Source: Jeotgalibacillus aurantiacus
GTDB taxonomy: Bacteria; Bacillota; Bacilli; Bacillales; Jeotgalibacillaceae
Reading direction: 5' to 3'
Assembly: GCF_020595125.1 (NCBI RefSeq)
Contig: NZ_JACNMS010000001.1
Location: forward strand, 62,001 to 126,000
DNA length: 64,000 nt
Positions 1-64,000 of the stretch are shown one piece after another (positions within the stretch are counted from its first letter, which is position 1; the number at the start of each line of letters is the position of its first letter). The notes under the pieces were generated by a model. That model did not search any database, was not told the DNA's origin, and was given only the letters and a program-made list of their open reading frames with translations. The translations under genes and the position numbers were made by a program.

Positions 1-139
1 CCTCTGAAAATTCCTGCGTCGTCATCCAGCCGTAACGGTCCACCACTTCATTTTCAACGAGCGGAATCGAAGCCGGACCACCGCCGTAACCTAATATTCC
101 CGGAATAAAAAATGCTAAAAAGATTTCCCAGTAAATCAT
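1..139 (-). CDS. Chromate transporter subunit, N-terminal fragment
   Basis: This is the first 46 codons of a gene that runs off the left edge. It starts at the ATG at 139. The peptide shows the first membrane segment of the CHR family and its signature GYGGGPASIPL, then EVVDRYGWMTTQEF, and it parallels residues 10-50 of the next gene. The start overlaps the stop of that upstream gene by 4 nt, so the two are translationally coupled. Pairs of short CHR proteins of about 180 residues act together as membrane transporters that expel chromate. The substrate is inferred from the family; sulfate or another anion is possible. The arrangement matches the ywrB-ywrA pair next to ywrD in Bacillus subtilis. 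Confidence 0.85.
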   Translation of the reverse strand, partial: MIYWEIFLAFFIPGILGYGGGPASIPLVENEVVDRYGWMTTQEFSE

Positions 140-687
140 GCCTTCGCACCTCTCTTCCCACCGAAAAGAAGGGCATACAGTAAAATCGCCAGAATCACAA
201 TCGCCGGATGCACGCCAAGCACCTCAAGCAGCACAAGGCTTCCCGCGATCATCACAATCGCGAGGCCCCAGCCGAGCGCACCTTTGGATTTCTTCACAAA
301 ATCCCACGTCAAAACGGCCAGCATCACCCCGACAACCGGTACAACCGCAGCAGCCATCCCGTTTACCCAGGCAACGTCCCGGTACGCATTTAACACGGTC
401 AGCAATAGAATCATCGCCACGACCGAAGGCATCGTTGTGGCCAGCACTGCATTGATCATCCCGACCACGCCGCCTACACGATACCCGATATAGCCTGCCA
501 TTTTCGTTGCAATCGGCCCCGGCATTGCGTTACCGAGCGCGAGTACATCTGAAAACTCTTCATCACTCATCCATTTATACTGCTCCACAACTTCCTTATG
601 AACGAGCGGAATCGAGGAAGGGCCTCCTCCGAAACCAAAGATCCCTACCCTGAAAAACGCCATAAATAATCCACTTTGTTTACTCAC
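136..687 (-). CDS. Chromate transporter subunit (short CHR family)
   Basis: A 183-residue integral membrane protein of the short-chain chromate ion transporter family. The N-terminal motif GIFGFGGGPSSIPLVHKEV and the following ALGNAMPGPIATKMAGYIGY are typical of CHR domains; about five or six hydrophobic segments follow. The start is GTG at 687 (GTG AGT AAA CAA), 6 nt after the TGA of the gamma-glutamyltransferase gene. It overlaps its own downstream partner by 4 nt (ATGA). Two short CHR subunits are expected to form one transporter. Activity on chromate is family knowledge and not visible in the sequence. Confidence 0.88.
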   Translation of the reverse strand: MSKQSGLFMAFFRVGIFGFGGGPSSIPLVHKEVVEQYKWMSDEEFSDVLALGNAMPGPIATKMAGYIGYRVGGVVGMINAVLATTMPSVVAMILLLTVLNAYRDVAWVNGMAAAVVPVVGVMLAVLTWDFVKKSKGALGWGLAIVMIAGSLVLLEVLGVHPAIVILAILLYALLFGGKRGAKA

Positions 688-693
688 TTTTCA

Positions 694-2304
694 TCACCAC
701 GCTGCAATATGTCCATCTGTACGGGATTCCGTTCCCCCGCGAAGCACACCTGTTTTTGGGTCACGCCAGATAATCTGACCGCGGCCAAACGATCCGCCGT
801 CTGTCGTTACCTGAATCGTATGTCCCTTGCGCACAAGTGCCTGCGCTAAATGATTTGGAAAATGCGGCTCAACGTGAACCGTTTTTCCATTGATCCACTG
901 CCATCTCGGCGCATCAAGTGCCGCCTGTGGATTTAAATGAAAATCAATCGTATTGACCGCCACCTGAAAATGTCCCTGAGGCTGCATATATCCACCCATC
1001 ACGCCAAACGGTCCAACCGGCTCTCCATCCTTCGTTAAAAAGCCCGGAATAATCGTATGATACGTCCGCTTACCAGGCTTCAAGGCATTCGGATGCTCAG
1101 GGTCCAGGCTGAAATCATGCCCGCGGTTCTGCAGCGCAATTCCCGTACCCGGAATCACCACACCCGATCCAAAGCCCATATAATTACTCTGAATATAGGA
1201 AATCATATTCCCCTCATCATCAGCCGCCGCTAAATAAACCGTGCCACCTTTAGGAAGCGCCATCGGCTCAGGATTCAAAGCCTCTTCACCAATCTGCGCG
1301 CGGCGTTTCTCAGCGTACCCGTCAGACAGCAGCTCCTCTGTTGAAATCGGCATATCCTCAGGCTCAGTAATAAACGCTTTTCCATCTGTAAACGCAAGCT
1401 TCATCGCTTCAATCTGCTTATGATAGCTGTCCGCGCTCTGAAATTCATTAAACTCAAAGCCCTTCGCAATATTGAGCGCCATCAGAGCAATCATTCCCTG
1501 ACCGTTCGGCGGAATTTCCCACACATCATAACCGCGGTAATTTGCAGAAACCGGCTCCACCCATTCAGGTGCAAAATCCGCCAGATCCTCTTTCGCTAAA
1601 TAGCCGCCATGCTCCTTCATATATGTATCAATTTTTTCAGCAAGTGCCCCGCGGTAAAAGCTCTCAGCCTTCGTTGCAGCAATTTCCTTTAACGTATCCG
1701 CATGACCTTTTGACGTGAACATCTCACCGATTTCAGGAATCTTACCATCCGGTGTAAACGTATCAAACCAAGGCTTATACACATCACCCTTAAAAATCTC
1801 CTGAAACTTCTTCGCTGCAAGCTTCCAGTACTTCCCGAGGATCGGTGAAACCGGATACCCCTCTTCAGCTAAACGAATCGCCGGCTGTAACAGCTCCTCA
1901 AATGGAAGCTTTCCATGCTTGTCAGAAAGCTCAGCCCAAGCGGCCGGAACGCCCGGAACCGTTACAGGCTCCACACCAAACACCGGCATTTTATCATGCC
2001 CTTTTTCCTTCAGTTTTTCAATGGAAATCGACTGCGGCGCCGGTCCACTGGCATTTAAACCATGCAGCTTCCCTTTCGTCCAGACCAGGGCAAACGCATC
2101 CCCGCCAATCCCATTAGACGTCGGCTCCACAACCGTCAACGCAGCAGCCGTCGCAATCGCCGCATCAATCGCATTGCCACCCTTCTGCAAAATCTCAAGC
2201 CCCGCCTGAGCAGCAAGCGGCTGAGACGTCGCCACCATCCCACGCTTCGCAAACACCGTATTCCGCTGAGACGCAAACGGATGATACAAATAATCCTGAT
2301 TCAT
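694..2304 (-). CDS. ywrD: Gamma-glutamyltransferase-like protein, YwrD type
   Basis: A 536-residue Ntn-hydrolase of the gamma-glutamyltranspeptidase family. Family members cleave themselves at a Thr and use that Thr as nucleophile on gamma-glutamyl compounds. The likely cleavage site is GG|T355 in PKGGTVYLAAADDEGN, where classical GGTs have TTH. The N-terminal block GGNAIDAAIATAAAL (about 42-56) and the substrate-loop region NYMGFGSGVVIPGTGI (about 375-390) are clear. No signal peptide is seen, unlike secreted Bacillus GGT, so the enzyme should be cytoplasmic. AAGGAG lies 10 nt before the ATG. The two chromate-transporter genes follow directly, as with ywrD and ywrAB in B. subtilis, so one transcript is likely. 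The physiological substrate is unknown. Confidence 0.87.
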   Translation of the reverse strand: MNQDYLYHPFASQRNTVFAKRGMVATSQPLAAQAGLEILQKGGNAIDAAIATAAALTVVEPTSNGIGGDAFALVWTKGKLHGLNASGPAPQSISIEKLKEKGHDKMPVFGVEPVTVPGVPAAWAELSDKHGKLPFEELLQPAIRLAEEGYPVSPILGKYWKLAAKKFQEIFKGDVYKPWFDTFTPDGKIPEIGEMFTSKGHADTLKEIAATKAESFYRGALAEKIDTYMKEHGGYLAKEDLADFAPEWVEPVSANYRGYDVWEIPPNGQGMIALMALNIAKGFEFNEFQSADSYHKQIEAMKLAFTDGKAFITEPEDMPISTEELLSDGYAEKRRAQIGEEALNPEPMALPKGGTVYLAAADDEGNMISYIQSNYMGFGSGVVIPGTGIALQNRGHDFSLDPEHPNALKPGKRTYHTIIPGFLTKDGEPVGPFGVMGGYMQPQGHFQVAVNTIDFHLNPQAALDAPRWQWINGKTVHVEPHFPNHLAQALVRKGHTIQVTTDGGSFGRGQIIWRDPKTGVLRGGTESRTDGHIAAW

Positions 2305-2510
2305 ATACTCAACACTCCTTTATTTCGAATTCCGAAAAACATCACCCGTTCATTATAGTTGAAATGTTGAGAAAATTCCAGACAGTGATTGCCAGGGGGC
2401 GGGGCACTGCGCTCCGCCTGGGAGGATCATGGGGTCGGAGCGCCTGGTCCTTTTTCATAAATGAGGGACAGAGCTCAGAAAAAAGAACACCCGCTCCGTC
2501 CCCCATTAGA

Positions 2511-2541
2511 AAAAGCACACAGCCTCAGCCATGTGCTCTCA
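2511..2541 (-). terminator. Terminator of the SEC-C gene
   Basis: On the minus strand AGCACA and TGTGCT pair around a 12-nt loop and are followed by TTTTTCT. It lies directly after the stop at 2543. Confidence 0.6.
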
Positions 2542-2542
2542 C

Positions 2543-3574
2543 TTATTTCTTAAACTCACTCAATTCTTCCATAAACCAGTCTTCAATCTTTCTTACAGCT
2601 GACGACACACTTGAAGCGGTGACGTCAAAGGCTTCACCGGCTTCTTTTTGGGTCAGTGGTGTATCGGTTGCGTGCTGTGACATGAGGTAGGAAATCGCAG
2701 CCAGATAGGTTTGCGGTTTGCGGATTTTCTCTCCGTGTTCGGCAAAATAATCTGCAGCTAAGTGACACGCGAATAACGGAAGCGAGTCATCTCCCTGTCC
2801 ATCCCAGTACGCCTTCATTTCATGAAGCGCGTTCTGCTGATCTTCATTGCCTTCAAGCTCTGAAAGCATTCCTGCAAGCCAGTCATCACCCTCCGCTTCG
2901 TCACGTCCAACGAGAGCCGTGATCACGGAAACTATACCTTCATCAGTAAGTAATTCATCGCGATTCGGCATTGCTTGTAAACGGTTGACGAGTGTTGATT
3001 TTTCATCCTTCGTATAAACAGACGGGAACATGAAGCCATACGGCACCCATTTATCCTCAAGCGGGAGCAGATACGTGAATAAAAAGTCGATCGATGCCCA
3101 TGAATGGAATTCCGGAATGATCACATCATATACCGTTCCATCAAGCAGATCCGTCATCTGGACCTCACGTGTTGCTTCATCCATTTCACCAACGTCAGCC
3201 ACAACTGAAACCGGCTGTCTCCACTCAGAAGCGAGCTCCTTCATGCGAGGTCTTTCCATTTGAGGAATACGCTCATCCAGGAAAGTTTCCCAATGAGAAG
3301 GTGTTTCTCTTAAGCCAAATAAGTAGGTTAAATAAACGGTTAAAAATTGAGGCTCGCCAAACACATCCTGCGTTTCTTCGAGAATGTACTGGTAAGAATC
3401 CTTGTTGTTCTGTGGATTTGGTGCTTTACCTTCATTTAAAAAAGCCAGCTGCAGATCCATTTGTTCGTTGACAAGGAGGGTTTGCAGATTCACGACTTTT
3501 TTTGATGCACAGCATTTTTTATATTTTTTACCGCTGCCGCACGGGCACGGTTCATTACGTCCAACTACTTGCAT
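2543..3574 (-). CDS. SEC-C motif protein of unknown function
   Basis: A 343-residue soluble protein. Residues 7-22 hold the SEC-C zinc-binding motif (C10, C12, C21, C22 in CPCGSGKKYKKCC), known from the SecA C-terminus, where it binds zinc and SecB or ribosomes; here it is N-terminal. The middle is acidic and I do not recognise it. The last 50 residues (TPLTQKEAGEAFDVTASSVSS) look like a helix-turn-helix, which suggests binding to nucleic acid. AAGGAAG precedes the ATG. It is monocistronic: its own promoter-like sequence lies upstream and a terminator downstream. Function is not known; SEC-C proteins are often grouped with translation or protein-quality factors, but that would be a guess here. 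Confidence 0.75.
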   Translation of the reverse strand: MQVVGRNEPCPCGSGKKYKKCCASKKVVNLQTLLVNEQMDLQLAFLNEGKAPNPQNNKDSYQYILEETQDVFGEPQFLTVYLTYLFGLRETPSHWETFLDERIPQMERPRMKELASEWRQPVSVVADVGEMDEATREVQMTDLLDGTVYDVIIPEFHSWASIDFLFTYLLPLEDKWVPYGFMFPSVYTKDEKSTLVNRLQAMPNRDELLTDEGIVSVITALVGRDEAEGDDWLAGMLSELEGNEDQQNALHEMKAYWDGQGDDSLPLFACHLAADYFAEHGEKIRKPQTYLAAISYLMSQHATDTPLTQKEAGEAFDVTASSVSSAVRKIEDWFMEELSEFKK

Positions 3575-3607
3575 ATCGGCACTTCCTTTATAAAATAATC
3601 ACCCTTT

Positions 3608-3635
3608 ATTGTACCATGCGGAGCAGAAAAGGCAA
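3608..3635 (-). promoter_or_regulatory. Sigma-A-like promoter of the SEC-C gene
   Basis: Minus strand: TTGCCT (3635-3630), 16-nt spacer, TACAAT (3613-3608), about 33 nt before the ATG. It abuts the start of the repeat array. Confidence 0.45.
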
Positions 3636-3660
3636 AAATCATGCTGATGATTTATACAAA

Positions 3661-4278
3661 GCCGCTCCAACAGCTGCACATCCATCTACAGAAATTATCA
3701 CCCTATCAACAGAAACCACCACTACTTTAACAACAATCCAGCGGCTATCAACAAAAATCACTACACTATCAACAATTCGCTTCTGAATCACGAGCCTTAC
3801 AACAGAATCACGCTCTCTTACAACAGAAACTCTGCTTCTAACAACAACTTACTCACCTTTAGTAACACAAAACCAAGCCGCTCCAACAGCAGTACATCCA
3901 TCGACAGAAATTGTCACCCTATCAACAGAAACCACCACTACTTTAACAACAATCCAGCGGCTATCAACAAAAATCACTACACTATCAACAATTCGCTTCT
4001 GAATCACGAGCCTTACAACAGAATCACGCTCTCTTACAACAGAAACTCTGCTTCTAACAACAACTTACTCACCTTTAGTAACACAAAACCAAGCCGCTCC
4101 AACAGCAGTACATCCATCGACAGAAATTGTCACCCTATCAACAGAAACCACCACTACTTTAACAACAATCCAGCGGCTATCAACAGAAATCACTACCCTA
4201 TCAACAATTCGCTTCTGAATCCCGAGCCTTATAACAGAATCACGCTCTCTTACAACAGAAACTATCCTCCTTTCAACA
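3661..4278. repeat. 216-bp tandem repeat array with 21-nt phasing (array 1)
   Basis: Three copies of a 216-bp unit start at 3661, 3877 and 4093; the last is cut short near 4278. Copies 1 and 2 are almost identical. Inside each unit a core like TCAACAGAAA recurs; successive ACA cores are 21, 21, 21, 21, 30, 21, 21, 21, 21 and 18 nt apart. All spacings are multiples of 3. The frame reading AAC AGA stays open through all three units (heptads such as INRNHHY and FNNNPAA) but no ATG, GTG or TTG was found to start it. Another frame gives STEIITL-type heptads and ends in each 30-nt spacer. The array sits downstream of the hpf terminator and upstream of the SEC-C promoter. It has no CRISPR-like repeat/spacer alternation. 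Function unknown; see findings. Confidence 0.9.
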
Positions 4279-4297
4279 TTTCCACCAGAATCAAAAA

Positions 4298-4329
4298 AAC
4301 GCCCCCATTAAGGGACGTTTCTTTTTGTT
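4298..4329 (-). terminator. hpf terminator
   Basis: Minus strand: AAACGTCCC, short loop, GGGGGCGTTTTTTT. The hairpin begins just after the hpf stop and separates hpf from the repeat array. Confidence 0.8.
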
Positions 4330-4340
4330 ATGTTTCAGGC

Positions 4341-4934
4341 TCAGGCTTCTGTTTCGATCAGCCCGTATTTGCCGTCTTTACGTTTGTAGACGATGTTTGT
4401 GCCGTTTGATTCTGCATCAGTGAAGACGTAGAAGCTGTGGCCCAGCATGTTCATTTGAAGGACGGCTTCTTCGCTGTCCATTGGTTTCAGGTTGAATGTT
4501 TTTGTACGCACGATGTCGAATTCGCTGTCGTCTCCGTCATCATCTGCGCCGACTGCTACCGGCTCAAGTTCTTCAATTCCGTTTTCCGCATCTACGCTTG
4601 TTGCGAAGAATTCAGGCTCATTGCCTTTTTCGCGGAATTTACGGTTTACTTTAGTTTTATGTTTGCGGATCTGGCGCTCTAATTTATCTAAGATCAGATC
4701 AATCGCAGCATACATTTCTTCATGACGCTCTTCAGCACGAAGGGTAAGTCGTGGCATTGGAATCGTGACTTCCACTTTCGTTTGTTTATCGTTATACACC
4801 TTTAGGTTAACATGCACGTTGGCATCAGGTGTATCGTTGAAATAGCGCTCTAGCTTGTCGATTTTCTTCTCCACGTATTCGCGGATTGCTGGAGTTACCT
4901 CGATATTTTCTCCTCTGACATTATAATTCAACAT
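4341..4934 (-). CDS. hpf: Ribosome hibernation promoting factor, long form
   Basis: A 197-residue long-form HPF (B. subtilis YvyD). The N-terminal ribosome-binding domain (about 1-100, beginning MLNYNVRGENIEVTPAIREY) binds the 30S decoding region. The C-terminal domain (about 145-195, FNLKPMDSEEAVLQMNMLGH) dimerises and joins two 70S ribosomes into an inactive 100S particle in stationary phase or stress. AAAGGAGG lies 6 nt before the ATG. A sigma-A-like and a sigma-B-like promoter can be read upstream, which fits stress induction of this family. It lies near the fli genes as in B. subtilis, here separated from them by about 4.5 kb holding a reductase, a chemoreceptor, DUF2920 and YjfB. Confidence 0.96.
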   Translation of the reverse strand: MLNYNVRGENIEVTPAIREYVEKKIDKLERYFNDTPDANVHVNLKVYNDKQTKVEVTIPMPRLTLRAEERHEEMYAAIDLILDKLERQIRKHKTKVNRKFREKGNEPEFFATSVDAENGIEELEPVAVGADDDGDDSEFDIVRTKTFNLKPMDSEEAVLQMNMLGHSFYVFTDAESNGTNIVYKRKDGKYGLIETEA

Positions 4935-4981
4935 GTGAACTCCTCCTTTAAATCATAAAAGCTATACTATCTATTTCTCCT

Positions 4982-5007
4982 CTACCCTTGCAATCTCCTG
5001 CTTAACC
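4982..5007 (-). promoter_or_regulatory. Sigma-B-like promoter of hpf
   Basis: Minus strand: GGTTAA (5007-5002), 14-nt spacer, GGGTAG (4987-4982). This is 5/6 and 5/6 against GTTTAA / GGGTAT. It sits 48 nt before the hpf ATG. Confidence 0.45.
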
Positions 5008-5035
5008 GTAAATATTTTATTAATTTTTTGTCGAA

Positions 5036-5065
5036 TTTATAGACATTTATTTGGTTTGATGTCAA
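5036..5065 (-). promoter_or_regulatory. Sigma-A-like promoter of hpf
   Basis: Minus strand: TTGACA (5065-5060), 18-nt spacer, TATAAA (5041-5036). The -35 box is a perfect match. Confidence 0.55.
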
Positions 5066-5094
5066 GTTATTATCTGTCTTTTTGAAACGTTGGC

Positions 5095-5166
5095 TTCCGC
5101 TGCAGATGGCGCTTTCCGCGGCCGGGCGGTGAACCTCTTTGACGCAGGAGTCGCCATCTTCCACTT
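5095..5166. repeat. Bacillaceae-type GC-rich palindromic element, copy 1
   Basis: GC-rich block with the core GGCGCTTTCCGCGG and flanking complementary GGAAG/CTTCC and GGCGACTCC-like arms. It resembles copies at about 35830 and 49340 in this window. It is intergenic between hpf and the reductase gene; any open frame over it is incidental. Confidence 0.6.
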
Positions 5167-5178
5167 CAGCCAACTTCA

Positions 5179-6162
5179 TTAGTAAGCACCCCTGATATGA
5201 TCATGTACTTCGTTATGGTAAAAATCACGTAATTTATTCAGTTCTGCTCCGCTAAATGACGGGGTATGAAGGGCATTTAAGTTTTCTTCGATCTGGGCCT
5301 GGTTTTTAAACCCAGGGATGACGCAGCTGACTTCAGGCTGGTCGAGAATGTAACGCAGGGCAGCGCGTGCCATGTTGCCGCGGCCTTCTTCCATCCATTC
5401 CAGCTTTTTCGTCAGCTCGACACCTTTTTGAAAGCCGAGGCCTGCAAATGTTTCCCCAACGTTAAACTGTTCACCGTTTTCATTGAAACGGCGATGATCG
5501 TCTTCTTCAAACTGATGGTCACTTGTGAATTTGTTGGTCAGCAGCCCGCTCGCAAGCGGCACCCTTGAAATAATGCCGACGCCTTTTTTATGGGCTTCAC
5601 CGAAAAGCTCCTCAAGCGGCTTTTGTCTGAAAACATTAAAGATCACCTGTAGACTTCTAACGTTTGGATGCTGAAGACAGATCAATCCTTCCTCTACTGT
5701 TTCGACACTAACACCGTAATACCGTATTTTCCCTTTACGCGTCAGGTCATCGAGGACGTCAAACACACTGCCATCCTCCAAAATCGCTTTTGGCGGGCAG
5801 TGAATTTGATACAAATCAACGCGTTCCCGCTCCAGCCTTTTTAAGCTTGCATCTAAATATGCCTCAACCTGCGGCATTTCATACGTTTTCGGATCATAAA
5901 TATCACCTGCACGGCAAAATTTCGTCGCGACATGAATATGTTCTTCCTGACCCTTCGTTGCTTTTGCCAGCAGCTCTTCGCTGTGGCCGTCGCCATATAC
6001 ATCAGCCGTATCAAAAAAGTTTACGCCACGATCAATCGCGTAATGCAGGGCCCGCAGTGATTCACGGTCATCTTTTTTACCCCACGCACCACCGATCGCC
6101 CATGTTCCGAAGCTGACTTCACTCACTCTGAAATCGGTATTTCCCAGCTGCCGGTATTTCAT
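5179..6162 (-). CDS. Aldo/keto reductase
   Basis: A 327-residue NADPH-dependent oxidoreductase of the aldo/keto reductase superfamily (TIM barrel). The catalytic tetrad is visible: Asp and Tyr in FFDTADVYGDGHSEE, Lys in IHVATKFCR and His in YQIHCPPK. C-terminal VIPGFKNQAQIEENL is the cofactor phosphate loop. I use the ATG at 6162 because AAGGAG is 10 nt before it; the GTG at 6171 is only 1 nt from the same site. The substrate cannot be told from sequence. Neighbours (hpf, chemoreceptor) do not suggest a pathway. Confidence 0.9.
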   Translation of the reverse strand: MKYRQLGNTDFRVSEVSFGTWAIGGAWGKKDDRESLRALHYAIDRGVNFFDTADVYGDGHSEELLAKATKGQEEHIHVATKFCRAGDIYDPKTYEMPQVEAYLDASLKRLERERVDLYQIHCPPKAILEDGSVFDVLDDLTRKGKIRYYGVSVETVEEGLICLQHPNVRSLQVIFNVFRQKPLEELFGEAHKKGVGIISRVPLASGLLTNKFTSDHQFEEDDHRRFNENGEQFNVGETFAGLGFQKGVELTKKLEWMEEGRGNMARAALRYILDQPEVSCVIPGFKNQAQIEENLNALHTPSFSGAELNKLRDFYHNEVHDHIRGAY

Positions 6163-6272
6163 CGATGTCACTCTCCTTCAAACACGACTTCTCCATCTAA
6201 TTGTACAACGGATCACCAAAGAAGAACAAACATTTACAAAATTCAGTTTTATTAATTGTTTCCATAAATGAA

Positions 6273-6306
6273 AAACGGACACACCATTAAATTGACGTGT
6301 CCGTTC
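6273..6306 (-). terminator. Terminator of the chemoreceptor gene
   Basis: AACGGACAC pairs with GTGTCCGTT across a 14-nt loop; the minus strand continues TTTTCATT. Confidence 0.75.
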
Positions 6307-6349
6307 CTCATTTCTTAACTGTTCAAATAACATCTAAACAGAGTAGAAA

Positions 6350-8035
6350 TTAATTCAATTTAAACTTCCCAACCTCATCCGACAGCCCTTCAGCAAGCTT
6401 CGCGAGTTCATCTGCACTTGCAGAGATCGTTTCCATTGTGCTGAGAGACTGCTGACTGGAGGCAGCTGTTTCTTCAATTCCGGCAGCCGCTTCTTCTGAA
6501 ACGGAGGCAATCTCCTGGATAGAGGCATTCATCATTTGGCTGTCTTCGTTTATAGAAGTGAGGCTCACCGACACATCAGCAATCTTACCGATCATTCCTT
6601 CAATAGCACGGTGAATTTCATGAAACTTTTCACCCGTTCCGGAGATTTTTTGTGTTCCCTCATTGACTTCTTTGTAGCCCTTTTCCAAAGATTCCACAAC
6701 CAATCCAGATTCATGCTGAATCCCACCAACAAATCCTGTAATTTCACTTACTGATTTGGATACCTGTTCAGCCAGCTTTCGAACCTCATCTGCCACAACA
6801 GCAAATCCTTTACCATTCTCTCCGGCACGTGCCGCCTCTATCGCCGCATTAAGTGCCAGCAGGTTTGTCTGCTCTGCCACATCACGAATCACATTCACAA
6901 GCCTCGAAATTTCATTGGTCTGCTGATCCAGGCCCTTAACCTTATCAACCGTCTCAGCCATCACCTGATCAATAATCATCATCTGATGAACCGAAGCCTC
7001 CATCATCTCTGAACCTTCTTCAGCACTTTTAATGACATATTCAGAACGCTTGGTAATATCTTGATTCTGCTGACTCATTTTCTGCACCTTCACTGCAAAA
7101 CCATCCATCTTTTCAGACAGATCACCTGAATGATTTGCCTGCGCCTCAGACCCTGAAGCCAATTCCTGCATCGTCACGGCAATCTGTTCACTGCCTTCAC
7201 GCACCTCATTAGCTGACTGTGTCAGTTCCTCACTCTGCATCGCCACATGAGTGGTCGCCGCATTGATTTTCTGTAACACTTCAGCCAGCTGATGCTGCAT
7301 CTTATTTTCAGCTCGAATCAGACTGCCGATCTCATCCCTGCGTTTCGTCACCAGCGGTTCACCGGTCAAATCACCTTCCGCAATCTGTTCCATTCTTAAG
7401 GAAGCCAGTTTTACCGCCCGGCCAATCCGCTGCCCCATAAATGTACCCAGACCAATAGCCAAAATAAGTGCAGCGATACCCATTCCAATCACAAGATTAC
7501 GATTCGCCACATAAATCTCACCATTTGTCGCATCCAGCTCTGCAGCTTTCTCCTCATTCCGGATCTTCAGCTGGAGGAGATTTCCCTGGGCCACTGCAAA
7601 GAGCGTGCCGGAACTCTGAAGTCCCTTCTCAGCCTCTTCGAATTTGCGCTCTTCAATCAACGCAATATCACTCTTTACAGCATCCGTAAACTTTGCCCAC
7701 GAAGCCTCAAAATTAGCGACCATGTCCACTTCACTACCGTGCACACCCGCTGCCTTATAAGCAGCCACTAACTCCTCAATCCGTCCCATATTATTCTCTG
7801 CAGATTGCGTCAGTTCAGGATTCTCATAAAGAGCCGCACTCACCATCTGCACCCGCGTATTCTCAGCAAGACGCGTAATATCCATTAAAATCGCATTGGG
7901 CAGAACCCGCTGCTCATACATTTCATTACCATTCTGATCCACCAGCTGCAACGCATATATACTCACAGCCCCCAACATTAACATAACTAGCGCCATCACA
8001 CTAAATGCCGCCACAAGTCTCGTCCTGATGTCCAT
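6350..8035 (-). CDS. Methyl-accepting chemotaxis protein
   Basis: A 561-residue transmembrane chemoreceptor. It has a TM segment at about 8-30, an extracellular four-helix-bundle sensor (about 35-180) with no recognised ligand, a second TM at 181-201, a HAMP domain at about 200-253, and a long cytoplasmic coiled coil. The conserved hairpin tip that binds CheA/CheW is at about 386-424 ([20 protein letters not shown]). Gln/Glu pairs in the coiled coil are likely methylation sites. GGAGG precedes the ATG. A sigma-D-like promoter upstream puts it in the motility regulon. It is followed by a terminator, so it is probably transcribed alone. Confidence 0.95.
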
Positions 8036-8072
8036 CTTCCATCCTCCAGTAATTTCAATCTGTCCTTAAGTA

Positions 8073-8099
8073 TTATCGGAAGATGTTTGATGTTTTGTA
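8073..8099 (-). promoter_or_regulatory. Sigma-D-like promoter of the chemoreceptor gene
   Basis: Minus strand: TACA (8099-8096), 15-nt spacer, TCCGATAA (8080-8073). Compare TAAA-N15-GCCGATAT: 3/4 and 6/8. Confidence 0.5.
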
Positions 8100-8213
8100 G
8101 TTCCAATTAACCAAATCACAAAAAATACACATTTTCTTTCATGAAAATGAAATTCCTCCTGATTATTTATAATGAAAAGTTTTTTATATAGAATAATCAA
8201 ATGAATGAAAAAC

Positions 8214-9287
8214 CTATTGGTCATGATTAAATTTATATTTAGGTAAACCATCTGTTTTCAAGTATATCAATGAACTGTTCCTGTACTTTTTTTGATGATC
8301 TAATGCAGGTATAACAGGCGGAGTAGCATCAGATATATGCATTGCTTTTTCAAATAATAGAATGAAATCTGCATCCAGACCATGTCCATTCGAGAAGAAT
8401 ATCTTGTTATCTATCTCACCTTTACCTATTTGAAAATATGTCGTGTGATCAATTGAGGCTAACCATTCCTGCTTTTTAAGATGATTAACCAGTGGATCTG
8501 AGTCTCCCTGAAAAGCGATAATCTTACAATTATTGATATGATTTAAGTACATTTTTGATAAATCATGGATTTCTTTATACCTAAAAAAATCTTGTGCCAG
8601 ATATTTATATTTTATATGTATAACTGCTTGACCAAGTTGTTTATAAAGATCTCGCTCTGCTGTCAGATACCCTGGAACTAACCAAGAAGAGTTATCTACT
8701 AGTAATGAGAGTAAATCCGGTTCAATTGTATTAACTAAATGGAGTAAATACGCACCATGAGAATGTCCGTATCCAATCACTTTAGATTTGTCATAGGTAA
8801 CCTTGTTATCCTCGAGAATTAACTTCACTGCTTCTATAGCGGTGATAATATCTATCGCCTGCATATAACCCATATCATTAAAATCACTTAGAGATTCATC
8901 TAATTTTGCATTTGTTCTTATTTTTATTGATTTCGTTGCAACCAATTCAAATAATTTTACCTGTCCGGTGTTAATTTGAACCAGTTCATCTTCAGTAAGA
9001 AAATCAAGTTTAATACCTTCGATCTCATGCGAGTTTTGCATGAAAGAACTTCCAAAATACTCAACTTGGAGGACGACGAGGTTATATGTGTCCGCGAATA
9101 AGTCCCTCATTTTTTTATAGACATTTGAATCTATATGAGCTCCAAATCCCGGCACTAAAATCATTATTCCTGTATTTTTATTTACAACATCAGGCGTTGA
9201 AAACTCAATTTTCAACTGTCTTTCTGATGGCCTTTCTTCATAAATACTCGGATGGCCTGCGATACTAAAATTGTAATTTTTCGTCAT
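8214..9287 (-). CDS. DUF2920 alpha/beta-hydrolase-like protein
   Basis: A 357-residue protein that I place in the DUF2920 family. It shows an alpha/beta-hydrolase layout: GIMILVPGFGAHID (oxyanion region, about 40-53), nucleophile elbow GYGHSHG with Ser176, an acidic loop GDSDP (about 261-265), and a late NGHGLD with His302. A Ser-Asp-His triad is therefore plausible. No signal peptide is seen, so it is cytoplasmic. As I recall, DUF2920 genes also occur near flagellin-glycosylation genes in epsilonproteobacteria. Here it follows the fli cluster, so an esterase or acyltransferase acting on the nonulosonate or on glycosylated flagellin is a reasonable inference, unproven. The gene looks more AT-rich than its neighbours, which hints at transfer. 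Confidence 0.7.
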   Translation of the reverse strand: MTKNYNFSIAGHPSIYEERPSERQLKIEFSTPDVVNKNTGIMILVPGFGAHIDSNVYKKMRDLFADTYNLVVLQVEYFGSSFMQNSHEIEGIKLDFLTEDELVQINTGQVKLFELVATKSIKIRTNAKLDESLSDFNDMGYMQAIDIITAIEAVKLILEDNKVTYDKSKVIGYGHSHGAYLLHLVNTIEPDLLSLLVDNSSWLVPGYLTAERDLYKQLGQAVIHIKYKYLAQDFFRYKEIHDLSKMYLNHINNCKIIAFQGDSDPLVNHLKKQEWLASIDHTTYFQIGKGEIDNKIFFSNGHGLDADFILLFEKAMHISDATPPVIPALDHQKKYRNSSLIYLKTDGLPKYKFNHDQ

Positions 9288-9358
9288 AACAGACTCCTAT
9301 ATAATTTTTTTCTCTTGTAAATCCTCTACATTCATATTTTCAATCTAAATAATAACTA

Positions 9359-9390
9359 AAGTCCCCCTGCAACTTTATACAGAGGGACTT
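9359..9390 (-). terminator. Terminator after yjfB (end of fli cluster)
   Basis: AAGTCCCcctg pairs with cagaGGGACTT across about 10 nt; the T-run is seen on the minus strand (GGGGGACTTTAG). Confidence 0.7.
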
Positions 9391-9394
9391 TTCA

Positions 9395-9577
9395 TCAGCC
9401 CTTTAAATCAATGCGATTTCCCAGGTCCGGATGAGGTACTTTTATTGAATTTAACATTTCAGCAAGTGCGGCCCCCTGCTGCTCTGAATGATCCATGGCT
9501 TTTTTTACAAGTTCAATACTGGCACCCTGTTTAAGTTGAGAATGGTTTAAAACCACTGACATTGCTGCAATATCCAT
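9395..9577 (-). CDS. yjfB: YjfB family putative motility protein
   Basis: A 60-residue protein matching the small YjfB family: MDIAAMSVVLNHSQLKQGAS at the start and a C-terminal HPDLGNRIDLKG. Family members are encoded with flagellar genes or under sigma-D in bacilli and are called putative motility proteins; no mechanism is known. AAGGAG is 8 nt before the ATG. It is the last gene of the flaG-fliD-fliS-fliT-yjfB run, 18 nt after fliT, and is followed by a terminator. Confidence 0.8.
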   Translation of the reverse strand: MDIAAMSVVLNHSQLKQGASIELVKKAMDHSEQQGAALAEMLNSIKVPHPDLGNRIDLKG

Positions 9578-9595
9578 ATACTCACTCCTTATGTC

Positions 9596-9943
9596 TTAAT
9601 TACGTTTATCGTAAAACATGCCGTCTTTAGATTCCATTTCTCCATAAGGATTTGTATATTTATTTGAGGACTTTTTCTTTTCAGCAGTTAATAATATTTT
9701 TTTCCGGACATCATTTTTTATATCTGTAAGTTTTTTCTCAATAACCTGATTCCATTTAATAATTTCGTCAGCTAACTCTCTCTCATAATCAGTTTCAGGT
9801 GCGCAAACATTTGGCAACAATTTTTCCCGTTCATCCAACAAATGATTAATCTGTGTGATCAACTTATCCCGGTCAACGGCCTCGTCAGACTGGAGTAGGA
9901 TAAATAATCGATTTGTAATTTGATGGCACTCCTGAATGACCAT
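9596..9943 (-). CDS. fliT: Flagellar export chaperone FliT
   Basis: A 115-residue, largely helical, charged protein directly after fliS. Its ATG abuts the fliS TAA, so the two are coupled. FliT proteins bind the C-terminus of the cap protein FliD and keep it export-competent. The sequence is poorly conserved, as usual for FliT; the call rests on size, helical content (ITQINHLLDEREKLLPNV), and the fliD-fliS-fliT order found in Bacillus. Confidence 0.75.
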   Translation of the reverse strand: MVIQECHQITNRLFILLQSDEAVDRDKLITQINHLLDEREKLLPNVCAPETDYERELADEIIKWNQVIEKKLTDIKNDVRKKILLTAEKKKSSNKYTNPYGEMESKDGMFYDKRN

Positions 9944-10348
9944 TTATACTATTCCACCTGCACCAACCTGCTGAAGTTTTCTATTCTCTTGAATAACCTG
10001 CTTCCAAACATCCCTGAATTCAGTTACGAAACTGGATACTTCGTTTAATATATCTACACTGCTTTGTATATTTGCTTCAATCAACCGGCTAATCAGGAAT
10101 TCATACAAAGAAAGCATGTTTTTAGCAATTTCATGCTCTTGTTTCAATGTAATCATTAATTCTCTTAAAATCGCCTGTGCTTTTTGAATGTTGATATTTT
10201 TTTGTTCTGCATTTCCTTTTTCAATAGCAATCTCTGCCTGTTTTATAAACTTTAAACATCCATTGTATAGCATTAATGTAAGCTCACCGGGGGAAGCTGT
10301 ATTTACAGAGTTATTTGCATATGCCTGTTGAGGATTTTTCAACATCAT
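9944..10348 (-). CDS. fliS: Flagellin export chaperone FliS
   Basis: A 134-residue FliS. The N-terminal YANNSVNTASPGELTLMLYNG is the family signature; the rest is a four-helix bundle. FliS wraps the C-terminus of flagellin in the cytosol, prevents early polymerisation and hands it to FlhA; in bacilli it also bears on FliW availability. It follows fliD and overlaps no neighbour. A second, diverged FliS lies at 29677-30129 beside the second flagellin gene. Confidence 0.95.
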   Translation of the reverse strand: MMLKNPQQAYANNSVNTASPGELTLMLYNGCLKFIKQAEIAIEKGNAEQKNINIQKAQAILRELMITLKQEHEIAKNMLSLYEFLISRLIEANIQSSVDILNEVSSFVTEFRDVWKQVIQENRKLQQVGAGGIV

Positions 10349-10365
10349 TTCACTTCCTTATCTGT

Positions 10366-12426
10366 TTACTGACCCATTCCAAATTGTTGCATTAAGTACA
10401 TTCCCTGAGAATTAGCTCTATTCACAGCCTGTTCCATGGCTGTAAATTGCGCCCAATATCTATTTTCAACTTGAATCAACCGGTCTTCAAAACGTTGAAT
10501 TCTTTCATCAACATTAAAAATACTTTTTCCAATCGCATAATTTTGGAGTGTGGAAAATTGATTGCCGGCTTTATCTCTAAGTCGATCTAATGTTTCAGTC
10601 ACAGTATCTGAAAGTCTGTGAATAATACCTTGTTCAGATTCATTTGTACTAGAAGCAGCTCCAATAAACAACGCTTCAACAGCCTCTGGATTATTATTAA
10701 TTGCCTCTTTTAATTTCGCTTCATTGATTTCTAGTTTACCACCTTCTCTAAAATTCGATGTAGTTCTAATACCAATCATGGCTAGTTGATTCAACAAAGG
10801 GTCTGTTCCTTCATTTGCGACTGGATTGTAGAAATCTATTCGCATGGAAGAAAGAGCATTTGTTAAAGTAGGATCACGTCGAATTAATCCACTTTTTGCT
10901 TTATCATCCCATTGTTCTTGTTGTTTATCAGAAAGCTCTGATCGCTGTTCATCTGTAAGCGGCTTATATGAACGGTACTTCTCTTCGTTTAATTTTAAAT
11001 CAATTCCACCAATTAGTGTGTTGTAATTCTCTACAAAAGATTTAATAGATTCAAACACTTGATTTCCATCATTATTAATTGAGAGTGTGGCAGGAGGACC
11101 AGAAGTAAATTCTTCTTTTAATGTGAAAGTTACACCACTCATTGTAAAAGTATTCGAATTTCTGGAAGTCTCTAGACCATTAATTGTAAAAACAGCATTT
11201 TGTCCAGAGGTTTTTGTTATGTCACCTGCTGTTAATTTTAATGAAGTAGCGAAAGACCCACCAACAATGATATCATCAGCAACCGGGGGATCTTGAGGAA
11301 CAGAAGGATAAAAGTCTCCTGTTTCTTTACGCATCATTGAGACTTGGCCAGTAACATTATCCAAAAACATTGAAACTCCTGCGTTACTTGAATTTACTTT
11401 TGAAAACACCTGATTAAGGGACTGTGATGATTCAATCAAAAAGTTCTCCTCATTAGGCTGGCCACCAGACGTTGATGTATAAGAGCCAACAGATAAATGA
11501 GTATACTCCTGCTTATAGCTGACACTGATGGCCGTTTCAGCAGCCCTTGGCTCGTTAAATGTTATTTTTCCAGTTTCGACGTTAATTTTACCAATAGACC
11601 CCAGCAGTGCTTCATTCGTATCCGGATCTACTGCTCCCATTGTTACCGGTGGACCACCATCCAAAGAAAGAGAAAAACCATCTGTGATAATTCCTTTTTT
11701 GACCAATTGATAGCTGTCTGCACCTACCGCCAACGTGCCTTCCTGCACCTTTTTATCCGTAATATAATCAACTTTTACGGTAGCTCCTGCTGTCACATTT
11801 TCACTGAATGTGACCTCGCCATTCGCAGCTACTTTAACTTGATTCGTTCCTGTAAACGCTGCTCCCTGATCGATCACTTCGTATCCTTTGCCATTTACTT
11901 TCACTGACATTTGAAGTGGCTTGTTTAGAACCTGTTCATCCCCTGTCAACTGCACTTGAAGAACTGCAGTTCCATCACCCGTCACAGTTTGTGAACCAAT
12001 TGCTCCTGTCTCCCAGGTCAAGCCACTGACAAAATCTCCACTTTGACTTTTCAGGGATTTTGTAGGATCAACCTTAGACACTCCATCATCGATACTAGAA
12101 GTTACCCAGGTTTCTGCTGCAGCGAGTTGTTTAACTTCTGTAATAGAATATGTTCCCTGATTCGCAGCACTGGATGCCGTTGCTGTTACCCGGGAGTCAT
12201 CTGAGCTTGTAACCGTTCTTGCTCTATAATTCGTTGTAAATTTCATGTTGTTGAGCTTTGTTCTAAAATCCAACAACAAAGCATTCATTGAACGATAATC
12301 ATCCCTTTGCCATTCCAGTGTCTGTTTGTTTTGTTTTAAACGATCCAGAGGCATTTTTTCAACTCTCATTAAATCTCTGACAATTGAATCTATATCCATT
12401 CCACTAGCTAATCCGCCTATTCGCAT
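10366..12426 (-). CDS. fliD: Flagellar filament cap protein FliD (enlarged)
   Basis: A 686-residue cap protein (HAP2), about 190 residues longer than B. subtilis FliD. The conserved N-terminus is MRIGGLASGMDIDSIVRDLM, with D0/D1 helices to about 100. The C-terminal D1/D0 part (about 470-686) includes SLRIDF-like SSMRIDFYNPV and the coiled tail ending QQFGMGQ. The extra length lies in the surface-exposed beta-rich D2/D3 region (about 110-440), rich in Thr, Gly and Val. Five FliD subunits cap the filament tip and fold exported flagellin. AAGGAGTG precedes the ATG. Confidence 0.95.
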   Translation of the reverse strand: MRIGGLASGMDIDSIVRDLMRVEKMPLDRLKQNKQTLEWQRDDYRSMNALLLDFRTKLNNMKFTTNYRARTVTSSDDSRVTATASSAANQGTYSITEVKQLAAAETWVTSSIDDGVSKVDPTKSLKSQSGDFVSGLTWETGAIGSQTVTGDGTAVLQVQLTGDEQVLNKPLQMSVKVNGKGYEVIDQGAAFTGTNQVKVAANGEVTFSENVTAGATVKVDYITDKKVQEGTLAVGADSYQLVKKGIITDGFSLSLDGGPPVTMGAVDPDTNEALLGSIGKINVETGKITFNEPRAAETAISVSYKQEYTHLSVGSYTSTSGGQPNEENFLIESSQSLNQVFSKVNSSNAGVSMFLDNVTGQVSMMRKETGDFYPSVPQDPPVADDIIVGGSFATSLKLTAGDITKTSGQNAVFTINGLETSRNSNTFTMSGVTFTLKEEFTSGPPATLSINNDGNQVFESIKSFVENYNTLIGGIDLKLNEEKYRSYKPLTDEQRSELSDKQQEQWDDKAKSGLIRRDPTLTNALSSMRIDFYNPVANEGTDPLLNQLAMIGIRTTSNFREGGKLEINEAKLKEAINNNPEAVEALFIGAASSTNESEQGIIHRLSDTVTETLDRLRDKAGNQFSTLQNYAIGKSIFNVDERIQRFEDRLIQVENRYWAQFTAMEQAVNRANSQGMYLMQQFGMGQ

Positions 12427-12439
12427 TACTCTTCACTCC

Positions 12440-12787
12440 TTACACTTTTTGGTCCATTAACATTCCAAGAAAATCAGTCATTGCGGCATAAGAATCAAGC
12501 AGCTTTTTTGAAGGAATTTCTTTGATGACTTCTTTCGATACTTCATCGACAATTGTGACGTAATATTCTTCCAAGTCTTCATGGAATTCAAACTTTAAAT
12601 GGGCAGATGTGGGCCGAAGGAAATCATTTATTCCCTTCACAGCTTTTTCCATTTGCTCTTTTGTAGGTTTTACAGTTTGTTCCGCTACTCCTATTGATAC
12701 CTGTGCTGTATGATCCGTAATTTTTTTTGATTGTAATGGCTGTCCCACATTTGCAACTTTGTTTACTGACTCTCCTATCCTGTTCAT
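12440..12787 (-). CDS. flaG: Flagellar protein FlaG
   Basis: A 115-residue FlaG (B. subtilis YvyC). The C-terminal half (LKFEFHEDLEEYYVTIVDEV, then IKEIPSKKLLDSYAAMTDFLG) is the FlaG domain; the N-terminal half is low-complexity and polar. FlaG proteins influence filament length; the mechanism is not settled. It leads the flaG-fliD-fliS-fliT-yjfB transcript, 13 nt before fliD, and has a near-perfect sigma-D promoter. Confidence 0.9.
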   Translation of the reverse strand: MNRIGESVNKVANVGQPLQSKKITDHTAQVSIGVAEQTVKPTKEQMEKAVKGINDFLRPTSAHLKFEFHEDLEEYYVTIVDEVSKEVIKEIPSKKLLDSYAAMTDFLGMLMDQKV

Positions 12788-12817
12788 ATTTCCATCCCCT
12801 TGAGTTTTATATTATTG

Positions 12818-12843
12818 ATATCGGCATTTCAACAAAATTTTTA
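12818..12843 (-). promoter_or_regulatory. Sigma-D promoter of flaG-fliD-fliS-fliT
   Basis: Minus strand: TAAA (12843-12840), 14-nt spacer, GCCGATAT (12825-12818). The -10 box is a perfect match to the flagellar sigma-D consensus. Confidence 0.85.
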
Positions 12844-12863
12844 ACCTTTTATCTAAATAACAA

Positions 12864-12890
12864 AAAGCCACAAAAACATTTTGTGGCTTT
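12864..12890 (-). terminator. Terminator of the legionaminic-acid operon
   Basis: AAAGCCACAAA and TTTGTGGCTTT pair across 5 nt; on the minus strand a T-rich tail follows. It separates legF from the sigma-D promoter of flaG. Confidence 0.85.
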
Positions 12891-12902
12891 GAATCATTGT
12901 CA

Positions 12903-13583
12903 TTAATTCAATAACATTTCAGCTATCTTAAAATCCATCTCATCATCTATATCAATAGAATGTCGTTTGTCCATGACATACGCGTAGCTGCGATCGTGAT
13001 AGAGGTCTACCCTGTCAGAAAGATGACTCGTTTTCACAAGATAAATCGCACCGTTCAGCCGATAATAGACAGGCAGCTGCTGTCTCGGTGTGCTCAATAT
13101 GTCATCAGAAATGAACCCTGATAAGGAAAGATCCAAAGGAAGCGTATTCGACCACAACGGAGAGTGATCGGTCTCACAAACAGAGACCACCGAATCCGCC
13201 TCCTTTTCTTTCATTAGGTTATACGCACCGACGATATCCTCTCTCGTCCTAAGTGGAGAAGTCGGCTGAAGCAGGCACACCGTTTCAAACGTTTTTCCTC
13301 TTTGCTCATAATACCCCAGCACGTCTTCCACCACGTCCCAGGAAGAAGCCTGATCAGATGAAAGCGACGCATCACGAAGGTAAGGAACCTGTGCGCCATA
13401 CTGTTCGGCAATCCTGGCATATTCTAGGGAATCTGTTGACACGATCACATGACCAAAACAGCCACTATTAAGCGCTGCCTCAATCGTATAGGCCATCATC
13501 GGCTTTCTATTTAAAGGTTTAACATTTTTATCCTTCAGCCCTTTAGATCCACTTCGTGCCGGAATAATCGCGAGATGACTCAT
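12903..13583 (-). CDS. legF: CMP-legionaminate (nonulosonate) cytidylyltransferase
   Basis: A 226-residue NeuA/LegF-type CMP-sugar synthetase. The N-terminal CTP-binding motif IPARSGSKGLKDKNVKPL is at about 7-24, and LLQPTSPLRTREDI at about 104-117 is the family core. It activates the nonulosonic acid with CTP, giving the donor for the Maf transferases. It overlaps legG by 4 nt (ATGA) and is last in the pathway operon. Legionaminate rather than sialate or pseudaminate is inferred from the presence of PtmE, LegB and LegC in the same operon; there is no PseH- or PseG-like gene. Confidence 0.9.
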   Translation of the reverse strand: MSHLAIIPARSGSKGLKDKNVKPLNRKPMMAYTIEAALNSGCFGHVIVSTDSLEYARIAEQYGAQVPYLRDASLSSDQASSWDVVEDVLGYYEQRGKTFETVCLLQPTSPLRTREDIVGAYNLMKEKEADSVVSVCETDHSPLWSNTLPLDLSLSGFISDDILSTPRQQLPVYYRLNGAIYLVKTSHLSDRVDLYHDRSYAYVMDKRHSIDIDDEMDFKIAEMLLN

Positions 13584-14749
13584 CCCTTCACCTCCAGATC
13601 ATAAAACGTCTTTTTCAAGTCCATCTCCCCATCAAAAACCTGTTGAAGAATCGTCCGGATCTTGTCTGATGTCTTTCCGTCTCCATAGGGATTAACCGCT
13701 TTTTTAGCCTGTTCCTGAAACGCCGGAGACTGCGCCTGACGGATCGCGTCCCTAATGGCGTGCTCTTTTGGTTCACAATTAATCACACTCTCTGCCTGCA
13801 TCCGTCCCTTTTGACGATCCCCGATATTAATCGTCGGCACACCGAAGCTTGGCGCTTCGATTAATCCGCTTGAAGAGTTCCCGATGACCATCTGACAGCC
13901 TTTCATAGCACTTAAATAGCGTGTAAGACCCAGAGAAGTAAAGGCTACGGCGTGTTCATGTTGAACACAATACGCATCAATTTTCCGGTTGATTACACGG
14001 CCTTCTGCATCGGCATTGGCTTTCGTAAAGAGAAAGGTCATATCTGGAAAACTTGCACATGCCGCAAGCAGTTCCTCAATTTGGGCTTCTGCCTGATACT
14101 GTTCCAGGGTCACGGGATGGAACGTGACGAGGGCATAAGGTTTTTCCAACGAGAAATCAAGCGATTTTTCCAGTTCTTCCTTTGTCAGTAAGGGTTCTTG
14201 TAATACATTCTCAATCCCGAGTGCCCCAACGGTATGAACACGATCAGGGTGTTCTCCCAACTGGATCACCCGTTTGCGGTACGCTTCCGTACTCGTCAAA
14301 TGGAGGTAGCTGATTTTCGTGATCGCATGACGGACCGATTCATCCACGGCCCCTTCTGTGGTTTCGCCTCCGTAAAGGTGGGCAATCGGGATCCGCTGAT
14401 TCATCGCAACGAGACTGACCGCGAGCGTTTCATAGCGGTCCCCAAGGACAAGAAGCAAATCCGGTTGTATGCGGGCAAAATAATCCGCAAAGCTGATCAT
14501 CGCAAGGCCCATGGATTTCGAAATGGCAGCCGGCGTATCCGCACTGATCAACATTTCGATTTTCTCATCAATCTCGATCCCGTCGTGTTCAATGTCCCGA
14601 TAGGTTAAGCCAAACTCCGGTGAGAGGTGTGCCCCCGTGACCACCACTTTCACATCCAAAGTCTCCACTTCCCGAAGCGCCTGAATGACCGGCTTTAACA
14701 AGCCATACTCCGCCCGGGTTGCCGTTAAAATACTCATCGTTTTTACCAT
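13580..14749 (-). CDS. legG: NDP-sugar hydrolyzing 2-epimerase (LegG/NeuC type)
   Basis: A 389-residue enzyme of the WecB/NeuC epimerase family with a GT-B-like fold. Motifs include ILTATRAEYGLLKP near the N-terminus, VLGDRYETLA at about 120-129, HLYGGETTEGAVDE, and the nucleotide-binding region GNSSSGLIEAPSFGVP. In the legionaminate route it removes the nucleotide and inverts C2 to give a free 2,4-diacetamido-2,4,6-trideoxymannose. It overlaps the legI stop by 7 nt. A second ATG at 14737 is an alternative start. Its product is the substrate of LegI, the next gene upstream. Confidence 0.9.
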   Translation of the reverse strand: MVKTMSILTATRAEYGLLKPVIQALREVETLDVKVVVTGAHLSPEFGLTYRDIEHDGIEIDEKIEMLISADTPAAISKSMGLAMISFADYFARIQPDLLLVLGDRYETLAVSLVAMNQRIPIAHLYGGETTEGAVDESVRHAITKISYLHLTSTEAYRKRVIQLGEHPDRVHTVGALGIENVLQEPLLTKEELEKSLDFSLEKPYALVTFHPVTLEQYQAEAQIEELLAACASFPDMTFLFTKANADAEGRVINRKIDAYCVQHEHAVAFTSLGLTRYLSAMKGCQMVIGNSSSGLIEAPSFGVPTINIGDRQKGRMQAESVINCEPKEHAIRDAIRQAQSPAFQEQAKKAVNPYGDGKTSDKIRTILQQVFDGEMDLKKTFYDLEVKG

Positions 14750-15738
14750 TCGATCAACTCATCCTCTTGAAAATCACGGGAGGCTTTTTCCCCGATCACC
14801 TCAAACCATTTCATCGGGCTGATACCGGATCCGGGTCTTTTCACGGTCAGGTTCTCTTCGGTAAACACAGTCCCTTTTGAAATGGGACGAGCCGCCACAA
14901 TGCTTTTTCGCGCGATGACTTTATTTTTTTCTTCCGATGCCGCCGGTTTCTTTTCGCCCTGTCCGATCGCAACCTCGACATGGCGGATTGCGGTGATCAT
15001 CGCTTTTAATTCATCCGGTTCCAGACTCGCCTGATGATCCGGACCTTCCATCGTCTGATCTAGTGTAAAATGCTTTTCAATCACAGTTGCGCCGAGTGCG
15101 ACGGCCGCAATCGGCACTTCGATGCCTTTCGTATGATCGGAATAGCCAACTGGCAACTGAAAGTGTGTTTCCATCGTTTTCATCGCAGAAAGATGGACGT
15201 CCTCAAAAGGCGCAGGGTATTCCGTGGTACAATGAAGCACCGTAATCGGACCGGCTCCGTATTTTTTTAGGACGTCAATGGCTTCCTGTACTTCCTGCAT
15301 GGTGCCCATACCCGTTGAGACAATGACTGGCTCCTGAAGGCGGGCAATTTTGATTAGATACGGAAGATTGGTTAGATCCCCGGAGGGGATTTTCCACGTT
15401 TTCATCCCCAGCCCAGCTAAGAAATCGATACTGTCTGCGTCAAAACCGGTGGAGAGAAACTCAATCTCCTGTTCCTGACAATAATCATACAGCTCCTGAA
15501 AGTCCTCAAACGATAACTCCAGCTTTTTTAACATCTCATACTGGCTTTCTTTTCGCCCTGTATTTTTTTCCTGATAAGCAGCCTGTACAGCGGTTTTCGT
15601 CGTCAGATGTTTGGCAACAAACGTCTGAAATTTAATACAATCTGCGCCTGCTTTTTTCGCTTCATCTACCAGTTGTTTAGCCAAATCAAGCCGGCCGTTA
15701 TGATTGACACCGGCTTCAGCGATAATATATGTACTCAT
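14743..15738 (-). CDS. legI: Legionaminate (nonulosonate) synthase
   Basis: A 331-residue NeuB-family synthase. The TIM-barrel domain begins YIIAEAGVNHNGRLDLAKQL and carries VLHCTTEYPAP and ALGATVIEKHFTLD. The C-terminal SAF (antifreeze-like) domain is at about 270-331 (RSIVAARPISKGTVFTEENL). It condenses the hexose from LegG with phosphoenolpyruvate to give the nine-carbon acid. AGGAG is 11 nt before the ATG and the start overlaps the acyltransferase gene by 4 nt. Confidence 0.92.
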   Translation of the reverse strand: MSTYIIAEAGVNHNGRLDLAKQLVDEAKKAGADCIKFQTFVAKHLTTKTAVQAAYQEKNTGRKESQYEMLKKLELSFEDFQELYDYCQEQEIEFLSTGFDADSIDFLAGLGMKTWKIPSGDLTNLPYLIKIARLQEPVIVSTGMGTMQEVQEAIDVLKKYGAGPITVLHCTTEYPAPFEDVHLSAMKTMETHFQLPVGYSDHTKGIEVPIAAVALGATVIEKHFTLDQTMEGPDHQASLEPDELKAMITAIRHVEVAIGQGEKKPAASEEKNKVIARKSIVAARPISKGTVFTEENLTVKRPGSGISPMKWFEVIGEKASRDFQEDELIEW

Positions 15739-16367
15739 TCTTTTTTACGCTCCTTACATGGATGTCCATAAGCAAAGGAATGGGAAGGAAAAGAAGTCGT
15801 GACCACACTGCCCATCCCAATCATCACCTTGTCTCCGATTTCCAGTTGTTCACGAATTACGCTGCCCGCCCCAATATGGGAAAGGGAGCCGATCTTCACA
15901 CCGCCGCATAATACCGTACCCGGCGCAACATGACTATACGCACCAACTTGGCAATCGTGTTCAAGAACAGAAGACGTATTGATGATCGCGCCTTCTTCAA
16001 TCCGCACATTGGCGTTGACCACCGCCCGTTTCCCAATATAAACACCTTCTCCCACCTCAGCGTATGGGCTGACAATGGCTGACGGATCCACAATGTTTGG
16101 AAGCTGAAAGTTCATCCTTATCAGCTTCTCTGAGATTTGTGCACGTAACTTATGATCCCCTAATGCGACAAATGCCTTTGAATACCCTTGTTCAAAAAGT
16201 CCAGGGAGGTCTTCATCTGTTCCTACAATCGGACAGGATAGAAGGGTTTGTCCTACTTTTTCCTGACGATCCACCACAACGATGTGTTCATACGCTTTGG
16301 TGGCTAAAAGAGAATCCAATACTGATCGGCTGTGGCCTCCGCCACCCACCATCACGAGTTTATTCAT
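15735..16367 (-). CDS. NeuD/PglD-like sugar acyltransferase
   Basis: A 210-residue protein with an N-terminal nucleotide-sugar-binding fold (KLVMVGGGGHSRSVLD) and a C-terminal left-handed beta-helix of hexapeptide repeats (about 95-195: IVSPYAEVGEGVYIGKRAVV onward). A conserved His in SSVLEHDCQVG is the expected catalytic base. The family transfers acetyl from acetyl-CoA to a sugar amine or hydroxyl. Here the likely job is N-acetylation of the 4-amino sugar made by LegC, the step before LegG. Campylobacter LegH is of another fold, so I do not give that symbol. It overlaps ptmE by 8 nt. Confidence 0.82.
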   Translation of the reverse strand: MNKLVMVGGGGHSRSVLDSLLATKAYEHIVVVDRQEKVGQTLLSCPIVGTDEDLPGLFEQGYSKAFVALGDHKLRAQISEKLIRMNFQLPNIVDPSAIVSPYAEVGEGVYIGKRAVVNANVRIEEGAIINTSSVLEHDCQVGAYSHVAPGTVLCGGVKIGSLSHIGAGSVIREQLEIGDKVMIGMGSVVTTSFPSHSFAYGHPCKERKKE

Positions 16368-17409
16368 GGGATCCTTCCAGACGCTTTCTCATGTTTTCCA
16401 TTTCATCGAGCTGTCCCATATCCATCCATGCCTGTTCACTGATGGGATACACGCCGATTCGCTCGCCTTTGGCTTTATAGCGCTCAATAATATCCGGAAA
16501 TCCGATCGCCTGATGATCTTCCATCTCTTCAATCACGGATGGTTCGACGATATACATGCCGGTATTCGTAAAAAAGCGGAGCTCCGGTTTTTCCTTCATG
16601 GCTTCAATTTCTCCAGATTCATTGATTTCAATGACACCATACGGAATTTTCACATTTTTTAATGAACAAACCATTGTAATAAGATTTCGTTCTGAATGAT
16701 GATAATTCACCATCTTTTCATAATCCTCTTCAATCAGAATGTCACAATTCGTCAGTATAAAAGTCGAATCAATTTTCCCTTTTAATAAACTGATGCCACC
16801 TCCTGTGCCCAATGGTTGATCTTCATCCGCATAAGACACCTCGTACGGCTTATCAATTTCATTAAAATACGCTTTAATCATGTTTTTCTTATGATTCACA
16901 ATCAAATGAAACTGTGTGCTCCCAAACTGGTGAAAACGATTGACGATATGTTCAATAATCGGGATTTCTCCAATGGGAATGAGCGGTTTCGGTAAAATCT
17001 TTGTATACGGATACAACCGGGTCCCCAATCCGCCAGCCATCACGACAACAGGGACTTGTAAATTCTTTTTCACCTTGACTTTCTCTTCATTCCATAATGA
17101 CACGGCGATAATTTCATGATCCTCATTCACAATCGGCAGGGCCTCAATGGCATATTGCTTCATGAACGCTCGCGCATTTTTTTCTTCATGGTCAGGGAGA
17201 AACTTCGGCTCATAATTGGCAATATCCTCGACTTTTGCTTCCAGATTTCCTTTTTTTAAGATCCACCTTCTGATGTCTCCATCGGTGATCGCCCCAACAA
17301 ACCGGTCGTCTCTTGTGACAAACAACACTTTTTTGGCAACGGCATCAAGCTGCGCCATCGCGTCTAACATGGTCGCTTTTTCATCAATTAAAAACGCCTG
17401 TACATCCAT
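16360..17409 (-). CDS. ptmE: CBS-domain glucosamine-1-phosphate guanylyltransferase
   Basis: A 349-residue fusion of two CBS domains (about 1-115; GAITDGDIRRWILKKG) and a nucleotidyltransferase (from about 118; GGLGTRLYPYTKILPKP at 126-142, LTNCDILIEEDY for metal binding). This arrangement is that of PtmE, which makes GDP-GlcN in the GDP-linked legionaminate route of Campylobacter. Its presence argues that the pathway here uses GDP-sugars rather than UDP-sugars. The CBS pair probably senses a nucleotide. GGGAGGGTG precedes the ATG. A generic sugar nucleotidyltransferase is the alternative reading. Confidence 0.85.
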   Translation of the reverse strand: MDVQAFLIDEKATMLDAMAQLDAVAKKVLFVTRDDRFVGAITDGDIRRWILKKGNLEAKVEDIANYEPKFLPDHEEKNARAFMKQYAIEALPIVNEDHEIIAVSLWNEEKVKVKKNLQVPVVVMAGGLGTRLYPYTKILPKPLIPIGEIPIIEHIVNRFHQFGSTQFHLIVNHKKNMIKAYFNEIDKPYEVSYADEDQPLGTGGGISLLKGKIDSTFILTNCDILIEEDYEKMVNYHHSERNLITMVCSLKNVKIPYGVIEINESGEIEAMKEKPELRFFTNTGMYIVEPSVIEEMEDHQAIGFPDIIERYKAKGERIGVYPISEQAWMDMGQLDEMENMRKRLEGSHE

Positions 17410-17413
17410 TTTT

Positions 17414-18607
17414 TCACCCTCCCCTTACTGAAGACTTCACATTGATACACCCAGCCAGGGCTTGAATGACCCGGTCTACATCTTCCCTAGTTAAATTGGA
17501 ACTGCACGGAATATTGATGATCCGATTTAAATAGTAAGGGGCTTTTTCAATGTCATAGCTTTGACTCCCCTTGTACGGAGGCTGTTCATGAATCAGATCC
17601 CAAATGGGACGCGCCTGAATCCTTTCCTGATGGAGGAACTGAATCAATTCATGCCGACTGATACCCGCTTGATCATCGATCATCAACGCGTAAAACCAAT
17701 AATTCGACCGGATGGACGGATCAAATTCAAGCAAAGAGAACGCATCACTCGTGTTCAAGGCTTGTTGATAACGCTTAAAGTTTTCTGTCTTTGTTTTAAT
17801 AAAGGTTTCCAGCTGTTCCAGCTGGGCAAGACCCAAGGCAGCCTGGAGATTGGTCATCCGGTAATTGTAGCCGATTTCATCATGCGTATAATATAACTCA
17901 TCACTTTTCGCCTGAGTGGTGAGATGCTTGGTCCGTTTCAATCGCGCTTCATTCTGGGAGACGATCATTCCTCCGCCACCCGTTGTCATGATTTTATTCC
18001 CGTTAAAGGAATACACGCCCATCGACCCGATGGTACCGGCATATTGACCTTGAAAACGTCCCTTTATGTAATAGGATCCAATCGCCTCTGTCGCATCTTC
18101 AATGACAGGAAGATTATAATCTTCTGAAAGCGCCATGATCTTGTCCATATCGGCCATATTGCCAAATACATGGACCACGACAATGGCTTTAATTTGTCGC
18201 CCTGTCTCGTTATTGATCAGTTTACCATTGGTAAACGTACATTCATCTTCAAAGAAGCGTTTCATTTTCACCGGGTCGAGGCAAAGCGAATCATCACAAT
18301 CCATAAAGATTGGGTCCGCGCCCAGGTACTTCACTGGATTGACCGCGGCAATAAACGTCAACGTCGGCACGATCACCTCATCCTGAGCCGTCACACCACA
18401 TACCTGAAGGGCAATATGTAAGCCCGCAGTCCCGCTCTGACAGGACACCGCACCGGTTGACTTCACATAGTCAGCGATTTTCTGTTCAAATTCATCAATA
18501 TAGGGTCCACCTGTAGAAACCCACTCCGTCTGGACGGCGTGGGTCACATAAGCTAATTCATTTCCTTTTAAATTCGGGACAGATAATGGAATAAATGGTT
18601 TGGTCAT
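17414..18607 (-). CDS. legC: PLP-dependent sugar aminotransferase LegC
   Basis: A 397-residue DegT/DnrJ/EryC1 aminotransferase (fold-type I). The PLP lysine lies in YSFNGNKIMTTGGGGM, and VVVHVFGNMADMD is the upstream cofactor region. It should aminate C4 of the keto sugar made by LegB. The start is the ATG at 18607 (MTKPFIPLSVP), 9 nt after AAGGGGG and 13 nt past the legB stop. A longer in-frame extension upstream would lie inside legB and is not used. Confidence 0.9.
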   Translation of the reverse strand: MTKPFIPLSVPNLKGNELAYVTHAVQTEWVSTGGPYIDEFEQKIADYVKSTGAVSCQSGTAGLHIALQVCGVTAQDEVIVPTLTFIAAVNPVKYLGADPIFMDCDDSLCLDPVKMKRFFEDECTFTNGKLINNETGRQIKAIVVVHVFGNMADMDKIMALSEDYNLPVIEDATEAIGSYYIKGRFQGQYAGTIGSMGVYSFNGNKIMTTGGGGMIVSQNEARLKRTKHLTTQAKSDELYYTHDEIGYNYRMTNLQAALGLAQLEQLETFIKTKTENFKRYQQALNTSDAFSLLEFDPSIRSNYWFYALMIDDQAGISRHELIQFLHQERIQARPIWDLIHEQPPYKGSQSYDIEKAPYYLNRIINIPCSSNLTREDVDRVIQALAGCINVKSSVRGG

Positions 18608-18620
18608 AATCTGAGCCCCC

Positions 18621-19604
18621 TTAGATGTTGTAGATATCCGCTTTATATTTAGACAGATTGTCTTTAAAAAACGCAATCGTTTCCGCAAGTCCTTCTTCAA
18701 AAGTGTACCGCGGAGTCCAGTTCGTTAACCGCTTGATCTTTTCGTTCGATCCAAGCAGACGGTTCACTTCACTATTCTCAGGTCGTAAACGCTGCTCATC
18801 ACAGATGATGCTGGCAGCCGGATTAATCTGGCGAATCAGCTCCTCTGCCAGTTCTCCGATCGAGATTTCCTGTTGGGTAGCGATATTGATTTCTTCCCCA
18901 ATGGTGTTGGAAGATTTGGCAATCTCAATAAAGCCATTGGCTGTATCTTTCACAAAGTTGAAATCACGGGTAGGCGTTAAAGAACCGAGTTCAATGTCTG
19001 TTTTACCCGCTAATAGCTGGGTAATGATCGTCGGGATCACTGCGCGGGCAGATTGCCTTGGACCATATGTATTAAAGGGGCGTACAATGGTAATTGGCAT
19101 ATTGAAACTGCGATAGAAAGATTCCGCCAATCGGTCCGCACCGATTTTGGTCGCTGAATAAGGAGACTGCCCCTGATATGGATGGGCCTCATCAATCGGG
19201 ACATATTGGGCCGTGCCATATACTTCTGATGTAGACGTAATCAAGAGCCTGGAAGTATCAAGCTCACGTGCAGCCTGAAGCACATTTAACGTCCCTTTAA
19301 TATTCGTATCAACGTAGGTATCCGGTGAATGATAGCTGAATGGAATCGCAATCAGCGCAGCCAGATGATACACCTCATCCATGCCCTTCATCGCTTCTTT
19401 AACACCATTCGGATCTCTCACGTCTCCTGTAAAAACCTCGATCTCATTCAGGACGTCTTTTGGCAAATCATCCAGCCACCCCCAGTTATTAAAGGAGTTA
19501 TAATAGGCAAATGCTTTCACCTGATGCCCTTCTTTGACTAACTGTTCAACTACATGGCTGCCGATAAAACCGTCGGCGCCTGTGATTAAAATTTTTTTAT
19601 TCAA
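18621..19604 (-). CDS. legB: NDP-GlcNAc 4,6-dehydratase LegB
   Basis: A 327-residue short-chain dehydrogenase/reductase. The NAD site GADGFIGSHVVEQL is at 8-21, and the active-site TSEVYGTAQYVP plus YSATK hold the Thr, Tyr and Lys of sugar dehydratases. It should make the 4-keto-6-deoxy sugar that opens the legionaminate branch. The start codon is TTG (TTG AAT AAA AAA) preceded by TAGGTAA, suggesting modest expression. It is the first of seven tightly packed pathway genes. Confidence 0.9.
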   Translation of the reverse strand: MNKKILITGADGFIGSHVVEQLVKEGHQVKAFAYYNSFNNWGWLDDLPKDVLNEIEVFTGDVRDPNGVKEAMKGMDEVYHLAALIAIPFSYHSPDTYVDTNIKGTLNVLQAARELDTSRLLITSTSEVYGTAQYVPIDEAHPYQGQSPYSATKIGADRLAESFYRSFNMPITIVRPFNTYGPRQSARAVIPTIITQLLAGKTDIELGSLTPTRDFNFVKDTANGFIEIAKSSNTIGEEINIATQQEISIGELAEELIRQINPAASIICDEQRLRPENSEVNRLLGSNEKIKRLTNWTPRYTFEEGLAETIAFFKDNLSKYKADIYNI

Positions 19605-19613
19605 ATTTATTAC

Positions 19614-19964
19614 CTACTTTTGTTTGACTTTTATTTGACTTAACCAGTTTTCTAAAATGGGCTTGATTTCATATGTCAGAATATCAGATATCAATATCGT
19701 GTCTGCATTCTTTAATCCATTTTCAATTTCTATAAGGAAAGGATCAAGCACAGAAATATCTATTTTTACCACTAAATTCAAATTATTTAAGTTGTGGATG
19801 ACATCAGTAGTCCACTCCACACCTTTCAAAAAATCAGCCAATAATAATGCAGCTTCCTCTGTTTTGTTTTGATAATAAAAGTTGGAAATATCATCAGAAG
19901 CAATAATCAGCTTACCCAGGTAATCATGTAGCGTAGCGTATATATCTTGAATATCATAACTCAT
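19614..19964 (-). CDS. Small helical protein of unknown function in the Maf/Leg operon
   Basis: A 116-residue acidic, mostly helical protein (MSYDIQDIYATLHDYLGKLI, then FYYQNKTEEAALLLADFLKG). No catalytic motif, signal peptide or membrane segment is visible. The start is the ATG at 19964 with GAGGTG 7 nt before it. It sits between the Maf gene and legB, 9 nt from legB, so it should be co-transcribed. The call of real gene rests on its ribosome site and operon position. A small partner or regulator of Maf is a guess only. Confidence 0.65.
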   Translation of the reverse strand: MSYDIQDIYATLHDYLGKLIIASDDISNFYYQNKTEEAALLLADFLKGVEWTTDVIHNLNNLNLVVKIDISVLDPFLIEIENGLKNADTILISDILTYEIKPILENWLSQIKVKQK

Positions 19965-20010
19965 TTTCTCACACCTCAATCACTAAAATAAATTACTGTT
20001 TATAGATATA

Positions 20011-21738
20011 TTACGAGATTTCATCAATCCACGTAAGGGCTTTTTCAGAAGAATGAGCAATTCTCTCATATAGCTCTACGGACAATTTTTTTAAATCTTC
20101 CTCACGATTTTTATTGTCATCAAAATTTTGAATAGTACGTAAAACCCTTTCAACTACTGGCTGAAACAAATAATACATCAAATCATTTTTTAAAAGTTCT
20201 TTCAGCTTTTCATCGATTTCCTCTAACTTCTTCAATTCACTCTTAGTCCAGTCTTCCTGATTAGTTATCGTTTGTTTTAAATGAGTTAATGCTTCCTCTG
20301 CCAGTTCTTTTATTCTATTAACATTATATTTTTCTCTTTTAACTAGCTTATTAAATGTGTCTTCCTGATATCCAATTTTATCAATCTGGTCTAAATAAGC
20401 CTTTAAATTCGGTTTTTTAAATTGCTCGGGATAATTATTCAAAAAATCTTCGAAGGAGATATTTTTTGCACCCTCTATATATACTCCACCTTCTGTTGCA
20501 TTAAAAACCCTACTGTTGGGATTGAAAATAGAAAGGTAGTGTTCAAACTGATTTTTCATTGATAAAAAAGGATAGTCTGTTTTTACTTCTCCCCCATAAT
20601 AACCTTTTACAGGGATTAATTTTTTCTGTTGCGGCTCAATTTTTTTGCTAAGTCTGTTGCCATCCGCATGGCTTTTTTCAGCAGTATAAGCTAAATCCTG
20701 ACCAATCAGGCAAACTGGTCCACTTGTTAATTTCATTGCGATGTCAAGGCTGAAGTTGGCTACGGAACCGCCGCCCATTATTTTAGTAACCTCGCATTCA
20801 AATAATTCATTAATAATTTCAGATGTATTTCCATATAGATCAAAGATCACTTTCATGCCTTTATGATGTTCAAGAACTTTGTGATTTAAAATTAGCGGAT
20901 AAAATAATGGAATGTCATCAAAATTAACATCTTTATAATGTTCATAATTTATTGGTGCTCCATCTATATTTACCAGAATATCAGGCTTTATACCATTCGT
21001 TAGAAGAGAGTTAAGTGTTGATCCTGCACAAATAATAAAAACCGTATGCTGAATTTCTTTTAGTCTTGATAAATGTTTATTTAGCGATGGTCCCCCCGAA
21101 ACAATAATAATTGGAAATTCAAAACAATTTAAAAGGTTGTTTATGGGGATGGAATGTTTGGAAGAGGCTAGATTAAGAAAAAAGTTTTTTTGCCAGTATT
21201 CAGAAAAAAAATTAGTTGTATTTTTATTGACGAGAGCGCTATAAAGCTGCTCTTTTATAACATCTATGATTTGAGTATAATATTCCTTAAAAACCTCACA
21301 GTATGCCTGGTGCTCCATAAAATTCAGTTGATGAAGAAATTTGGAAGCATGCTGCTGAATCAATTTTTTAACTTCTTTAATATCCTGACCGACAAATAGT
21401 ATACATTTATCAGGATTATCGATAATCAGTTTTAAATTTATATGTTCCTTAAGTTTATTAAATACTGTTTCGTCCGGTTCAATAATTAATAGAAAGGTAT
21501 CATCTGTCATAGAATTAAGAATTTCCTCTACTTTATAACCAAGTCCCACTCCGAATAGAATGTTAAAATGCTTTCTTTTAAAGTGATTCTTCACATATAA
21601 CTGAGCTTCGCGTAGAGGGTCATACTTGCTATGTACGTAGAAATCATTTAATTTTACCGTTAACTGCTCTGCCCGTCTGCAATTCTCAAATCTAACCTCT
21701 ACATCCGTTTCAGGATTAAGAAATATATTGTGCATCAT
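20011..21738 (-). CDS. Maf-type flagellin glycosyltransferase (DUF115), large paralog
   Basis: A 575-residue motility-associated factor. The central DUF115/MAF_flag10 domain holds IIIVSGGPSLNKHL, VNIDGAP and the conserved GPVCLIGQDLAYTAEKSHADG. Maf proteins transfer CMP-activated nonulosonates to Ser/Thr of flagellin in the cytosol. The N-terminal domain begins NPETDVEVRFENC, with HSKYDPLREA shared with the second Maf. A helical C-terminal part (about 440-575) is extra. It starts 19 nt before the hag terminator region, so it depends on read-through from hag or on a weak promoter. It looks more AT-rich than the leg genes that follow. Confidence 0.88.
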   Translation of the reverse strand: MMHNIFLNPETDVEVRFENCRRAEQLTVKLNDFYVHSKYDPLREAQLYVKNHFKRKHFNILFGVGLGYKVEEILNSMTDDTFLLIIEPDETVFNKLKEHINLKLIIDNPDKCILFVGQDIKEVKKLIQQHASKFLHQLNFMEHQAYCEVFKEYYTQIIDVIKEQLYSALVNKNTTNFFSEYWQKNFFLNLASSKHSIPINNLLNCFEFPIIIVSGGPSLNKHLSRLKEIQHTVFIICAGSTLNSLLTNGIKPDILVNIDGAPINYEHYKDVNFDDIPLFYPLILNHKVLEHHKGMKVIFDLYGNTSEIINELFECEVTKIMGGGSVANFSLDIAMKLTSGPVCLIGQDLAYTAEKSHADGNRLSKKIEPQQKKLIPVKGYYGGEVKTDYPFLSMKNQFEHYLSIFNPNSRVFNATEGGVYIEGAKNISFEDFLNNYPEQFKKPNLKAYLDQIDKIGYQEDTFNKLVKREKYNVNRIKELAEEALTHLKQTITNQEDWTKSELKKLEEIDEKLKELLKNDLMYYLFQPVVERVLRTIQNFDDNKNREEDLKKLSVELYERIAHSSEKALTWIDEIS

Positions 21739-21756
21739 CTGTAAAACCCCTTATTT

Positions 21757-21786
21757 AAAAAGACAACCTGAAAGGTTGTCTTTTTA
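21757..21786 (-). terminator. hag terminator
   Basis: AAAAGACAACC and GGTTGTCTTTTT pair around a 5-nt loop, directly after the hag stop on the minus strand. Confidence 0.88.
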
Positions 21787-21796
21787 ATCTATAATA

Positions 21797-22618
21797 TTAT
21801 CGAAGTAACTGAAGAACTGCCTGAGGCTGCTGGTTAGCTTGAGCTAACATAGCCTGAGAAGCCTGGTTAAGAATGTTAGACTTAGTAAAGTTCATCATTT
21901 CTTTGGCCATATCAACGTCACGAATACGTGATTCAGCAGCTTGTAGATTCTCAGCACCAGTCTGAAGGTTTTTGATCGTGTGCTCAAGACGATTCTGAAC
22001 AGATCCAAGGTTTGAACGCTCTTCAGATACCTTTTCCAAAGCATCGTTAATTGTTGTAATTGCAGCAGTAGCAGCTCCAAATGAACCTACACTATTTGCA
22101 ATACTAGCCACATCAAGCCCGTTTGCACCAGCCGTCATGATGTTAATGCTTAATTTAATATTCTGACCGGAGTTAGCTCCAACCTGGAAATTGTAACTAC
22201 CCGCACTCTGAATCAGCTTCTGCGTATTGAATTCAGTTTCTGTACCAATACGAGTAATTTCTTCTGTTAACTGAGTTAGCTCAGCCTTAATTGCATCACG
22301 GTCAGCAGTTACGTTAGTATCATTTGATGCCTGAACAGCTAGTTCTCTCATACGCTGTAGAATTGCATGAGTTTCGTTAAGAGCTCCTTCAGCAGTCTGG
22401 ATTAAAGAAATACCATCCTGTGAGTTACGGGAAGCCTGTTCAAGTCCGCGAATCTGACCTCTCATTTTTTCAGAAATTGAAAGACCAGCTGCGTCATCTC
22501 CAGCACGGTTAATGCGAAGACCAGAAGATAGTTTCTCCATTGATTTTCCAGCTGCGTTAGTGTTCATACCCAGCTGACGGTGAGAGTTCATTGCATTTAA
22601 ATTGTGATTAATAATCAT
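21797..22618 (-). CDS. hag: Flagellin (main)
   Basis: A 273-residue flagellin with conserved D0/D1 ends: [17 protein letters not shown] and a C-terminus ending [10 protein letters not shown]. The central variable domain is minimal, so the filament surface is small. Ser/Thr in the middle (residues about 150-200) are the likely glycan sites. The real start is the ATG at 22618, preceded by AAGGAGG. The in-frame ATG at 22645 lies inside the leader hairpin and has no ribosome site. Its own sigma-D promoter, CsrA-type leader and terminator show a highly expressed single gene. It lies between the two maf genes. Confidence 0.97.
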
Positions 22619-22626
22619 GTATAGTT

Positions 22627-22663
22627 CCTCCTTGAGTGTGTCCATTCACTTCCTTGTGAATGG
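22627..22663 (-). promoter_or_regulatory. hag leader with two CsrA-type GGA sites
   Basis: On the minus strand an 8-bp perfect hairpin CCATTCAC/GTGAATGG (22663-22656 and 22649-22642) displays the loop AAGGAA; 8 nt further comes the Shine-Dalgarno AAGGAGG (22633-22627). A loop GGA plus an SD GGA is the pattern bound by a CsrA dimer in the B. subtilis hag leader. Binding here is inferred. Confidence 0.75.
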
Positions 22664-22721
22664 TTGTATTTTTAGCTGTCCGTGCAGGTCGGCCGCCCTG
22701 CATTTCCCGCTTACATAGTTA

Positions 22722-22748
22722 ATATCGTCTGCTTATGATAAACCTTTA
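22722..22748 (-). promoter_or_regulatory. Sigma-D promoter of hag
   Basis: Minus strand: TAAA (22748-22745), 15-nt spacer, GACGATAT (22729-22722): 4/4 and 7/8. The -35 box lies within the last codons of the upstream maf gene. Confidence 0.85.
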
Positions 22749-23998
22749 ATACTTTTTTTCAATTCGGCAAATTTTTTTAACGGTGTATTTTCCCACCCAT
22801 TGATATATGCTCCACCCTCAGTGCAGTTAAATAAGTATAAGTTTTTATATGTGTCGGCATATTTCTCAAACCATGCCCTGTAGATCGATAAGTTTCGTGA
22901 AGTTGGAACCATTCCGTTTTGATCATAATTTTTCACCATCATCGACCAGCTTTGTGTAACATACTCAATTACAGCAGGGCTTTCACTCGCATGAGTTTTG
23001 TTGTTTGTATAGGCAAGATCCTGTCCGACAAGCGCTATTTTTTCCCCACCCATAAATACCATTAAATCAAGAAGAGCGGTTGCAACTGACCCACCCGTCT
23101 GTATCAAAGGCTCTTTTTCAGCACTGGCGGCAGCTTCGGCTAAGCGAAAATCCTTCTGAAATACAACATATTTTGGACCCTTATGTAATAATACTGTCCC
23201 GTGATAGCTTGTACACAAATAAAAAAGTGGGGTCGTGGGAAGCTTAACATCCTTCAACTGTTGTAATGTTTCAGGATTCGCATCGGTAATCATAAAGAAA
23301 TCAGGAACAATTTTTTGTTTTATTAAAGGTCGAAGAGCGGTTCCAACAGCTCCAATTACAATATCTGAACGATGTCTAATCTCTTTTAAAAGTGGAAGCT
23401 GTTTATCAAGTGAAGGCCCGGCTGAAACTAATATCATTTTTTTATTATGATAAATGTCTTTAAATTCTGAGATACTTTTATCATTTAGTTTCATATTTTC
23501 AGTGAAATTATCAATCATACGAGTCAATTGTTTTCCAATCGAATCTTTTTGTATTTGAATATTTTTGATTTGTTCAACGAGGCTTTTGTATTTAGAATCA
23601 ACAATTTGAAGAGAAGGATGATAAATGAGCAGGTTCGTATAATCTAAGGTGAAAAGTTTATTTTTAAATGCATTCAGATCTAATATTTTCACCTCACTTA
23701 AGGATGTTAAATATCTGCCAACTTCAGTATCAGCAAACCACTCTTTATAATTTTCATTAAGCTCAATGATATTAACCTCAGACATGCTTGCTTTTCTCAA
23801 TAAACTGATAATATGGTACCCTGCTCCGATTCCAATAATATATACTGGTTTTTCATCATTGATTTCATGAATAGCTTTTTCAGACCAATTGTCAGATTCT
23901 TTAAGAGGGTCATATTTACTATGAAAATGAATTACCCGATCTTTTATTGTGATTTTTACTGTGGGTTTTGTCCGTGTGTTAACTAATTCAAATCTCAC
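22733..23998 (-). CDS. Maf-type flagellin glycosyltransferase (DUF115), short paralog
   Basis: A 421-residue Maf protein. It shares HSKYDPLKES, MILVSAGPSLDKQLP, DFFMITDANP and EKIALVGQDLAYTNNKTHASES with the larger Maf at 20011-21738, but lacks that one's helical C-terminal extension. Role: transfer of a nonulosonate to flagellin before export. The start is GTG at 23998 with GAGGTGAT before it. It sits between csrA and hag. Two diverged copies suggest different acceptor sites or different flagellins, though redundancy cannot be excluded. Confidence 0.88.
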   Translation of the reverse strand: MRFELVNTRTKPTVKITIKDRVIHFHSKYDPLKESDNWSEKAIHEINDEKPVYIIGIGAGYHIISLLRKASMSEVNIIELNENYKEWFADTEVGRYLTSLSEVKILDLNAFKNKLFTLDYTNLLIYHPSLQIVDSKYKSLVEQIKNIQIQKDSIGKQLTRMIDNFTENMKLNDKSISEFKDIYHNKKMILVSAGPSLDKQLPLLKEIRHRSDIVIGAVGTALRPLIKQKIVPDFFMITDANPETLQQLKDVKLPTTPLFYLCTSYHGTVLLHKGPKYVVFQKDFRLAEAAASAEKEPLIQTGGSVATALLDLMVFMGGEKIALVGQDLAYTNNKTHASESPAVIEYVTQSWSMMVKNYDQNGMVPTSRNLSIYRAWFEKYADTYKNLYLFNCTEGGAYINGWENTPLKKFAELKKSIKGLS

Positions 23999-24019
23999 TC
24001 TATCACCTCTAAAAAAACA

Positions 24020-24042
24020 AACCTATCCTCAACGGACAGGTC
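24020..24042 (-). terminator. csrA terminator
   Basis: ACCTGTCC and GGATAGGT pair (one G-T) over a 5-nt loop, followed on the minus strand by TTGTTTTTTT. It overlaps the csrA stop codon. Confidence 0.7.
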
Positions 24043-24256
24043 AGCCTTTTAATAATTTTGATAAATCGCTATGCCCTTTTGCTGCAGCTTCATTCTCCTC
24101 CTGAATCGCCAAAAACACTTCTTTACGATGAATATCCACATGTTTTGGAGCATGAATCCCCAGCTTTACCTGATCACCTGATACAGATAGAACAGTCAAC
24201 TCTATATCATTTCCTATACGAATGGCTTCACCTGTTTTTCTAGTCAATACCAGCAT
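24041..24256 (-). CDS. csrA: Carbon storage / flagellin translation regulator CsrA
   Basis: A 71-residue Csr[21 protein letters not shown] and [15 protein letters not shown] hold the RNA-binding edge strands (R6, R43-like Arg). The protein dimerises and blocks translation by binding GGA motifs. In bacilli its main target is the hag leader, and FliW holds it inactive until flagellin is exported. It lies 4 nt after fliW. The target leader is 1.4 kb away in this window, with matching motifs. Confidence 0.97.
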
Positions 24257-24260
24257 GCGC

Positions 24261-24692
24261 TCACTCCTTTACTGCTGCCGCTGCAACCGGCTGCCTTCTG
24301 GAGTAGTCGTTCAAAATAATCTGTTTTGCTTTACGATTAGTCGTGTTTAAGACAAGTGGTGCCTGCAGATTAGCTGTCGTTTCTTTAAACGGATCTCTCA
24401 CCGTTAAGATGACATAAACCATAGACTGTTCTGGTTTTTCAAGCTGAAGCGCATGAGTGACTGCATCATCCAGCTTAATCTCGTATTCTTTATAAAATGA
24501 AAAAGGATCTGTCACAATAAAAGCGAGGGCTTCGTTATTCACTGACTGAAGAACATAAAACACTGAATTTTCCTCAAAAGATAGAATAACAAACTGTTTT
24601 TCACCCTCAAATCCCGGGATGCCCTGTTCAAAATGCCAGATCTCATTTTCTTCAATATCTATTGTTCCATGATACTTGGTTGAGAGTTTCAT
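24261..24692 (-). CDS. fliW: Flagellar assembly factor FliW
   Basis: A 143-residue Fli[21 protein letters not shown] near the start and [20 protein letters not shown] later are diagnostic. FliW binds either flagellin or CsrA. Free flagellin in the cytosol sequesters FliW and frees CsrA, which then stops hag translation. AGGAG precedes the ATG. The order yviE-fliW-csrA is that of B. subtilis. Confidence 0.97.
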
Positions 24693-24710
24693 TGAAACAG
24701 CTCCTATATC

Positions 24711-25274
24711 TTATATTTCGATGTTAACTGTACTGAATCTGATCGAATTTAGCTGACGCATATGAATTTCCACTTCGCGTGGTGTATAGTTAATAATTGG
24801 TTTTCTTGCCCTGGAGTTATTGATAAAATCACCTTGTGTAAATTGAATATCTGTTGTGCCAGGCTGATAGTTCATTTTTACGCTGAAAGGTGGCGGCACA
24901 AATCCAATGTTAAAAGAAGGAGGTGGACCTTCATAGTTCCTTTTTGCAATGGATTTAATCGCATCCCCACCGTTTTCAATTCTCATCAATTCATCACCTT
25001 CGGAAGCCGCACGCGCCATTCCTTTAAGTACGTCCTGATTTCCTTCGGCAGCCCACTCCCGAATCCGTCTCGAGATCGGTTTAATATCCATTGAGGCCCA
25101 TGCTTCTGTCTGGTCAATCGTTAACCATCCTTTTGTGGTCTCAATAGACAGTTTTGCTGGCTTTTGCTGAAGGTCCAGTTCAGCATGAGGTTGTTGAATG
25201 GACTGTTCGCCTTTTGGTGACCGCATACCGATTTTCGCTTGTGTTGTTTCAATTTGAATTTGAGGAATCTGCAT
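24711..25274 (-). CDS. yviE: YviE family protein (DUF6470)
   Basis: A 187-residue soluble protein (MQIPQIQIETTQAKIGMRSP) ending in a repeated amphipathic strand pattern. It lies between flgL and fliW, as yviE does in B. subtilis. The family is restricted to flagellated Firmicutes and its function is unknown. AAAGGGG precedes the ATG. Spacing to both neighbours is about 20 nt, so it is in the flgN-flgK-flgL-fliW-csrA transcript. Confidence 0.88.
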   Translation of the reverse strand: MQIPQIQIETTQAKIGMRSPKGEQSIQQPHAELDLQQKPAKLSIETTKGWLTIDQTEAWASMDIKPISRRIREWAAEGNQDVLKGMARAASEGDELMRIENGGDAIKSIAKRNYEGPPPSFNIGFVPPPFSVKMNYQPGTTDIQFTQGDFINNSRARKPIINYTPREVEIHMRQLNSIRFSTVNIEI

Positions 25275-25294
25275 GTGTTATTCCCCTTTCTGTA

Positions 25295-26173
25295 TTACCT
25301 CAGGAAATCCATTAAGGACGGTTGAATAATTCTGGACCCAACTGACAGTGCAGCACGATGTACACTCTCCGATACTTTCATATCTGTAATTACCTTTTCA
25401 AAATCAATATCTTCGTTATCAGACATCACACGTGTCGCGATGACTTCCTGTTCATTGACACGCGAATCCATTAATTCGATACGGTTATAACGTGCACCGA
25501 GTGAAGAACGTTCATTTGAAAGATTTGTCATATGAGTATCCATACTGGTGATAAAGTTATTAATGTCATCACCTGAAGAAGTATCGTCTTCTAAAGTGTT
25601 AATGATGCTGTCAATATCTGCAAACAACTGTGAAGAGAATACCGTTGTAGGGTCAATGTTTACTTTAATATGAACACCTTTTGAGAGCTCGAGTTCTACA
25701 GCTTCACTATTTGTCGGGTACTTTGCTGTTGCAGGGTCCAACGGTGCGGATAACGTATTGGTGCCGTTAAACAAATACTTGTCACCAAACTTGGTATTCC
25801 CGATCTCAACAAGATGCTGTTTTAACTGTTCAATCTCCTGCTTTGATGCTTCTCTTTGTTCTGCATCATACGTATCATTTGATACCTGTACAAGGAGTTC
25901 TCTCAGCCGTTGCAATGCCTGGTTTGCTTTATCCAGAGAAGAATCCGCATTTTCCACCCAGTTATAAGCTTCAGAGAAATTACGTTTATATTGTTCAACT
26001 TCTGTCAGGTTTCTCCGGTAAAGAACACCTTTCATCGCCACAACCGGATCATCAGATGGACGGGCAATCTTTTTCTGGGTGGCAATCTGTTCCTGATATT
26101 TTCCCATCTTGTCAAAGCTTTGAGTCAGATTACGAAGCATCTGACTCGAAAGCATGGATTGAGTTACACGCAT
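25295..26173 (-). CDS. flgL: Hook-filament junction protein FlgL
   Basis: A 292-residue HAP3. The N-terminus MRVTQSMLSSQMLRNLTQSFD and the C-terminus VHRAALSVGSRIIQPSLMDFLR are flagellin-like helices. FlgL joins the FlgK ring to the filament. It starts 14 nt after flgK. Confidence 0.96.
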   Translation of the reverse strand: MRVTQSMLSSQMLRNLTQSFDKMGKYQEQIATQKKIARPSDDPVVAMKGVLYRRNLTEVEQYKRNFSEAYNWVENADSSLDKANQALQRLRELLVQVSNDTYDAEQREASKQEIEQLKQHLVEIGNTKFGDKYLFNGTNTLSAPLDPATAKYPTNSEAVELELSKGVHIKVNIDPTTVFSSQLFADIDSIINTLEDDTSSGDDINNFITSMDTHMTNLSNERSSLGARYNRIELMDSRVNEQEVIATRVMSDNEDIDFEKVITDMKVSESVHRAALSVGSRIIQPSLMDFLR

Positions 26174-26187
26174 TTATCTTTCACTCC

Positions 26188-27834
26188 TTATCTTCCGACT
26201 AATCCCATGCCATTAATAATTCGATCCAGCATTTCATCGACCATCGTAATGTTTCGGGCTGCTGCATTATAAGCATGTTGGAACTGAATCATATTTGTCA
26301 TTTCCTCATCTAATGATACTGAACTCACTGACATTCTTTTTTCATCAACGGAAGCTTTTAATACTTCACTGTTTCCTGCGAGACGGTTTGCCTGCAAAGC
26401 CGTTACACCGAGCTTCCCGATGACACCTTCGTAAAAGGAGTTCATCGTAGCATTTCCAAGGACATTAAATGCAGTAAGATCGATTGATGTAGGTGTAGCA
26501 AAACCTTCTAAAGCTTGATTTGTTTGGTTCATGAGAAAGCTTTGAATGTTTGACAGGTTTATCGCATTTTTACCATCACCAGCATTAACGGTAGTACCAT
26601 CAAGCGTGGTTGAAGCTGCAATTTCTGTTGAAATCAGATTTCCCATTTCAAGTAACTTTGAGGCTCCTTTATGATCGCCTGCAGTAAAATCTGACGTATC
26701 AAAGAAATCTTTACCCAAGTCTCCGTTTAGATCATATCCAAGCTTGTGAACTTCGTTAAACGTATGAGCAAATGTATACGCCAGCTTATCCAGATCGTCC
26801 AGCATATTAGGATAAATCCCCTCAACGACTGTATCACCGGATGAATTCACATACTCATATCCATAGGCTTCTGTAAGTCCTCTCAACTGCCCTTGAGAAA
26901 ACAAAATCTGACCATTTTCATCAGCAATATTCATAGCCTTACCAGTTAACTCTTTCCCTTCAGCATCAAAGATTGAAAGGCTGCTGATCGTATCCGGTGT
27001 AAAAGTTGTGAGCTTACCAGCTCCATTTGAAAACCCAATCTGGTAATAATCATCTTTTGCTACTAAAATTTCTTCTTTTCCATCTGCACCAACAATACTG
27101 ATATTGTAGAGCCCTTCTGCAACATCTGATGGTTTCCCATCGGATTTAACAGTACTGACTTTAATATGAATGTATCCTGATAGCTCATCTACAAGACTAT
27201 CTCTCCGATCATACAGATCATTTGGAACATTTCCGTGCGGCTCCACATCAGCGATTTGCGAGTTCACGTCAGCAATCTGTTTTAACAATGAATTCACACT
27301 ATCTAATGAGACGCTGATTTCATTTCCTATATTTTTATTAATTTGTGTTAATGAGTCATTTAAATAGTGAAATGTATCGACAACCGACTGTCCCCGCTCC
27401 AAAACAACGTTTCTGGCACCATCATTTTCTGGGTAAACAGATAAATCCTGCAGTGACTGCCAGAACTCCCCCATAACAGCGCCAAGCCCATTTGAGGTCG
27501 GTTCATTAATAATATTTTCCATTTCACTTAAAACTGCTGCTCTTGAATCCCAATACCCAAGCTTATTGCTTTCCTGTCTGTACTGGATGTCCAGGAAATT
27601 ATCACGCACTCGCTGAATAGATTTTGCCTCGACACCGGTACCCATTTGTCCTGGAAGCTTTGGCATATTCATGGCAGCCGGTGCGAATGGAAGAGTGGAT
27701 CCCATATTGACTCGCTGACGGGTATAACCCGGTGTATTGGCATTGGCAATATTGTGCCCGGTTGTATGTAACGCACTCTGCTGAGTGAACAAGGCACGTT
27801 TAGCCGTTTCAAGCCCCATAAATGTTGAACGCAT
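26188..27834 (-). CDS. flgK: Hook-filament junction protein FlgK
   Basis: A 548-residue HAP1. The N-terminal block LHTTGHNIANANTPGYTRQRV and the C-terminal SLDEEMTNMIQFQHAYNAAAR are family hallmarks, and the middle is variable. It forms the first junction ring above the hook. GGAGGGATTAT precedes the ATG. It is 17 nt after flgN. Confidence 0.97.
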   Translation of the reverse strand: MRSTFMGLETAKRALFTQQSALHTTGHNIANANTPGYTRQRVNMGSTLPFAPAAMNMPKLPGQMGTGVEAKSIQRVRDNFLDIQYRQESNKLGYWDSRAAVLSEMENIINEPTSNGLGAVMGEFWQSLQDLSVYPENDGARNVVLERGQSVVDTFHYLNDSLTQINKNIGNEISVSLDSVNSLLKQIADVNSQIADVEPHGNVPNDLYDRRDSLVDELSGYIHIKVSTVKSDGKPSDVAEGLYNISIVGADGKEEILVAKDDYYQIGFSNGAGKLTTFTPDTISSLSIFDAEGKELTGKAMNIADENGQILFSQGQLRGLTEAYGYEYVNSSGDTVVEGIYPNMLDDLDKLAYTFAHTFNEVHKLGYDLNGDLGKDFFDTSDFTAGDHKGASKLLEMGNLISTEIAASTTLDGTTVNAGDGKNAINLSNIQSFLMNQTNQALEGFATPTSIDLTAFNVLGNATMNSFYEGVIGKLGVTALQANRLAGNSEVLKASVDEKRMSVSSVSLDEEMTNMIQFQHAYNAAARNITMVDEMLDRIINGMGLVGR

Positions 27835-27851
27835 ATAATCCCTCCATTAAA

Positions 27852-28262
27852 TCACGCCTGCGAATCAAAAATTGATTGGACCGGCTGATGTTCATCATCT
27901 TCTTTTTTGTAATTAAATGAATCAGGCTGTGGCATCAGTAAATCAAGATTTAACGTCACAAATTGCATAGACTGTTCCAGCAGCTCCTGGTTCAATTCAT
28001 TAACCGCTTTTAAATCTAGGATGACTGATAAAAGCTTTGACTTCGTTTCCTCTATGTCAGCAGGCATGGTTAAAATCTGCTGTCGCTTCTTTTCTATTGT
28101 TTGAATCGAATAGATGTATTTTTGTTCTTCTTTTATGATTCGCTGGAGCTCCTGAAGATCTCCTGACTTGATGATGACTGTCTTTTCGAGTGCAAGATCA
28201 AGCAGGCTCTGATGAAGTTCAATTAATTGCTCCAGTAAAGACTTCAATGTCAGTTCACTCAT
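27852..28262 (-). CDS. flgN: Flagellar export chaperone FlgN
   Basis: A 136-residue helical coiled-coil protein (LLEQLIELHQSLLDLALEKT; later LKAVNELNQELLEQSMQFV), typical of FlgN. It binds the C-termini of FlgK and FlgL for export. It lies directly before flgK as expected. A sigma-D-like promoter immediately upstream suggests that it heads the flgN-to-csrA transcript. Confidence 0.88.
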   Translation of the reverse strand: MSELTLKSLLEQLIELHQSLLDLALEKTVIIKSGDLQELQRIIKEEQKYIYSIQTIEKKRQQILTMPADIEETKSKLLSVILDLKAVNELNQELLEQSMQFVTLNLDLLMPQPDSFNYKKEDDEHQPVQSIFDSQA

Positions 28263-28299
28263 CGTAAACCCCTTTTCCCGTTCTTATTCAACATTTTTT

Positions 28300-28326
28300 A
28301 TATCGACATGCTAGTGTCAATTATTA
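28300..28326 (-). promoter_or_regulatory. Sigma-D-like promoter of flgN-flgK-flgL-yviE-fliW-csrA
   Basis: Minus strand: TAAT (28326-28323), 15-nt spacer, GTCGATAT (28307-28300): 3/4 and 7/8. It lies just past the yaaR stop. Confidence 0.65.
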
Positions 28327-28329
28327 AGA

Positions 28330-28770
28330 TTACGTATAAACATTTATTAGTAACCCCTGAATTTCACCGATCTGGCTCAGGATATCCAATCCTTTTTTCT
28401 CTTTATCTAGAACGTTATTCGTCAGCTCTATGAGTTTTGAGTCTACTTCTTTTACAATTTTATAAACTTTTGTTCTTCCTCTGCGGTTAAAACCTCTCTG
28501 ATCTTCTAATTGCAGAGCGTTATTGACTGCTTCATCAAGAAACTTTTTGACAAGCCCTTTATATTTTCTGAGATCCTCAACCGTTCTGGAGTCTGCGAGC
28601 TTCTTTCCTTGTTCTTCCACTTCAACAGACATCGCTGTCAGTTTATCCAAAAGAGTCGTAGTCCGTTTCTTACCCATTACATCTTGAAAACTGACCGATT
28701 CCTTAGCGATTTGCTCTTTCTTTTGAGCCTTGGCAGGTCCCTCAGTTCTCCCGACACGTTGTACATCCAT
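28330..28770 (-). CDS. yaaR: YaaR family protein (DUF327)
   Basis: A 146-residue charged, helical protein: MDVQRVGRTEGPAKAQKKEQ at the start and FNRRGRTKVYKIVKEVDSKL in the core are YaaR/DUF327 features. The start is the ATG at 28770, with GAGGTG 8 nt before it; a longer upstream frame would run into the flagellin terminator. YaaR is found in motile Firmicutes, often with flagellar genes, and its role is unknown. In B. subtilis it sits elsewhere, so its place behind a second flagellin is notable. Confidence 0.85.
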   Translation of the reverse strand: MDVQRVGRTEGPAKAQKKEQIAKESVSFQDVMGKKRTTTLLDKLTAMSVEVEEQGKKLADSRTVEDLRKYKGLVKKFLDEAVNNALQLEDQRGFNRRGRTKVYKIVKEVDSKLIELTNNVLDKEKKGLDILSQIGEIQGLLINVYT

Positions 28771-28818
28771 TTTTTTCACCTCAACAATATTGTTACTTAT
28801 TATCCTACCCTTAATTAC

Positions 28819-28853
28819 GAAAAAAGGAAGAGCCGTGAATGGCCCCTCCATTT
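28819..28853 (-). terminator. Terminator of the second flagellin gene
   Basis: Minus strand: GGAGGGGCC pairs with GGCTCTTCC (two G-T pairs) over a 6-nt loop, then TTTTTT. Confidence 0.8.
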
Positions 28854-28857
28854 AAAT

Positions 28858-29673
28858 TTACTGAAGCAGCTGCAGAATTCCCTGCGGCAGCTGGTTTGCC
28901 TGTGCAAGCATCGCCTGCCCTGCCTGATTAAGAATATTATTACGAGTGAACTGTGACATTTCCTTTGCCATATCAAGGTCACGAATACGTGACTCAGCTG
29001 CTGTGAGGTTTTCGTTGGCAGAAGAAAGATTCGAAACGGTATGTTCCAAGCGGTTTTGGAATGCCCCAAGATTACTTCGTTCTGCGGACACCGTGCTAAT
29101 TGCATCATTAATGATCGTGATCTGTGCTGAAGGATCTGTTAAAATAGCCGCCTCAACACCGTTAATACCGAGTGTAGTGCTGTCCATCTGTCCAATGACG
29201 AGATTCATATCTTCATTATCATTAGCACCCACCTGGAATGTAAATCCAGTCGCCTCACTACCATCAAGCAGTTTTTTGTTGTTAAACTGAGTTGTTTCTG
29301 CAATTCGGTCAATTTCTTCTGTCAATGCACCAATTTCATCCTGAATCGCTTCAAGGTCTTGGGTTTCCAGCGTTCCATTGGAAGCCTGTACTGCCAGCTC
29401 TCTCATTCGCTGTAAAATTTCGTGAGTGGATGAAAGTGCACCTTCGGCCGTCTGAATAAGAGAAATAGCATCAAGAGAATTTCGTTCTGCCATACCAAGT
29501 CCTCTGACCTGTGACCTCATTTTCTCCGAAATCGCAAGACCCGCTGCATCATCTGCTGCCCGGTTAATACGAAGACCTGAAGATAGTTTCTCAAGGCTTT
29601 TTGAAGTCTGATTCATAGTCTGGTTCAAATTACGGTAAGCATTTAACGCCTGAATATTGTGGTTAATTCTCAT
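28858..29673 (-). CDS. Second flagellin
   Basis: A 271-residue flagellin with conserved ends (MRINHNIQALNAYRNLN and QGILQLLQ) and a short, acidic central region (about 145-190). It is clearly diverged from the flagellin at 21797-22618. It follows a FliS paralog by 3 nt and has its own terminator. The leader before it lacks the CsrA-type hairpin seen upstream of hag, since it is read from the fliS-paralog transcript. It may be a minor or alternative filament subunit. Confidence 0.95.
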   Translation of the reverse strand: MRINHNIQALNAYRNLNQTMNQTSKSLEKLSSGLRINRAADDAAGLAISEKMRSQVRGLGMAERNSLDAISLIQTAEGALSSTHEILQRMRELAVQASNGTLETQDLEAIQDEIGALTEEIDRIAETTQFNNKKLLDGSEATGFTFQVGANDNEDMNLVIGQMDSTTLGINGVEAAILTDPSAQITIINDAISTVSAERSNLGAFQNRLEHTVSNLSSANENLTAAESRIRDLDMAKEMSQFTRNNILNQAGQAMLAQANQLPQGILQLLQ

Positions 29674-29676
29674 GAT

Positions 29677-30129
29677 TTATTTCCCCGTTTCTATTTTATT
29701 GGATAAATGGTCTTTTTCTTCTACCATGACATGCTGATCGTATAAATTCGCCTTGGATACTCTAGGTTTAAGAGGTTGGTTTTCTTTTAAAGCCTGATTC
29801 CATGATTCACTGATGTCCTTTAAAAGTGTTAAAACGTTTGTAGCCGTGATGACATCTTTTTTCAGGTTTGCTGCAATGATTTCATCTGCCATATAGTTGT
29901 AAACTGCGTCAAGCTGATCTGCCAGAATCCCGCTTTCATAATTCAATCCCGCACCAAGGCGCTGAAGAATATCATTCACTCGCTGAAATAGCTGATTGGC
30001 TTCTATGTAGTTTTGATTTTCTATTTCCTGAATGGCTTTTTCCAGTTTCGTAATGGCTGCCTCATACAATAAAGAAGTCAGCTCCTGAGGTGATTTTTGA
30101 TAAATAAGTTCTTTTGATAAAAAGTCCAT
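29677..30129 (-). CDS. FliS paralog
   Basis: A 150-residue FliS-like chaperone: IYQKSPQELTSLLYEAAITK at the start, then a four-helix pattern. It differs strongly from the FliS at 9944-10348 and has an extra charged tail of about 30 residues. The start is the ATG at 30129 with AGGAGG 8 nt before it; upstream extension is unsupported. It lies 3 nt before the second flagellin gene, so it is probably the dedicated chaperone for that flagellin. Confidence 0.85.
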   Translation of the reverse strand: MDFLSKELIYQKSPQELTSLLYEAAITKLEKAIQEIENQNYIEANQLFQRVNDILQRLGAGLNYESGILADQLDAVYNYMADEIIAANLKKDVITATNVLTLLKDISESWNQALKENQPLKPRVSKANLYDQHVMVEEKDHLSNKIETGK

Positions 30130-30152
30130 CGTTTCCCCTCCTGCTACTTTTT

Positions 30153-30179
30153 TTATCGGGAGAAATAAAAAATGATTAA
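30153..30179 (-). promoter_or_regulatory. Sigma-D-like promoter of the second flagellin cassette
   Basis: Minus strand: TTAA (30179-30176), 15-nt spacer, CCCGATAA (30160-30153): 3/4 and 6/8. Confidence 0.5.
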
Positions 30180-30203
30180 TAGGTAAATGCTCATTTATGC
30201 AAA

Positions 30204-30243
30204 AAAGGTCCGAAAGTGCATGGCTACACATTCGAACCTTTTT
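30204..30243 (-). terminator. Terminator after ylqH
   Basis: Minus strand: AAAAAGGTTCGAATG and CACTTTCGGACCTTTTTT form an imperfect stem with a U-tail between ylqH and the flagellin cassette. Confidence 0.7.
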
Positions 30244-30262
30244 AAATATTGATTCTTTACTT

Positions 30263-30556
30263 TTAATACTGTTTCTCCATTTCTTCTATTAATATAAGAA
30301 TTTCAGCGATGACAGAATACAGCTGTGGCGGAATCGTATCCCCAAGGTCAATATCAAGTAAATCAGACAAAAGGCTATTATCCTCTTCCAGATGAATATT
30401 GTGTTCTTTAGCTAACGCAAGAATCCGCTCGGCAAGCGCTCCACTTCCCTGCGCTACAACTTGAGGGGATCCTTCCTTTTCATCGTAGCGGATCACCGCA
30501 GCCGAAGGTCCGTTTATCTTTCTTTTTGCAGCAGGATTAAAATAATGAGGTCTCAT
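30263..30556 (-). CDS. ylqH: FlhB C-terminal-domain homolog YlqH
   Basis: A 97-residue stand-alone version of the cytoplasmic FlhB/EscU domain: AAVIRYDEKEGSPQVVAQGSG resembles the region after the NPTH autocleavage site, and LIEEMEKQY ends it. True FlhB switches export specificity when the hook is complete; the role of the short homolog is not settled. It overlaps the FliK-like gene by 4 nt, as ylqG and ylqH are adjacent in B. subtilis, but here the pair lies inside the flgM-flgN region. Confidence 0.88.
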   Translation of the reverse strand: MRPHYFNPAAKRKINGPSAAVIRYDEKEGSPQVVAQGSGALAERILALAKEHNIHLEEDNSLLSDLLDIDLGDTIPPQLYSVIAEILILIEEMEKQY

Positions 30557-32823
30557 ACTGAAAAATCATATCCCTTCTCTGTCATAAACGGTACTGATTT
30601 TTGCGCAGCACTTTCAATTGAATCCGGCAAAACTTCAGGTGTCAGTTTTCCAAACTGTAATTGCTGGACATGGTAGCCGATTTCTCCAAGTCGTTCCTTG
30701 GCGAGTTCAGTGATGGGCTGCATTTTCTTTTCAAAATCAGGCTGGTCGTTTTTCATTTTCACATTCAAATTCCGGTCAGAGACGTTGAGTGAAACACCGA
30801 TTTCGCCCATTTTCTTCGTATCGAACAGGAAGTACAGACTACAGTTTTCCCAGTCAATTTTCTGACTGCCGTTTTTCGACTGCATATAGACTTTAAAGCT
30901 TTCAACTTTTTCTTGAAGAATAAATGGCAGCGTCATGACCATACTCTGAAGTCCGGTTGAATCCGTCTTACTCAAAAGCTGTTGCCCTGTCAGCTGGTTA
31001 TTCATTGCATCCATTTTACCGCCTTCACCCTGAGCCATTTTCATCAGCATGGCTTTTAATGAGTGCGCAAGCTGTTCCTGTCCCTGTCCGCGGGTAAGTA
31101 AGGAGTGAGCCTGCTCATTTTCAAAAGTCATCCCCATATTCCTCACATGCTCATAAGCACTGCGGGCACTAGGCTCTGAATAAAGCTGCTGCAAAGAATG
31201 CTGTAAATTCAAAGCTGTCTGCTGCTGAAGAGAAGGTGGATTTAATTGCATGATCTCTTTCGATACGAAATGCTGGACTTTCACATCTGATGGCTTAAAT
31301 TCAATTTTCTCCATCATCGCTTTAATTTCTGATGTAATCCTCGAAGCTGCAGCAATCTCACCTTTTGCCAAAAGCTTTGAAGCTTCAGCCAGCTGCCCGC
31401 TCGCTTTCATCAGCTTTTTCTCAGTTTCCATATTCGTATAAAGCATAAAGTCGCCTTTTAAAATGGCGTTATCAAGCATTTTAATGGTTGCTTCAAGCAT
31501 CGGTTTTGCCTGTTGGAGAACCTGCTGCTTCGACTGATTCGCATTTAATTGAATATAACTGAGATTTCTCGTGATATCCTTTTGAATATTTTTAAAATCA
31601 ATGGCTGCCTGCGACATTTTCTCGCTAATTCTTGTGACAATGACATCTCTTGATTGAAACGGGATGGAGTTAATCAGATCCTCTGATAAAGAATAGCTCT
31701 CTGCATTAAAAGATGCGATAGGATGAACGGCGGCCAAGCCCTGTAAAACCTGCATCAACTCCTGACGTGCCTGTAGTTCAAGTCCTTTTAATGCAGCCTG
31801 ATCTGCTTTGCCAAAAGCCGTCTGAAGCATTTCTTTTTCAGCCGTCTTCCATTCAGGCATTTCCGATAAAGATTTTATGCTGTTAATGACTGTTGAAATA
31901 TCTGGTATTTTTTTAACAGACTGAATTGCTTCCAACAGCTTTTCCCCCGCGCTTGAAGCTGATGAATCCGAGGGTTTAATCATCACCAAAAGTTTAATCG
32001 CATCATTTAAGAATTTCTGAGCTTCGGGTGAATTCAACAGCGCATCTCTAAAAGTATTTTGAATCATCTGGGCATCCTGCTTTAAATCTCCTGATGATTG
32101 AACTTGCTGTATCAATTGCTTTACTGACGCTGAATTTTCAGGATTCATTAATTGTGTAAGCGCCTGAATCAACCTTTGTCTTGCTGCATCCTTAAGCTGG
32201 TTTGCCGTAATATTTGGACTGACACTACCCGAACCTGTAGGATTTACAGATAAAGTAATTCCAGCCTGTTTTAGAAGATCTGCAACCCCCGATTGAAGAG
32301 CAGATTCCCGAAGAGCAGCATGAACGGCATTTAAACGATCTGCAGTAATCGGCAGATTTTTTGCGATAAGAGCTTCGAGCGTACCAAGTTTTTGCGCAAC
32401 AGAACCATCTGCTTTAGACATAAAATTTTTCAAATCAGCAAATGTCTTTTTATCAATAGGTATGCCTTTTTCAGAAATTAACGCAAGAGCTGACTTTAAA
32501 TCTCCGGAAACAGGCTTTCCATTATTGAACTGTGCGGAAAGATGATCGGGTCCATTTCCTGAACTTTTCTGAGGAGCTTCATGAATCTGTTTCACCACAG
32601 GTTGACCGTCTTTAAAACCAGTAACCTCAAAAGATCCTCGTCCTTTATCAGAAATGACACCATCTACTTTAACTGAAAAATCCTGTCCTTTTGCCTGTAA
32701 TACAGCCTCCCCTTTTTGGGATGTACTTTTTATATTGGCTGTAAACAGATCCCCTTGTTTTAATGTGGTGTCTTTGGCAGTCTGACCTTGTTTGTTCACT
32801 AACAGATCAACATTAATTTTCAT
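30553..32823 (-). CDS. FliK-like / YlqG-like hook-length-type protein
   Basis: A 756-residue polar, Gln/Lys-rich protein. The C-terminal part (about 655-735: LYFLFDTKKMGEIGVSLNVS, then QPDFEKKMQPITELAKERL) resembles the Flg_hook domain of FliK, which contacts FlhB. The long middle is low-complexity and helical, like the ruler part of FliK. The N-terminus (MKINVDLLVNKQGQTAKDTT) is conserved in YlqG-type proteins. AAAGGGGG precedes the ATG. Pairing with a FlhB-like C-terminal domain (YlqH) supports a ruler/switch couple separate from the main hook system; this is inference. Confidence 0.72.
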   Translation of the reverse strand: MKINVDLLVNKQGQTAKDTTLKQGDLFTANIKSTSQKGEAVLQAKGQDFSVKVDGVISDKGRGSFEVTGFKDGQPVVKQIHEAPQKSSGNGPDHLSAQFNNGKPVSGDLKSALALISEKGIPIDKKTFADLKNFMSKADGSVAQKLGTLEALIAKNLPITADRLNAVHAALRESALQSGVADLLKQAGITLSVNPTGSGSVSPNITANQLKDAARQRLIQALTQLMNPENSASVKQLIQQVQSSGDLKQDAQMIQNTFRDALLNSPEAQKFLNDAIKLLVMIKPSDSSASSAGEKLLEAIQSVKKIPDISTVINSIKSLSEMPEWKTAEKEMLQTAFGKADQAALKGLELQARQELMQVLQGLAAVHPIASFNAESYSLSEDLINSIPFQSRDVIVTRISEKMSQAAIDFKNIQKDITRNLSYIQLNANQSKQQVLQQAKPMLEATIKMLDNAILKGDFMLYTNMETEKKLMKASGQLAEASKLLAKGEIAAASRITSEIKAMMEKIEFKPSDVKVQHFVSKEIMQLNPPSLQQQTALNLQHSLQQLYSEPSARSAYEHVRNMGMTFENEQAHSLLTRGQGQEQLAHSLKAMLMKMAQGEGGKMDAMNNQLTGQQLLSKTDSTGLQSMVMTLPFILQEKVESFKVYMQSKNGSQKIDWENCSLYFLFDTKKMGEIGVSLNVSDRNLNVKMKNDQPDFEKKMQPITELAKERLGEIGYHVQQLQFGKLTPEVLPDSIESAAQKSVPFMTEKGYDFSV

Positions 32824-32846
32824 TCATGAAGCCCCCTTTCAGGCAT

Positions 32847-32876
32847 AAAAAATTGCCCATAAATGAGCAATTTTTT
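32847..32876 (-). terminator. flgM terminator
   Basis: Minus strand: AAATTGCTC, loop, GGGCAATTTTTT, starting at the flgM stop. Some read-through to the FliK-like gene is likely, as no promoter fits in the short gap. Confidence 0.7.
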
Positions 32877-33142
32877 CAGGATTTCCGATAATATTTAAGA
32901 AGATCTAAAGCAGTTTGAGAAGGGTCTGACTTATAAGTGCCATTCTCCACCTGAACCTTTAATTTATCCACCCGGGACTGTCGTTCTTCCTGAATGCGAT
33001 TATTTGATTGAAGTTCTTTTGCTGTATTCGAAATTTCAACTTTATCCGATACCTTCTGCCTGTTCTGCTCAGTCTGATCTAACTTAGCCTGCTGACGTTT
33101 ATACGGGTTAACCGGATTTTGGTGAAAAGGATTGATTTTCAT
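32876..33142 (-). CDS. flgM: Anti-sigma-D factor FlgM
   Basis: An 88-residue FlgM: MKINPFHQNPVNPYKRQQ, the motif KVSDKVEISNTAKEL, and a C-terminal helix with the sigma-binding TALDLLKYYRKS. It holds sigma-D inactive until the hook is finished. The start is the ATG at 33142 (AGGTGA 5-6 nt upstream); the GTG at 33151 overlaps the ribosome site. It has its own sigma-D-like promoter, the usual feedback arrangement. Confidence 0.93.
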   Translation of the reverse strand: MKINPFHQNPVNPYKRQQAKLDQTEQNRQKVSDKVEISNTAKELQSNNRIQEERQSRVDKLKVQVENGTYKSDPSQTALDLLKYYRKS

Positions 33143-33190
33143 ATATCTCACCTGCTTTCATAAAATGATCTGTTTGTCATGTTACTGATT

Positions 33191-33216
33191 ATATCGGTAT
33201 GTAAAGACAAAGTTAA
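33191..33216 (-). promoter_or_regulatory. Sigma-D-like promoter of flgM
   Basis: Minus strand: TTAA (33216-33213), 14-nt spacer, ACCGATAT (33198-33191): 3/4 and 7/8. Confidence 0.65.
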
Positions 33217-33260
33217 AGGCACATAGGACAAATTAGAAAAATAGTCCCATGCGCCTTCTA

Positions 33261-33674
33261 TTAACGATCCCTGTTTGATAGATACGTACTCTTGCCTGAT
33301 TTTTCAACAGCTTCTCTAAAAGCCATATTCGAATCATGCTGTTTTAAATCATCTTTAATTGAATCAGTACACGTCCGGCAAAGTTTCCCCTGCGTGATAA
33401 GCGTTCCGCAGTTATCACACGGATAACCGAGCCCCGGAAACTGTGCAGGATGCAGACGACGCTTGCGTACCCACTTATGAAGCAGGGATGAATCCGCTCC
33501 TGTAGCTTCTTCAATCCGATCAATCGTGGCAGCACGGTTCTCACGCTGCCTCAGAAAGCGGTAAACAACCTCAAACAGCTCCTCCTCCTGTTTATGACAG
33601 GCAGGACACACATCACGCAATCCGTTATAGTTAAATATAGCATCACATTTCGGGCAATTACGCAGTTCAGCCAT
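33261..33674 (-). CDS. yvyF: Flagellar operon protein YvyF
   Basis: A 137-residue zinc-ribbon protein with two Cys4 clusters: CPKC/CPAC at the N-terminus and CDNCG/CRTC later, flanking a helical segment with an HTH look (TIDRIEEATGADSSLLHKWV). YvyF is found between comFC and flgM in Bacillus; function unknown, possibly regulatory. GGAGGG precedes the ATG. Confidence 0.92.
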   Translation of the reverse strand: MAELRNCPKCDAIFNYNGLRDVCPACHKQEEELFEVVYRFLRQRENRAATIDRIEEATGADSSLLHKWVRKRRLHPAQFPGLGYPCDNCGTLITQGKLCRTCTDSIKDDLKQHDSNMAFREAVEKSGKSTYLSNRDR

Positions 33675-33768
33675 TGAAAAGCCCTCCTTCGATTCTTTTC
33701 TTCAGTATATATCAAAAGAGGGATAAGTGGAAGGAGGGTTATAGGTCTTTATTAGTAACATAACACTA

Positions 33769-34455
33769 TCAACGTCCAATCGTCAGTGAATAAATTGAGC
33801 CTGACCCTCCCTGTTTTAATGTCCATGCTGCATGACGAATGGTTGACCCTGTCGTGTACAGATCATCAACGATTAAAATGGACTGGCCTGTAAGATGCTG
33901 ATCCGTTTTAAATGGATTTTGCCCGGTATGTCTGTCTCTTTTATTCTTTTTTGCCTGTGACCTGCCCTGATCATTCATCCGCTGAAGAAACGGCCGAAAA
34001 GGAATTCCAGCTTCAGCCAAAAAAGCTTCTGTCTGATTGAATCCCCGTTCTTTAAGCTTTTGTTCACTAAGAGGAACAGGTACAATCAAATCTATTCCTT
34101 TTAATTTTTTCACAGTCTGTCTGATTTCTTTCTGGAAGCATCCAGCTAGAGCATAGTCACCGCTGTACTTCAGCGTCTTTATTAATTCCTTCAGTTCATC
34201 ATTGTATTCATAGAGCCCAAGGTTTTTAACGAGCACATTTCCGTAAATCGGATGCCTCGTCCACCTCTCACAATCTTCACAAGCGTCTATCAATGATTCC
34301 ATTTTCCGTGAGCAACGGCTGCATTTTTGATCATCATCAATTCTGACCAGCTTTCGTCTGCACCTTCCACAAAACGGATCGGGATCAGGCGGTGAAAACA
34401 GGTCTGACCAGCCAATATCTATAACCAATCTCTCGTGACATACGAGACACCTCAT
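33769..34455 (-). CDS. comFC: Competence protein ComFC (phosphoribosyltransferase-like)
   Basis: A 228-residue protein: N-terminal zinc finger (CLVC, CGRC, CSRC, CEDC within residues 3-62) and a C-terminal type I PRTase fold with the PRPP motif ILIVDDLYTTGST at 193-205. It works with ComFA in uptake of single-stranded DNA during transformation. Its ATG overlaps the comFA stop by 4 nt. comFB, which lies between comFA and comFC in B. subtilis, is missing here. Confidence 0.95.
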   Translation of the reverse strand: MRCLVCHERLVIDIGWSDLFSPPDPDPFCGRCRRKLVRIDDDQKCSRCSRKMESLIDACEDCERWTRHPIYGNVLVKNLGLYEYNDELKELIKTLKYSGDYALAGCFQKEIRQTVKKLKGIDLIVPVPLSEQKLKERGFNQTEAFLAEAGIPFRPFLQRMNDQGRSQAKKNKRDRHTGQNPFKTDQHLTGQSILIVDDLYTTGSTIRHAAWTLKQGGSGSIYSLTIGR

Positions 34456-35768
34456 CGTCGGAACCCTTCCTTCAAAAAGCCAAGCTTTCCCGCTTCTTCA
34501 TTCATGCTATTAATCTGCCTGATCGCTCTCATCATATGATTCGTGAGCCCACAGTGAAAAAATGTCACATTGCCTGCCGGAAAATTCCGATCCCGTCCCA
34601 CCCTTCCAGCAATTTGCACGAGCGCACTGTCTGTAAAAACCGCTTCATCAGCCCCCACAACTGCCACATGCACATCAGAAAAAGTTACGCCTCTCTCTAA
34701 AATCGTCGTCGTCAACAGTACCTTCACCTCTCCGTTTCTAAACTGCATCACCTTTTCACTGCGTAACGGATCCTCTGCGTGAACAGACGGAATCCCAAGA
34801 ATACGTGCGTAATGCTCCATCGATTCAACGTCCGGCATAAAAACAAGTGCTTTTGGATGTGCAGAAAGCCATTTGATTAAAGCAGGATCGACCCTGTCTT
34901 TTTTGATTGACTTCTTCCAGTTGCCGAGCCATTTTGTTTGTGGAACCGGCAGCGGATGACCGTGATAACGTGACGGAATGCGAACAATCCGGTCTGATTT
35001 TATACTTCTGGAGGGAGTAGCGCTCAGGTAAATGAGAGTAGAATCCGGTTTACGTGCATTTTCCACGGCTTTTTGAAGCGATTGATCAGCAGAATAAGGG
35101 TAGGCATCCACTTCATCAATGATCATCACATCAAACGCATCGCGAAAACGATACAGCTGGTGAGTCGTGGCAATGGTCAGGTGGGCAAACGACTGCCGGT
35201 CCTCGCTGCCTCCATACAGGGATTCAATATCAGCTGTCAGGAAAGCCTGCTTTAACCGCGGGGCCAGCTCCTGTACAACATCACGCCTTGGTGTAGCAAG
35301 ACAAATACGGAGTCCGAGCCGCATCGACTGCTCGATCGCTGGAAACAAAATCTCTGTTTTCCCCGCTCCGCATACAGCGTGGACAAGTATGGATTTTTTG
35401 GATTCGATAGATTCTTTTAAAAGATGAGTTGCTTTTAACTGAGGAGGTGAAAAGGTGCCTGACCAATGAAGGATCGGTTCTTGAGGAGGCTTTTTTTCGT
35501 AGGGCTGATCATTCCACAATAGAATGAACGAGCACACTGAGGATTTACCAACGCTGATACAATTGCGGCAATACGTACAGTTTTTCCCGCATTTAGCGCA
35601 TGGATGACTGCCAAATAAATATGATTTTGTGTTTCCGCATCGCATACATGTTTTCTTTTGTATAGAGGGTTCTTTTTGGAGTGTGGAAAAGTCTTCATCG
35701 GGGAATGCTGCTTTGACTTCGCTTTCTAAAAGCTGTCTTCCCGTGAGGTGGGCCTGGAGAGTGAACAT
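34452..35768 (-). CDS. comFA: Competence DNA-translocation helicase ComFA
   Basis: A 438-residue superfamily 2 ATPase. An N-terminal zinc cluster (C41, C44, C57, C60, with further Cys to 79) precedes Walker A GAGKT (134-138), the DEVD box (218-221), SAT (249-251) and QIAGRVGR in the C-terminal RecA lobe. It drives import of one DNA strand into the cytosol during natural transformation. AAGGAGG is close to the ATG. The intact comFA-comFC pair suggests competence potential; no ComK box was recognised upstream. Confidence 0.95.
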   Translation of the reverse strand: MFTLQAHLTGRQLLESEVKAAFPDEDFSTLQKEPSIQKKTCMRCGNTKSYLFGSHPCAKCGKNCTYCRNCISVGKSSVCSFILLWNDQPYEKKPPQEPILHWSGTFSPPQLKATHLLKESIESKKSILVHAVCGAGKTEILFPAIEQSMRLGLRICLATPRRDVVQELAPRLKQAFLTADIESLYGGSEDRQSFAHLTIATTHQLYRFRDAFDVMIIDEVDAYPYSADQSLQKAVENARKPDSTLIYLSATPSRSIKSDRIVRIPSRYHGHPLPVPQTKWLGNWKKSIKKDRVDPALIKWLSAHPKALVFMPDVESMEHYARILGIPSVHAEDPLRSEKVMQFRNGEVKVLLTTTILERGVTFSDVHVAVVGADEAVFTDSALVQIAGRVGRDRNFPAGNVTFFHCGLTNHMMRAIRQINSMNEEAGKLGFLKEGFRR

Positions 35769-35829
35769 GGGGACCTCCTTGTTTGTTTTTGAACTTAATA
35801 GAAAAAGGGGGAGAAATATCTAGTTGATT

Positions 35830-35921
35830 GCAGCGCAAGGCGGCGACTCCAGCGGGAGGAAGCCGGAAAGGTGAGACCTGGGCTCACCTCCGGCCCCGCG
35901 GAAAGCGTCCGCCTGCAGCGG
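35830..35921. repeat. Bacillaceae-type GC-rich palindromic element, copy 2
   Basis: A long imperfect hairpin: outer arms GCAGCG/CGCTGC, then GGCGGCGACTCC against GGAAAGCGTCCGCC, and a centre GGTGAGACC/GGCTCACC flanked by GCCGGA and TCCGGC. It shares the CCGCGGAAAGCG core with the copies at 5095 and 49340. It fills the comFA-degV gap. Confidence 0.7.
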
Positions 35922-35939
35922 AAATCAGCGGTTCAGAAA

Positions 35940-36782
35940 TTACTTCTTCATCCACCCGAGCCCCATCGATCCTTCCCCTAAATGGGTGCCGATCACCGGA
36001 CCGAAGTGGCTGATGCGGAATGATACGTTTGGAAGCTCAGCGCTGATCTCATCTTTCCACTCAACCGCTTCCTGTTCGCGATTTGCATGGATGATGACTG
36101 CCTGAAGCGCCTCATACTTTTGCGCATCCTCTTTTAAAAGATCTACAATCCGCTTCATCGCTTTTTTACGCGTACGGATTTTTTCAAACGGTTCTATTTT
36201 TGTATCAACAAAGTGTAGCAGTGGCTTGACCTGTAACAGACTACCAATAATGGCCTGTGCATTGGACAGTCGTCCTCCACGCTGTAAATGACTAAGATTA
36301 TCCACCATAAAGTAAGCACGTGTTGTCTCTTTCAATTCATTTAATCGATCAAGAATCTCTTTTGCTTTTGCTCCATTCTGCGCCATTTCTGCTGCTTCAA
36401 TGACAAACATCCCCTGCACCATACAGGAAATTTCCGAATCAAATGGGTAAACAGCGATCTGATCCACCATTTCTCCTGCCTGAACTGCGCCGCTGTAAGT
36501 ACCGCTAATTCCGCTGGACAAATGGATGGAAATCACCTCATCGTGATCTTTAGAAAGCTCTTCAAAGAGTGCCGCAAATCTCCCTACAGGCGGTTGCGAG
36601 GTCGTTGGTAAATCGCCGTCCCCACGGACTGCATCATAAAATTCATCGGTTGTCAGGTCAACCTCTTCTTCATAAGTTTCTCCATTAATAATGACACACA
36701 AAGGAACCATGTGGATGGATAGCCTCTCACGCAGTTCTTTCGGTATGTATGCCGTACTGTCTGTCACAATCGCTGTCTTCAT
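35940..36782 (-). CDS. DegV family fatty-acid-binding protein
   Basis: A 280-residue DegV/EDD protein: TDSTAYIPKELRERLSIHMV at the start, TSQPPVGRFAALFEEL and HLSSGISGTYSGA with the Ser pair that holds the fatty-acid carboxylate. Such proteins (FakB in staphylococci) present fatty acids to the kinase FakA for phosphorylation. B. subtilis YviA occupies the same place between comFA and degU. A perfect 8+2+8 palindrome lies 50 nt upstream. Confidence 0.92.
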   Translation of the reverse strand: MKTAIVTDSTAYIPKELRERLSIHMVPLCVIINGETYEEEVDLTTDEFYDAVRGDGDLPTTSQPPVGRFAALFEELSKDHDEVISIHLSSGISGTYSGAVQAGEMVDQIAVYPFDSEISCMVQGMFVIEAAEMAQNGAKAKEILDRLNELKETTRAYFMVDNLSHLQRGGRLSNAQAIIGSLLQVKPLLHFVDTKIEPFEKIRTRKKAMKRIVDLLKEDAQKYEALQAVIIHANREQEAVEWKDEISAELPNVSFRISHFGPVIGTHLGEGSMGLGWMKK

Positions 36783-36832
36783 CCAACCATCCTTCTCTAT
36801 CTCTCAATTCTTCATCTGATATGAAGTTTCGT

Positions 36833-36850
36833 ATATGACACTTGTCATAT
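36833..36850. promoter_or_regulatory. Perfect palindrome upstream of degV-family gene
   Basis: ATATGACA-CT-TGTCATAT, a perfect inverted repeat with a 2-nt centre, in the 5' region of the DegV-family gene. It fits a dimeric regulator site; I cannot name the regulator. Confidence 0.45.
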
Positions 36851-36953
36851 CCTATTCTATCTTAAGAAGGTGGAGCGTGCATTAATTTTGTGAATCAGAA
36901 TAGATCGGTTTGTCAGAGAATGAATGGATCATGATGATTTAATCTGACCGGAT

Positions 36954-38906
36954 TTACACCCTGTGTTTTAAAATCTTTTCACGGTAAAACGTTTCACATT
37001 CCTTTAAGGACATCGGTTTGAAATAGTAGTATCCCTGCATATGACGGCAGCCGTTTTCCTGCAGAAAGTCCCGCTGTTCAGCCGTTTCAACCCCTTCTGC
37101 TAAAACATCAAGATGCAGGCTGTCAGCAAGTTTGATAATGGAAACGAGGATTGCTTCCCCTTTTTGATCAACGTGAATCTGATCCGTAAAATGCTTATCA
37201 ATTTTTATTTTATCCAGTGGAAATCGATTAAGATAAGATAATGTTGAATAACCGGTGCCAAAATCATCAATCGCCACCCGGATCCCCAGTTCTCTCAAAC
37301 GCTCAAGCGACTGAATGCTTTCAAGATGGGAAAACAGCTGAATGTTTTCTGTGATTTCAATTTCGACCTGGTTATAGGAGATCTCATGTTTTTGTATCAC
37401 TCCCTCTAAAAACCGCATAAATGAGCGGTTTCTAATGAGCATGGAAGAAATATTAAAAGCGATCGTTCCATCAAAATGATAACTCTTCTTCCATTGTGCA
37501 AACTGTGAAAGACAGGTATCAAGCTGATGCCTGGTCAGTTTATCCATCATGCCTGACGACTCTGCAATCGGGATAAATTCGGCAGGAGAAACAGTTCCAA
37601 GAACAGGGTGTTCCCACCTGGCCAGCACTTCAACACCTGTAATCCAATTATTCAGTGAATCCACCTGAGGCTGAAAGACAAACGCCAGCTCGCCACGCTC
37701 CACAATTTTTTTCAATTCCTGCTGAATAATTAAATCCCTCGATATACTTTGATGCATCGCAGGATCATATCGTACTGCCCGAAGCTGCTGCTTCTTTTTT
37801 GCTTCATACATGGCAATATCCGCCTTATCAATGAGCGTGTCCGTTAACCTTCCATCCTTCGGAAAAGAACTGACCCCTACACTTGGATCCACATGAATGT
37901 CAGGACAGTTTTCAAAAATGAAGGCTCGATTAAATGTCCCTATGATCTGATTCCCGATCGCATCAATATCTTCATCATTCAGTTCTTTTGGAACAATGAT
38001 TAAATACTCATCTCCGCCAAGACGAGTTACCTCCGCTTCTGCTCCCATACATTTCTGAAGCCGCATACCCACCTTCACAATTAGCTGATCACCAATATCA
38101 TGACCGTAGAGATCATTGATAATTTTAAACTGGTTAAGATCAATAAAGAAAATAGAAAATGGTTGATCAGATGCTGCGTATTGCTTCATGCATTCGTATG
38201 CATACCGTCTGTTTGGCAGCGCTGACAAATAATCTGTGTGAGCAGAATGCCATAAAGACTGCTCCATTTTCTTCATTTCATTGATATTCCGAAAGTAAAC
38301 AGAAATGCCACCCTGCCTGTTTGGATAGACATGTACCTGATACCATTGATCCCTCGGTTCAAAATAAGCTTCGAACTGAATGGACACCTGATCATTAAAT
38401 GCCTTCAAATAATTTTCTTCGAATTCACTGCCTAATAAACGCGGAAACTCCTTCCAGATATTTTTCCCGATCAATTCATTACGATGACAGCTTAAAAATT
38501 TTTCCGCTTCGCGATTTATGTAGATCATTCGCCATTTGTGATCTACCGAAAAAAAAGCGTCATTCATTCTTTCCAGCACATCCATTGCAGATTCATTCAC
38601 TGTCAGAGGCTGATTGGACACAGTCAAAAATGACAGAACAGATTGATCGTTCAACAGCATAAATGTCATTTCTCCACTCCTGCCTTCTGTGAAGGATACA
38701 GGAATTTTAAATTCATGATGCTGATTATCTTTAATGTCTGATAATAAAGAGGAATGAAGGTGATCATCATCTTGAGGGGCTCTCATATCCTGATCACAAA
38801 GACAAGGAAAAAGCAGATCCCACCCATTATTGCTTGCAAGTTTTTTGCCTCTATCGCTGTAAATACAAACAGGTATCTTTATTAGATCAACCATGTCCTG
38901 GTACAT
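36954..38906 (-). CDS. PAS-GGDEF-EAL cyclic-di-GMP enzyme
   Basis: A 650-residue soluble protein. An N-terminal region (1-105) is of unknown fold. A PAS domain spans about 106-212 (MNDAFFSVDHKWRMIYINRE). GGDEF spans about 220-380, with active-site motif GGDEY (297-301) and no RxxD inhibition site where expected. EAL spans about 395-645; its motif reads EVL (GVEVLARWEHP), while downstream residues DDFGTGYS and KIKIDKHF are kept. It may thus make and/or degrade c-di-GMP under control of the PAS signal. A sigma-D-like promoter places it with motility genes, where c-di-GMP usually slows swimming. Confidence 0.92.
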   Translation of the reverse strand: MYQDMVDLIKIPVCIYSDRGKKLASNNGWDLLFPCLCDQDMRAPQDDDHLHSSLLSDIKDNQHHEFKIPVSFTEGRSGEMTFMLLNDQSVLSFLTVSNQPLTVNESAMDVLERMNDAFFSVDHKWRMIYINREAEKFLSCHRNELIGKNIWKEFPRLLGSEFEENYLKAFNDQVSIQFEAYFEPRDQWYQVHVYPNRQGGISVYFRNINEMKKMEQSLWHSAHTDYLSALPNRRYAYECMKQYAASDQPFSIFFIDLNQFKIINDLYGHDIGDQLIVKVGMRLQKCMGAEAEVTRLGGDEYLIIVPKELNDEDIDAIGNQIIGTFNRAFIFENCPDIHVDPSVGVSSFPKDGRLTDTLIDKADIAMYEAKKKQQLRAVRYDPAMHQSISRDLIIQQELKKIVERGELAFVFQPQVDSLNNWITGVEVLARWEHPVLGTVSPAEFIPIAESSGMMDKLTRHQLDTCLSQFAQWKKSYHFDGTIAFNISSMLIRNRSFMRFLEGVIQKHEISYNQVEIEITENIQLFSHLESIQSLERLRELGIRVAIDDFGTGYSTLSYLNRFPLDKIKIDKHFTDQIHVDQKGEAILVSIIKLADSLHLDVLAEGVETAEQRDFLQENGCRHMQGYYYFKPMSLKECETFYREKILKHRV

Positions 38907-38953
38907 AAGGTATCACTCCAATGATCTGAAATAAGTAAATAGAACTACTTACT

Positions 38954-38979
38954 ATATCGGTCAGCAAATAAATATTTAA
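38954..38979 (-). promoter_or_regulatory. Sigma-D-like promoter of the GGDEF-EAL gene
   Basis: Minus strand: TTAA (38979-38976), 14-nt spacer, ACCGATAT (38961-38954). The layout is the same as that of the flgM promoter. Confidence 0.6.
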
Positions 38980-38996
38980 ACATTTTTTACAATAAG

Positions 38997-39038
38997 AGGC
39001 TGAATCAACTGTATACTCGAGTTGATTCAGCCTTTTTT
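38997..39038. terminator. Strong hairpin with its U-tract on the plus strand
   Basis: AGGCTGAATCAACT and AGTTGATTCAGCCT pair perfectly over 9 nt, and TTTTTT follows on the plus strand. On the minus strand, where both neighbouring genes lie, the hairpin is followed only by CTTATTGT. It may still end the fapA transcript, or act against plus-strand transcription. Confidence 0.6.
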
Positions 39039-39047
39039 CATAAATTG

Positions 39048-41015
39048 TTAACTTTGTGCCTGATATTCGCTTTTTTCTCTCATTGAAATGTAACCGTGTT
39101 CATTTTGAGCAGCCTCAAATGATTGATAATTTTTTTCAAGTACTTTTTTGTTTTTTCCAATTTCAAGAACAGTACCTTCAAAAGCATGGTTCCCACGGAT
39201 AAAGCCACCTGCTGATACACACAGATGAGTAGGGGTACCACTGACTGCTCCCGCTTCATTGAAGACGATCCCACGTTTCGCATGGGCTTTCCCACCTCTG
39301 AAACTGCCGTTTATTACGATCGTACCTTCAGCTTCAAGCTGAGCATTCACACAGCTGTCACCTTTAATGGTAATATCTCCGGCTGAAGTCAGCTCACTGT
39401 TAATCACGCTGAGACATTCAATATCACTCGGCTTACTTTCATGGAAATGCTGCATCAATTTATTCAGATCAAACATCAATTCTTCAAGGTCCCTGAAATC
39501 AACAGACGATTTGCTTGTCTGGAGAAAAAACTGATACAGGTTCTCCATTACTTTTTGAAACGGTTCCGGAAATTCCTCGCGGTCATGATTAGAGATCTGG
39601 TGAAGCGACTGTACTGATCCTTTTAATCCCTTGAAATTTGCATCAATCAAAAGCTCCAGAATCGGGGCAACGCCTCTGTTTAATTGCTGAATTTCAAAAT
39701 ACTTTGCAGATCCCTTCACCTGTTGCAATGTTAAATCCAATCGGTTCAGTTCATTATTAATGATCACAATCAGTTCACCGGCCTTTTTAAACCGGTTTTC
39801 ATGACCAGTTGTCACCTGAGAAGTAATAATGTGTCCTTTAATGATGACTGAATCTCCCGCCAGACATGTTGCCTGATTAATACTTTTATTAACGGTAATA
39901 TCCCCACTGGCCTCTACTTTCATGCCGGTCTGCACGCTGCCTTTAACTTCAACATTTCCTTTATAGACAATGTTACCGGACTCAAGACCAACATCCCCAT
40001 CTACAAAGAACGTATTTTCCACACCAATTTCATAAGAATGTTTTTTCTTATTAATTGAAGGACGTCCAGCTATCTCAGCAACGATCAGGGAACCGTCCAC
40101 TCTCACTCCTGATTTAAGAATATAGCTGACAGGATCAGGGTCTTTCGGCTGCAGAGGCTGTTTGAAAATATCATACCCTGCGGTTCCAGCGACGGGCTCC
40201 TTCACTTCTCCAATAATATCTCCGGCTTCCACAGCAGGAAGTGTATTGCGCTCGCGAAAATTGATTTTTCCTTTTTCATCTGAAGTGAATATTTCTTTAA
40301 TTTCAGTCTGAATTTGAAAATCAATGAAGCCGTCAACGCCTGCTACAGGGTGTAACCCTCCCGCAATTTTATGTCTTCCTGATACAGGGTTAGACAGAAT
40401 TTCATTAACCAGGTTTTCATCGATATCAACCTTAATATCTCTTTGACGCAGTTCTGATGTCAATTCTTCCAACGATAAATCAGCCTGATTCATGGTACGC
40501 TCAGTAATCCGGACATTTAAATGACCTGACGGCGGAGCATCTTCGAGTATCCTTTCGATCACAACTTTTGGAGATAAGGAAAGGTAAACTGTCATATTCA
40601 ATTCATCTGTCTCAATGGACCATTTTTGCGGCATGACTTCAGATTGAAGTTTAATACGATAGCTGTGTCCTTCCTTCAATGTTACGTTTTTCTCAGGCAA
40701 TTCTATTTCGTCCTGAATAATGACTTCATCGTGCGGAATGGTTAAAGAAGGGGAATTTTGACTTGAAGCATTAAAATGAAGCTGTCCGTTTTGTATCCAG
40801 ACTAATCCATCCTGTGAGGATAAATGAGAAGTATTATTCATGTTGTCTCTCACTTTGACTTCGATTTTTACAATCGCCTTTTTTGTTAAAAAGAAACTCT
40901 TTTGAGGCTGCTGAATAATCGTAATTTCCACATTTTCCTTTGAAGCATTTAATTTCTTTAATCCTGACTCAATCGCCTCTTCGACCGTTCTCCCATTCGA
41001 GAGTATCGAATCCAT
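39048..41015 (-). CDS. FapA family protein (Jag_N + DUF342), copy 1
   Basis: A 655-residue soluble protein. Residues 1-55 resemble the Jag_N domain (GRTVEEAIESGLKKLNASKE, then KSFFLTKKAIVKIEV). The rest is the FapA/DUF342 region: a central N-terminal module (about 150-300), a bactofilin-like right-handed beta-helix (VEVKGSVQTGMKVEASGDIT, then GTIVINGSFRGGKAHAKRGI), and a coiled-coil insert at about 430-550. FapA proteins are linked to flagellar assembly and polar localisation in some Gram-negatives; the Firmicute role is not known. It has a paralog at 42873-44999. It is separated from the phosphatase gene by 381 nt with a terminator, so it is a separate unit. Confidence 0.85.
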   Translation of the reverse strand: MDSILSNGRTVEEAIESGLKKLNASKENVEITIIQQPQKSFFLTKKAIVKIEVKVRDNMNNTSHLSSQDGLVWIQNGQLHFNASSQNSPSLTIPHDEVIIQDEIELPEKNVTLKEGHSYRIKLQSEVMPQKWSIETDELNMTVYLSLSPKVVIERILEDAPPSGHLNVRITERTMNQADLSLEELTSELRQRDIKVDIDENLVNEILSNPVSGRHKIAGGLHPVAGVDGFIDFQIQTEIKEIFTSDEKGKINFRERNTLPAVEAGDIIGEVKEPVAGTAGYDIFKQPLQPKDPDPVSYILKSGVRVDGSLIVAEIAGRPSINKKKHSYEIGVENTFFVDGDVGLESGNIVYKGNVEVKGSVQTGMKVEASGDITVNKSINQATCLAGDSVIIKGHIITSQVTTGHENRFKKAGELIVIINNELNRLDLTLQQVKGSAKYFEIQQLNRGVAPILELLIDANFKGLKGSVQSLHQISNHDREEFPEPFQKVMENLYQFFLQTSKSSVDFRDLEELMFDLNKLMQHFHESKPSDIECLSVINSELTSAGDITIKGDSCVNAQLEAEGTIVINGSFRGGKAHAKRGIVFNEAGAVSGTPTHLCVSAGGFIRGNHAFEGTVLEIGKNKKVLEKNYQSFEAAQNEHGYISMREKSEYQAQS

Positions 41016-41325
41016 TTCCTGTCACATCCTTTTCATTTATTATGACTTTATACCTTTTATACACACTCCTTTCTGTAATAAAACATGACTTTTTTCACCA
41101 TAATTATAATTCTAAATATTCAAAAAATCAACTGAATTACAGAAAATATAAATATTGATTTATATTAAATACTATGAATTATACATGTCATTTTTTATGA
41201 AACAGAATTGACGATTATGGAGAAAACTCATTCTCGTCATCCCCTTTTTACTGCACTTGTATTTTTAATAGGTAACAGTTCTTTGGAGAATGTGTAAAAC
41301 ACCCGTTAACTCTTCGTTTTTAAGC
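41016..41325. other. AT-rich intergenic region upstream of fapA copy 1
   Basis: About 310 nt of AT-rich sequence between the terminator of the phosphatase operon and the FapA gene. It should hold the promoter of the FapA gene; I found no sigma-D-type GCCGATAT box and no gene. Confidence 0.5.
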
Positions 41326-41366
41326 ATAAAAAAGAAGCTGTTTTTATCGATTCACAGCCTCTTACG
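41326..41366 (-). terminator. Terminator of the phosphatase operon
   Basis: Minus strand: AAGAGGCTGT, 12-nt loop, ACAGCTTCTTTTTTT. It ends the five-gene unit starting at 47388. Confidence 0.65.
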
Positions 41367-41396
41367 GATCGATTCATACGATCGATCCTATACACA

Positions 41397-42542
41397 TTAT
41401 TCTAGGGAAATACTGACAATCGCAATATCATCTTTCCGATTGAGTTCAGAAATCATTGCTGCAAAATGGGTGTAGATATCATCAGCTTTTCTCATTTCTG
41501 AAATAAGGAAATTTTCTCCTTCTGACAGCCTCATGGATAATGAGTCTGTTAACCCATCAGTATAAAGCAAAACACTGGTTTTGTCTGTCCATTGCACCGT
41601 TGCACTCTGTACATTCGGGTCAGTCAACAATCCTATCGGTACGAGCGAACTTTTCAGCAAGGTTACCTGATTGCCATCTATCAGCAGGCCACTCGGATGT
41701 CCCGCATTAAAATAGGATAATGTCTTCTGTTTCGTATCAATTAAAAGATAAATACCCGTACAGAAGAAATTCCGGTATCCCTGACCTGATTTGAAAAACA
41801 AATGAAATTGCTTATTCAGCTCCCAATATACTTTTTCAGGGTCCTTACATTCCGTCACAATCCTTTCGAGCATAGAACGGATTGCCATACTGATCATCCC
41901 CGATGAAAGACCGTGACCCATAATATCCAGCAAAATAATCCCTGTCCGGTGCTCATCAATCTTATACCATGCATATAAATCTCCAGACAGCTGATCCGAT
42001 GCCAGATAAAACCCTTTTACGGTTATGAGATTCTTCATAATCGGATCAAGCAGCACTCTTCTCTGAATTGTTTTTGCCATCTCTAGTTCTTTTTGCTGCC
42101 GCAGTTCCATTATTTTTCTTTCCGTGACATCAAAATGTGTAATAATGGCTCCAAAAATGTTACTGCTATCCGTTTCTGAAAGTGCCGTTACATTCATGGA
42201 AAACCATTTTTTATCACGAATTGAATGACATGGGTATTCGATTTGAATGTTTTCCATTTCGCCATTCAGTACCTGCCTGATCGATTCCACGGTTTGGTTG
42301 TCACAAACGGCGAAGTAGTCAGCTCCCGCTGAAAGCTTTTCCGGATCACCGCCATTTTCCTTAGCGTACTTTTTCCACGCTCTATTCACTTTTATAATCA
42401 GACCTGATCGATCAATGATGGCTACGTGGTGCGTTAAAGATTCCACGATAGTCTCACTGATTTTCTCCATTGAAGACATTGCTCCATTGTTAAAAACGGG
42501 ATCGCCGCGACGCATATTTTTACTGCCCGCCGCCCCGCTCAT
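41397..42542 (-). CDS. PAS-PP2C (SpoIIE/RsbU-type) phosphatase
   Basis: A 381-residue soluble phosphatase. A PAS domain (about 28-142) with VAIIDRSGLIIKVNRAWKKY precedes a linker helix and a PP2C/SpoIIE domain (about 165-380). Metal-binding Asp residues are visible: SGD188, LLD206IMGHG, YTD329G and KDD372. It should dephosphorylate the phospho-Ser of a STAS protein, most likely the one encoded just before it; the genes overlap by 4 nt (ATGA). The input signal is presumably sensed by PAS. In the RsbU scheme this would release or bind partner proteins. Confidence 0.92.
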   Translation of the reverse strand: MSGAAGSKNMRRGDPVFNNGAMSSMEKISETIVESLTHHVAIIDRSGLIIKVNRAWKKYAKENGGDPEKLSAGADYFAVCDNQTVESIRQVLNGEMENIQIEYPCHSIRDKKWFSMNVTALSETDSSNIFGAIITHFDVTERKIMELRQQKELEMAKTIQRRVLLDPIMKNLITVKGFYLASDQLSGDLYAWYKIDEHRTGIILLDIMGHGLSSGMISMAIRSMLERIVTECKDPEKVYWELNKQFHLFFKSGQGYRNFFCTGIYLLIDTKQKTLSYFNAGHPSGLLIDGNQVTLLKSSLVPIGLLTDPNVQSATVQWTDKTSVLLYTDGLTDSLSMRLSEGENFLISEMRKADDIYTHFAAMISELNRKDDIAIVSISLE

Positions 42543-42853
42543 CGGATAAATGTATTCCTTCCAAGTATTTCAGGGATCTGCAACAGCTCAAACACTTCCA
42601 TTACATCTTCTCTTACCCGTTTGATATAGACACCTTTCCCATCAGCTTTAAGAGACTGAACGAGCGTTAATAACAGCCCCATTCCTGAAGAATCAACAAA
42701 TCGCACATCCTGAAATTCAATCGCAATCCGTTCATAATTCTGTAAAAGATCTGTCAGCTCTATTTCAATTAATTCTGTTGTATCAATATCAAGGTCCCCC
42801 TCAAAATAAACCGTTGCAGATGGGCCGGTATTGTCAATCTTATAATTCAGCAT
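42539..42853 (-). CDS. STAS-domain anti-anti-sigma-type protein
   Basis: A 104-residue single STAS domain like SpoIIAA/RsbV. The conserved phosphorylation site is FVDSSGMGLLL with Ser55/Ser56. Such proteins are phosphorylated by a HATPase kinase and dephosphorylated by a PP2C; only the unphosphorylated form binds the kinase. Both partners are encoded in this operon. The start is the ATG at 42853 with AGGAGG 7 nt before it; a frame extending further upstream would enter the FapA gene and is not used. Confidence 0.92.
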   Translation of the reverse strand: MLNYKIDNTGPSATVYFEGDLDIDTTELIEIELTDLLQNYERIAIEFQDVRFVDSSGMGLLLTLVQSLKADGKGVYIKRVREDVMEVFELLQIPEILGRNTFIR

Positions 42854-42872
42854 GGTTTTCCTCCTCTCATGA

Positions 42873-44999
42873 TCAGCGAAGTTCAATCATTCCACCAGCA
42901 TTCAGCCGTGCTTTCAAACCGGAATAATCCTGTGTCAGAACGACTTTACGATTCCCAATGCGAAGAATGGTTCCTTCCAGTGCATTGCCGATTTTAATGA
43001 CCGCACCCGATGGCACAGCCAGATTGGTCGGTGTTCCGCTCTCAGCACCTGTTTCGCCTATGTATATTCCTTTTTCAGCATAGGCTTCTCCTCCACGCAA
43101 TGAGCCATTAATCGTCATAAAGCCTCCCGAATGAATACGTGAATGAATACAACTCTGTCCACTGATATAGAGATCCCCTCCTGCATGAATACGGCTGTTC
43201 AGTACGTTCATACATTCAATTGATGATTTCGATTCATCAAACATCTCCGACTCTTCATGCAATGCACCAAGATGGTGTGATAAATGAGTGAAAACATCAA
43301 TGGAAACGGCTTTCGTTGATAAAGTTAAAAACAGGGAAGAAATCTGTTCAGCTGTTTCCTTCCATCTCTCGTCATCAAGCTGAGCTTTCCCTTCACGTAC
43401 GAGCTGAACGTACAGCTTGGCGCGAGGTATAAAGTCGTTAAATTTCTTTTCAAGTAAAATACGGACAAGAGGCTGGAGGCCCCCCTTCGGAAAGTCGGTT
43501 GTTTTAAAGCTTGGAGAATTGATCAGCTGAATAATGACCGCTATAATCCGGTCTACGTCCTGCTTCAATACCCCTGTCAGCATTGAGAGCTTTGACGTAA
43601 TCATATTATTTTTTCCGGCTGATACGTCGGAGGCTGTGATATTGCCAGCAACGATAATCGAACCGGTGGCTGTACAAACCGATCCCTGAATGTTTTTCCC
43701 AATTACTAAATTCCCCTGCGCCTCCACTTTCATTCCGGTATCAATCTCACCTGTAATTTCAATATCCCCTAAAAAAGAAATATTGCCCGAAGAGAGATTG
43801 ACATCTCCGTTGTGCAGTAACTTAGGCATAATTGAAATCTTCACCAGCTGACCTTTTGATTCAATATGAGGCCGGCCAAACTCTTTTGCAACAATATGAT
43901 CTCCGATTAGCTTAACACCTTTTCCAAGCCGTAAAACGATTGGAAACACAGGTTTTGGAGAGAGAGATTCACTGTACACGGAATAGCCGGTTGATCCTTC
44001 TTCCGGCGGGTGAACGACTGCAATAATTTCACCCGTATCAATCATCGGGAACACCTTTGTTTCCCTGAAGTTCACTTTGCCGTGCTCTCCCTCTTTTAAC
44101 CCTTCCTTTACATCTGTATCTACCTTCAGTTCCAGCCAGCCGTCTTTTCCTTCTGAAGGAGCTACCCCTCTGGCAATTGTGTAATCAGATGGTTCACCAT
44201 TTCTCATTGCCCTGAGTAACTCAATGTGATCAATGTTTTGGAGGATTGACCGTTCCTGCATCGCTTCTTTAACCATCGCTTCTGTTAATGTCTGTTTGAT
44301 TGTCCGATCTTCTGAGTAAGTGAGCGTGATCTGTGGAAGCGGGTCTAAATCATCTACTGTCCGCTTAATGATATATCCCGGATTCACATGTAAAAATGCT
44401 TTCAGCTTATCCGGGCTTACTTCCAGAGACCATTCCGTGTCTTTTTCCTCATCAATTGCTGCAATTCTGTATTCATCTTTTGGCGAGAGAATATATAAAG
44501 GTTCTTCAATCAATTTCTGATTCCGGTAAAGCCGGATCCCTTTTGGTATAGATACCACCGGGAGCTTTTCTGTACCGGGATTCATCATCAGCTTTCCATC
44601 CTTCACCCAGACAGAACCATTCTTAAGCAGCAGCTCTTCACTCGAATGATCGGCTGTTTTTTTGACTTCAGGCTGCCGGATTTCAATTTTGTCTATATCC
44701 AGCCCGCTGACAAATGATTCTGCTTTGCTGAACCAGTCATCTGACTCTTCCACCACATGATCTGCAGGTTCTTTCAGATCATGACTTTCCCGTTGAGCAG
44801 GTATCGGCGTGTCCACTGTTACAGCTGTTTCAAGCTTTGTCAGACGAACAACCGCCTCTTTTGAACCTATTTTCATAAACCCCTTCGATGGAGCCTGAAG
44901 TATTTCAATATTGACCTCTTTTTTCGTGACCTCCATCAGATCAATGCCAACCTGAACCGCTTCCTGAATACTTTTACCCTTGGCTACAACACTTTGCAT
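42873..44999 (-). CDS. FapA family protein (Jag_N + DUF342), copy 2
   Basis: A 708-residue homolog of the FapA protein at 39048-41015, with the same plan. Jag_N-like N-terminus (KGKSIQEAVQVGIDLMEVTK, then SKGFMKIGSKEAVV), a charged linker of about 60 residues (DHVVEESDDWFSKAESFVSG) not found in copy 1, then DUF342 with a beta-helix (ITGEIDTGMKVEAQGNLVIG) and a helical insert. The start is the ATG at 44999 (AGGTGA 5 nt before); a GTG 9 nt upstream overlaps the ribosome site. It stands between the membrane sensor and STAS genes, so it probably belongs to the same signalling complex. Confidence 0.85.
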   Translation of the reverse strand: MQSVVAKGKSIQEAVQVGIDLMEVTKKEVNIEILQAPSKGFMKIGSKEAVVRLTKLETAVTVDTPIPAQRESHDLKEPADHVVEESDDWFSKAESFVSGLDIDKIEIRQPEVKKTADHSSEELLLKNGSVWVKDGKLMMNPGTEKLPVVSIPKGIRLYRNQKLIEEPLYILSPKDEYRIAAIDEEKDTEWSLEVSPDKLKAFLHVNPGYIIKRTVDDLDPLPQITLTYSEDRTIKQTLTEAMVKEAMQERSILQNIDHIELLRAMRNGEPSDYTIARGVAPSEGKDGWLELKVDTDVKEGLKEGEHGKVNFRETKVFPMIDTGEIIAVVHPPEEGSTGYSVYSESLSPKPVFPIVLRLGKGVKLIGDHIVAKEFGRPHIESKGQLVKISIMPKLLHNGDVNLSSGNISFLGDIEITGEIDTGMKVEAQGNLVIGKNIQGSVCTATGSIIVAGNITASDVSAGKNNMITSKLSMLTGVLKQDVDRIIAVIIQLINSPSFKTTDFPKGGLQPLVRILLEKKFNDFIPRAKLYVQLVREGKAQLDDERWKETAEQISSLFLTLSTKAVSIDVFTHLSHHLGALHEESEMFDESKSSIECMNVLNSRIHAGGDLYISGQSCIHSRIHSGGFMTINGSLRGGEAYAEKGIYIGETGAESGTPTNLAVPSGAVIKIGNALEGTILRIGNRKVVLTQDYSGLKARLNAGGMIELR

Positions 45000-45039
45000 A
45001 ATTGTCACCTGCCTGTATCAATTTAAGTAGCGTCTGCGA

Positions 45040-46416
45040 TTAATCCACCCTGAATGAATCGATCAGTTCAAGCATCTCCTGTGAAGTATCTGCAAGCTCT
45101 TCAGCCTGATGATGAAGAGACTTCAGCGTATTATTGACAGTGATTGCTGCCTCCGCAGAAGCTGTGGATTTTGATTCTACTATCTGTTTAATCGCCTCAA
45201 CTTTCGCAAGATAATGCAGTTGATTTTCAGAAGGAGCATACATTCTGATGAAATGATCTGCATCATTTAATAATAAAAGTGCCTCCTCTTTTTCATGGCG
45301 GTTGATCAGTGCGGTTTCAACGGTGATTTCTGCCAGCCGGTCAGTGGAGTAAACTGCTTCTTTCTCAAGCATGACAGACATTCGTTGAGTCTGAATTGTA
45401 TAATTGCCCGCTGCCGAGATAATGTTATTCCAGTGACTCGACATACGGTTCAGACTGAGGGACAGTCTGCCAAGCTCCCCCCTGTCCTTTAAAGTACTCC
45501 TGGCAGTCAAATCCCCACCTTCCAATCTGGAAACCTGATTAATTAACTCCTGAATCATGCTGGAGATTTTATTAAAAAATTTAATAATCAAAATGATAAA
45601 TAACACGATTGCAAATAAACGCAGTGACAGAAAAACTAGTGCATTTTGATAGATCGGCAAATAAATAACGGATCGGTCGAGTGAAAAATAGATGGCTGTT
45701 GACTCGTCTTTCGAGAGGTAAACCCGGTGATAAGTATCTCCTGTTTCTTCAGACAATGTACCAAGATGTGAGAGCCCGCTTTGTTTAAGTGTGGCGACTG
45801 ATCCCGCTGTCAATAGCCAGTCACCACCTTGCCCTTTTGAAAAAACGGCTGCCTCTTTTAATACCGGAATAGTTGATTTCATTTCTTCTATCACCTTATT
45901 AAATCCTACTGTTTCCTCAATCAGCATGTTTGCATTATCAGCAGAAGATATGATGATATGAAGATCACCTGAACGGTAATCAACTGTATCGTCAGCGTCA
46001 TATCCGCCTTCAGACAACAGCCCCGGCTCACCCTGACCATCTTCGAAAACAAAAGTCGCCCCGCTTCCACTTTCCACTACCTCAAGCCGATCAAGATTGA
46101 ATTCACTAAACCATCTTTCTGCTACATCCTCTGTCAGATTGTTTAGTCCGATCCTGTTGATTTCCGCATAAACAAGCCGTGCCGTTAAACTGAGTTCCTG
46201 ATCCAGCTGCTGATCCATAACACCCTTTACTTTTTCCGTCTGATCAAGCCTGGATAAAAACTCGCTGGAAACAAAATCCGCATATAGTTCCGTATTCTTT
46301 TCCACCTGCCGCTGAATCATGAACAGCTGAATACAAATTGTAATGACCGCCACAATCAAAACGGCAGCAAATATCCAATAGAGGAATTGTTTTCGCAATG
46401 GTGTGAATGTATTCAT
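45040..46416 (-). CDS. Membrane sensor with HAMP domain, chemoreceptor-like but lacking the CheA-binding tip
   Basis: A 458-residue inner-membrane protein: TM at about 13-33, an extracellular sensor (about 35-255) with an acidic stretch near 115-150, TM at about 258-280, HAMP (about 279-331), and a helical tail to the end. The tail closes with EELADTSQEMLELIDSFRVD, like the C-terminus of chemoreceptors, but the signalling hairpin NAAIEAARA is absent and the tail is far too short. No kinase or phosphatase domain is present. It probably passes an outside signal to its operon partners (HATPase, PP2C). It lies 18 nt after the HATPase gene. Confidence 0.85.
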   Translation of the reverse strand: MNTFTPLRKQFLYWIFAAVLIVAVITICIQLFMIQRQVEKNTELYADFVSSEFLSRLDQTEKVKGVMDQQLDQELSLTARLVYAEINRIGLNNLTEDVAERWFSEFNLDRLEVVESGSGATFVFEDGQGEPGLLSEGGYDADDTVDYRSGDLHIIISSADNANMLIEETVGFNKVIEEMKSTIPVLKEAAVFSKGQGGDWLLTAGSVATLKQSGLSHLGTLSEETGDTYHRVYLSKDESTAIYFSLDRSVIYLPIYQNALVFLSLRLFAIVLFIILIIKFFNKISSMIQELINQVSRLEGGDLTARSTLKDRGELGRLSLSLNRMSSHWNNIISAAGNYTIQTQRMSVMLEKEAVYSTDRLAEITVETALINRHEKEEALLLLNDADHFIRMYAPSENQLHYLAKVEAIKQIVESKSTASAEAAITVNNTLKSLHHQAEELADTSQEMLELIDSFRVD

Positions 46417-46434
46417 CCCCTATCCCTCCTGAAT

Positions 46435-47388
46435 CTAGTAGTGGGGCAAGGCAGAATATTGATCGTTCTGCCGGTCCGTATCCTTTTCTTTATCCATCGG
46501 CTGATCAAAGGAAATAATTAAGGTTGTTCCCTGACCCCCGGTATAAAGTCGTAACTTCGAAGCAATTTTCATCATAACGTTAAAACCCTGACCAAGAGAT
46601 TCCCTGGTGGAAAACCCATTCAGAAGCGTCGCTTTCGGAAGACTTTGAAGGTCAATACCCGGCCCTTCATCTTCAACAATAAAATGAAGTGACTGATGGT
46701 GATCTTCAACAATCTTTACGTGCCCGCACTTTGCGTGCTTAAACACATTTGTCAGAGATTCTGACAGCACGAGAAGGCAGCTCATCATGAAGGATTTTGA
46801 ATAACCTTTTTCCTCAAAACACTGCCGTGCCATGTTTCTGATATCCGCAATATCCGACCTTTTGCGGATCATATATTCGAGCAGTAATTCCCCGTTTTTA
46901 AAAAACTCAATTTCTTCTTTTAAAATAAGAAGCAGCTTCTCCTGAGTAGCTGCATAAATAACGTCACGATATATTTCCCATGATTCGGGAACATTTGTCG
47001 TACTTACCCCCGGTTTTCCTGAAGGGAATAATTCCTGCTTCGTATCAAAATAAACATCAAGCATGGCTTTTTTTAGATCGTCAGCCACTTTTAACCCGCA
47101 AATTCTTTCCGGCAGATCAACCTCTGCGCTTTCCCATTCAATCATTTGAGCTGCTGCTGAAATAAGTGGATCCTCTGCGTATTTGAGCTCCTCCTGTGTA
47201 CAGGCAAGTACCTGATAAAACAGCTCATCCTGCCGCTGTTTTGTATACCCCATTTTTTCTCCGCATTTCATTGCGATAAATCCGGTCTTTATCCTGTAAA
47301 GAAGATGATCAACAGACTGTTCGGATGGCGAGAAGGAAAAAATATTTTTCCTTAACTTCCGAATAACATTAATGGACTGCCAATTCAT
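46435..47388 (-). CDS. HATPase (anti-sigma/switch-kinase type) with unknown N-terminal domain
   Basis: A 317-residue soluble protein. The C-terminal GHKL ATPase (about 195-295) has an N box with E210 and N214 (LSESLTNVFKHAKCG), a G1 box DEGPGID (240-246) and a G2 box TRESLGQGFNVM (261-272). There is no His-kinase dimerisation His, so it fits the RsbW/RsbT/SpoIIAB class that phosphorylates STAS proteins. The N-terminal 150 residues are helical and unrecognised; a faint likeness to a degenerate HD-type helical domain is not reliable. It heads the operon and is divergent from treP. GGGAG precedes the ATG. Confidence 0.85.
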   Translation of the reverse strand: MNWQSINVIRKLRKNIFSFSPSEQSVDHLLYRIKTGFIAMKCGEKMGYTKQRQDELFYQVLACTQEELKYAEDPLISAAAQMIEWESAEVDLPERICGLKVADDLKKAMLDVYFDTKQELFPSGKPGVSTTNVPESWEIYRDVIYAATQEKLLLILKEEIEFFKNGELLLEYMIRKRSDIADIRNMARQCFEEKGYSKSFMMSCLLVLSESLTNVFKHAKCGHVKIVEDHHQSLHFIVEDEGPGIDLQSLPKATLLNGFSTRESLGQGFNVMMKIASKLRLYTGGQGTTLIISFDQPMDKEKDTDRQNDQYSALPHY

Positions 47389-47690
47389 TTTGATTCACTC
47401 CCGAAGTTCAGAATTCCATTGGCAAAAAGCAACATGAACCCACCCGAATCCTGTCTTACTGGATGACCTTTTGATGAAAGCCTGTATGTTTCTTAAAAAA
47501 ACGTTCACAATATACACAGATCCTGTGATACATGAATATTCCTTCCTGTAATATGTAACAAAAGAACTATTTAATATTACTATTTTAATTCTTTGGCATC
47601 ACGAAAGCAAATATAAGCAAAAAATGATTTCAATAATTATCCAAACTTTTAGCCTTCCGAAACATTATCCTGAGATCTTTATAAGCCGAA
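47389..47690. other. Intergenic region between the switch-kinase operon and treP
   Basis: About 300 nt without a gene. It must hold the minus-strand promoter of the signalling operon; TTGCTT-N17-TAAAAT is a weak sigma-A-like candidate on that strand. No sigma-D box was found. No riboswitch was recognised. Confidence 0.4.
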
Positions 47691-47693
47691 TGA

Positions 47694-47723
47694 TTGACAA
47701 CTTGTATATACACGTAATAGGAT
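47694..47723 (+). promoter_or_regulatory. treP promoter with TreR-type operator
   Basis: TTGACA (47694-47699) is followed by TTGTATATACAC (47702-47713), near the TTGTATATACAA palindrome I associate with TreR, and by a -10 candidate (TAATAG at 47715 or TAGGAT at 47718). TreR bound between the boxes would block transcription until trehalose 6-phosphate appears. Confidence 0.6.
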
Positions 47724-47735
47724 GAAGGAGCGAAA

Positions 47736-47749
47736 TGAAAGCGCTGTTT
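47736..47749 (+). promoter_or_regulatory. Imperfect cre site
   Basis: TGAAAGCGCTGTTT fits the left half of the CcpA cre consensus and part of the right half. It lies just downstream of the promoter. Confidence 0.4.
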
Positions 47750-47806
47750 CCCGGAGTAATTTCTTTTAGACGGGGAATATAGGATACAGGGAATTCGTCC
47801 TGAATT

Positions 47807-47820
47807 TGAAAACGTTTACG
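47807..47820 (+). promoter_or_regulatory. cre site for CcpA overlapping the treP leader
   Basis: TGAAAACGTTTACG matches TGWAARCGYTWNCW at 13 of 14 positions. It directly adjoins the treP ribosome site, so CcpA would act as a roadblock in glucose. Confidence 0.7.
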
Positions 47821-47832
47821 GGAGGTTAAATG

Positions 47833-49269
47833 ATGAGCGATATTAATCGTGAACAGGTGCGCCAGATTGTTGAAGCAATCGGCGGACAGGAAAACATTGA
47901 TACAGCTACACACTGCGTCACCAGATTACGCTTTGTTCTCCATGATGAAAGCAAAGTTGATAAGAAAAAACTTGAGTCCATTGACCTTGTAAAAGGATCT
48001 TTCTCAAACAGTGGGCAGTTCCAGGTCGTCATTGGACAGGGTCTAGTTGATAAAGTTTATAAAGTATTGGCTGAAGAAACAGGCATTCAGGAAGTCTCCA
48101 AGGATGATGTAAAAAATGCAGCCGCAAAGAAAATGAACCCGCTGCAGCGTCTCGTGAAACTGCTTGCTGATATTTTTATTCCGATTCTTCCTGCTATCGT
48201 AACGGCCGGTTTATTACTCGGATTAAACAACGTCTTAACCGCAGAGAATCTTTTCGGTCCGGATCCATTAATAGTGACTTATCCGCAATGGGCCGATATC
48301 GCAGAAGTCATCAACGTCATAGCCAGCGCGGCCTTTACCTTCCTGCCTGCATTAATAGGATGGTCAGCCGTTAAACGCTTTGGCGGAAATCCATTAATGG
48401 GGATTGTACTCGGCCTTGTCCTTGTACACCCTGCACTCTTAAGTGCTTACGATTACCCGTCAGCACTTGAAGAAGGCAACGTGCCAACATGGAATTTATT
48501 CGGATTAACTGTTGAATCTATCGGTTATCAGGGACAGGTTCTGCCTGTTTTAGTAGCAGCTTACTTCTATGCTTTAATTGAGAAATTCCTGGACAAAAGA
48601 GTTCCAGATTCCATCAAATTGCTCGTAGTAGCACCTGTATCAATTCTGATTACCGGTTTTGCCGCATTCATCGTCATTGGACCATTAACATTTGCAGCTG
48701 GTACAGCCGTAACTGGAGCCGTTATCTGGATGTTTGAAAACCTTGGATGGCTTGGCGGATTCATTTATGGTGGATTCTATGCAGTCCTTGTTATCACAGG
48801 TATGCACCATACATTCCTTCCGGTTGATCTTCAGCTGATTTCAGACCAGGGAGGAACATTCCTGTGGCCGATCCTCGCACTGTCAAATATCGCACAGGGT
48901 TCTGCAGCATTTGCCATTTTCGCTGCTACCTTCTTAATGAAGCGCAAAGACGAAAAGCTTCGCGGACTGGCCAGCTCATCCGGTATCTCAGCATGGCTCG
49001 GTGTTACAGAGCCCGCGCTGTTCGGGGTAAACTTACGATACAAGTTCCCATTCATTTGCGCACTGATCGGCTCCGCTATTGCCGGTACACTGCTTGGTGC
49101 TAACTTTGTTCTTGCTAACTCAATCGGTGTCGGTGGGGTCCCTGGAATCATCTCTATTCAGGCAGAATTCTGGGCGATCTTCGGAATCGGAATGGCAATC
49201 GTTATTGTCGTCCCATTCGTTCTGACACTGCTATACACTATGTTAATTAAAAAAGGTGAAATCGAGTAA
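47833..49269 (+). CDS. treP: PTS trehalose transporter IIBC
   Basis: A 478-residue sugar permease. An EIIB domain (about 1-85) carries the phospho-Cys in THCVTRLRFVLHD; an EIIC domain (about 110-475) has about ten TM segments, with GMHHTFLPVDLQL and SSGISAWLGVTEPALFGVNL typical of the glucose/sucrose superfamily. It imports trehalose as trehalose 6-phosphate; no IIA domain is present, so IIA-Glc is supplied by another protein. Of the two tandem ATGs (47830, 47833) the second lies 7 nt from GGAGG and is preferred. It is followed by treA. Confidence 0.92.
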   Translation: MSDINREQVRQIVEAIGGQENIDTATHCVTRLRFVLHDESKVDKKKLESIDLVKGSFSNSGQFQVVIGQGLVDKVYKVLAEETGIQEVSKDDVKNAAAKKMNPLQRLVKLLADIFIPILPAIVTAGLLLGLNNVLTAENLFGPDPLIVTYPQWADIAEVINVIASAAFTFLPALIGWSAVKRFGGNPLMGIVLGLVLVHPALLSAYDYPSALEEGNVPTWNLFGLTVESIGYQGQVLPVLVAAYFYALIEKFLDKRVPDSIKLLVVAPVSILITGFAAFIVIGPLTFAAGTAVTGAVIWMFENLGWLGGFIYGGFYAVLVITGMHHTFLPVDLQLISDQGGTFLWPILALSNIAQGSAAFAIFAATFLMKRKDEKLRGLASSSGISAWLGVTEPALFGVNLRYKFPFICALIGSAIAGTLLGANFVLANSIGVGGVPGIISIQAEFWAIFGIGMAIVIVVPFVLTLLYTMLIKKGEIE

Positions 49270-49272
49270 AAA

Positions 49273-49314
49273 AGTCCATAAGCGTTCGCATCTGATGCGG
49301 GCGCTTTATTTTTA
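49273..49314 (+). terminator. treP terminator or attenuator
   Basis: AAGCG-TTCGCATC and GATGCGGG-CGCTT pair with little loop, followed by TATTTTT. treA lies 170 nt further on, so partial read-through is likely. Confidence 0.65.
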
Positions 49315-49339
49315 GGAGATCTGTTAATAAGCCATTAAA

Positions 49340-49455
49340 AGTGACGGGAAATGGTGAGACTCCTTCGGCAGAGAAGCGACAAGTGAGACAGCGTAATTCG
49401 AAGCATTAGCTGCTCACCGCGCGGCCGCGGAAAGCGAACCTTTTCCCGGCACGAT
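49340..49455. repeat. Bacillaceae-type GC-rich palindromic element, copy 3
   Basis: Arms GACGGGAAA and TTTTCCCGGC, GGTGAGACTCC, and the core GCGGCCGCGGAAAGCGAACC. It belongs with the copies at 5095 and 35830. It lies between treP and treA. Confidence 0.65.
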
Positions 49456-49485
49456 TTAAAAAAACCAACTAAGGAGTGACCCAAC

Positions 49486-51171
49486 ATGACACAACCATGG
49501 TGGAAAAAAGCAGTCGTTTATCAAATCTACCCGAAAAGCTTTAATGACACGACCGGTAACGGCGTCGGTGACCTGAACGGCATCACAGAAAAGCTTGATT
49601 ACTTAAAAGAACTCGGAGTCGATGTTTTGTGGCTGACTCCTCCATACAAATCCCCGCAGCGTGATAATGGGTATGACATCAGCGACTACTTCTCGATCCA
49701 TGATGAATACGGATCCATGGAAGATTTCGATCGTATGCTTTCGGAGGCACACAGCCGGGGCATTAAAATCATCATGGATATTGTTGTGAACCATACGTCA
49801 ACCGAGCACGAATGGTTCGTGGAATCACGCAAATCAAAAGACAGCGAGTACCGTGATTTTTATATTTGGAAAGACGGCAAACCTGATGGCAGTGAGCCGA
49901 CTAATTGGATCTCTAAATTCGGAGGAAACGCGTGGCAATATGATGAAGCATCCGGCCAATATTACCTTCACCTGTTTGATGTCACGCAGGCAGATCTCAA
50001 TTGGGAGAACGAGCGCGTACGCCGTGAAATCTACGACATGATGAACTTCTGGGCAGAAAAAGGCGTGGACGGTTTCAGACTGGATGTCATCAACCTTATT
50101 TCAAAAAATCAGGACTTTCCTGATGAAACAGGTGATGGTGACGGCAGACGCTTCTACACAGATGGTCCGAAAGTTCATGAATACATGCATGAAATGAACC
50201 GTGAAGTGTTTTCAAAGCATGATCTTTTAACAGTTGGTGAAATGTCCTCAACCTCTATTGATCACTGTATCAAATATTCAAATCCTGACCGTCAGGAGCT
50301 CAGCATGACATTTAACTTTCATCATTTAAAAGTGGATTACCCGAATGGTGAAAAGTGGACGGTTGCAGATGCAGATTTTCTTCAGCTAAAGGATATTCTC
50401 TCAACCTGGCAGACAGGAATGAATGAAGGTGGCGGATGGAACGCATTATTCTGGTGCAACCACGACCAGCCACGCGTTGTCTCGCGTTACGGAAATGACG
50501 GAGAGTATCACAACGAATCAGCCAAAATGCTTGCAACCGTGATCCATATGATGCAGGGTACACCATATATTTATCAGGGTGAAGAATTTGGTATGACAAA
50601 CCCTAAATTTACAACGATTAATGAGTATCGTGATGTCGAGTCTCTTAATATCTATAACATTTTAAAAGAAGAAGGCAAAAACGAGTCTGAGATCCTTGAA
50701 ATTCTGAAACACAAATCACGTGACAACTCCCGTACACCTGTTCAATGGAACGCTTCTGATAATGCAGGTTTCACAGATGGAACACCGTGGATTCCTGTTG
50801 CTAAGAACTATACAGAGATTAACGCGGAAGCTGCAGTGAACGATCCGAATTCCGTATATTATCACTATCAGAAATTGATCCGTCTTAGAAAAGAGATTGA
50901 TATTCTAACGAACGGTAACTATGAATTATTACTGGCTGATGATCCTTCTATCTTCGCTTATACACGTAACACAGAAAACGAAGCACTTTTAGTGATCAAT
51001 AACTTCTATGCTCATTCTGTCGATTTTACACTACCTGAAGAAGTGGCTGAACGCTTTAGTGCCTTTGGTAAACCCGACGTATTGATTCATAACTATGATG
51101 ACGTTAAAGGTGACGCCAATCACTACCCGCTTCGTGCTTATGAGTCGATTGTTTTTCATTTTAAGAAATAA
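49486..51171 (+). CDS. treA: Alpha,alpha-phosphotrehalase
   Basis: A 561-residue GH13 enzyme that splits trehalose 6-phosphate into glucose and glucose 6-phosphate. Catalytic residues are visible: nucleophile Asp200 (GVDGFRLD), acid/base Glu252 (TVGEMSS) and transition-state Asp327 (CNHDQPR). The N-terminus WWKKAVVYQIYPKSFNDTTG is typical of the TreA/oligo-1,6-glucosidase group; neighbouring treP and treR support phosphotrehalase over glucosidase. AAGGAGTG precedes the ATG. It ends at a strong terminator. Confidence 0.93.
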   Translation: MTQPWWKKAVVYQIYPKSFNDTTGNGVGDLNGITEKLDYLKELGVDVLWLTPPYKSPQRDNGYDISDYFSIHDEYGSMEDFDRMLSEAHSRGIKIIMDIVVNHTSTEHEWFVESRKSKDSEYRDFYIWKDGKPDGSEPTNWISKFGGNAWQYDEASGQYYLHLFDVTQADLNWENERVRREIYDMMNFWAEKGVDGFRLDVINLISKNQDFPDETGDGDGRRFYTDGPKVHEYMHEMNREVFSKHDLLTVGEMSSTSIDHCIKYSNPDRQELSMTFNFHHLKVDYPNGEKWTVADADFLQLKDILSTWQTGMNEGGGWNALFWCNHDQPRVVSRYGNDGEYHNESAKMLATVIHMMQGTPYIYQGEEFGMTNPKFTTINEYRDVESLNIYNILKEEGKNESEILEILKHKSRDNSRTPVQWNASDNAGFTDGTPWIPVAKNYTEINAEAAVNDPNSVYYHYQKLIRLRKEIDILTNGNYELLLADDPSIFAYTRNTENEALLVINNFYAHSVDFTLPEEVAERFSAFGKPDVLIHNYDDVKGDANHYPLRAYESIVFHFKK

Positions 51172-51185
51172 TTTTACAATGTAAA

Positions 51186-51225
51186 AAGCAGTGCAACTCA
51201 AGAATGAGTTGCACTGCTTTTATTG
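51186..51225. terminator. Bidirectional terminator between treA and the lipoprotein gene
   Basis: AAGCAGTGCAACTCA and TGAGTTGCACTGCTT form a perfect 15-bp stem with loop AGAA; T-runs on both strands serve treA (+) and the lipoprotein gene (-). Confidence 0.9.
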
Positions 51226-51300
51226 TTGGTCACTATTTCAGACCAAATAAATTCCCGCAAAACAAGTCATCATTTCCCAGGAAATATGTCAAAAACCCGC

Positions 51301-51888
51301 TCATTCCGGAGAGGCAATAAATTGAATCGACGCGATTTTCCAGCCTTCGTCTGTTTCGCGCAAAATCGTCACCTGACGTCCGCCTCGCGTAACTTCAGTC
51401 CCTGATGCAGGATCGATCGTTGTCAGCTCAAGATTTGAAAACATTTCAGCTACGCCCTCTTCATAGCCGCTGATCGTTTTTTCCACCACGGTACGGTTCA
51501 CATCAAACTGCTCAAACACATCTCCGACAGCAGTCCGTTCTTCCTCTTCGTTATAATAATCGTCACCATATAACAGTAGATCAAGATATCCTTCCAGATC
51601 CTCATTGTTAAAAGTTTCTATATATTGATCAAATACAGCATTAACTTCTTCCTCAACTTCGGCTGGTACATCTTCTGCTTCCTGAACATTCCCTTCAGAA
51701 TCGAGCGTAATGCCTGTTTCAGACTCGATGTTCCCTGCAGCTGAATGCGTTTCCTGACCGGCACCCTGTCCTGCCTGTCCATCTGTCACGGAATTCGCAT
51801 TTTGTTCTTCACGATCTTCACTGCACCCTGCCAGAGCCAATACAAGCAGACCGGCACCCAGCAGTGTTTTCCATGATGTTTTCATCAA
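51301..51888 (-). CDS. Putative lipoprotein with NTF2-like domain
   Basis: A 195-residue secreted lipoprotein. The signal peptide ends in the lipobox LALAGC with Cys22. An acidic linker (about 25-80) follows, then a SnoaL/NTF2-like domain (VFDQYIETFNNEDLEGYLDL to WKIASIQFIASPE). The start is TTG at 51888 (AAAGGA 9 nt before) or the adjacent ATG at 51885. Function unknown; it lies on the opposite strand inside the tre locus and looks like an insertion between treA and treR. Confidence 0.78.
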   Translation of the reverse strand: MMKTSWKTLLGAGLLVLALAGCSEDREEQNANSVTDGQAGQGAGQETHSAAGNIESETGITLDSEGNVQEAEDVPAEVEEEVNAVFDQYIETFNNEDLEGYLDLLLYGDDYYNEEEERTAVGDVFEQFDVNRTVVEKTISGYEEGVAEMFSNLELTTIDPASGTEVTRGGRQVTILRETDEGWKIASIQFIASPE

Positions 51889-51987
51889 TCTAAACCGTCC
51901 TTTCTGCTATGAAAATTAAAGGTAATTTCCTTACATTTACCTAATAAAGCCCACTATCATATGATACAATAAATAAGGGTGATATAA

Positions 51988-52707
51988 ATGGCAACAACAA
52001 ATAAATATATGAACATTTTTCAAGAACTCTCAAACGAAATAGAAAACGGTGTATTTAAACCTAACTCACTTCTTCCATCAGAACATGAACTATGTGAGCG
52101 TTTTGATACTTCCCGCGAGACGATAAGGAAAGCGCTTACACTTTTATCTCAAAACGGATTCATACAAAAAATGCAGGGTAAAGGCTCTCTCGTTCTCGAT
52201 ATAAGTAAAATGACATTCCCGGTTACCGGCCTTGTCAGCTTTAAAGAAATCCAGGAGTCATTAGGGCGCGATATCCAGACAACTGTCCATCATCTTGCAC
52301 TGAACGAAACATCAGAATGGCTTTCACAGCAGCTTGAGTCTCCAAGTCAGTCACTTGTATGGGAAGTCACACGAACGCGAACCGTTCAGGGAGAACGCGT
52401 GATTCTCGATAAAGACTGGATCCTGCAATCCCACGTCCCTTCTTTAACAGAAGAAATCTGCGCAGATTCTATCTACTCCTATCTTGAGGGTAAATTAGGG
52501 CTAAGCATCTCTTACGCAAAAAAAGAAATCACAGTAGAACCGGCTACAGACGAAGATCGGGCACTGCTTGATTTGAACGGCTACAGTCATATCGTGCTCG
52601 TAAGAAACTTCGTACACCTGGAGGACACAACCATCTTCCAATACACAGAATCACGGCACCGTCTGGATAAATTCAAATTCGTTGATTTTGCAAGGCGTAG
52701 GAAATAA
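51988..52707 (+). CDS. treR: GntR-family trehalose operon repressor
   Basis: A 239-residue GntR/HutC regulator. A winged HTH at about 8-70 (NSLLPSEHELCERFDTSRET) precedes a UTRA ligand domain at about 95-235. By family and position it is TreR, which binds the treP operator and is released by trehalose 6-phosphate. AAGGGTGAT precedes the ATG. It is transcribed separately from trePA, not in one operon as in B. subtilis. Confidence 0.9.
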   Translation: MATTNKYMNIFQELSNEIENGVFKPNSLLPSEHELCERFDTSRETIRKALTLLSQNGFIQKMQGKGSLVLDISKMTFPVTGLVSFKEIQESLGRDIQTTVHHLALNETSEWLSQQLESPSQSLVWEVTRTRTVQGERVILDKDWILQSHVPSLTEEICADSIYSYLEGKLGLSISYAKKEITVEPATDEDRALLDLNGYSHIVLVRNFVHLEDTTIFQYTESRHRLDKFKFVDFARRRK

Positions 52708-52738
52708 TTTAACGGCAATTATAAATCTAATTTACTTC

Positions 52739-52768
52739 TAAAAAACCGCTGAGATGGCGGTTTTTTGT
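52739..52768 (+). terminator. treR terminator
   Basis: AAAAACCGC, 7-nt loop, GCGGTTTTTT. It separates treR from array 2. Confidence 0.85.
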
Positions 52769-52794
52769 TATTTGAATGACCATTTGGTTGACAC

Positions 52795-53490
52795 GCGAGC
52801 ACACAAGAGTCCTTACGACAAAACGGACCAGCATTACGACATATTTACTGCAGCTATCAACAGAAAACGGCTCGCGATTGACAGAAACATACGCCGTTAC
52901 AACGATTTGGCCTTTACTGGAATCAGGATCGACATAAACAGTGGGGCTAGTGACAGAAAAAAGTGTGCGATCGACATAAATAATAGCGATTACGACAACT
53001 CTTTTCTTCTACGAAAATTGACCCCCTCTTTTGTTCCGCGAGCACACCAAGGCCCTTACGACAAAACGGACCAGCATTACGACATACTCACTGCCCCCTT
53101 CAACAGAAAACGGCTCGCGATGAACAGAAACACAAGCCGTTACAACGATTCTACCTTTACTGGAATCAGGATCGACATAAACAGTGGGGCTAGTGACAGA
53201 AAAAAGGGTGCGATCGACATAAATAGCAGCGATTACGACAACTCTTTTCTTCTACGGAAATAGACCCGCTCATTTGTCCCGCGAGCACACAAAGGCCCTT
53301 ACGACAAACCGGACCAGCCTTACGACATATTTAATCCCGCTATCAACAGAAAACGGCTCGCGATAAACAAAAACACACCCCGTTACAACGATTCCACCCT
53401 TACTGGAATCAGGATCGACATAAACAGTGGGGCTAGTGACAGAAAAAAGCGCGCAATCGACATAAATCGCACCGATTACACAACCCTCCA
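52795..53490. repeat. 243-bp tandem repeat array with 21-nt phasing (array 2)
   Basis: Three units start at 52795, 53038 and 53281 (period 243). Units 1 and 2 are nearly identical and unit 3 is more diverged. ACA cores (CGACATAA, TGACAGAAA, CAACAGAAA) are spaced 21, 21, 21, 21, 30, 21, 21, 21 nt, then 66 nt to the next unit; one core is ACG. The plus frame through GAC AGA is open across two units (heptads YDKTDQH, INRKRLA, IDRNIRR) and, after one TAG, across the third. The only ATG in frame (52754) lies in the treR terminator loop and has no ribosome site. The array lies between the treR and degU terminators. It shares its phasing with the array at 3661-4278. Function unknown. Confidence 0.9.
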
Positions 53491-53512
53491 TCCCCCCATC
53501 CAATCCCAAAAT

Positions 53513-53538
53513 AAAAAACCGCCCTCAGGCGGTTTTTA
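53513..53538. terminator. degU terminator (bidirectional)
   Basis: AAAAACCGCC and GGCGGTTTTT pair around TCA-type loop; T-runs on both strands. It bounds array 2 on the right. Confidence 0.85.
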
Positions 53539-53541
53539 AAA

Positions 53542-54216
53542 TTATCGTACCTCTACCCAGCCGTTCTTGATCGCTGTTACAACAGCCTGAGTACGGTCGT
53601 TTACATTCATTTTCTGAAGAATATTACTTACGTGGTTCTTAACTGTTTTCTCAGAGATATAAAGCCCTTCTCCAATTCCACGGTTACTCTTACCATCAGC
53701 AAGCATCTGCAGCACTTCACACTCACGCTTCGTTAAAAGGTGAAGCGGACGGCGTACTTCAACCTGTTGGAAGTTACCTGTGAATTCAGCTTCAGCAAGA
53801 CGGCGGAATTCATTGACAAGGTTTACGGTTACTTTCGGGTGAAGGTATGATCCACCTTCTGCAACAGTTTTAATCGCATCAATCAATGCTTCTGAATCCA
53901 TTTCCTTCAGCATATAACCTAAAGCACCTGACTTAAGTGCATGGGATACATAGTTTTCATCATCGTGAATGGACAGGATAATAACTTTTGCATCCGTATA
54001 ACGGTCGGTTAGTTTAGCTGTTGCTTCAACACCGTTTACTTCCGGCATATTAATGTCCATTAATACAACGTCAGGATTGTACTCTTCATAAAGTTCAATG
54101 ATTTGTGAACCGTCTTCTCCTTCACCTACGATTTCAAATGTTTCTTCAAAATCAAGAATGCGTTTTACACCTTCGCGAAATAACTGGTGATCATCAACAA
54201 TTAGAATTTTTGTCAT
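53542..54216 (-). CDS. degU: Two-component response regulator DegU
   Basis: A 224-residue NarL-family regulator. The receiver (1-120) has acidic pocket D8/D9 and phospho-acceptor Asp54 ([11 protein letters not shown]). A LuxR-type HTH is at about 155-220 ([20 protein letters not shown]). DegU controls exoenzymes, biofilm, competence and motility depending on its phosphorylation; unphosphorylated DegU supports competence, highly phosphorylated DegU represses flagella in B. subtilis. It lies 20 nt after degS. Confidence 0.97.
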
Positions 54217-54236
54217 GGTTGGTTCCCCCTCAATCT

Positions 54237-55376
54237 TTACTGTAACGGCACTTGAATAATAATCGTGGTGCCTTTTCCCGGATTTGAATTAACTGTCAGT
54301 TTTCCTGCAATGAGTTCTACTCTTTCCTTCATCCCGACAAGACCAAAGGAGCCCTGTTTCTTTTCGGTTGGATCAAAGCCTTTGCCATCATCTTTGATAA
54401 CAGCTGTAATCGAGTCGCGGCGGATTTCCACTTTGACTGCTACTTCCTTTGCTTCAGCATGCTTGATCGCATTTTGAACTGATTCCTGGATTAATCGGAA
54501 GAGGGAAACCTCATACTTAGCATCCAGTCTGGAATCCTCTCCAACCTGGGTAAAGGATAATTTAGTACCATTGCTATATTCTTCGATTGAGCTCAGGTAC
54601 TTTCTGAGGGTAGGAATCAGACCAAGGTCATCCAATGCCATTGGACGCAGATCGTAAATGATTCTTCTTACCTCTGATAAAGCAGCCCGAACATTTTTTT
54701 TGAGACTTTTAATCTCAGCTATCGCTTCTTCAGCGCCTTTTTCTTTATACACCCGTTCAATGAGGTCTGAACGCATCAGTACGTTCGCCATCATCTGGGC
54801 AGGCCCGTCATGTATTTCCCGGGAAAGTCTTTTTCGTTCTTCTTCCTGTGCTTCAATAATCTGCATCCCGAATTCCTGTTTCTGTTTGGCATCCTGTAAA
54901 GCTGCCCCTACCTGCTTTAAATCACTGTTCAAATAGGTTAGGACAACAGTAATTTGGGTGACCAGATTTTCTGCACGTTCAATGGTTTCGACCATGCCCA
55001 GTAATCGGCGCTCAAGATCATCTCTTCGTTCTCTCAGCTGTTTTTCTTCTTGTCGGTTAACAGAGAGTTTCATCTGGAGGTCGTGCGCCGTTTCGTACGC
55101 CTGTCGGACCTGTTCTTCAGAAAAATCTTTAAAGTGGTGACTTACCTCTGCCAGACGTTTCCTGGCAAAGCGTGATCGCCGCTCAAGATCGTCTCCAATA
55201 TAAATAACGTTGGTTATTTTTTCACGGATCAATGCAAGTTCGTTGACCAGCAGATCATAATCGCTCCTGGTTTGTTCACCTATCTCAAAAATTTCTGACT
55301 TACTGCGGTCCACAGTCTCGATCATTTTACCCAGAATCGTATCAAGCATCTGGGTATCTATACTGTTTGCGGACAC
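54237..55376 (-). CDS. degS: Cytoplasmic sensor histidine kinase DegS
   Basis: A 379-residue HPK7-type kinase with no TM segment. A long coiled-coil sensor (about 1-180) precedes His189 in [18 protein letters not shown], then the HATPase (about 285-378) with N box [13 protein letters not shown] and G boxes DDGKGFD and GSFGLVGM. It phosphorylates DegU. The start is GTG at 55376, 9 nt after AAGGAG. Confidence 0.97.
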
Positions 55377-55635
55377 ATGCCAGACTCCTTCCTCATTATC
55401 ATATCTTTACAAAAAATTATACTGTTAAACCTGTAAAATTGAAAGTATTGTGAAGAATAAACTTTCGCACCACCACATGTCGAAAATAGGTGATCTTTTT
55501 GTTATTTCAATATATTTATATAAGCCTCACCTAATCAATGAGACCTTATTCATTATAACATCATCATTTTGTCGCGATATTAAAGTTGCATTACAATTGA
55601 CGCATATGACATTTCACCTTTGTTTCATCATTGCA
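55377..55635. other. Intergenic region between degS and yvyE
   Basis: About 260 nt between divergent genes, AT-rich. The degSU promoter should lie on the minus strand close to 55400-55450; I could not fix its boxes. No gene is seen. Confidence 0.4.
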
Positions 55636-55639
55636 AAAA

Positions 55640-55669
55640 ATGACGAACACCTCTATTTCTTGTTATAAT
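55640..55669 (+). promoter_or_regulatory. Sigma-A-like promoter of yvyE
   Basis: ATGACG (55640-55645), 18-nt spacer, TATAAT (55664-55669), about 40 nt before the start. Confidence 0.5.
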
Positions 55670-55709
55670 GGCGTAATAAAAGGTCACGAATTAAGGAGTT
55701 ATGACACAA

Positions 55710-56345
55710 ATGCTAAAAAAGTATTTAACTGTACGTGGATACAGCGAAAGTGAAATCACGATTCAAAAGTCACGCTTTATTACGTATCTGGAAAGAACTG
55801 AAACGGAAGAAGACGCACAGGCGTTTATACAGAAGATAAAAAAGCTCCATCCAACTGCGAACCATAACTGCTCTGCTTATATGATCGGTGAGCACGACCA
55901 GATTCAAAAAGCGAATGATGATGGAGAACCATCCGGTACAGCGGGTGTTCCAATGCTTGAAGTTCTGAAAAAACGGGAATTAAAAGATACAACGGTTGTC
56001 GTTACCCGTTATTTTGGGGGAATTAAGCTCGGAGGAGGCGGTTTAATTCGCGCGTATGGTAAAGCTGTTACAGAAGGCTTATCAGCTGCAGGAGTCGTGG
56101 AAAGATCGTTAAACCGTGTTGTTACAACCAATATTGATTACACTTGGCTCGGGAAAGTCGAAAATGAAGTCCGTTCCTCGAAATATCCATTAAAAGAAAT
56201 ACGCTATCTCGATGCAGTAGCTGTTGACACTTATGTAGAAGAGGACGACTTGGAGAAATTTGTCGAATGGATGACGGAGATGACGAATGGTCAATCTGAA
56301 ATCCAGATTGGAGAACAGGAATATTTAGAGAAACAAGTCGAATGA
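55710..56345 (+). CDS. yvyE: YigZ/IMPACT family protein YvyE
   Basis: A 211-residue protein. The IMPACT (UPF0029) domain is at about 15-125, with KLHPTANHNCSAYMIG and DDGEPSGTAGVPMLEVL, and a C-terminal DUF1949 ferredoxin-like domain follows. The function is unclear; homologs are linked to translation control. It lies beside degSU as in B. subtilis. AAGGAG is 11 nt before the ATG at 55710 and only 2 nt before the ATG at 55701, so I prefer 55710. Confidence 0.92.
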   Translation: MLKKYLTVRGYSESEITIQKSRFITYLERTETEEDAQAFIQKIKKLHPTANHNCSAYMIGEHDQIQKANDDGEPSGTAGVPMLEVLKKRELKDTTVVVTRYFGGIKLGGGGLIRAYGKAVTEGLSAAGVVERSLNRVVTTNIDYTWLGKVENEVRSSKYPLKEIRYLDAVAVDTYVEEDDLEKFVEWMTEMTNGQSEIQIGEQEYLEKQVE

Positions 56346-56373
56346 TATCATCTAAATGTAATATAAGTTTCAT

Positions 56374-56402
56374 TTTACGGATGCCGGGAAAACAAGTACA
56401 AT
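56374..56402 (+). promoter_or_regulatory. Sigma-A-like promoter of the LCP gene
   Basis: TTTACG (56374-56379), 17-nt spacer, TACAAT (56397-56402). Confidence 0.45.
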
Positions 56403-56496
56403 AGAGATTGGCGATCTTTTCGTCGTGTTATGACAGGTTTTCCTAGTCATTAAACTGTTGATTTGGAAATCCCAAGCAAAGGAGCTTTATAAGTGA

Positions 56497-57576
56497 ATGG
56501 ATAGAAAAACCTTTAAAAAACAAAATAAAGCAAAAAAGACCCGAAAACGTATTCTTATGATTTTGTTACCAATCTTTATACTGTGTCTATCTGGTCTGGT
56601 ATATGGCGGTTATTTATATACAAAGGCTCAGGATGTAGCAAATGAATCATTTGAAGCAGTTGAAGGCCGCGAACAGTCGGACTTGCGGGAAGAACAAGTG
56701 AATCCAGATGTTGATAATGTATCAGTTCTTTTTCTTGGACTCGATGAAAGTAAAGCACGGGAAGATATGCCCGGCTTTGAAAATGGTATGGCAAGAAGTG
56801 ATGTGATGATTCTCGCTACACTAAACAATGAAGAAAAAACTGTTAAACTCACAAGTATCCCACGTGACACTTTGGCTTATATTGATGAAGTTGGATATGA
56901 GGATAAAATTAATCATGCACATGCTTTTGGCGGACCGAGAGCTTCAATGGAATCTGTAGAAGATTTACTAGGCGTTCCAGTCGATTACTATGTCAGACTA
57001 AACTTTTATGCTTTTATGGATGTAGTTGATGCGCTTGGCGGAGTGGAAGTAGAAGTTCCATTTACGATGTATGAACAAGATTCATCTGATCAGGCAAATG
57101 CCATCGTTCTTGAAGAAGGGCGTCAGACATTAAAGGGTGAAGAAGCACTTGCTTTCGTTCGTTCAAGGCATCAGGATAGTGATATCGCCCGAGGTGAACG
57201 TCAGCAGGAAGTAATGGAAGCTATTTTATCAGAAATGAAATCAGTGACTTCCATCAGCAGCTATGCAAATGTAATTGATGCGATTGGTGATAACTTAAAA
57301 ACGAATATGCGTTTCTCTGAAATGCGCGAATTTATATCGTATGCTACGAATTCAAACCTATCTGTAGATACTCACACACTTCAAGGTGAAGGTGTAATGC
57401 TTGACGGTACTTTCTTTTATCAGGTAAGTGATGAAGAATTAGCAAATGTCCAGGAAGATTTGCGAAATCATTTGGACCTGCCATCTTATACTTCTGAAAA
57501 CTCTTCATCAGAAGATGATGAATTCAGTACAACTGACAACACACAATCGGACACAGATGATAGTGATACTGAATAG
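56497..57576 (+). CDS. LytR-CpsA-Psr family glycopolymer ligase
   Basis: A 359-residue type II membrane protein: basic N-terminus, TM at about 19-41, extracellular LCP domain (about 72-280), and an acidic Ser/Asp tail. Conserved pyrophosphate/Mg residues are present in ARSDVMILATLN (R100, D102) and SIPRDT (R123, D124), with VRSRHQDSDIARGERQQ further on. It transfers lipid-linked wall teichoic acid or similar polymer to peptidoglycan (TagT/U/V class). It is next to tagO, which starts such polymers. AAGGAG lies 12 nt before the ATG. Confidence 0.93.
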   Translation: MDRKTFKKQNKAKKTRKRILMILLPIFILCLSGLVYGGYLYTKAQDVANESFEAVEGREQSDLREEQVNPDVDNVSVLFLGLDESKAREDMPGFENGMARSDVMILATLNNEEKTVKLTSIPRDTLAYIDEVGYEDKINHAHAFGGPRASMESVEDLLGVPVDYYVRLNFYAFMDVVDALGGVEVEVPFTMYEQDSSDQANAIVLEEGRQTLKGEEALAFVRSRHQDSDIARGERQQEVMEAILSEMKSVTSISSYANVIDAIGDNLKTNMRFSEMREFISYATNSNLSVDTHTLQGEGVMLDGTFFYQVSDEELANVQEDLRNHLDLPSYTSENSSSEDDEFSTTDNTQSDTDDSDTE

Positions 57577-57609
57577 AAAAAAAGCACCCTTAATGGGTGC
57601 TTTTTTTCT
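57577..57609 (+). terminator. Terminator of the LCP gene
   Basis: GCACCC, TTAAT loop, GGGTGC, then TTTTTTT. Confidence 0.88.
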
Positions 57610-57743
57610 TGATTTTTGATCTACTCTGAAATATATGACGCCTCAAACTAACAAACAGTATAAGATTATACAGATTGCTTAAAACATGCCCTTGGTAATC
57701 GAAAAAATAACCTGACACGGATTAAACATTTAAATCATAATAC

Positions 57744-57774
57744 AAAAAAGCATCCCGTAACGGGATGCTTTTTT
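57744..57774 (-). terminator. tagO terminator
   Basis: AAAAAAGCATCCCG and CGGGATGCTTTTTT form a perfect stem with a 3-nt loop right after the tagO stop. Confidence 0.88.
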
Positions 57775-57777
57775 GTA

Positions 57778-58830
57778 TTATGACCGGCCTCTTGCACTTC
57801 TTGCGCGGATCATTTTAATCAATGGCTGATAATCTTTATTGACTAATCCGATGCTTTCGACAAATAATTCAATCGCAATCAGCATAACCCCAACGACAAG
57901 TACCGCTCCCCAAACAGTCGACATGGAGAAAAGCAGTGCCGATACGCCAAATGTAGCGGCAATAGCATAGATGATCAGGACTGTCTGTCTGTGAGTGTAT
58001 CCCATTGCAAGAAGTCTATGATGCAAATGATTTTTATCAGGTGCAGATAGAGGCTGTTTATTAACGTATCTGCGTATTATAGCAAAAATCGTATCTGAAA
58101 TCGGAACTCCCAAAATAATAATTGGAATAATCAATGAGATAATCGTTACATTTTTAAATCCTAATAATGCCACTACTGAGATCGCAAATCCCAGGAAAAG
58201 TGCTCCAGTGTCACCCATGAAAATTTTTGCAGGATGGAAATTGTACAAAAGAAAACCGAGCACACTACCTAAAAGCAGTAATCCCATAGTCATGACAAAA
58301 ACATTTCCATCTAACATAGCCATTAAACTGATTGTTCCTAAGGCAATCGAAGAAACACCTGCCGCCAATCCATCCAGACCATCAATCAGGTTAACCGCAT
58401 TAGTAATTGCAACAATCCAGATGACCGTCATCGGAATACTGAACCATCCAAATTCAAGCTGACCACCAAATGGTAAATTAATGAACTCAAGCTGCACTCC
58501 GCCCAAAACAACTACTAAGGCTGCGGCAATCTGTCCAAGTAATTTTACTTTAGCTGAAAGCTCACGGATATCATCCAGTACGCCAACAGCTACAATAATA
58601 AGACTTCCGAGAAGTAATGGCATTGCAGCTTCGTTTTCAGGACCTAATACAACAAATCCGATAACAAATGCTAAAAATATTGCCAATCCGCCTAATCTCG
58701 GCATGATTTTCTGGTGAACTTTACGGTGGTTAGGTTTATCAGTTGCCCCCACGATGAAGGCTAATTTCTTTACTAATGGTGTCAGTAAAATCGCACTGAC
58801 AAAACAAATGAACATCGTTAAATAAAGCAT
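57778..58830 (-). CDS. tagO: Undecaprenyl-phosphate GlcNAc-1-phosphate transferase
   Basis: A 350-residue polytopic enzyme of the MraY/WecA family with about ten TM segments. Motifs include the DDIRELS region after VAVGVLDD, NLIDGLDGLAAGV (about 146-158), MGDTGALFLGF, and HHRLLAMGYTHRQ in the last cytoplasmic loop. It links GlcNAc-1-P to undecaprenyl phosphate, the first step of wall teichoic acid and other surface polymers. A perfect 17-nt palindrome lies just upstream of its AAGGAGG. Confidence 0.95.
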   Translation of the reverse strand: MLYLTMFICFVSAILLTPLVKKLAFIVGATDKPNHRKVHQKIMPRLGGLAIFLAFVIGFVVLGPENEAAMPLLLGSLIIVAVGVLDDIRELSAKVKLLGQIAAALVVVLGGVQLEFINLPFGGQLEFGWFSIPMTVIWIVAITNAVNLIDGLDGLAAGVSSIALGTISLMAMLDGNVFVMTMGLLLLGSVLGFLLYNFHPAKIFMGDTGALFLGFAISVVALLGFKNVTIISLIIPIIILGVPISDTIFAIIRRYVNKQPLSAPDKNHLHHRLLAMGYTHRQTVLIIYAIAATFGVSALLFSMSTVWGAVLVVGVMLIAIELFVESIGLVNKDYQPLIKMIRARSARGRS

Positions 58831-58843
58831 ACGTTTCCTCCTT

Positions 58844-58860
58844 GAAAACGATTCGTTTTC
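58844..58860. promoter_or_regulatory. Perfect palindrome in the tagO leader
   Basis: GAAAACGATTCGTTTTC is fully self-complementary except the centre base. On the minus strand it ends directly before AAGGAGG of tagO, so it could be an operator or an RNA hairpin that affects ribosome access. Confidence 0.5.
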
Positions 58861-59006
58861 TTAATTGGAAAATGATAGATTGCATAAATCAAAGAGATTA
58901 TAGCATACTTCACAATGAATAGAGAATAGGGTTTTTTACGAATGAACAGTTTGTCCCATCATAAGACCTGTACAACTTACTAGACGTTTTAATAAGTCAG
59001 ATGGTT

Positions 59007-60527
59007 TCACCTTCGTAAAAATTTTTTAACCATTTGAATAAATTTGTTTTTCTCTATCCATAAAACCAACATTCCCAAACATAAGCATGTGATTGCAAAT
59101 CCTACAAATAACTGGATAACGAGCTGATCAAACAAATCTGATACTAATGTAAAAATACCACATAATGTGACAGTTGAAACCAAAATTTTTATGACAGCAG
59201 TGCCTTGCATAGGTTTCAGACCCAGTTTAGACCAGCCAAACCATAGTAAAATAAACAGCTGGGTATAGCCACTAATCGTCATCCCCCACGCAATGGCCTC
59301 TGCCCCATATATCGGAGCAAAAAGGATAATAATAAGTCCATTTACAATAAATACATTAAATGCACTAATAAATACAGCCAGCCAATTCCTACTGTGTGCA
59401 TAATAGAATCTGGTTAAGTAAACATTAATGGCATGAGCCGTCATTCCAAGAACAAAAATCATAAGCAGATCTGCTGTAAAAGCGGTTGCCGTCTGATTAA
59501 AGGCCCCATATTCAAAAACAAGGGAAATAATCTCATTTGAATAAAAATAAACAAACGTACTAACAGGGAGCATTAGCATTAACAAGTAGCGAATTCCTTG
59601 AACATAGACACGTTGCAGTTCTTTTTTATTTTGATCCGTAACCATTTTACTGATGAGTGGAAATAATACAGTGGTTACAGCAGTAATCAGTATACTTTGA
59701 GGAATTTGGATTAGCTTGGAAGAATAGTTCAGCGCTGCAATGGTACCTTCGCCCATACCTGATGCAAACACACGCTGAAGTAAGAAATAAAGCTGGATTG
59801 TTGCTCCTCCTAATAATATTGGCAAAACCCTCCATAAATAGGTAGGTAAGACCCTGATATGATCCTGTTTGAAAAGAAAGTACGAAAAGTGAAGATTTTT
59901 TTTCCTCAGATCCCACAATAAATACACATACATGACTACCGCTCCAGCGAGAACAGACCATGAATATGCTTCAATCCCTACTAAAGGCTGAAATATGAGT
60001 GCTCCACCAGCATAGATCACATTGAAATACAACGGCGCAAAAGCTGAAGTTTTATAGTAACGGTTTGCATTTAGATATCCTGTAAACAGCATTGATGTGG
60101 TAAGAAAAAAAGTGCCCAGCGACATAATTCTGAATAAATCAGATGTTAAGCCAGCTGCGACTGGATCCAATTGAAAAAAGAGCTTCATAAAAAATGACGG
60201 GAATAAAAAAAACATTATGGATATACCGGCTATCGTCAGGCCGATATAAGTAAATATTAAAGATACCACGGTATTTTTTGTCTGGTCCGGCTGATTAACG
60301 TATGTACTAATAAAAGCAGTTGTGAGAGCTCCTCCAACTGCTAAATAGAAAAAGTTAGGTATCGTATAAGCGGTGATAATGGCATCTGCCTGAAAACTCG
60401 TACCGTAATGAATGCCAATAGCGATTTCCCGAACAAATCCAATCAATCTGGCTATCAGATTAATTACAGCAACGCTTCCAATTATCGTAAGCAGATGCCC
60501 AGGTTTTAAGGACTGCATAAAAATCAT
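59007..60527 (-). CDS. MurJ/MviN-family lipid-linked saccharide flippase
   Basis: A 506-residue MOP-superfamily membrane protein with about 14 TM segments. The N-terminus LIARLIGFVREIAIGIHYGT and the VFASGMGEGTIAALNYSSKL stretch match MviN/MurJ. It flips undecaprenyl-linked sugars across the membrane. By sequence it looks like a lipid II flippase; its position behind glycosyltransferases suggests it may export a surface polysaccharide unit instead. The ATG at 60527 lies 9 nt after the upstream gene's stop. Confidence 0.85.
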   Translation of the reverse strand: MIFMQSLKPGHLLTIIGSVAVINLIARLIGFVREIAIGIHYGTSFQADAIITAYTIPNFFYLAVGGALTTAFISTYVNQPDQTKNTVVSLIFTYIGLTIAGISIMFFLFPSFFMKLFFQLDPVAAGLTSDLFRIMSLGTFFLTTSMLFTGYLNANRYYKTSAFAPLYFNVIYAGGALIFQPLVGIEAYSWSVLAGAVVMYVYLLWDLRKKNLHFSYFLFKQDHIRVLPTYLWRVLPILLGGATIQLYFLLQRVFASGMGEGTIAALNYSSKLIQIPQSILITAVTTVLFPLISKMVTDQNKKELQRVYVQGIRYLLMLMLPVSTFVYFYSNEIISLVFEYGAFNQTATAFTADLLMIFVLGMTAHAINVYLTRFYYAHSRNWLAVFISAFNVFIVNGLIIILFAPIYGAEAIAWGMTISGYTQLFILLWFGWSKLGLKPMQGTAVIKILVSTVTLCGIFTLVSDLFDQLVIQLFVGFAITCLCLGMLVLWIEKNKFIQMVKKFLRR

Positions 60528-60536
60528 CCGTTCAGT

Positions 60537-61019
60537 TTACTCATTTTGATCAATAAACGTCTCTAATATAGAAAGAATCTTCACCCTGCCGCTCGTAAAC
60601 GGTTCAGGCTGAAAGACCCGTGCTTCTTTAATTGTAAGGCCAAGATCATCTTCATCTGTCCATTTTAGCAAATGGTTGGAGTTTGAGAATTGCTCAACAA
60701 TTTCTATTTGATGATCATCATTGTGCTCTCCATATTTTTTTAACCGAGGTACCGCTATCATTTTTTTACCAATTTTAATCCCCTGTGTGATAGATCCAGT
60801 CCCTCCATGTGTGATAATTAATGAAGCTTGATCATATAATTCTTCCATTTGCTGATATGACATAAAAGGAATAAAAGTCATTTTTTTACTTTTAAAAGCA
60901 GTATGTCCATTTTGAACAATCACTTCTTCATCAATAATTCCTGCATCTATTTGTTTTTCGACTTGCTCCAGCAGCCTTTTGAAGGGCAGCTCATGGGTGC
61001 CCAGTACAACAAGTATCAA
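60537..61019 (-). CDS. Alg13/PssE-like glycosyltransferase subunit
   Basis: A 160-residue C-terminal half of a split GT-B transferase: LVVLGTHELPFKRLL at the start, ITHGGTGSITQGIKIGKKMI (donor-nucleotide site, about 88-107) and GEHNDDHQIEIVEQF. The start is TTG at 61019, which overlaps the stop of the Alg14-like gene by 4 nt; the frame extends upstream but only within that gene. It needs its Alg14-like partner to form an active membrane enzyme. Confidence 0.85.
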   Translation of the reverse strand: MILVVLGTHELPFKRLLEQVEKQIDAGIIDEEVIVQNGHTAFKSKKMTFIPFMSYQQMEELYDQASLIITHGGTGSITQGIKIGKKMIAVPRLKKYGEHNDDHQIEIVEQFSNSNHLLKWTDEDDLGLTIKEARVFQPEPFTSGRVKILSILETFIDQNE

Positions 61020-61498
61020 TAGATTGAACCCCCATGCACCGCTTTCGGATAATGTTTTTTCATTGCCTCCCATTGTACAATAAATAAATCCGCAATGGGG
61101 TACACCATTCTCCCTGAAAGCGTTGGTGTTGTCGTTTTGGCAAAGCTCTCAATAAATACAACTTTTTTACCAAAAAGCTTTGCAATGTAACACATCGGAA
61201 CGGCCGTATGTGCACCGGTCGTGATCACAACGTCCGGCTTTAATTGTAAGAAGTAAATAAATGAACGGATGACATTATATGAAAATTTAAATAGATACTT
61301 TATTGGGTAGTTTCTCGCACCATAGACGAGAAAGGACATATTATTATTATACTTTGTACGTAGCTCTTCAGTGATCACAGATCTTTCTGTAATGATATGA
61401 TAATCATATTTTTCAAACAGTGGTTTAAGCTGAAGTAATTGCGTCAGATGACCACCCACTGATGAAATGAAGAGTACCTTCTTTTTTCTTTCTGTCAT
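61016..61498 (-). CDS. Alg14/PssD-like glycosyltransferase membrane subunit
   Basis: A 160-residue N-terminal half of the split transferase: VLFISSVGGHLTQLLQL at the start, a hydrophobic region near 75-90 and PDVVITTGAHTAVPMCYIAK. Alg14-type proteins anchor the Alg13-type catalytic partner to the membrane and bind the lipid acceptor. The two genes overlap by 4 nt. In polysaccharide clusters the pair adds a glucuronate or hexose to a lipid-linked sugar; the actual sugar is not known here. Confidence 0.88.
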   Translation of the reverse strand: MTERKKKVLFISSVGGHLTQLLQLKPLFEKYDYHIITERSVITEELRTKYNNNMSFLVYGARNYPIKYLFKFSYNVIRSFIYFLQLKPDVVITTGAHTAVPMCYIAKLFGKKVVFIESFAKTTTPTLSGRMVYPIADLFIVQWEAMKKHYPKAVHGGSIY

Positions 61499-61503
61499 TC
61501 CTA

Positions 61504-62610
61504 TTATCCTCCATTAGGAAAATAAGACCTCTTAAGCTCCTTAATGACTCTTTTCTGATCATTTAGTTCAGCTTTCCTGAAGCCGTTTTCCCTGAGCCTT
61601 TCCCTGTATTCCGTATCGTTGAGAAGTGTTCTGACTCCCTCTGCCAATGACGCCGGATTTTTAGGCTCTATCAGGTGACCTGATTCCTGATCCAGTAAAT
61701 AAGGTAAGCCGCCTGTCCGGCTGGCAATGACGGGAGTACCACAGGACATGGCTTCAAGTGCTACCAGTCCGAACCCTTCGATATGTGAGGGAAGGATGAA
61801 TGCGTCTGAGGCTGACATCCAGACTGCAATCTCTTGTTGATTTTTTGTTCCTACATATCTTACCACATCATCAAGATTTCGTTTACTAATCTCACTTTGA
61901 AGTCTTGATAAAAATGCCGGACTTTTATTAGCACCGATTAAATGAATCGAAGTCTGCTCAAAATCTCCACTTTGCTTTAATTGATCCGCAGCAGCAATTA
62001 GGTCAAGCAGACCTTTTTGTTCGATCATGTTTCCGACAAAAAGAAGGTTTCTGCTGTTTTCAGACCATCCTAATTTGCCTTTGGATTCATTTTTATCAGA
62101 AGGCTTGAAGACAGAACGATCAACACCCATGTTTAATAAAAGAGTTTTTTCTTCAGGTACTTTAAACTCCTGAAGCATCGTCTCATGTAATTGATGTCCA
62201 ACAGCAATTGCACGGTCACTCTCATGGAGAATTTTTTTCGTCATTGAATGAATGACTGGAGAGATTCTGGCCATTTTATCCAGGTCTCCGCCGTGTGACG
62301 TCACAATCATTCTCGTTTTAAAGAGCTTTTTATAGAGCATTGCAAATACGCCGCTCGGAAATAAATAATGAGCATGAACAATATCCGTTTTTTTTCCGTT
62401 AGTCAGTAAATAAAGCAGGTTATGTAAAGCCCATATGCCATACTTTCTTAGCGCATTGAATTTACCTGACCTTGGATCTGTTATCGCCAGGACTTTAACA
62501 TCGTAGCCTTCTGCTTTTAGAGCTTCTACCTGATTTTTAACAAAGATCCCGAAAGTGGGGTGCTCCTGACTTGGGTACATATTCGTAATGACGACAATTT
62601 TCTTAGTCAA
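61504..62610 (-). CDS. Glycosyltransferase family 4 protein
   Basis: A 368-residue GT-B enzyme. The acceptor side starts KIVVITNMYPSQEHPTFGIF; the donor side has LLFVGNMIEQKGLLDLIAAA and the EX7E-type ILPSHIEGFGLVALEAMSCG. The start is taken as TTG at 62610, 8 nt after GGAGG; the GTG at 62619 touches the ribosome site. It overlaps the pyruvyltransferase gene by 8 nt, so the two are coupled. Sugar specificity is unknown. Confidence 0.88.
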   Translation of the reverse strand: MTKKIVVITNMYPSQEHPTFGIFVKNQVEALKAEGYDVKVLAITDPRSGKFNALRKYGIWALHNLLYLLTNGKKTDIVHAHYLFPSGVFAMLYKKLFKTRMIVTSHGGDLDKMARISPVIHSMTKKILHESDRAIAVGHQLHETMLQEFKVPEEKTLLLNMGVDRSVFKPSDKNESKGKLGWSENSRNLLFVGNMIEQKGLLDLIAAADQLKQSGDFEQTSIHLIGANKSPAFLSRLQSEISKRNLDDVVRYVGTKNQQEIAVWMSASDAFILPSHIEGFGLVALEAMSCGTPVIASRTGGLPYLLDQESGHLIEPKNPASLAEGVRTLLNDTEYRERLRENGFRKAELNDQKRVIKELKRSYFPNGG

Positions 62611-63757
62611 GTTCCACACCTCCGATCAATTTTTTCTTTAATTGTTTAGGGAACTCTGTTGCTTTTTGATGAAGTTCTTCGGAAACAGTCAGGATATCAC
62701 CCTGGTGTCTGTCCCAATTAAGATTCATCTCATTTACCATGTGTACGAGATTAAGCTCATCAAGCTGATCAATTTCACAATAAAATGACTCCTGATTAAT
62801 AGATGAAGTAAACGCTCCGACTTTTCTATGATAGCCCACACCTATTACAGGTGTGCCGGTACGCACTGCCAGGATCAATGAATGAAGCCTCGTACCAATA
62901 ATCAGGTCCTGTTTAGCTGAGAAAGCCATAATATCTTGAGGTTTCATGTTTTTTTCAACTAATGATGTAGCATTCCCGTGAAGCATTTTTTTCTGAATAT
63001 CGTTTACAACCTCTACATCCTGTGGATACTTGGTCGCAAAAAACGTGATCTCTGCCTGCTGTTCTTCAATAATCCGGTCAAGGTTCCGGGCAAAACCCGT
63101 TATGTATGCCTGGTATTTTTCTTCATTGTGAACCGGCCAATATTGTTTACTGTAATAAGGTACAGCAGTCACACCGATTTTTCGAAGTTGATCCGTTTTG
63201 ACTCTCGCGCGATTCCATGTCAATCCAAAGGCAGGATCTGTTGCGAGTTGTATCGGATTTGTCACACCTATTCTTTCAAGAAGTTCTTTGGATTCCTGAT
63301 CCCTGACAGAGATGATGTCTGCTGAAGTCGCCATTTGTTTGATCAGCATCGTACCGAGCGGTGTTGTAATCGGACCCGCTCCCACTCCCCAAATGACTGT
63401 TTTACATCCAAAGCGCTTTGCTAAAAATGCCGGTACACTATAGACAGGCGCATCCCGTTTATAAAGGTCCATTAAGAGACCTCCCCCACCAATGATGAGG
63501 AGGTCCAGTTTCCGTATTGTGTGAATATGGGATCGAATAGTGGCTGTAATGGCCGCGATCTTCGATTTTTTGCGCGCAATAAGCGGTACCGATTGAACCT
63601 GGTGCTCTTCAATTGTCTTATGTGGATGATTGCTAAATACAACAACATCTCTTCTATTTATGCCGGCATGTTCTTCAAGACTTTCAAGTATTCCCGCCAG
63701 AATGGCTTCATCGCCATTGTTATCGTGTCCGTAGTTACCGACTATTCCAATTTTCAT
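62603..63757 (-). CDS. csaB: Polysaccharide pyruvyltransferase (CsaB-like)
   Basis: A 384-residue enzyme of the polysaccharide pyruvyltransferase family: MKIGIVGNYGHDNNGDEAIL, LLIIGGGGLLMDLYKRDAPV, IWGVGAGPI and GTRLHSLILAVRTGTPVIGV. CsaB adds ketal pyruvate from PEP to a secondary wall polymer, which then holds SLH-domain surface proteins. It heads the polysaccharide run. AGGTGAT precedes the ATG. If SLH proteins are absent from the genome, it may pyruvylate an exopolysaccharide instead. Confidence 0.85.
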   Translation of the reverse strand: MKIGIVGNYGHDNNGDEAILAGILESLEEHAGINRRDVVVFSNHPHKTIEEHQVQSVPLIARKKSKIAAITATIRSHIHTIRKLDLLIIGGGGLLMDLYKRDAPVYSVPAFLAKRFGCKTVIWGVGAGPITTPLGTMLIKQMATSADIISVRDQESKELLERIGVTNPIQLATDPAFGLTWNRARVKTDQLRKIGVTAVPYYSKQYWPVHNEEKYQAYITGFARNLDRIIEEQQAEITFFATKYPQDVEVVNDIQKKMLHGNATSLVEKNMKPQDIMAFSAKQDLIIGTRLHSLILAVRTGTPVIGVGYHRKVGAFTSSINQESFYCEIDQLDELNLVHMVNEMNLNWDRHQGDILTVSEELHQKATEFPKQLKKKLIGGVELD

Positions 63758-63829
63758 ATCATCACCTGGTTTCCTGTCAAATCTGCAATATCCCCATTAT
63801 ATCAATTAAACGTGGAGGATAAAAACATA

Positions 63830-63862
63830 AAAAAGAACCAGTTTGCATCAGGGCAAACTGGT
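63830..63862 (-). terminator. Terminator of the amidase gene
   Basis: AACCAGTTTGC and GCAAACTGGTT pair over 6 nt; on the minus strand CTTTTTT follows. Confidence 0.88.
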
Positions 63863-63876
63863 TCAGATCAGCAAGT

Positions 63877-64000
63877 TTATTTCAGATTGTAATAATCTAC
63901 AATTCCGTCATAAATAGCTGTTGCATATATCTCCATATACGCGGAGCTCGTAAGTTTGGCTAAATCACTTGGGTTTGTCATAAAACCTAATTCCACCAGG
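63877..64000 (-). CDS. N-acetylmuramoyl-L-alanine amidase, C-terminal fragment
   Basis: The last 40 codons of a gene entering from the right edge. LVELGFMTNPSDLAKLTSSA is the typical end of the Amidase_3 fold, including the catalytic Glu of VELGF; the protein ends DGIVDYYNLK. The enzyme cleaves the MurNAc-L-Ala bond of peptidoglycan. Its N-terminal part, where wall-binding repeats could lie, is outside the window. Confidence 0.85.
   Translation of the reverse strand, partial: LVELGFMTNPSDLAKLTSSAYMEIYATAIYDGIVDYYNLK

Follow-up and report, generated by a model that had tools for sequence, protein, structure and literature searches.

The window analysed here comprises 64,000 nt of Jeotgalibacillus aurantiacus (assembly GCF_020595125.1, contig NZ_JACNMS010000001.1, positions 62,001-126,000, forward strand). 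It contains two tandem arrays, one between a gene with a SEC-C motif and an S30AE ribosome-hibernation gene, and the other between a GntR/UTRA regulator gene and a response-regulator gene that is presumably DegU-like (Table 1). The periods given in the initial annotation were recovered by TRF, which places array 1 at 3659-4263 (2.8 copies of period 216, 97% match) and array 2 at 52794-53484 (2.8 copies of period 243, 90% match). Each array is a tandem triplication of one element of ~177 bp, and every unit of both begins with the core spacings 21, 21, 21, 21, 30, 21 and 21, so the common spacing reported for them holds. The open frames described earlier are also present: 201 codons in array 1 and, in array 2, an ORF of 169 aa (52754-53263) that is closed by a stop at 53261-53263 and reopens in unit 3. 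The motif GAATCA, in contrast, had been proposed as common to the two 30-nt steps but lies at different offsets in them and occurs in only 3 of the 44 elements of the family described below, and we regard it as a coincidence.

Table 1. Array units, terminator-like hairpins and flanking genes in the window (window coordinates).
Feature	Position	Strand	Remark
Gene with SEC-C motif	2543..3574	-	flanks array 1
Array 1 unit 1, family A element, 8 cores	3682..3858	+	30-nt step 3766-3795
Array 1 unit 2	3898..4074	+	30-nt step 3982-4011
Array 1 unit 3	4114..4290	+	30-nt step 4198-4227
Terminator-like hairpin between S30AE (hpf-type) gene and array 1	4302..4314	-	consensus scan only
S30AE ribosome-hibernation gene (hpf/raiA-type)	4341..4934	-	flanks array 1
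GntR/UTRA regulator gene	51988..52707	+	flanks array 2
Terminator-like hairpin 3' of GntR/UTRA gene, ahead of array 2	52739..52767	+	consensus scan only
Array 2 unit 1, family A element	52812..52988	+	30-nt step 52896-52925
Array 2 unit 2	53055..53231	+	30-nt step 53139-53168
Array 2 unit 3	53298..53474	+	30-nt step 53382-53411
Terminator-like hairpin 3' of response-regulator gene, beyond array 2	53514..53537	-	consensus scan only
Response-regulator gene with GerE/LuxR domain	53542..54216	-	flanks array 2

We refer to this element as family A. Its core, CTATCRACAGAAAT, is present in 8 or 9 direct copies per element at steps of 21,21,21,21,30,21,21(,21) nt, and we characterised 44 such arrays at 40 intergenic places in the J. 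aurantiacus genome. The 30-nt step is found in all 44, as a rule after core 5, and the run of four 21-nt steps, one of 30 and two more of 21 in 41 of them. An exact three-core consensus pattern gave no match and a seven-core version gave 5 matches against 5 in its control. The eight-core pattern with the 30-nt step gave 45+25 matches in the whole genome versus 5+8 in the reversed control at up to 3 mismatches, and 20+17 versus 2+0 at up to 1 mismatch. With arrays 1 and 2 masked, a score of 55 was reached at 45 places when the step was 30 nt long versus 4-13 for ten alternative lengths in the range 18-36. Rows with the long step in the third, fourth or sixth interval performed about equally well (44-45) because 21-nt steps run on at either side, so that this comparison fixes the length of the irregular step and not its position. 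The genome-wide scan for core spacing had been set beforehand as the test of the proposal that the arrays represent a dispersed family of homologous elements. The spacing proved common to dozens of further loci, far above the reversed control, and the 44 arrays at 40 places, together with orthologous copies in a sister species, bear that proposal out. Across 41 loci, the information lies chiefly in the cores and drops to background level beyond cores 1-9, the flanks included, with no conserved ends.

Might these elements be coding repeats, degenerate or active, that specify heptads with one decapeptide? The long frame in array 1 would fit such an origin, as would the finding that 24 of the 44 elements are free of stops in the shared frame, more than in column shuffles (15.4 +- 3.0). 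However, the other 20 contain stop codons in that frame, and the RAC codon ends in C in 345 of 352 cores, though genes in this genome favour GAT and AAT. Among 15 ortholog pairs from J. aurantiacus and the sister species, codon positions 1, 2 and 3 are substituted equally (112/119/120) and the synonymous share of substitutions is 18.5%, versus the 20.1% to be expected in the absence of coding constraint. Between tandem copies nearly all differences are nonsynonymous (2-20 per pair, with 0-2 synonymous), 22-nt steps break the frame in a second family (B), and the translated arrays gave no Pfam match above cut-off. Codon-neutral change combined with a spacing common to dozens of loci means that the architecture stands and the coding idea falls, and we give next to no credence to coding repeats, including a tandem-repeat protein gene under amino-acid constraint. 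Of the two options offered at the outset, old coding repeats that lost their start or DNA/RNA kept open in one frame by a 21-nt rule, only the latter fits. Family A consists of dispersed non-coding intergenic elements built as ordered strings of direct cores 21 bp apart, and automated annotation is likely to make spurious heptad-repeat proteins of such arrays.

The 40 family A places comprise 21 convergent, 18 tandem and no divergent (promoter) gaps, plus one untyped, compared with 21 convergent, 79 tandem and 38 divergent among 138 gaps of at least 150 bp that lack an element. Terminator-like hairpins were detected on 41 of 60 gene-end sides (3.7 +- 1.8 in shuffles). Family A is thus located preferentially between convergent genes and mostly beyond terminator-like hairpins. 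Families B, C and E have no clear preference for convergent gaps, and there is no evident preference of strand relative to replication, 18 of the 44 family A arrays being on the leading strand as judged by local GC skew.

A location always near gene ends is also what might be expected if the arrays acted as RNA, with the spaced cores of a transcribed array capturing a protein or small RNA, or with the array serving in termination between convergent genes. Minus strands of family A elements fold slightly better than shuffles (z -0.87 +- 0.20), and a promoter-like match on the minus strand is repeated in each unit of array 1. Plus strands, however, carry no fold signal (z -0.07 +- 0.17), the hairpins on those 41 sides precede the arrays, array 2 is enclosed by two of them, and convergent sites hold both orientations. 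Nor was there any Rfam match at gathering score in the window, or at E<=1 for 3600-4340, that would indicate a known structured RNA. We consider an RNA-level element unlikely.

Further families with unrelated cores obey the same 21-nt rule in the J. aurantiacus genome. Family B has nine cores and the 30-nt step in 9 of 10 arrays and family C has that step in 5 of 5, such that the layout of four 21-nt steps followed by one of 30 is common to A, B and C. In all, this one genome holds about a hundred arrays with base-exact spacing and words that differ by family. A congener and Bacillus sp. FJAT-27251 have arrays of their own, and 33 other Bacillales samples gave no clear excess. Among 12 congeners searched at up to 1 mismatch, family A was found only in J. 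aurantiacus and its sister species, and the genus can therefore do without it. A six-core pattern matched 75 stretches in the named genome collection, of which five, with scores of 94-118, are from Jeotgalibacillus sp. R-1-5s-1; the next best, at 67, is a plain tandem repeat, followed at 64 by Bacillus sp. FJAT-27251 with its own core. TACGACAAAM twice at 21 nt was found in 0 of 397 genomes of the order. In congeners, arrays that include a 22-nt step are readily recognised at the S30AE locus, but an anchor-based search for such arrays yielded little (5 matches in 2 of 61 genomes). With respect to a phage or plasmid origin, blastn returned no match of array 1 to plasmids or of array 2 to phages, and for an array of family D from the congener G007 only two 33-base plasmid matches, neither relevant. 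Patterns for families A, B and D matched 6, 0, 16 and 16 stretches of viral contigs; the stretches that obtained any score ranked lower than the family arrays and resemble plain tandem or low-complexity repeats.

The arrays are not evenly distributed over the chromosome. The contig C2, which makes up 27% of the genome, was assigned to the terminus on the basis of GC skew in four samples of 13 kb. It holds 1 of 38 A arrays and none of the 21 B or 41 D arrays (P about 1e-4, 1.5e-3 and 3e-6, respectively, values that are too small because loci are partly clustered, with four within about 6 kb in G007). On the complete chromosome of G007, 1.30 Mb opposite dnaA is empty of the 32 D-type loci, which number 15, 13, 4 and 0 by quarters of distance from dnaA. 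Thus, in a comparison of two genomes that uses merged pattern matches, families A, B and D and one congener family are nearly absent from the terminus region. This effect could reflect the stability of an old backbone rather than function.

Such stability also figures in the strongest rival explanation, in which a neutral or selfish repeat would have spread in the manner of BOX or REP, by an unspecified route, into harmless intergenic gaps. The terminus depletion would then be only apparent, a consequence of the greater age, stability and copy number of the origin side. The preference for convergent gaps beyond terminators, the patchy presence among congeners and the many families per genome are all consistent with this, as is tandem multiplication in J. 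aurantiacus where the sister species has single units (three places compared). But the sampled 52 kb of C2 is not short of convergent gaps (5, versus 6 in 135 kb of contig C1), one geometry is common to families with unrelated cores, and the flanks are at background level, with no conserved ends. Selection on the cores is a further difficulty. Several family A core positions evolve more slowly than spacers between the two sister species: in the 15 ortholog pairs, core offsets T1, A2, T3, A6, C7, A8 and A11 (T1, A2, T3 and A11 being outside the detection pattern) change at 0.00-0.08 versus 0.18 in spacers, while C0, C4, R5, G9, A10, A12 and T13, at 0.13-0.19, are little or no slower. Finally, second-best matches between J. 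aurantiacus and sister elements have a mean identity of 0.57 and at most 0.67, and there is therefore no sign of recent copying between loci. We regard a neutral or selfish repeat as possible but rather unlikely.

In build, the arrays resemble plasmid iterons and ParR/TubR-type centromeres, which likewise are direct repeats of a short core with about two-turn phasing. Those systems lie beside the rep or par gene of a replicon, whereas the arrays occupy dozens of chromosomal loci, arrays 1 and 2 next to the SEC-C, S30AE, GntR and response-regulator genes, and have a fixed 30-bp step. The resemblance of the direct 12-14-nt cores to iterons suggests another alternative, namely that the arrays titrate a replication initiator of host or plasmid, or act in incompatibility, their placement near the origin raising array dosage at initiation. 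The origin-side gradient and the several core families would suit such a role, but the 44 elements contain no DnaA box and the plasmid, phage and viral-contig comparisons gave no relevant match, and we think titration improbable. The Noc palindrome (NBS), ATTTCCCGGGAAAT, at up to 2 mismatches, a ram-like motif and parS were likewise absent from the 44 elements. A Spo0A-like word, TTCGACA, is found in 7 of the 352 cores, which exceeds the background rate because the word resembles the core. CRISPR arrays have near-identical repeats of 23-47 nt and unique spacers of similar size; here the core is about 14 nt, the period is 21 and the cores vary.

RacA (ram) sites are DNA landmarks that are linked to the origin in Bacillus and serve in anchoring or septum placement. 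RefZ (RBM) sites are described in the same terms in PMC6657595, and the arrays are similarly linked to the origin, but ram and RBM (five RBMs) are short near-palindromic motifs rather than phased direct cores. The same paper (PMC6657595) describes Noc-binding sites in Bacillus subtilis and SlmA-binding sites in Escherichia coli as dispersed with a gap at the terminus, a distribution that the arrays share; these sites are single near-palindromic motifs, in contrast to the 5-9 direct cores seen here. BOX, RUP and REP/BIME (compare PMC3049150) are also dispersed, intergenic and near gene ends but are hairpin or inverted-repeat modules alike over their full length, whereas the arrays have mainly cores and spacing in common, with no plus-strand fold signal, little on the minus strand, and no defined ends. 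No description of such arrays was found in the literature searched, a scope largely outside subscription journals, and this large class of non-coding DNA elements is apparently undescribed.

Our best reading, to which we give roughly even chances, is that the arrays are helically phased DNA sites for a putative cooperative DNA-binding protein and mark the origin-side chromosome. The reading is favoured by the tuning of the score to period 21 and step 30 and by the layout that unrelated cores have in common, and a DNA-level role by the absence of codon-phase constraint, the fixed third codon position and the lack of a plus-strand fold or Rfam match. The arrays are probably landing strips for this putative protein and, by analogy, might be used like Noc or SlmA sites while being built like iterons. 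The protein, or paralogues of differing specificity, would bind cooperatively along a single face of the duplex, with one subunit at each core and 21 bp corresponding to two turns of DNA. The resulting nucleoprotein complex would have a set size, and the 30-bp step would be a special point within it. (That step equals 2.86 turns of 10.5 bp, which is not a whole number and counts against this reading.) Since they would be absent near the terminus, such complexes would probably label the origin side of the chromosome and serve in placing the division site, anchoring the origin or segregation, as Noc, SlmA, RacA and RefZ sites do. More tentatively, and with the odds against it, the arrays might form a class of chromosomal landmarks in which many families with unrelated cores use one architecture, direct cores at a pitch of 21 bp plus a fixed irregular step. 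The word that is recognised would then be exchanged in concert across an array while the geometry is kept and the terminus domain avoided, so that the bacterial chromosome would carry an address system that resembles a centromere and evolves fast.

Bacterial intergenic DNA is known to contain few large ordered structures. If the arrays are selfish, they would be a new kind of repeat with a geometry in need of explanation; if a protein reads them, they would represent a new chromosome-organising system whose specificity changes fast between close species.

Every unit of arrays 1 and 2, the two tandem arrays in the window, carries a short core in a single orientation, spaced 21, 21, 21, 21, 30, 21, 21 nt and onward, as the initial annotation had claimed for both. 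Because the orthologous places in the sister species G004 carry one unit each (spans of ~372 and ~211 bp vs 642 and 696 bp here), arrays 1 and 2 probably arose recently by tandem multiplication of a single ~177-bp element (family A). Other family A elements are also tandemly multiplied (see table); at the L022 locus, the third place compared, G004 again has a single unit.

The dispersed family that the initial annotation had expected emerged from whole-genome scans. In the 3.5-Mb genome, an eight-core RACA pattern with family A spacing had 70 matches vs 13 for the backward pattern at up to 3 mismatches, and 37 vs 2 at up to 1 mismatch; a two-core pattern had 13 matches vs 0 in the control. Chaining yielded 44 family A arrays at 40 places, with the 30-nt step present in all 44 and the run 4x21, 30, 2x21 in 41. 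Sampled stretches were taken around pattern matches (587 kb including the window), and densities within this sample are therefore biased. When scored for fixed geometry with arrays 1 and 2 masked, 45 places reached at least 55 with a 30-nt step, vs only 4-13 with steps of 18, 21, 24, 27, 28, 29, 31, 32, 33 or 36 nt. The top score of the 30-nt layout in reversed sequence was 41.5, and periods of 19, 20, 22 and 23 gave 0-1 places even with the threshold lowered to 25. Moving the 30-nt step to the third, fourth or sixth interval also returned 44-45 places; this score fixes the position of the step poorly because further 21-nt steps continue the arrays to either side of it. The layout was settled by a 41-locus logo: eight cores (CTATCRACAGAAAT), five before the step and three after it, with a weak ninth. 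In this logo cores differ by position (e.g. AATT ends core 5), spacers hold little information and sequence outside the element is at background level.

Between orthologs in this genome and G004, substitution was 0.18 in spacers, 0.00-0.08 at the slow core offsets T1, A2, T3, A6, C7, A8 and A11, and 0.13-0.19 at the remaining core offsets. The values for A6, C7 and A8 are biased by the use of these offsets in the pattern that recovered most G004 copies; T1, A2, T3 and A11 lie outside it. Since second-best matches (mean identity 0.57, maximum 0.67) fall far below ortholog identity (0.77-0.97), either the elements would have dispersed well before G004 split off, or nothing beyond cores and spacing would matter.

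The initial annotation had also offered old coding repeats as an option. In the reading frame set by core phase, 35 stops fall across the 44 elements and 24 elements are stop-free, vs 15.4 ± 3.0 in column shuffles, an excess that is the sole result favouring coding. Of the 352 cores, 345 carry C at the third base of the RAC codon (although the detection profile is itself weighted towards C), and genes here use GAT 5930 times vs 2600 for GAC and AAT 3541 times vs 2568 for AAC. Among 15 ortholog pairs, the first, second and third codon positions had 112, 119 and 120 changes and the synonymous share was 18.5% vs 20.1% expected. Differences among tandem copies within arrays 1 and 2 are nearly all nonsynonymous, and in Pfam no match to the translated arrays passed the curated cut-off. 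We rejected coding repeats on the fixed C in RAC, the equal change across codon positions, the near-expected synonymous share, the mostly nonsynonymous differences among tandem copies and the lack of a Pfam match. Nor is family A an evident RNA: plus-strand folding was at shuffle level (z = −0.07 ± 0.17, mononucleotide shuffles), minus-strand folding was slightly better than such shuffles (z = −0.87 ± 0.20) and Rfam gave no match. On the minus strand of array 1, a promoter-like match (9/12 positions) recurs in each unit.

A scan blind to core sequence, which stacked five 14-mers at periods of 15-30, peaked at period 21 in this genome, with 8 places in 123 kb (arrays 1 and 2 counted) vs 0-1 at other periods. 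When 400 kb each of G007, a congener, and Bacillus sp. FJAT-27251 were scanned, period 21 gave 21 places (0-4 at other periods) and 26 places (vs 0-6), respectively; 4/21 and 10/26 of these lie inside called ORFs, some perhaps spurious. The 33 other Bacillales samples (657 kb) had no clear excess (6 places at period 21, 5 at period 18). Further families, told apart by core word, follow the 21-nt rule in this genome. Family B (TTATTCCTTCATT) has nine cores in 9/10 arrays, eight of which run 4x21, 30 and then three steps totalling 64; family C (TTGTATCGTT) has the 30-nt step in 5/5 arrays; family D (GGTTCGCAAGATTT), with ~41 arrays, has exactly six cores in 7/10; family E (TTATTTGACCACT) has five to seven cores, some arrays being tandem; and family F is a further such family. 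Reversed controls for B-F gave 0-1 per family, and whole-genome patterns matched 21 times for B and 68 times for D, both with 0 in controls.

Locations of 21-nt arrays and related repeats (L-numbers are sampled sequence stretches)
Feature	Location	Description
Array 1	3659-4263 (window)	tandem repeat, 216-bp unit
Array 2	52794-53484 (window)	tandem repeat, 243-bp unit
Other tandemly multiplied family A elements	L022 6749-7459; L080 5961-6788; L035 5727-6454	
Family B arrays	L040 12235-12432; L029 4548-4745; L077 4288-4485; L080 1204-1401, 9978-10175, 12038-12235; L081 454-651	4x21+30 layout, core unrelated to A
Family D arrays	L034 6138-6262; L074 5468-5592; L026 11417-11541; L027 1812-1936	mostly six cores
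Family F/D-like arrays, GAACCTCACGAACT	L026 1929-2264; L028 12371-12922	blocks of ~195 bp repeated
S30AE-locus arrays of congeners	L208, L209, L210, L211, L212	single 22-nt step
FJAT-27251 arrays	L188 1496-1714; L190 1433 onward; L260-L279	many 21-nt arrays with own cores
Sphingobacterium athyrii repeat	L127 7339-7780	plain tandem repeat, 21 copies of a 21-nt unit resembling TTTACAACAAACCCGACACAG

With up to 1 mismatch allowed, family A occurred among 12 congeners only in this genome and in G004, the latter with 15 matches (control 2), and was absent from 49 other members of the order bar one plain-repeat-like match. Jeotgalibacillus sp. R-1-5s-1, probably the same organism as G004, has family A at 5 loci. 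Searches of plasmids (with array 1 and a G007 D-type array), phages (with array 2) and viral contigs (with family A, B and D patterns) found no family member. The Sphingobacterium athyrii repeat is probably an ordinary tandem repeat, because its spacers are conserved too. At the array 1 locus (S30AE), the congeners G006-G009 and G011 carry different arrays with steps 21, 21, 21, 22, 21, 21 and a core that varies by species, and some have in common TGCATGAAG as leader and ATACACCCGG at the centre; the best score was 36.4 vs at most 17.9 in phase-keeping shuffles of these loci. These arrays, a handful, give the strongest hint that the word may change while the geometry stays. The G007 D-type core (TTCTNNGAAC, 32 loci) is related to that of family D, and FJAT-27251 arrays with core CTTACGACAAA also have the 30-nt step at two loci. 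Cores seen in FJAT-27251 include YTTACGACAAA with a 30-nt step, ATATCAGGATTAAA, TTGATGCAAT and CCGGACAATAGAA.

With genes called as plain ORFs, the 40 family A places comprise 21 convergent, 18 tandem, 0 divergent and 1 untyped, vs 21 convergent, 79 tandem and 38 divergent among 138 gaps ≥150 bp that lack the element. Families B, C and E have no clear leaning to convergent gaps. A terminator-like hairpin separates gene end from element on 41/60 sides (3.7 ± 1.8 in shuffles), and such hairpins flank array 2 on both sides.

Contig C2 (934 kb, 26.6% of the genome) changes GC skew from +0.11 at 265 kb to −0.12 at 641 kb, as would be expected at the terminus. It holds 1/38 family A, 0/21 family B and 0/41 family D arrays (binomial P = 1e-4, 1.5e-3 and 3e-6), where family A loci within ~1 kb were merged by hand and three family D pairs are close neighbours. 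Samples from C2 had no lack of convergent gaps (52 kb held 5, vs 6 in 135 kb of contig C1). The complete G007 chromosome starts with dnaA and dnaN, and its 32 hand-merged D-type loci number 15, 13, 4 and 0 by quarter of distance from the dnaA end. On the far side, 1.30 Mb lacks D-type loci (P = 1e-5 in a simulation that treats the 32 loci as independent, which is too low because several of them cluster).

Direct cores two helical turns apart on one face, in fixed number and polarity and with one longer step, are the geometry that a cooperative protein filament or wrap would require, for which we infer binding factor, occupancy and phenotype alike; each family would be read by a protein of different specificity. 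The Noc palindrome is absent from the arrays and we know of no array-linked replicon, which argue against membership in Noc-type sites and iterons, respectively. According to passages of one source, DNA sites for SlmA and Noc are scarce at the terminus and the positions of RefZ sites are linked to the origin (PMC6657595). We would therefore set the arrays next to nucleoid-occlusion and origin-landmark sites in function, and next to iterons in structure, as members of neither.
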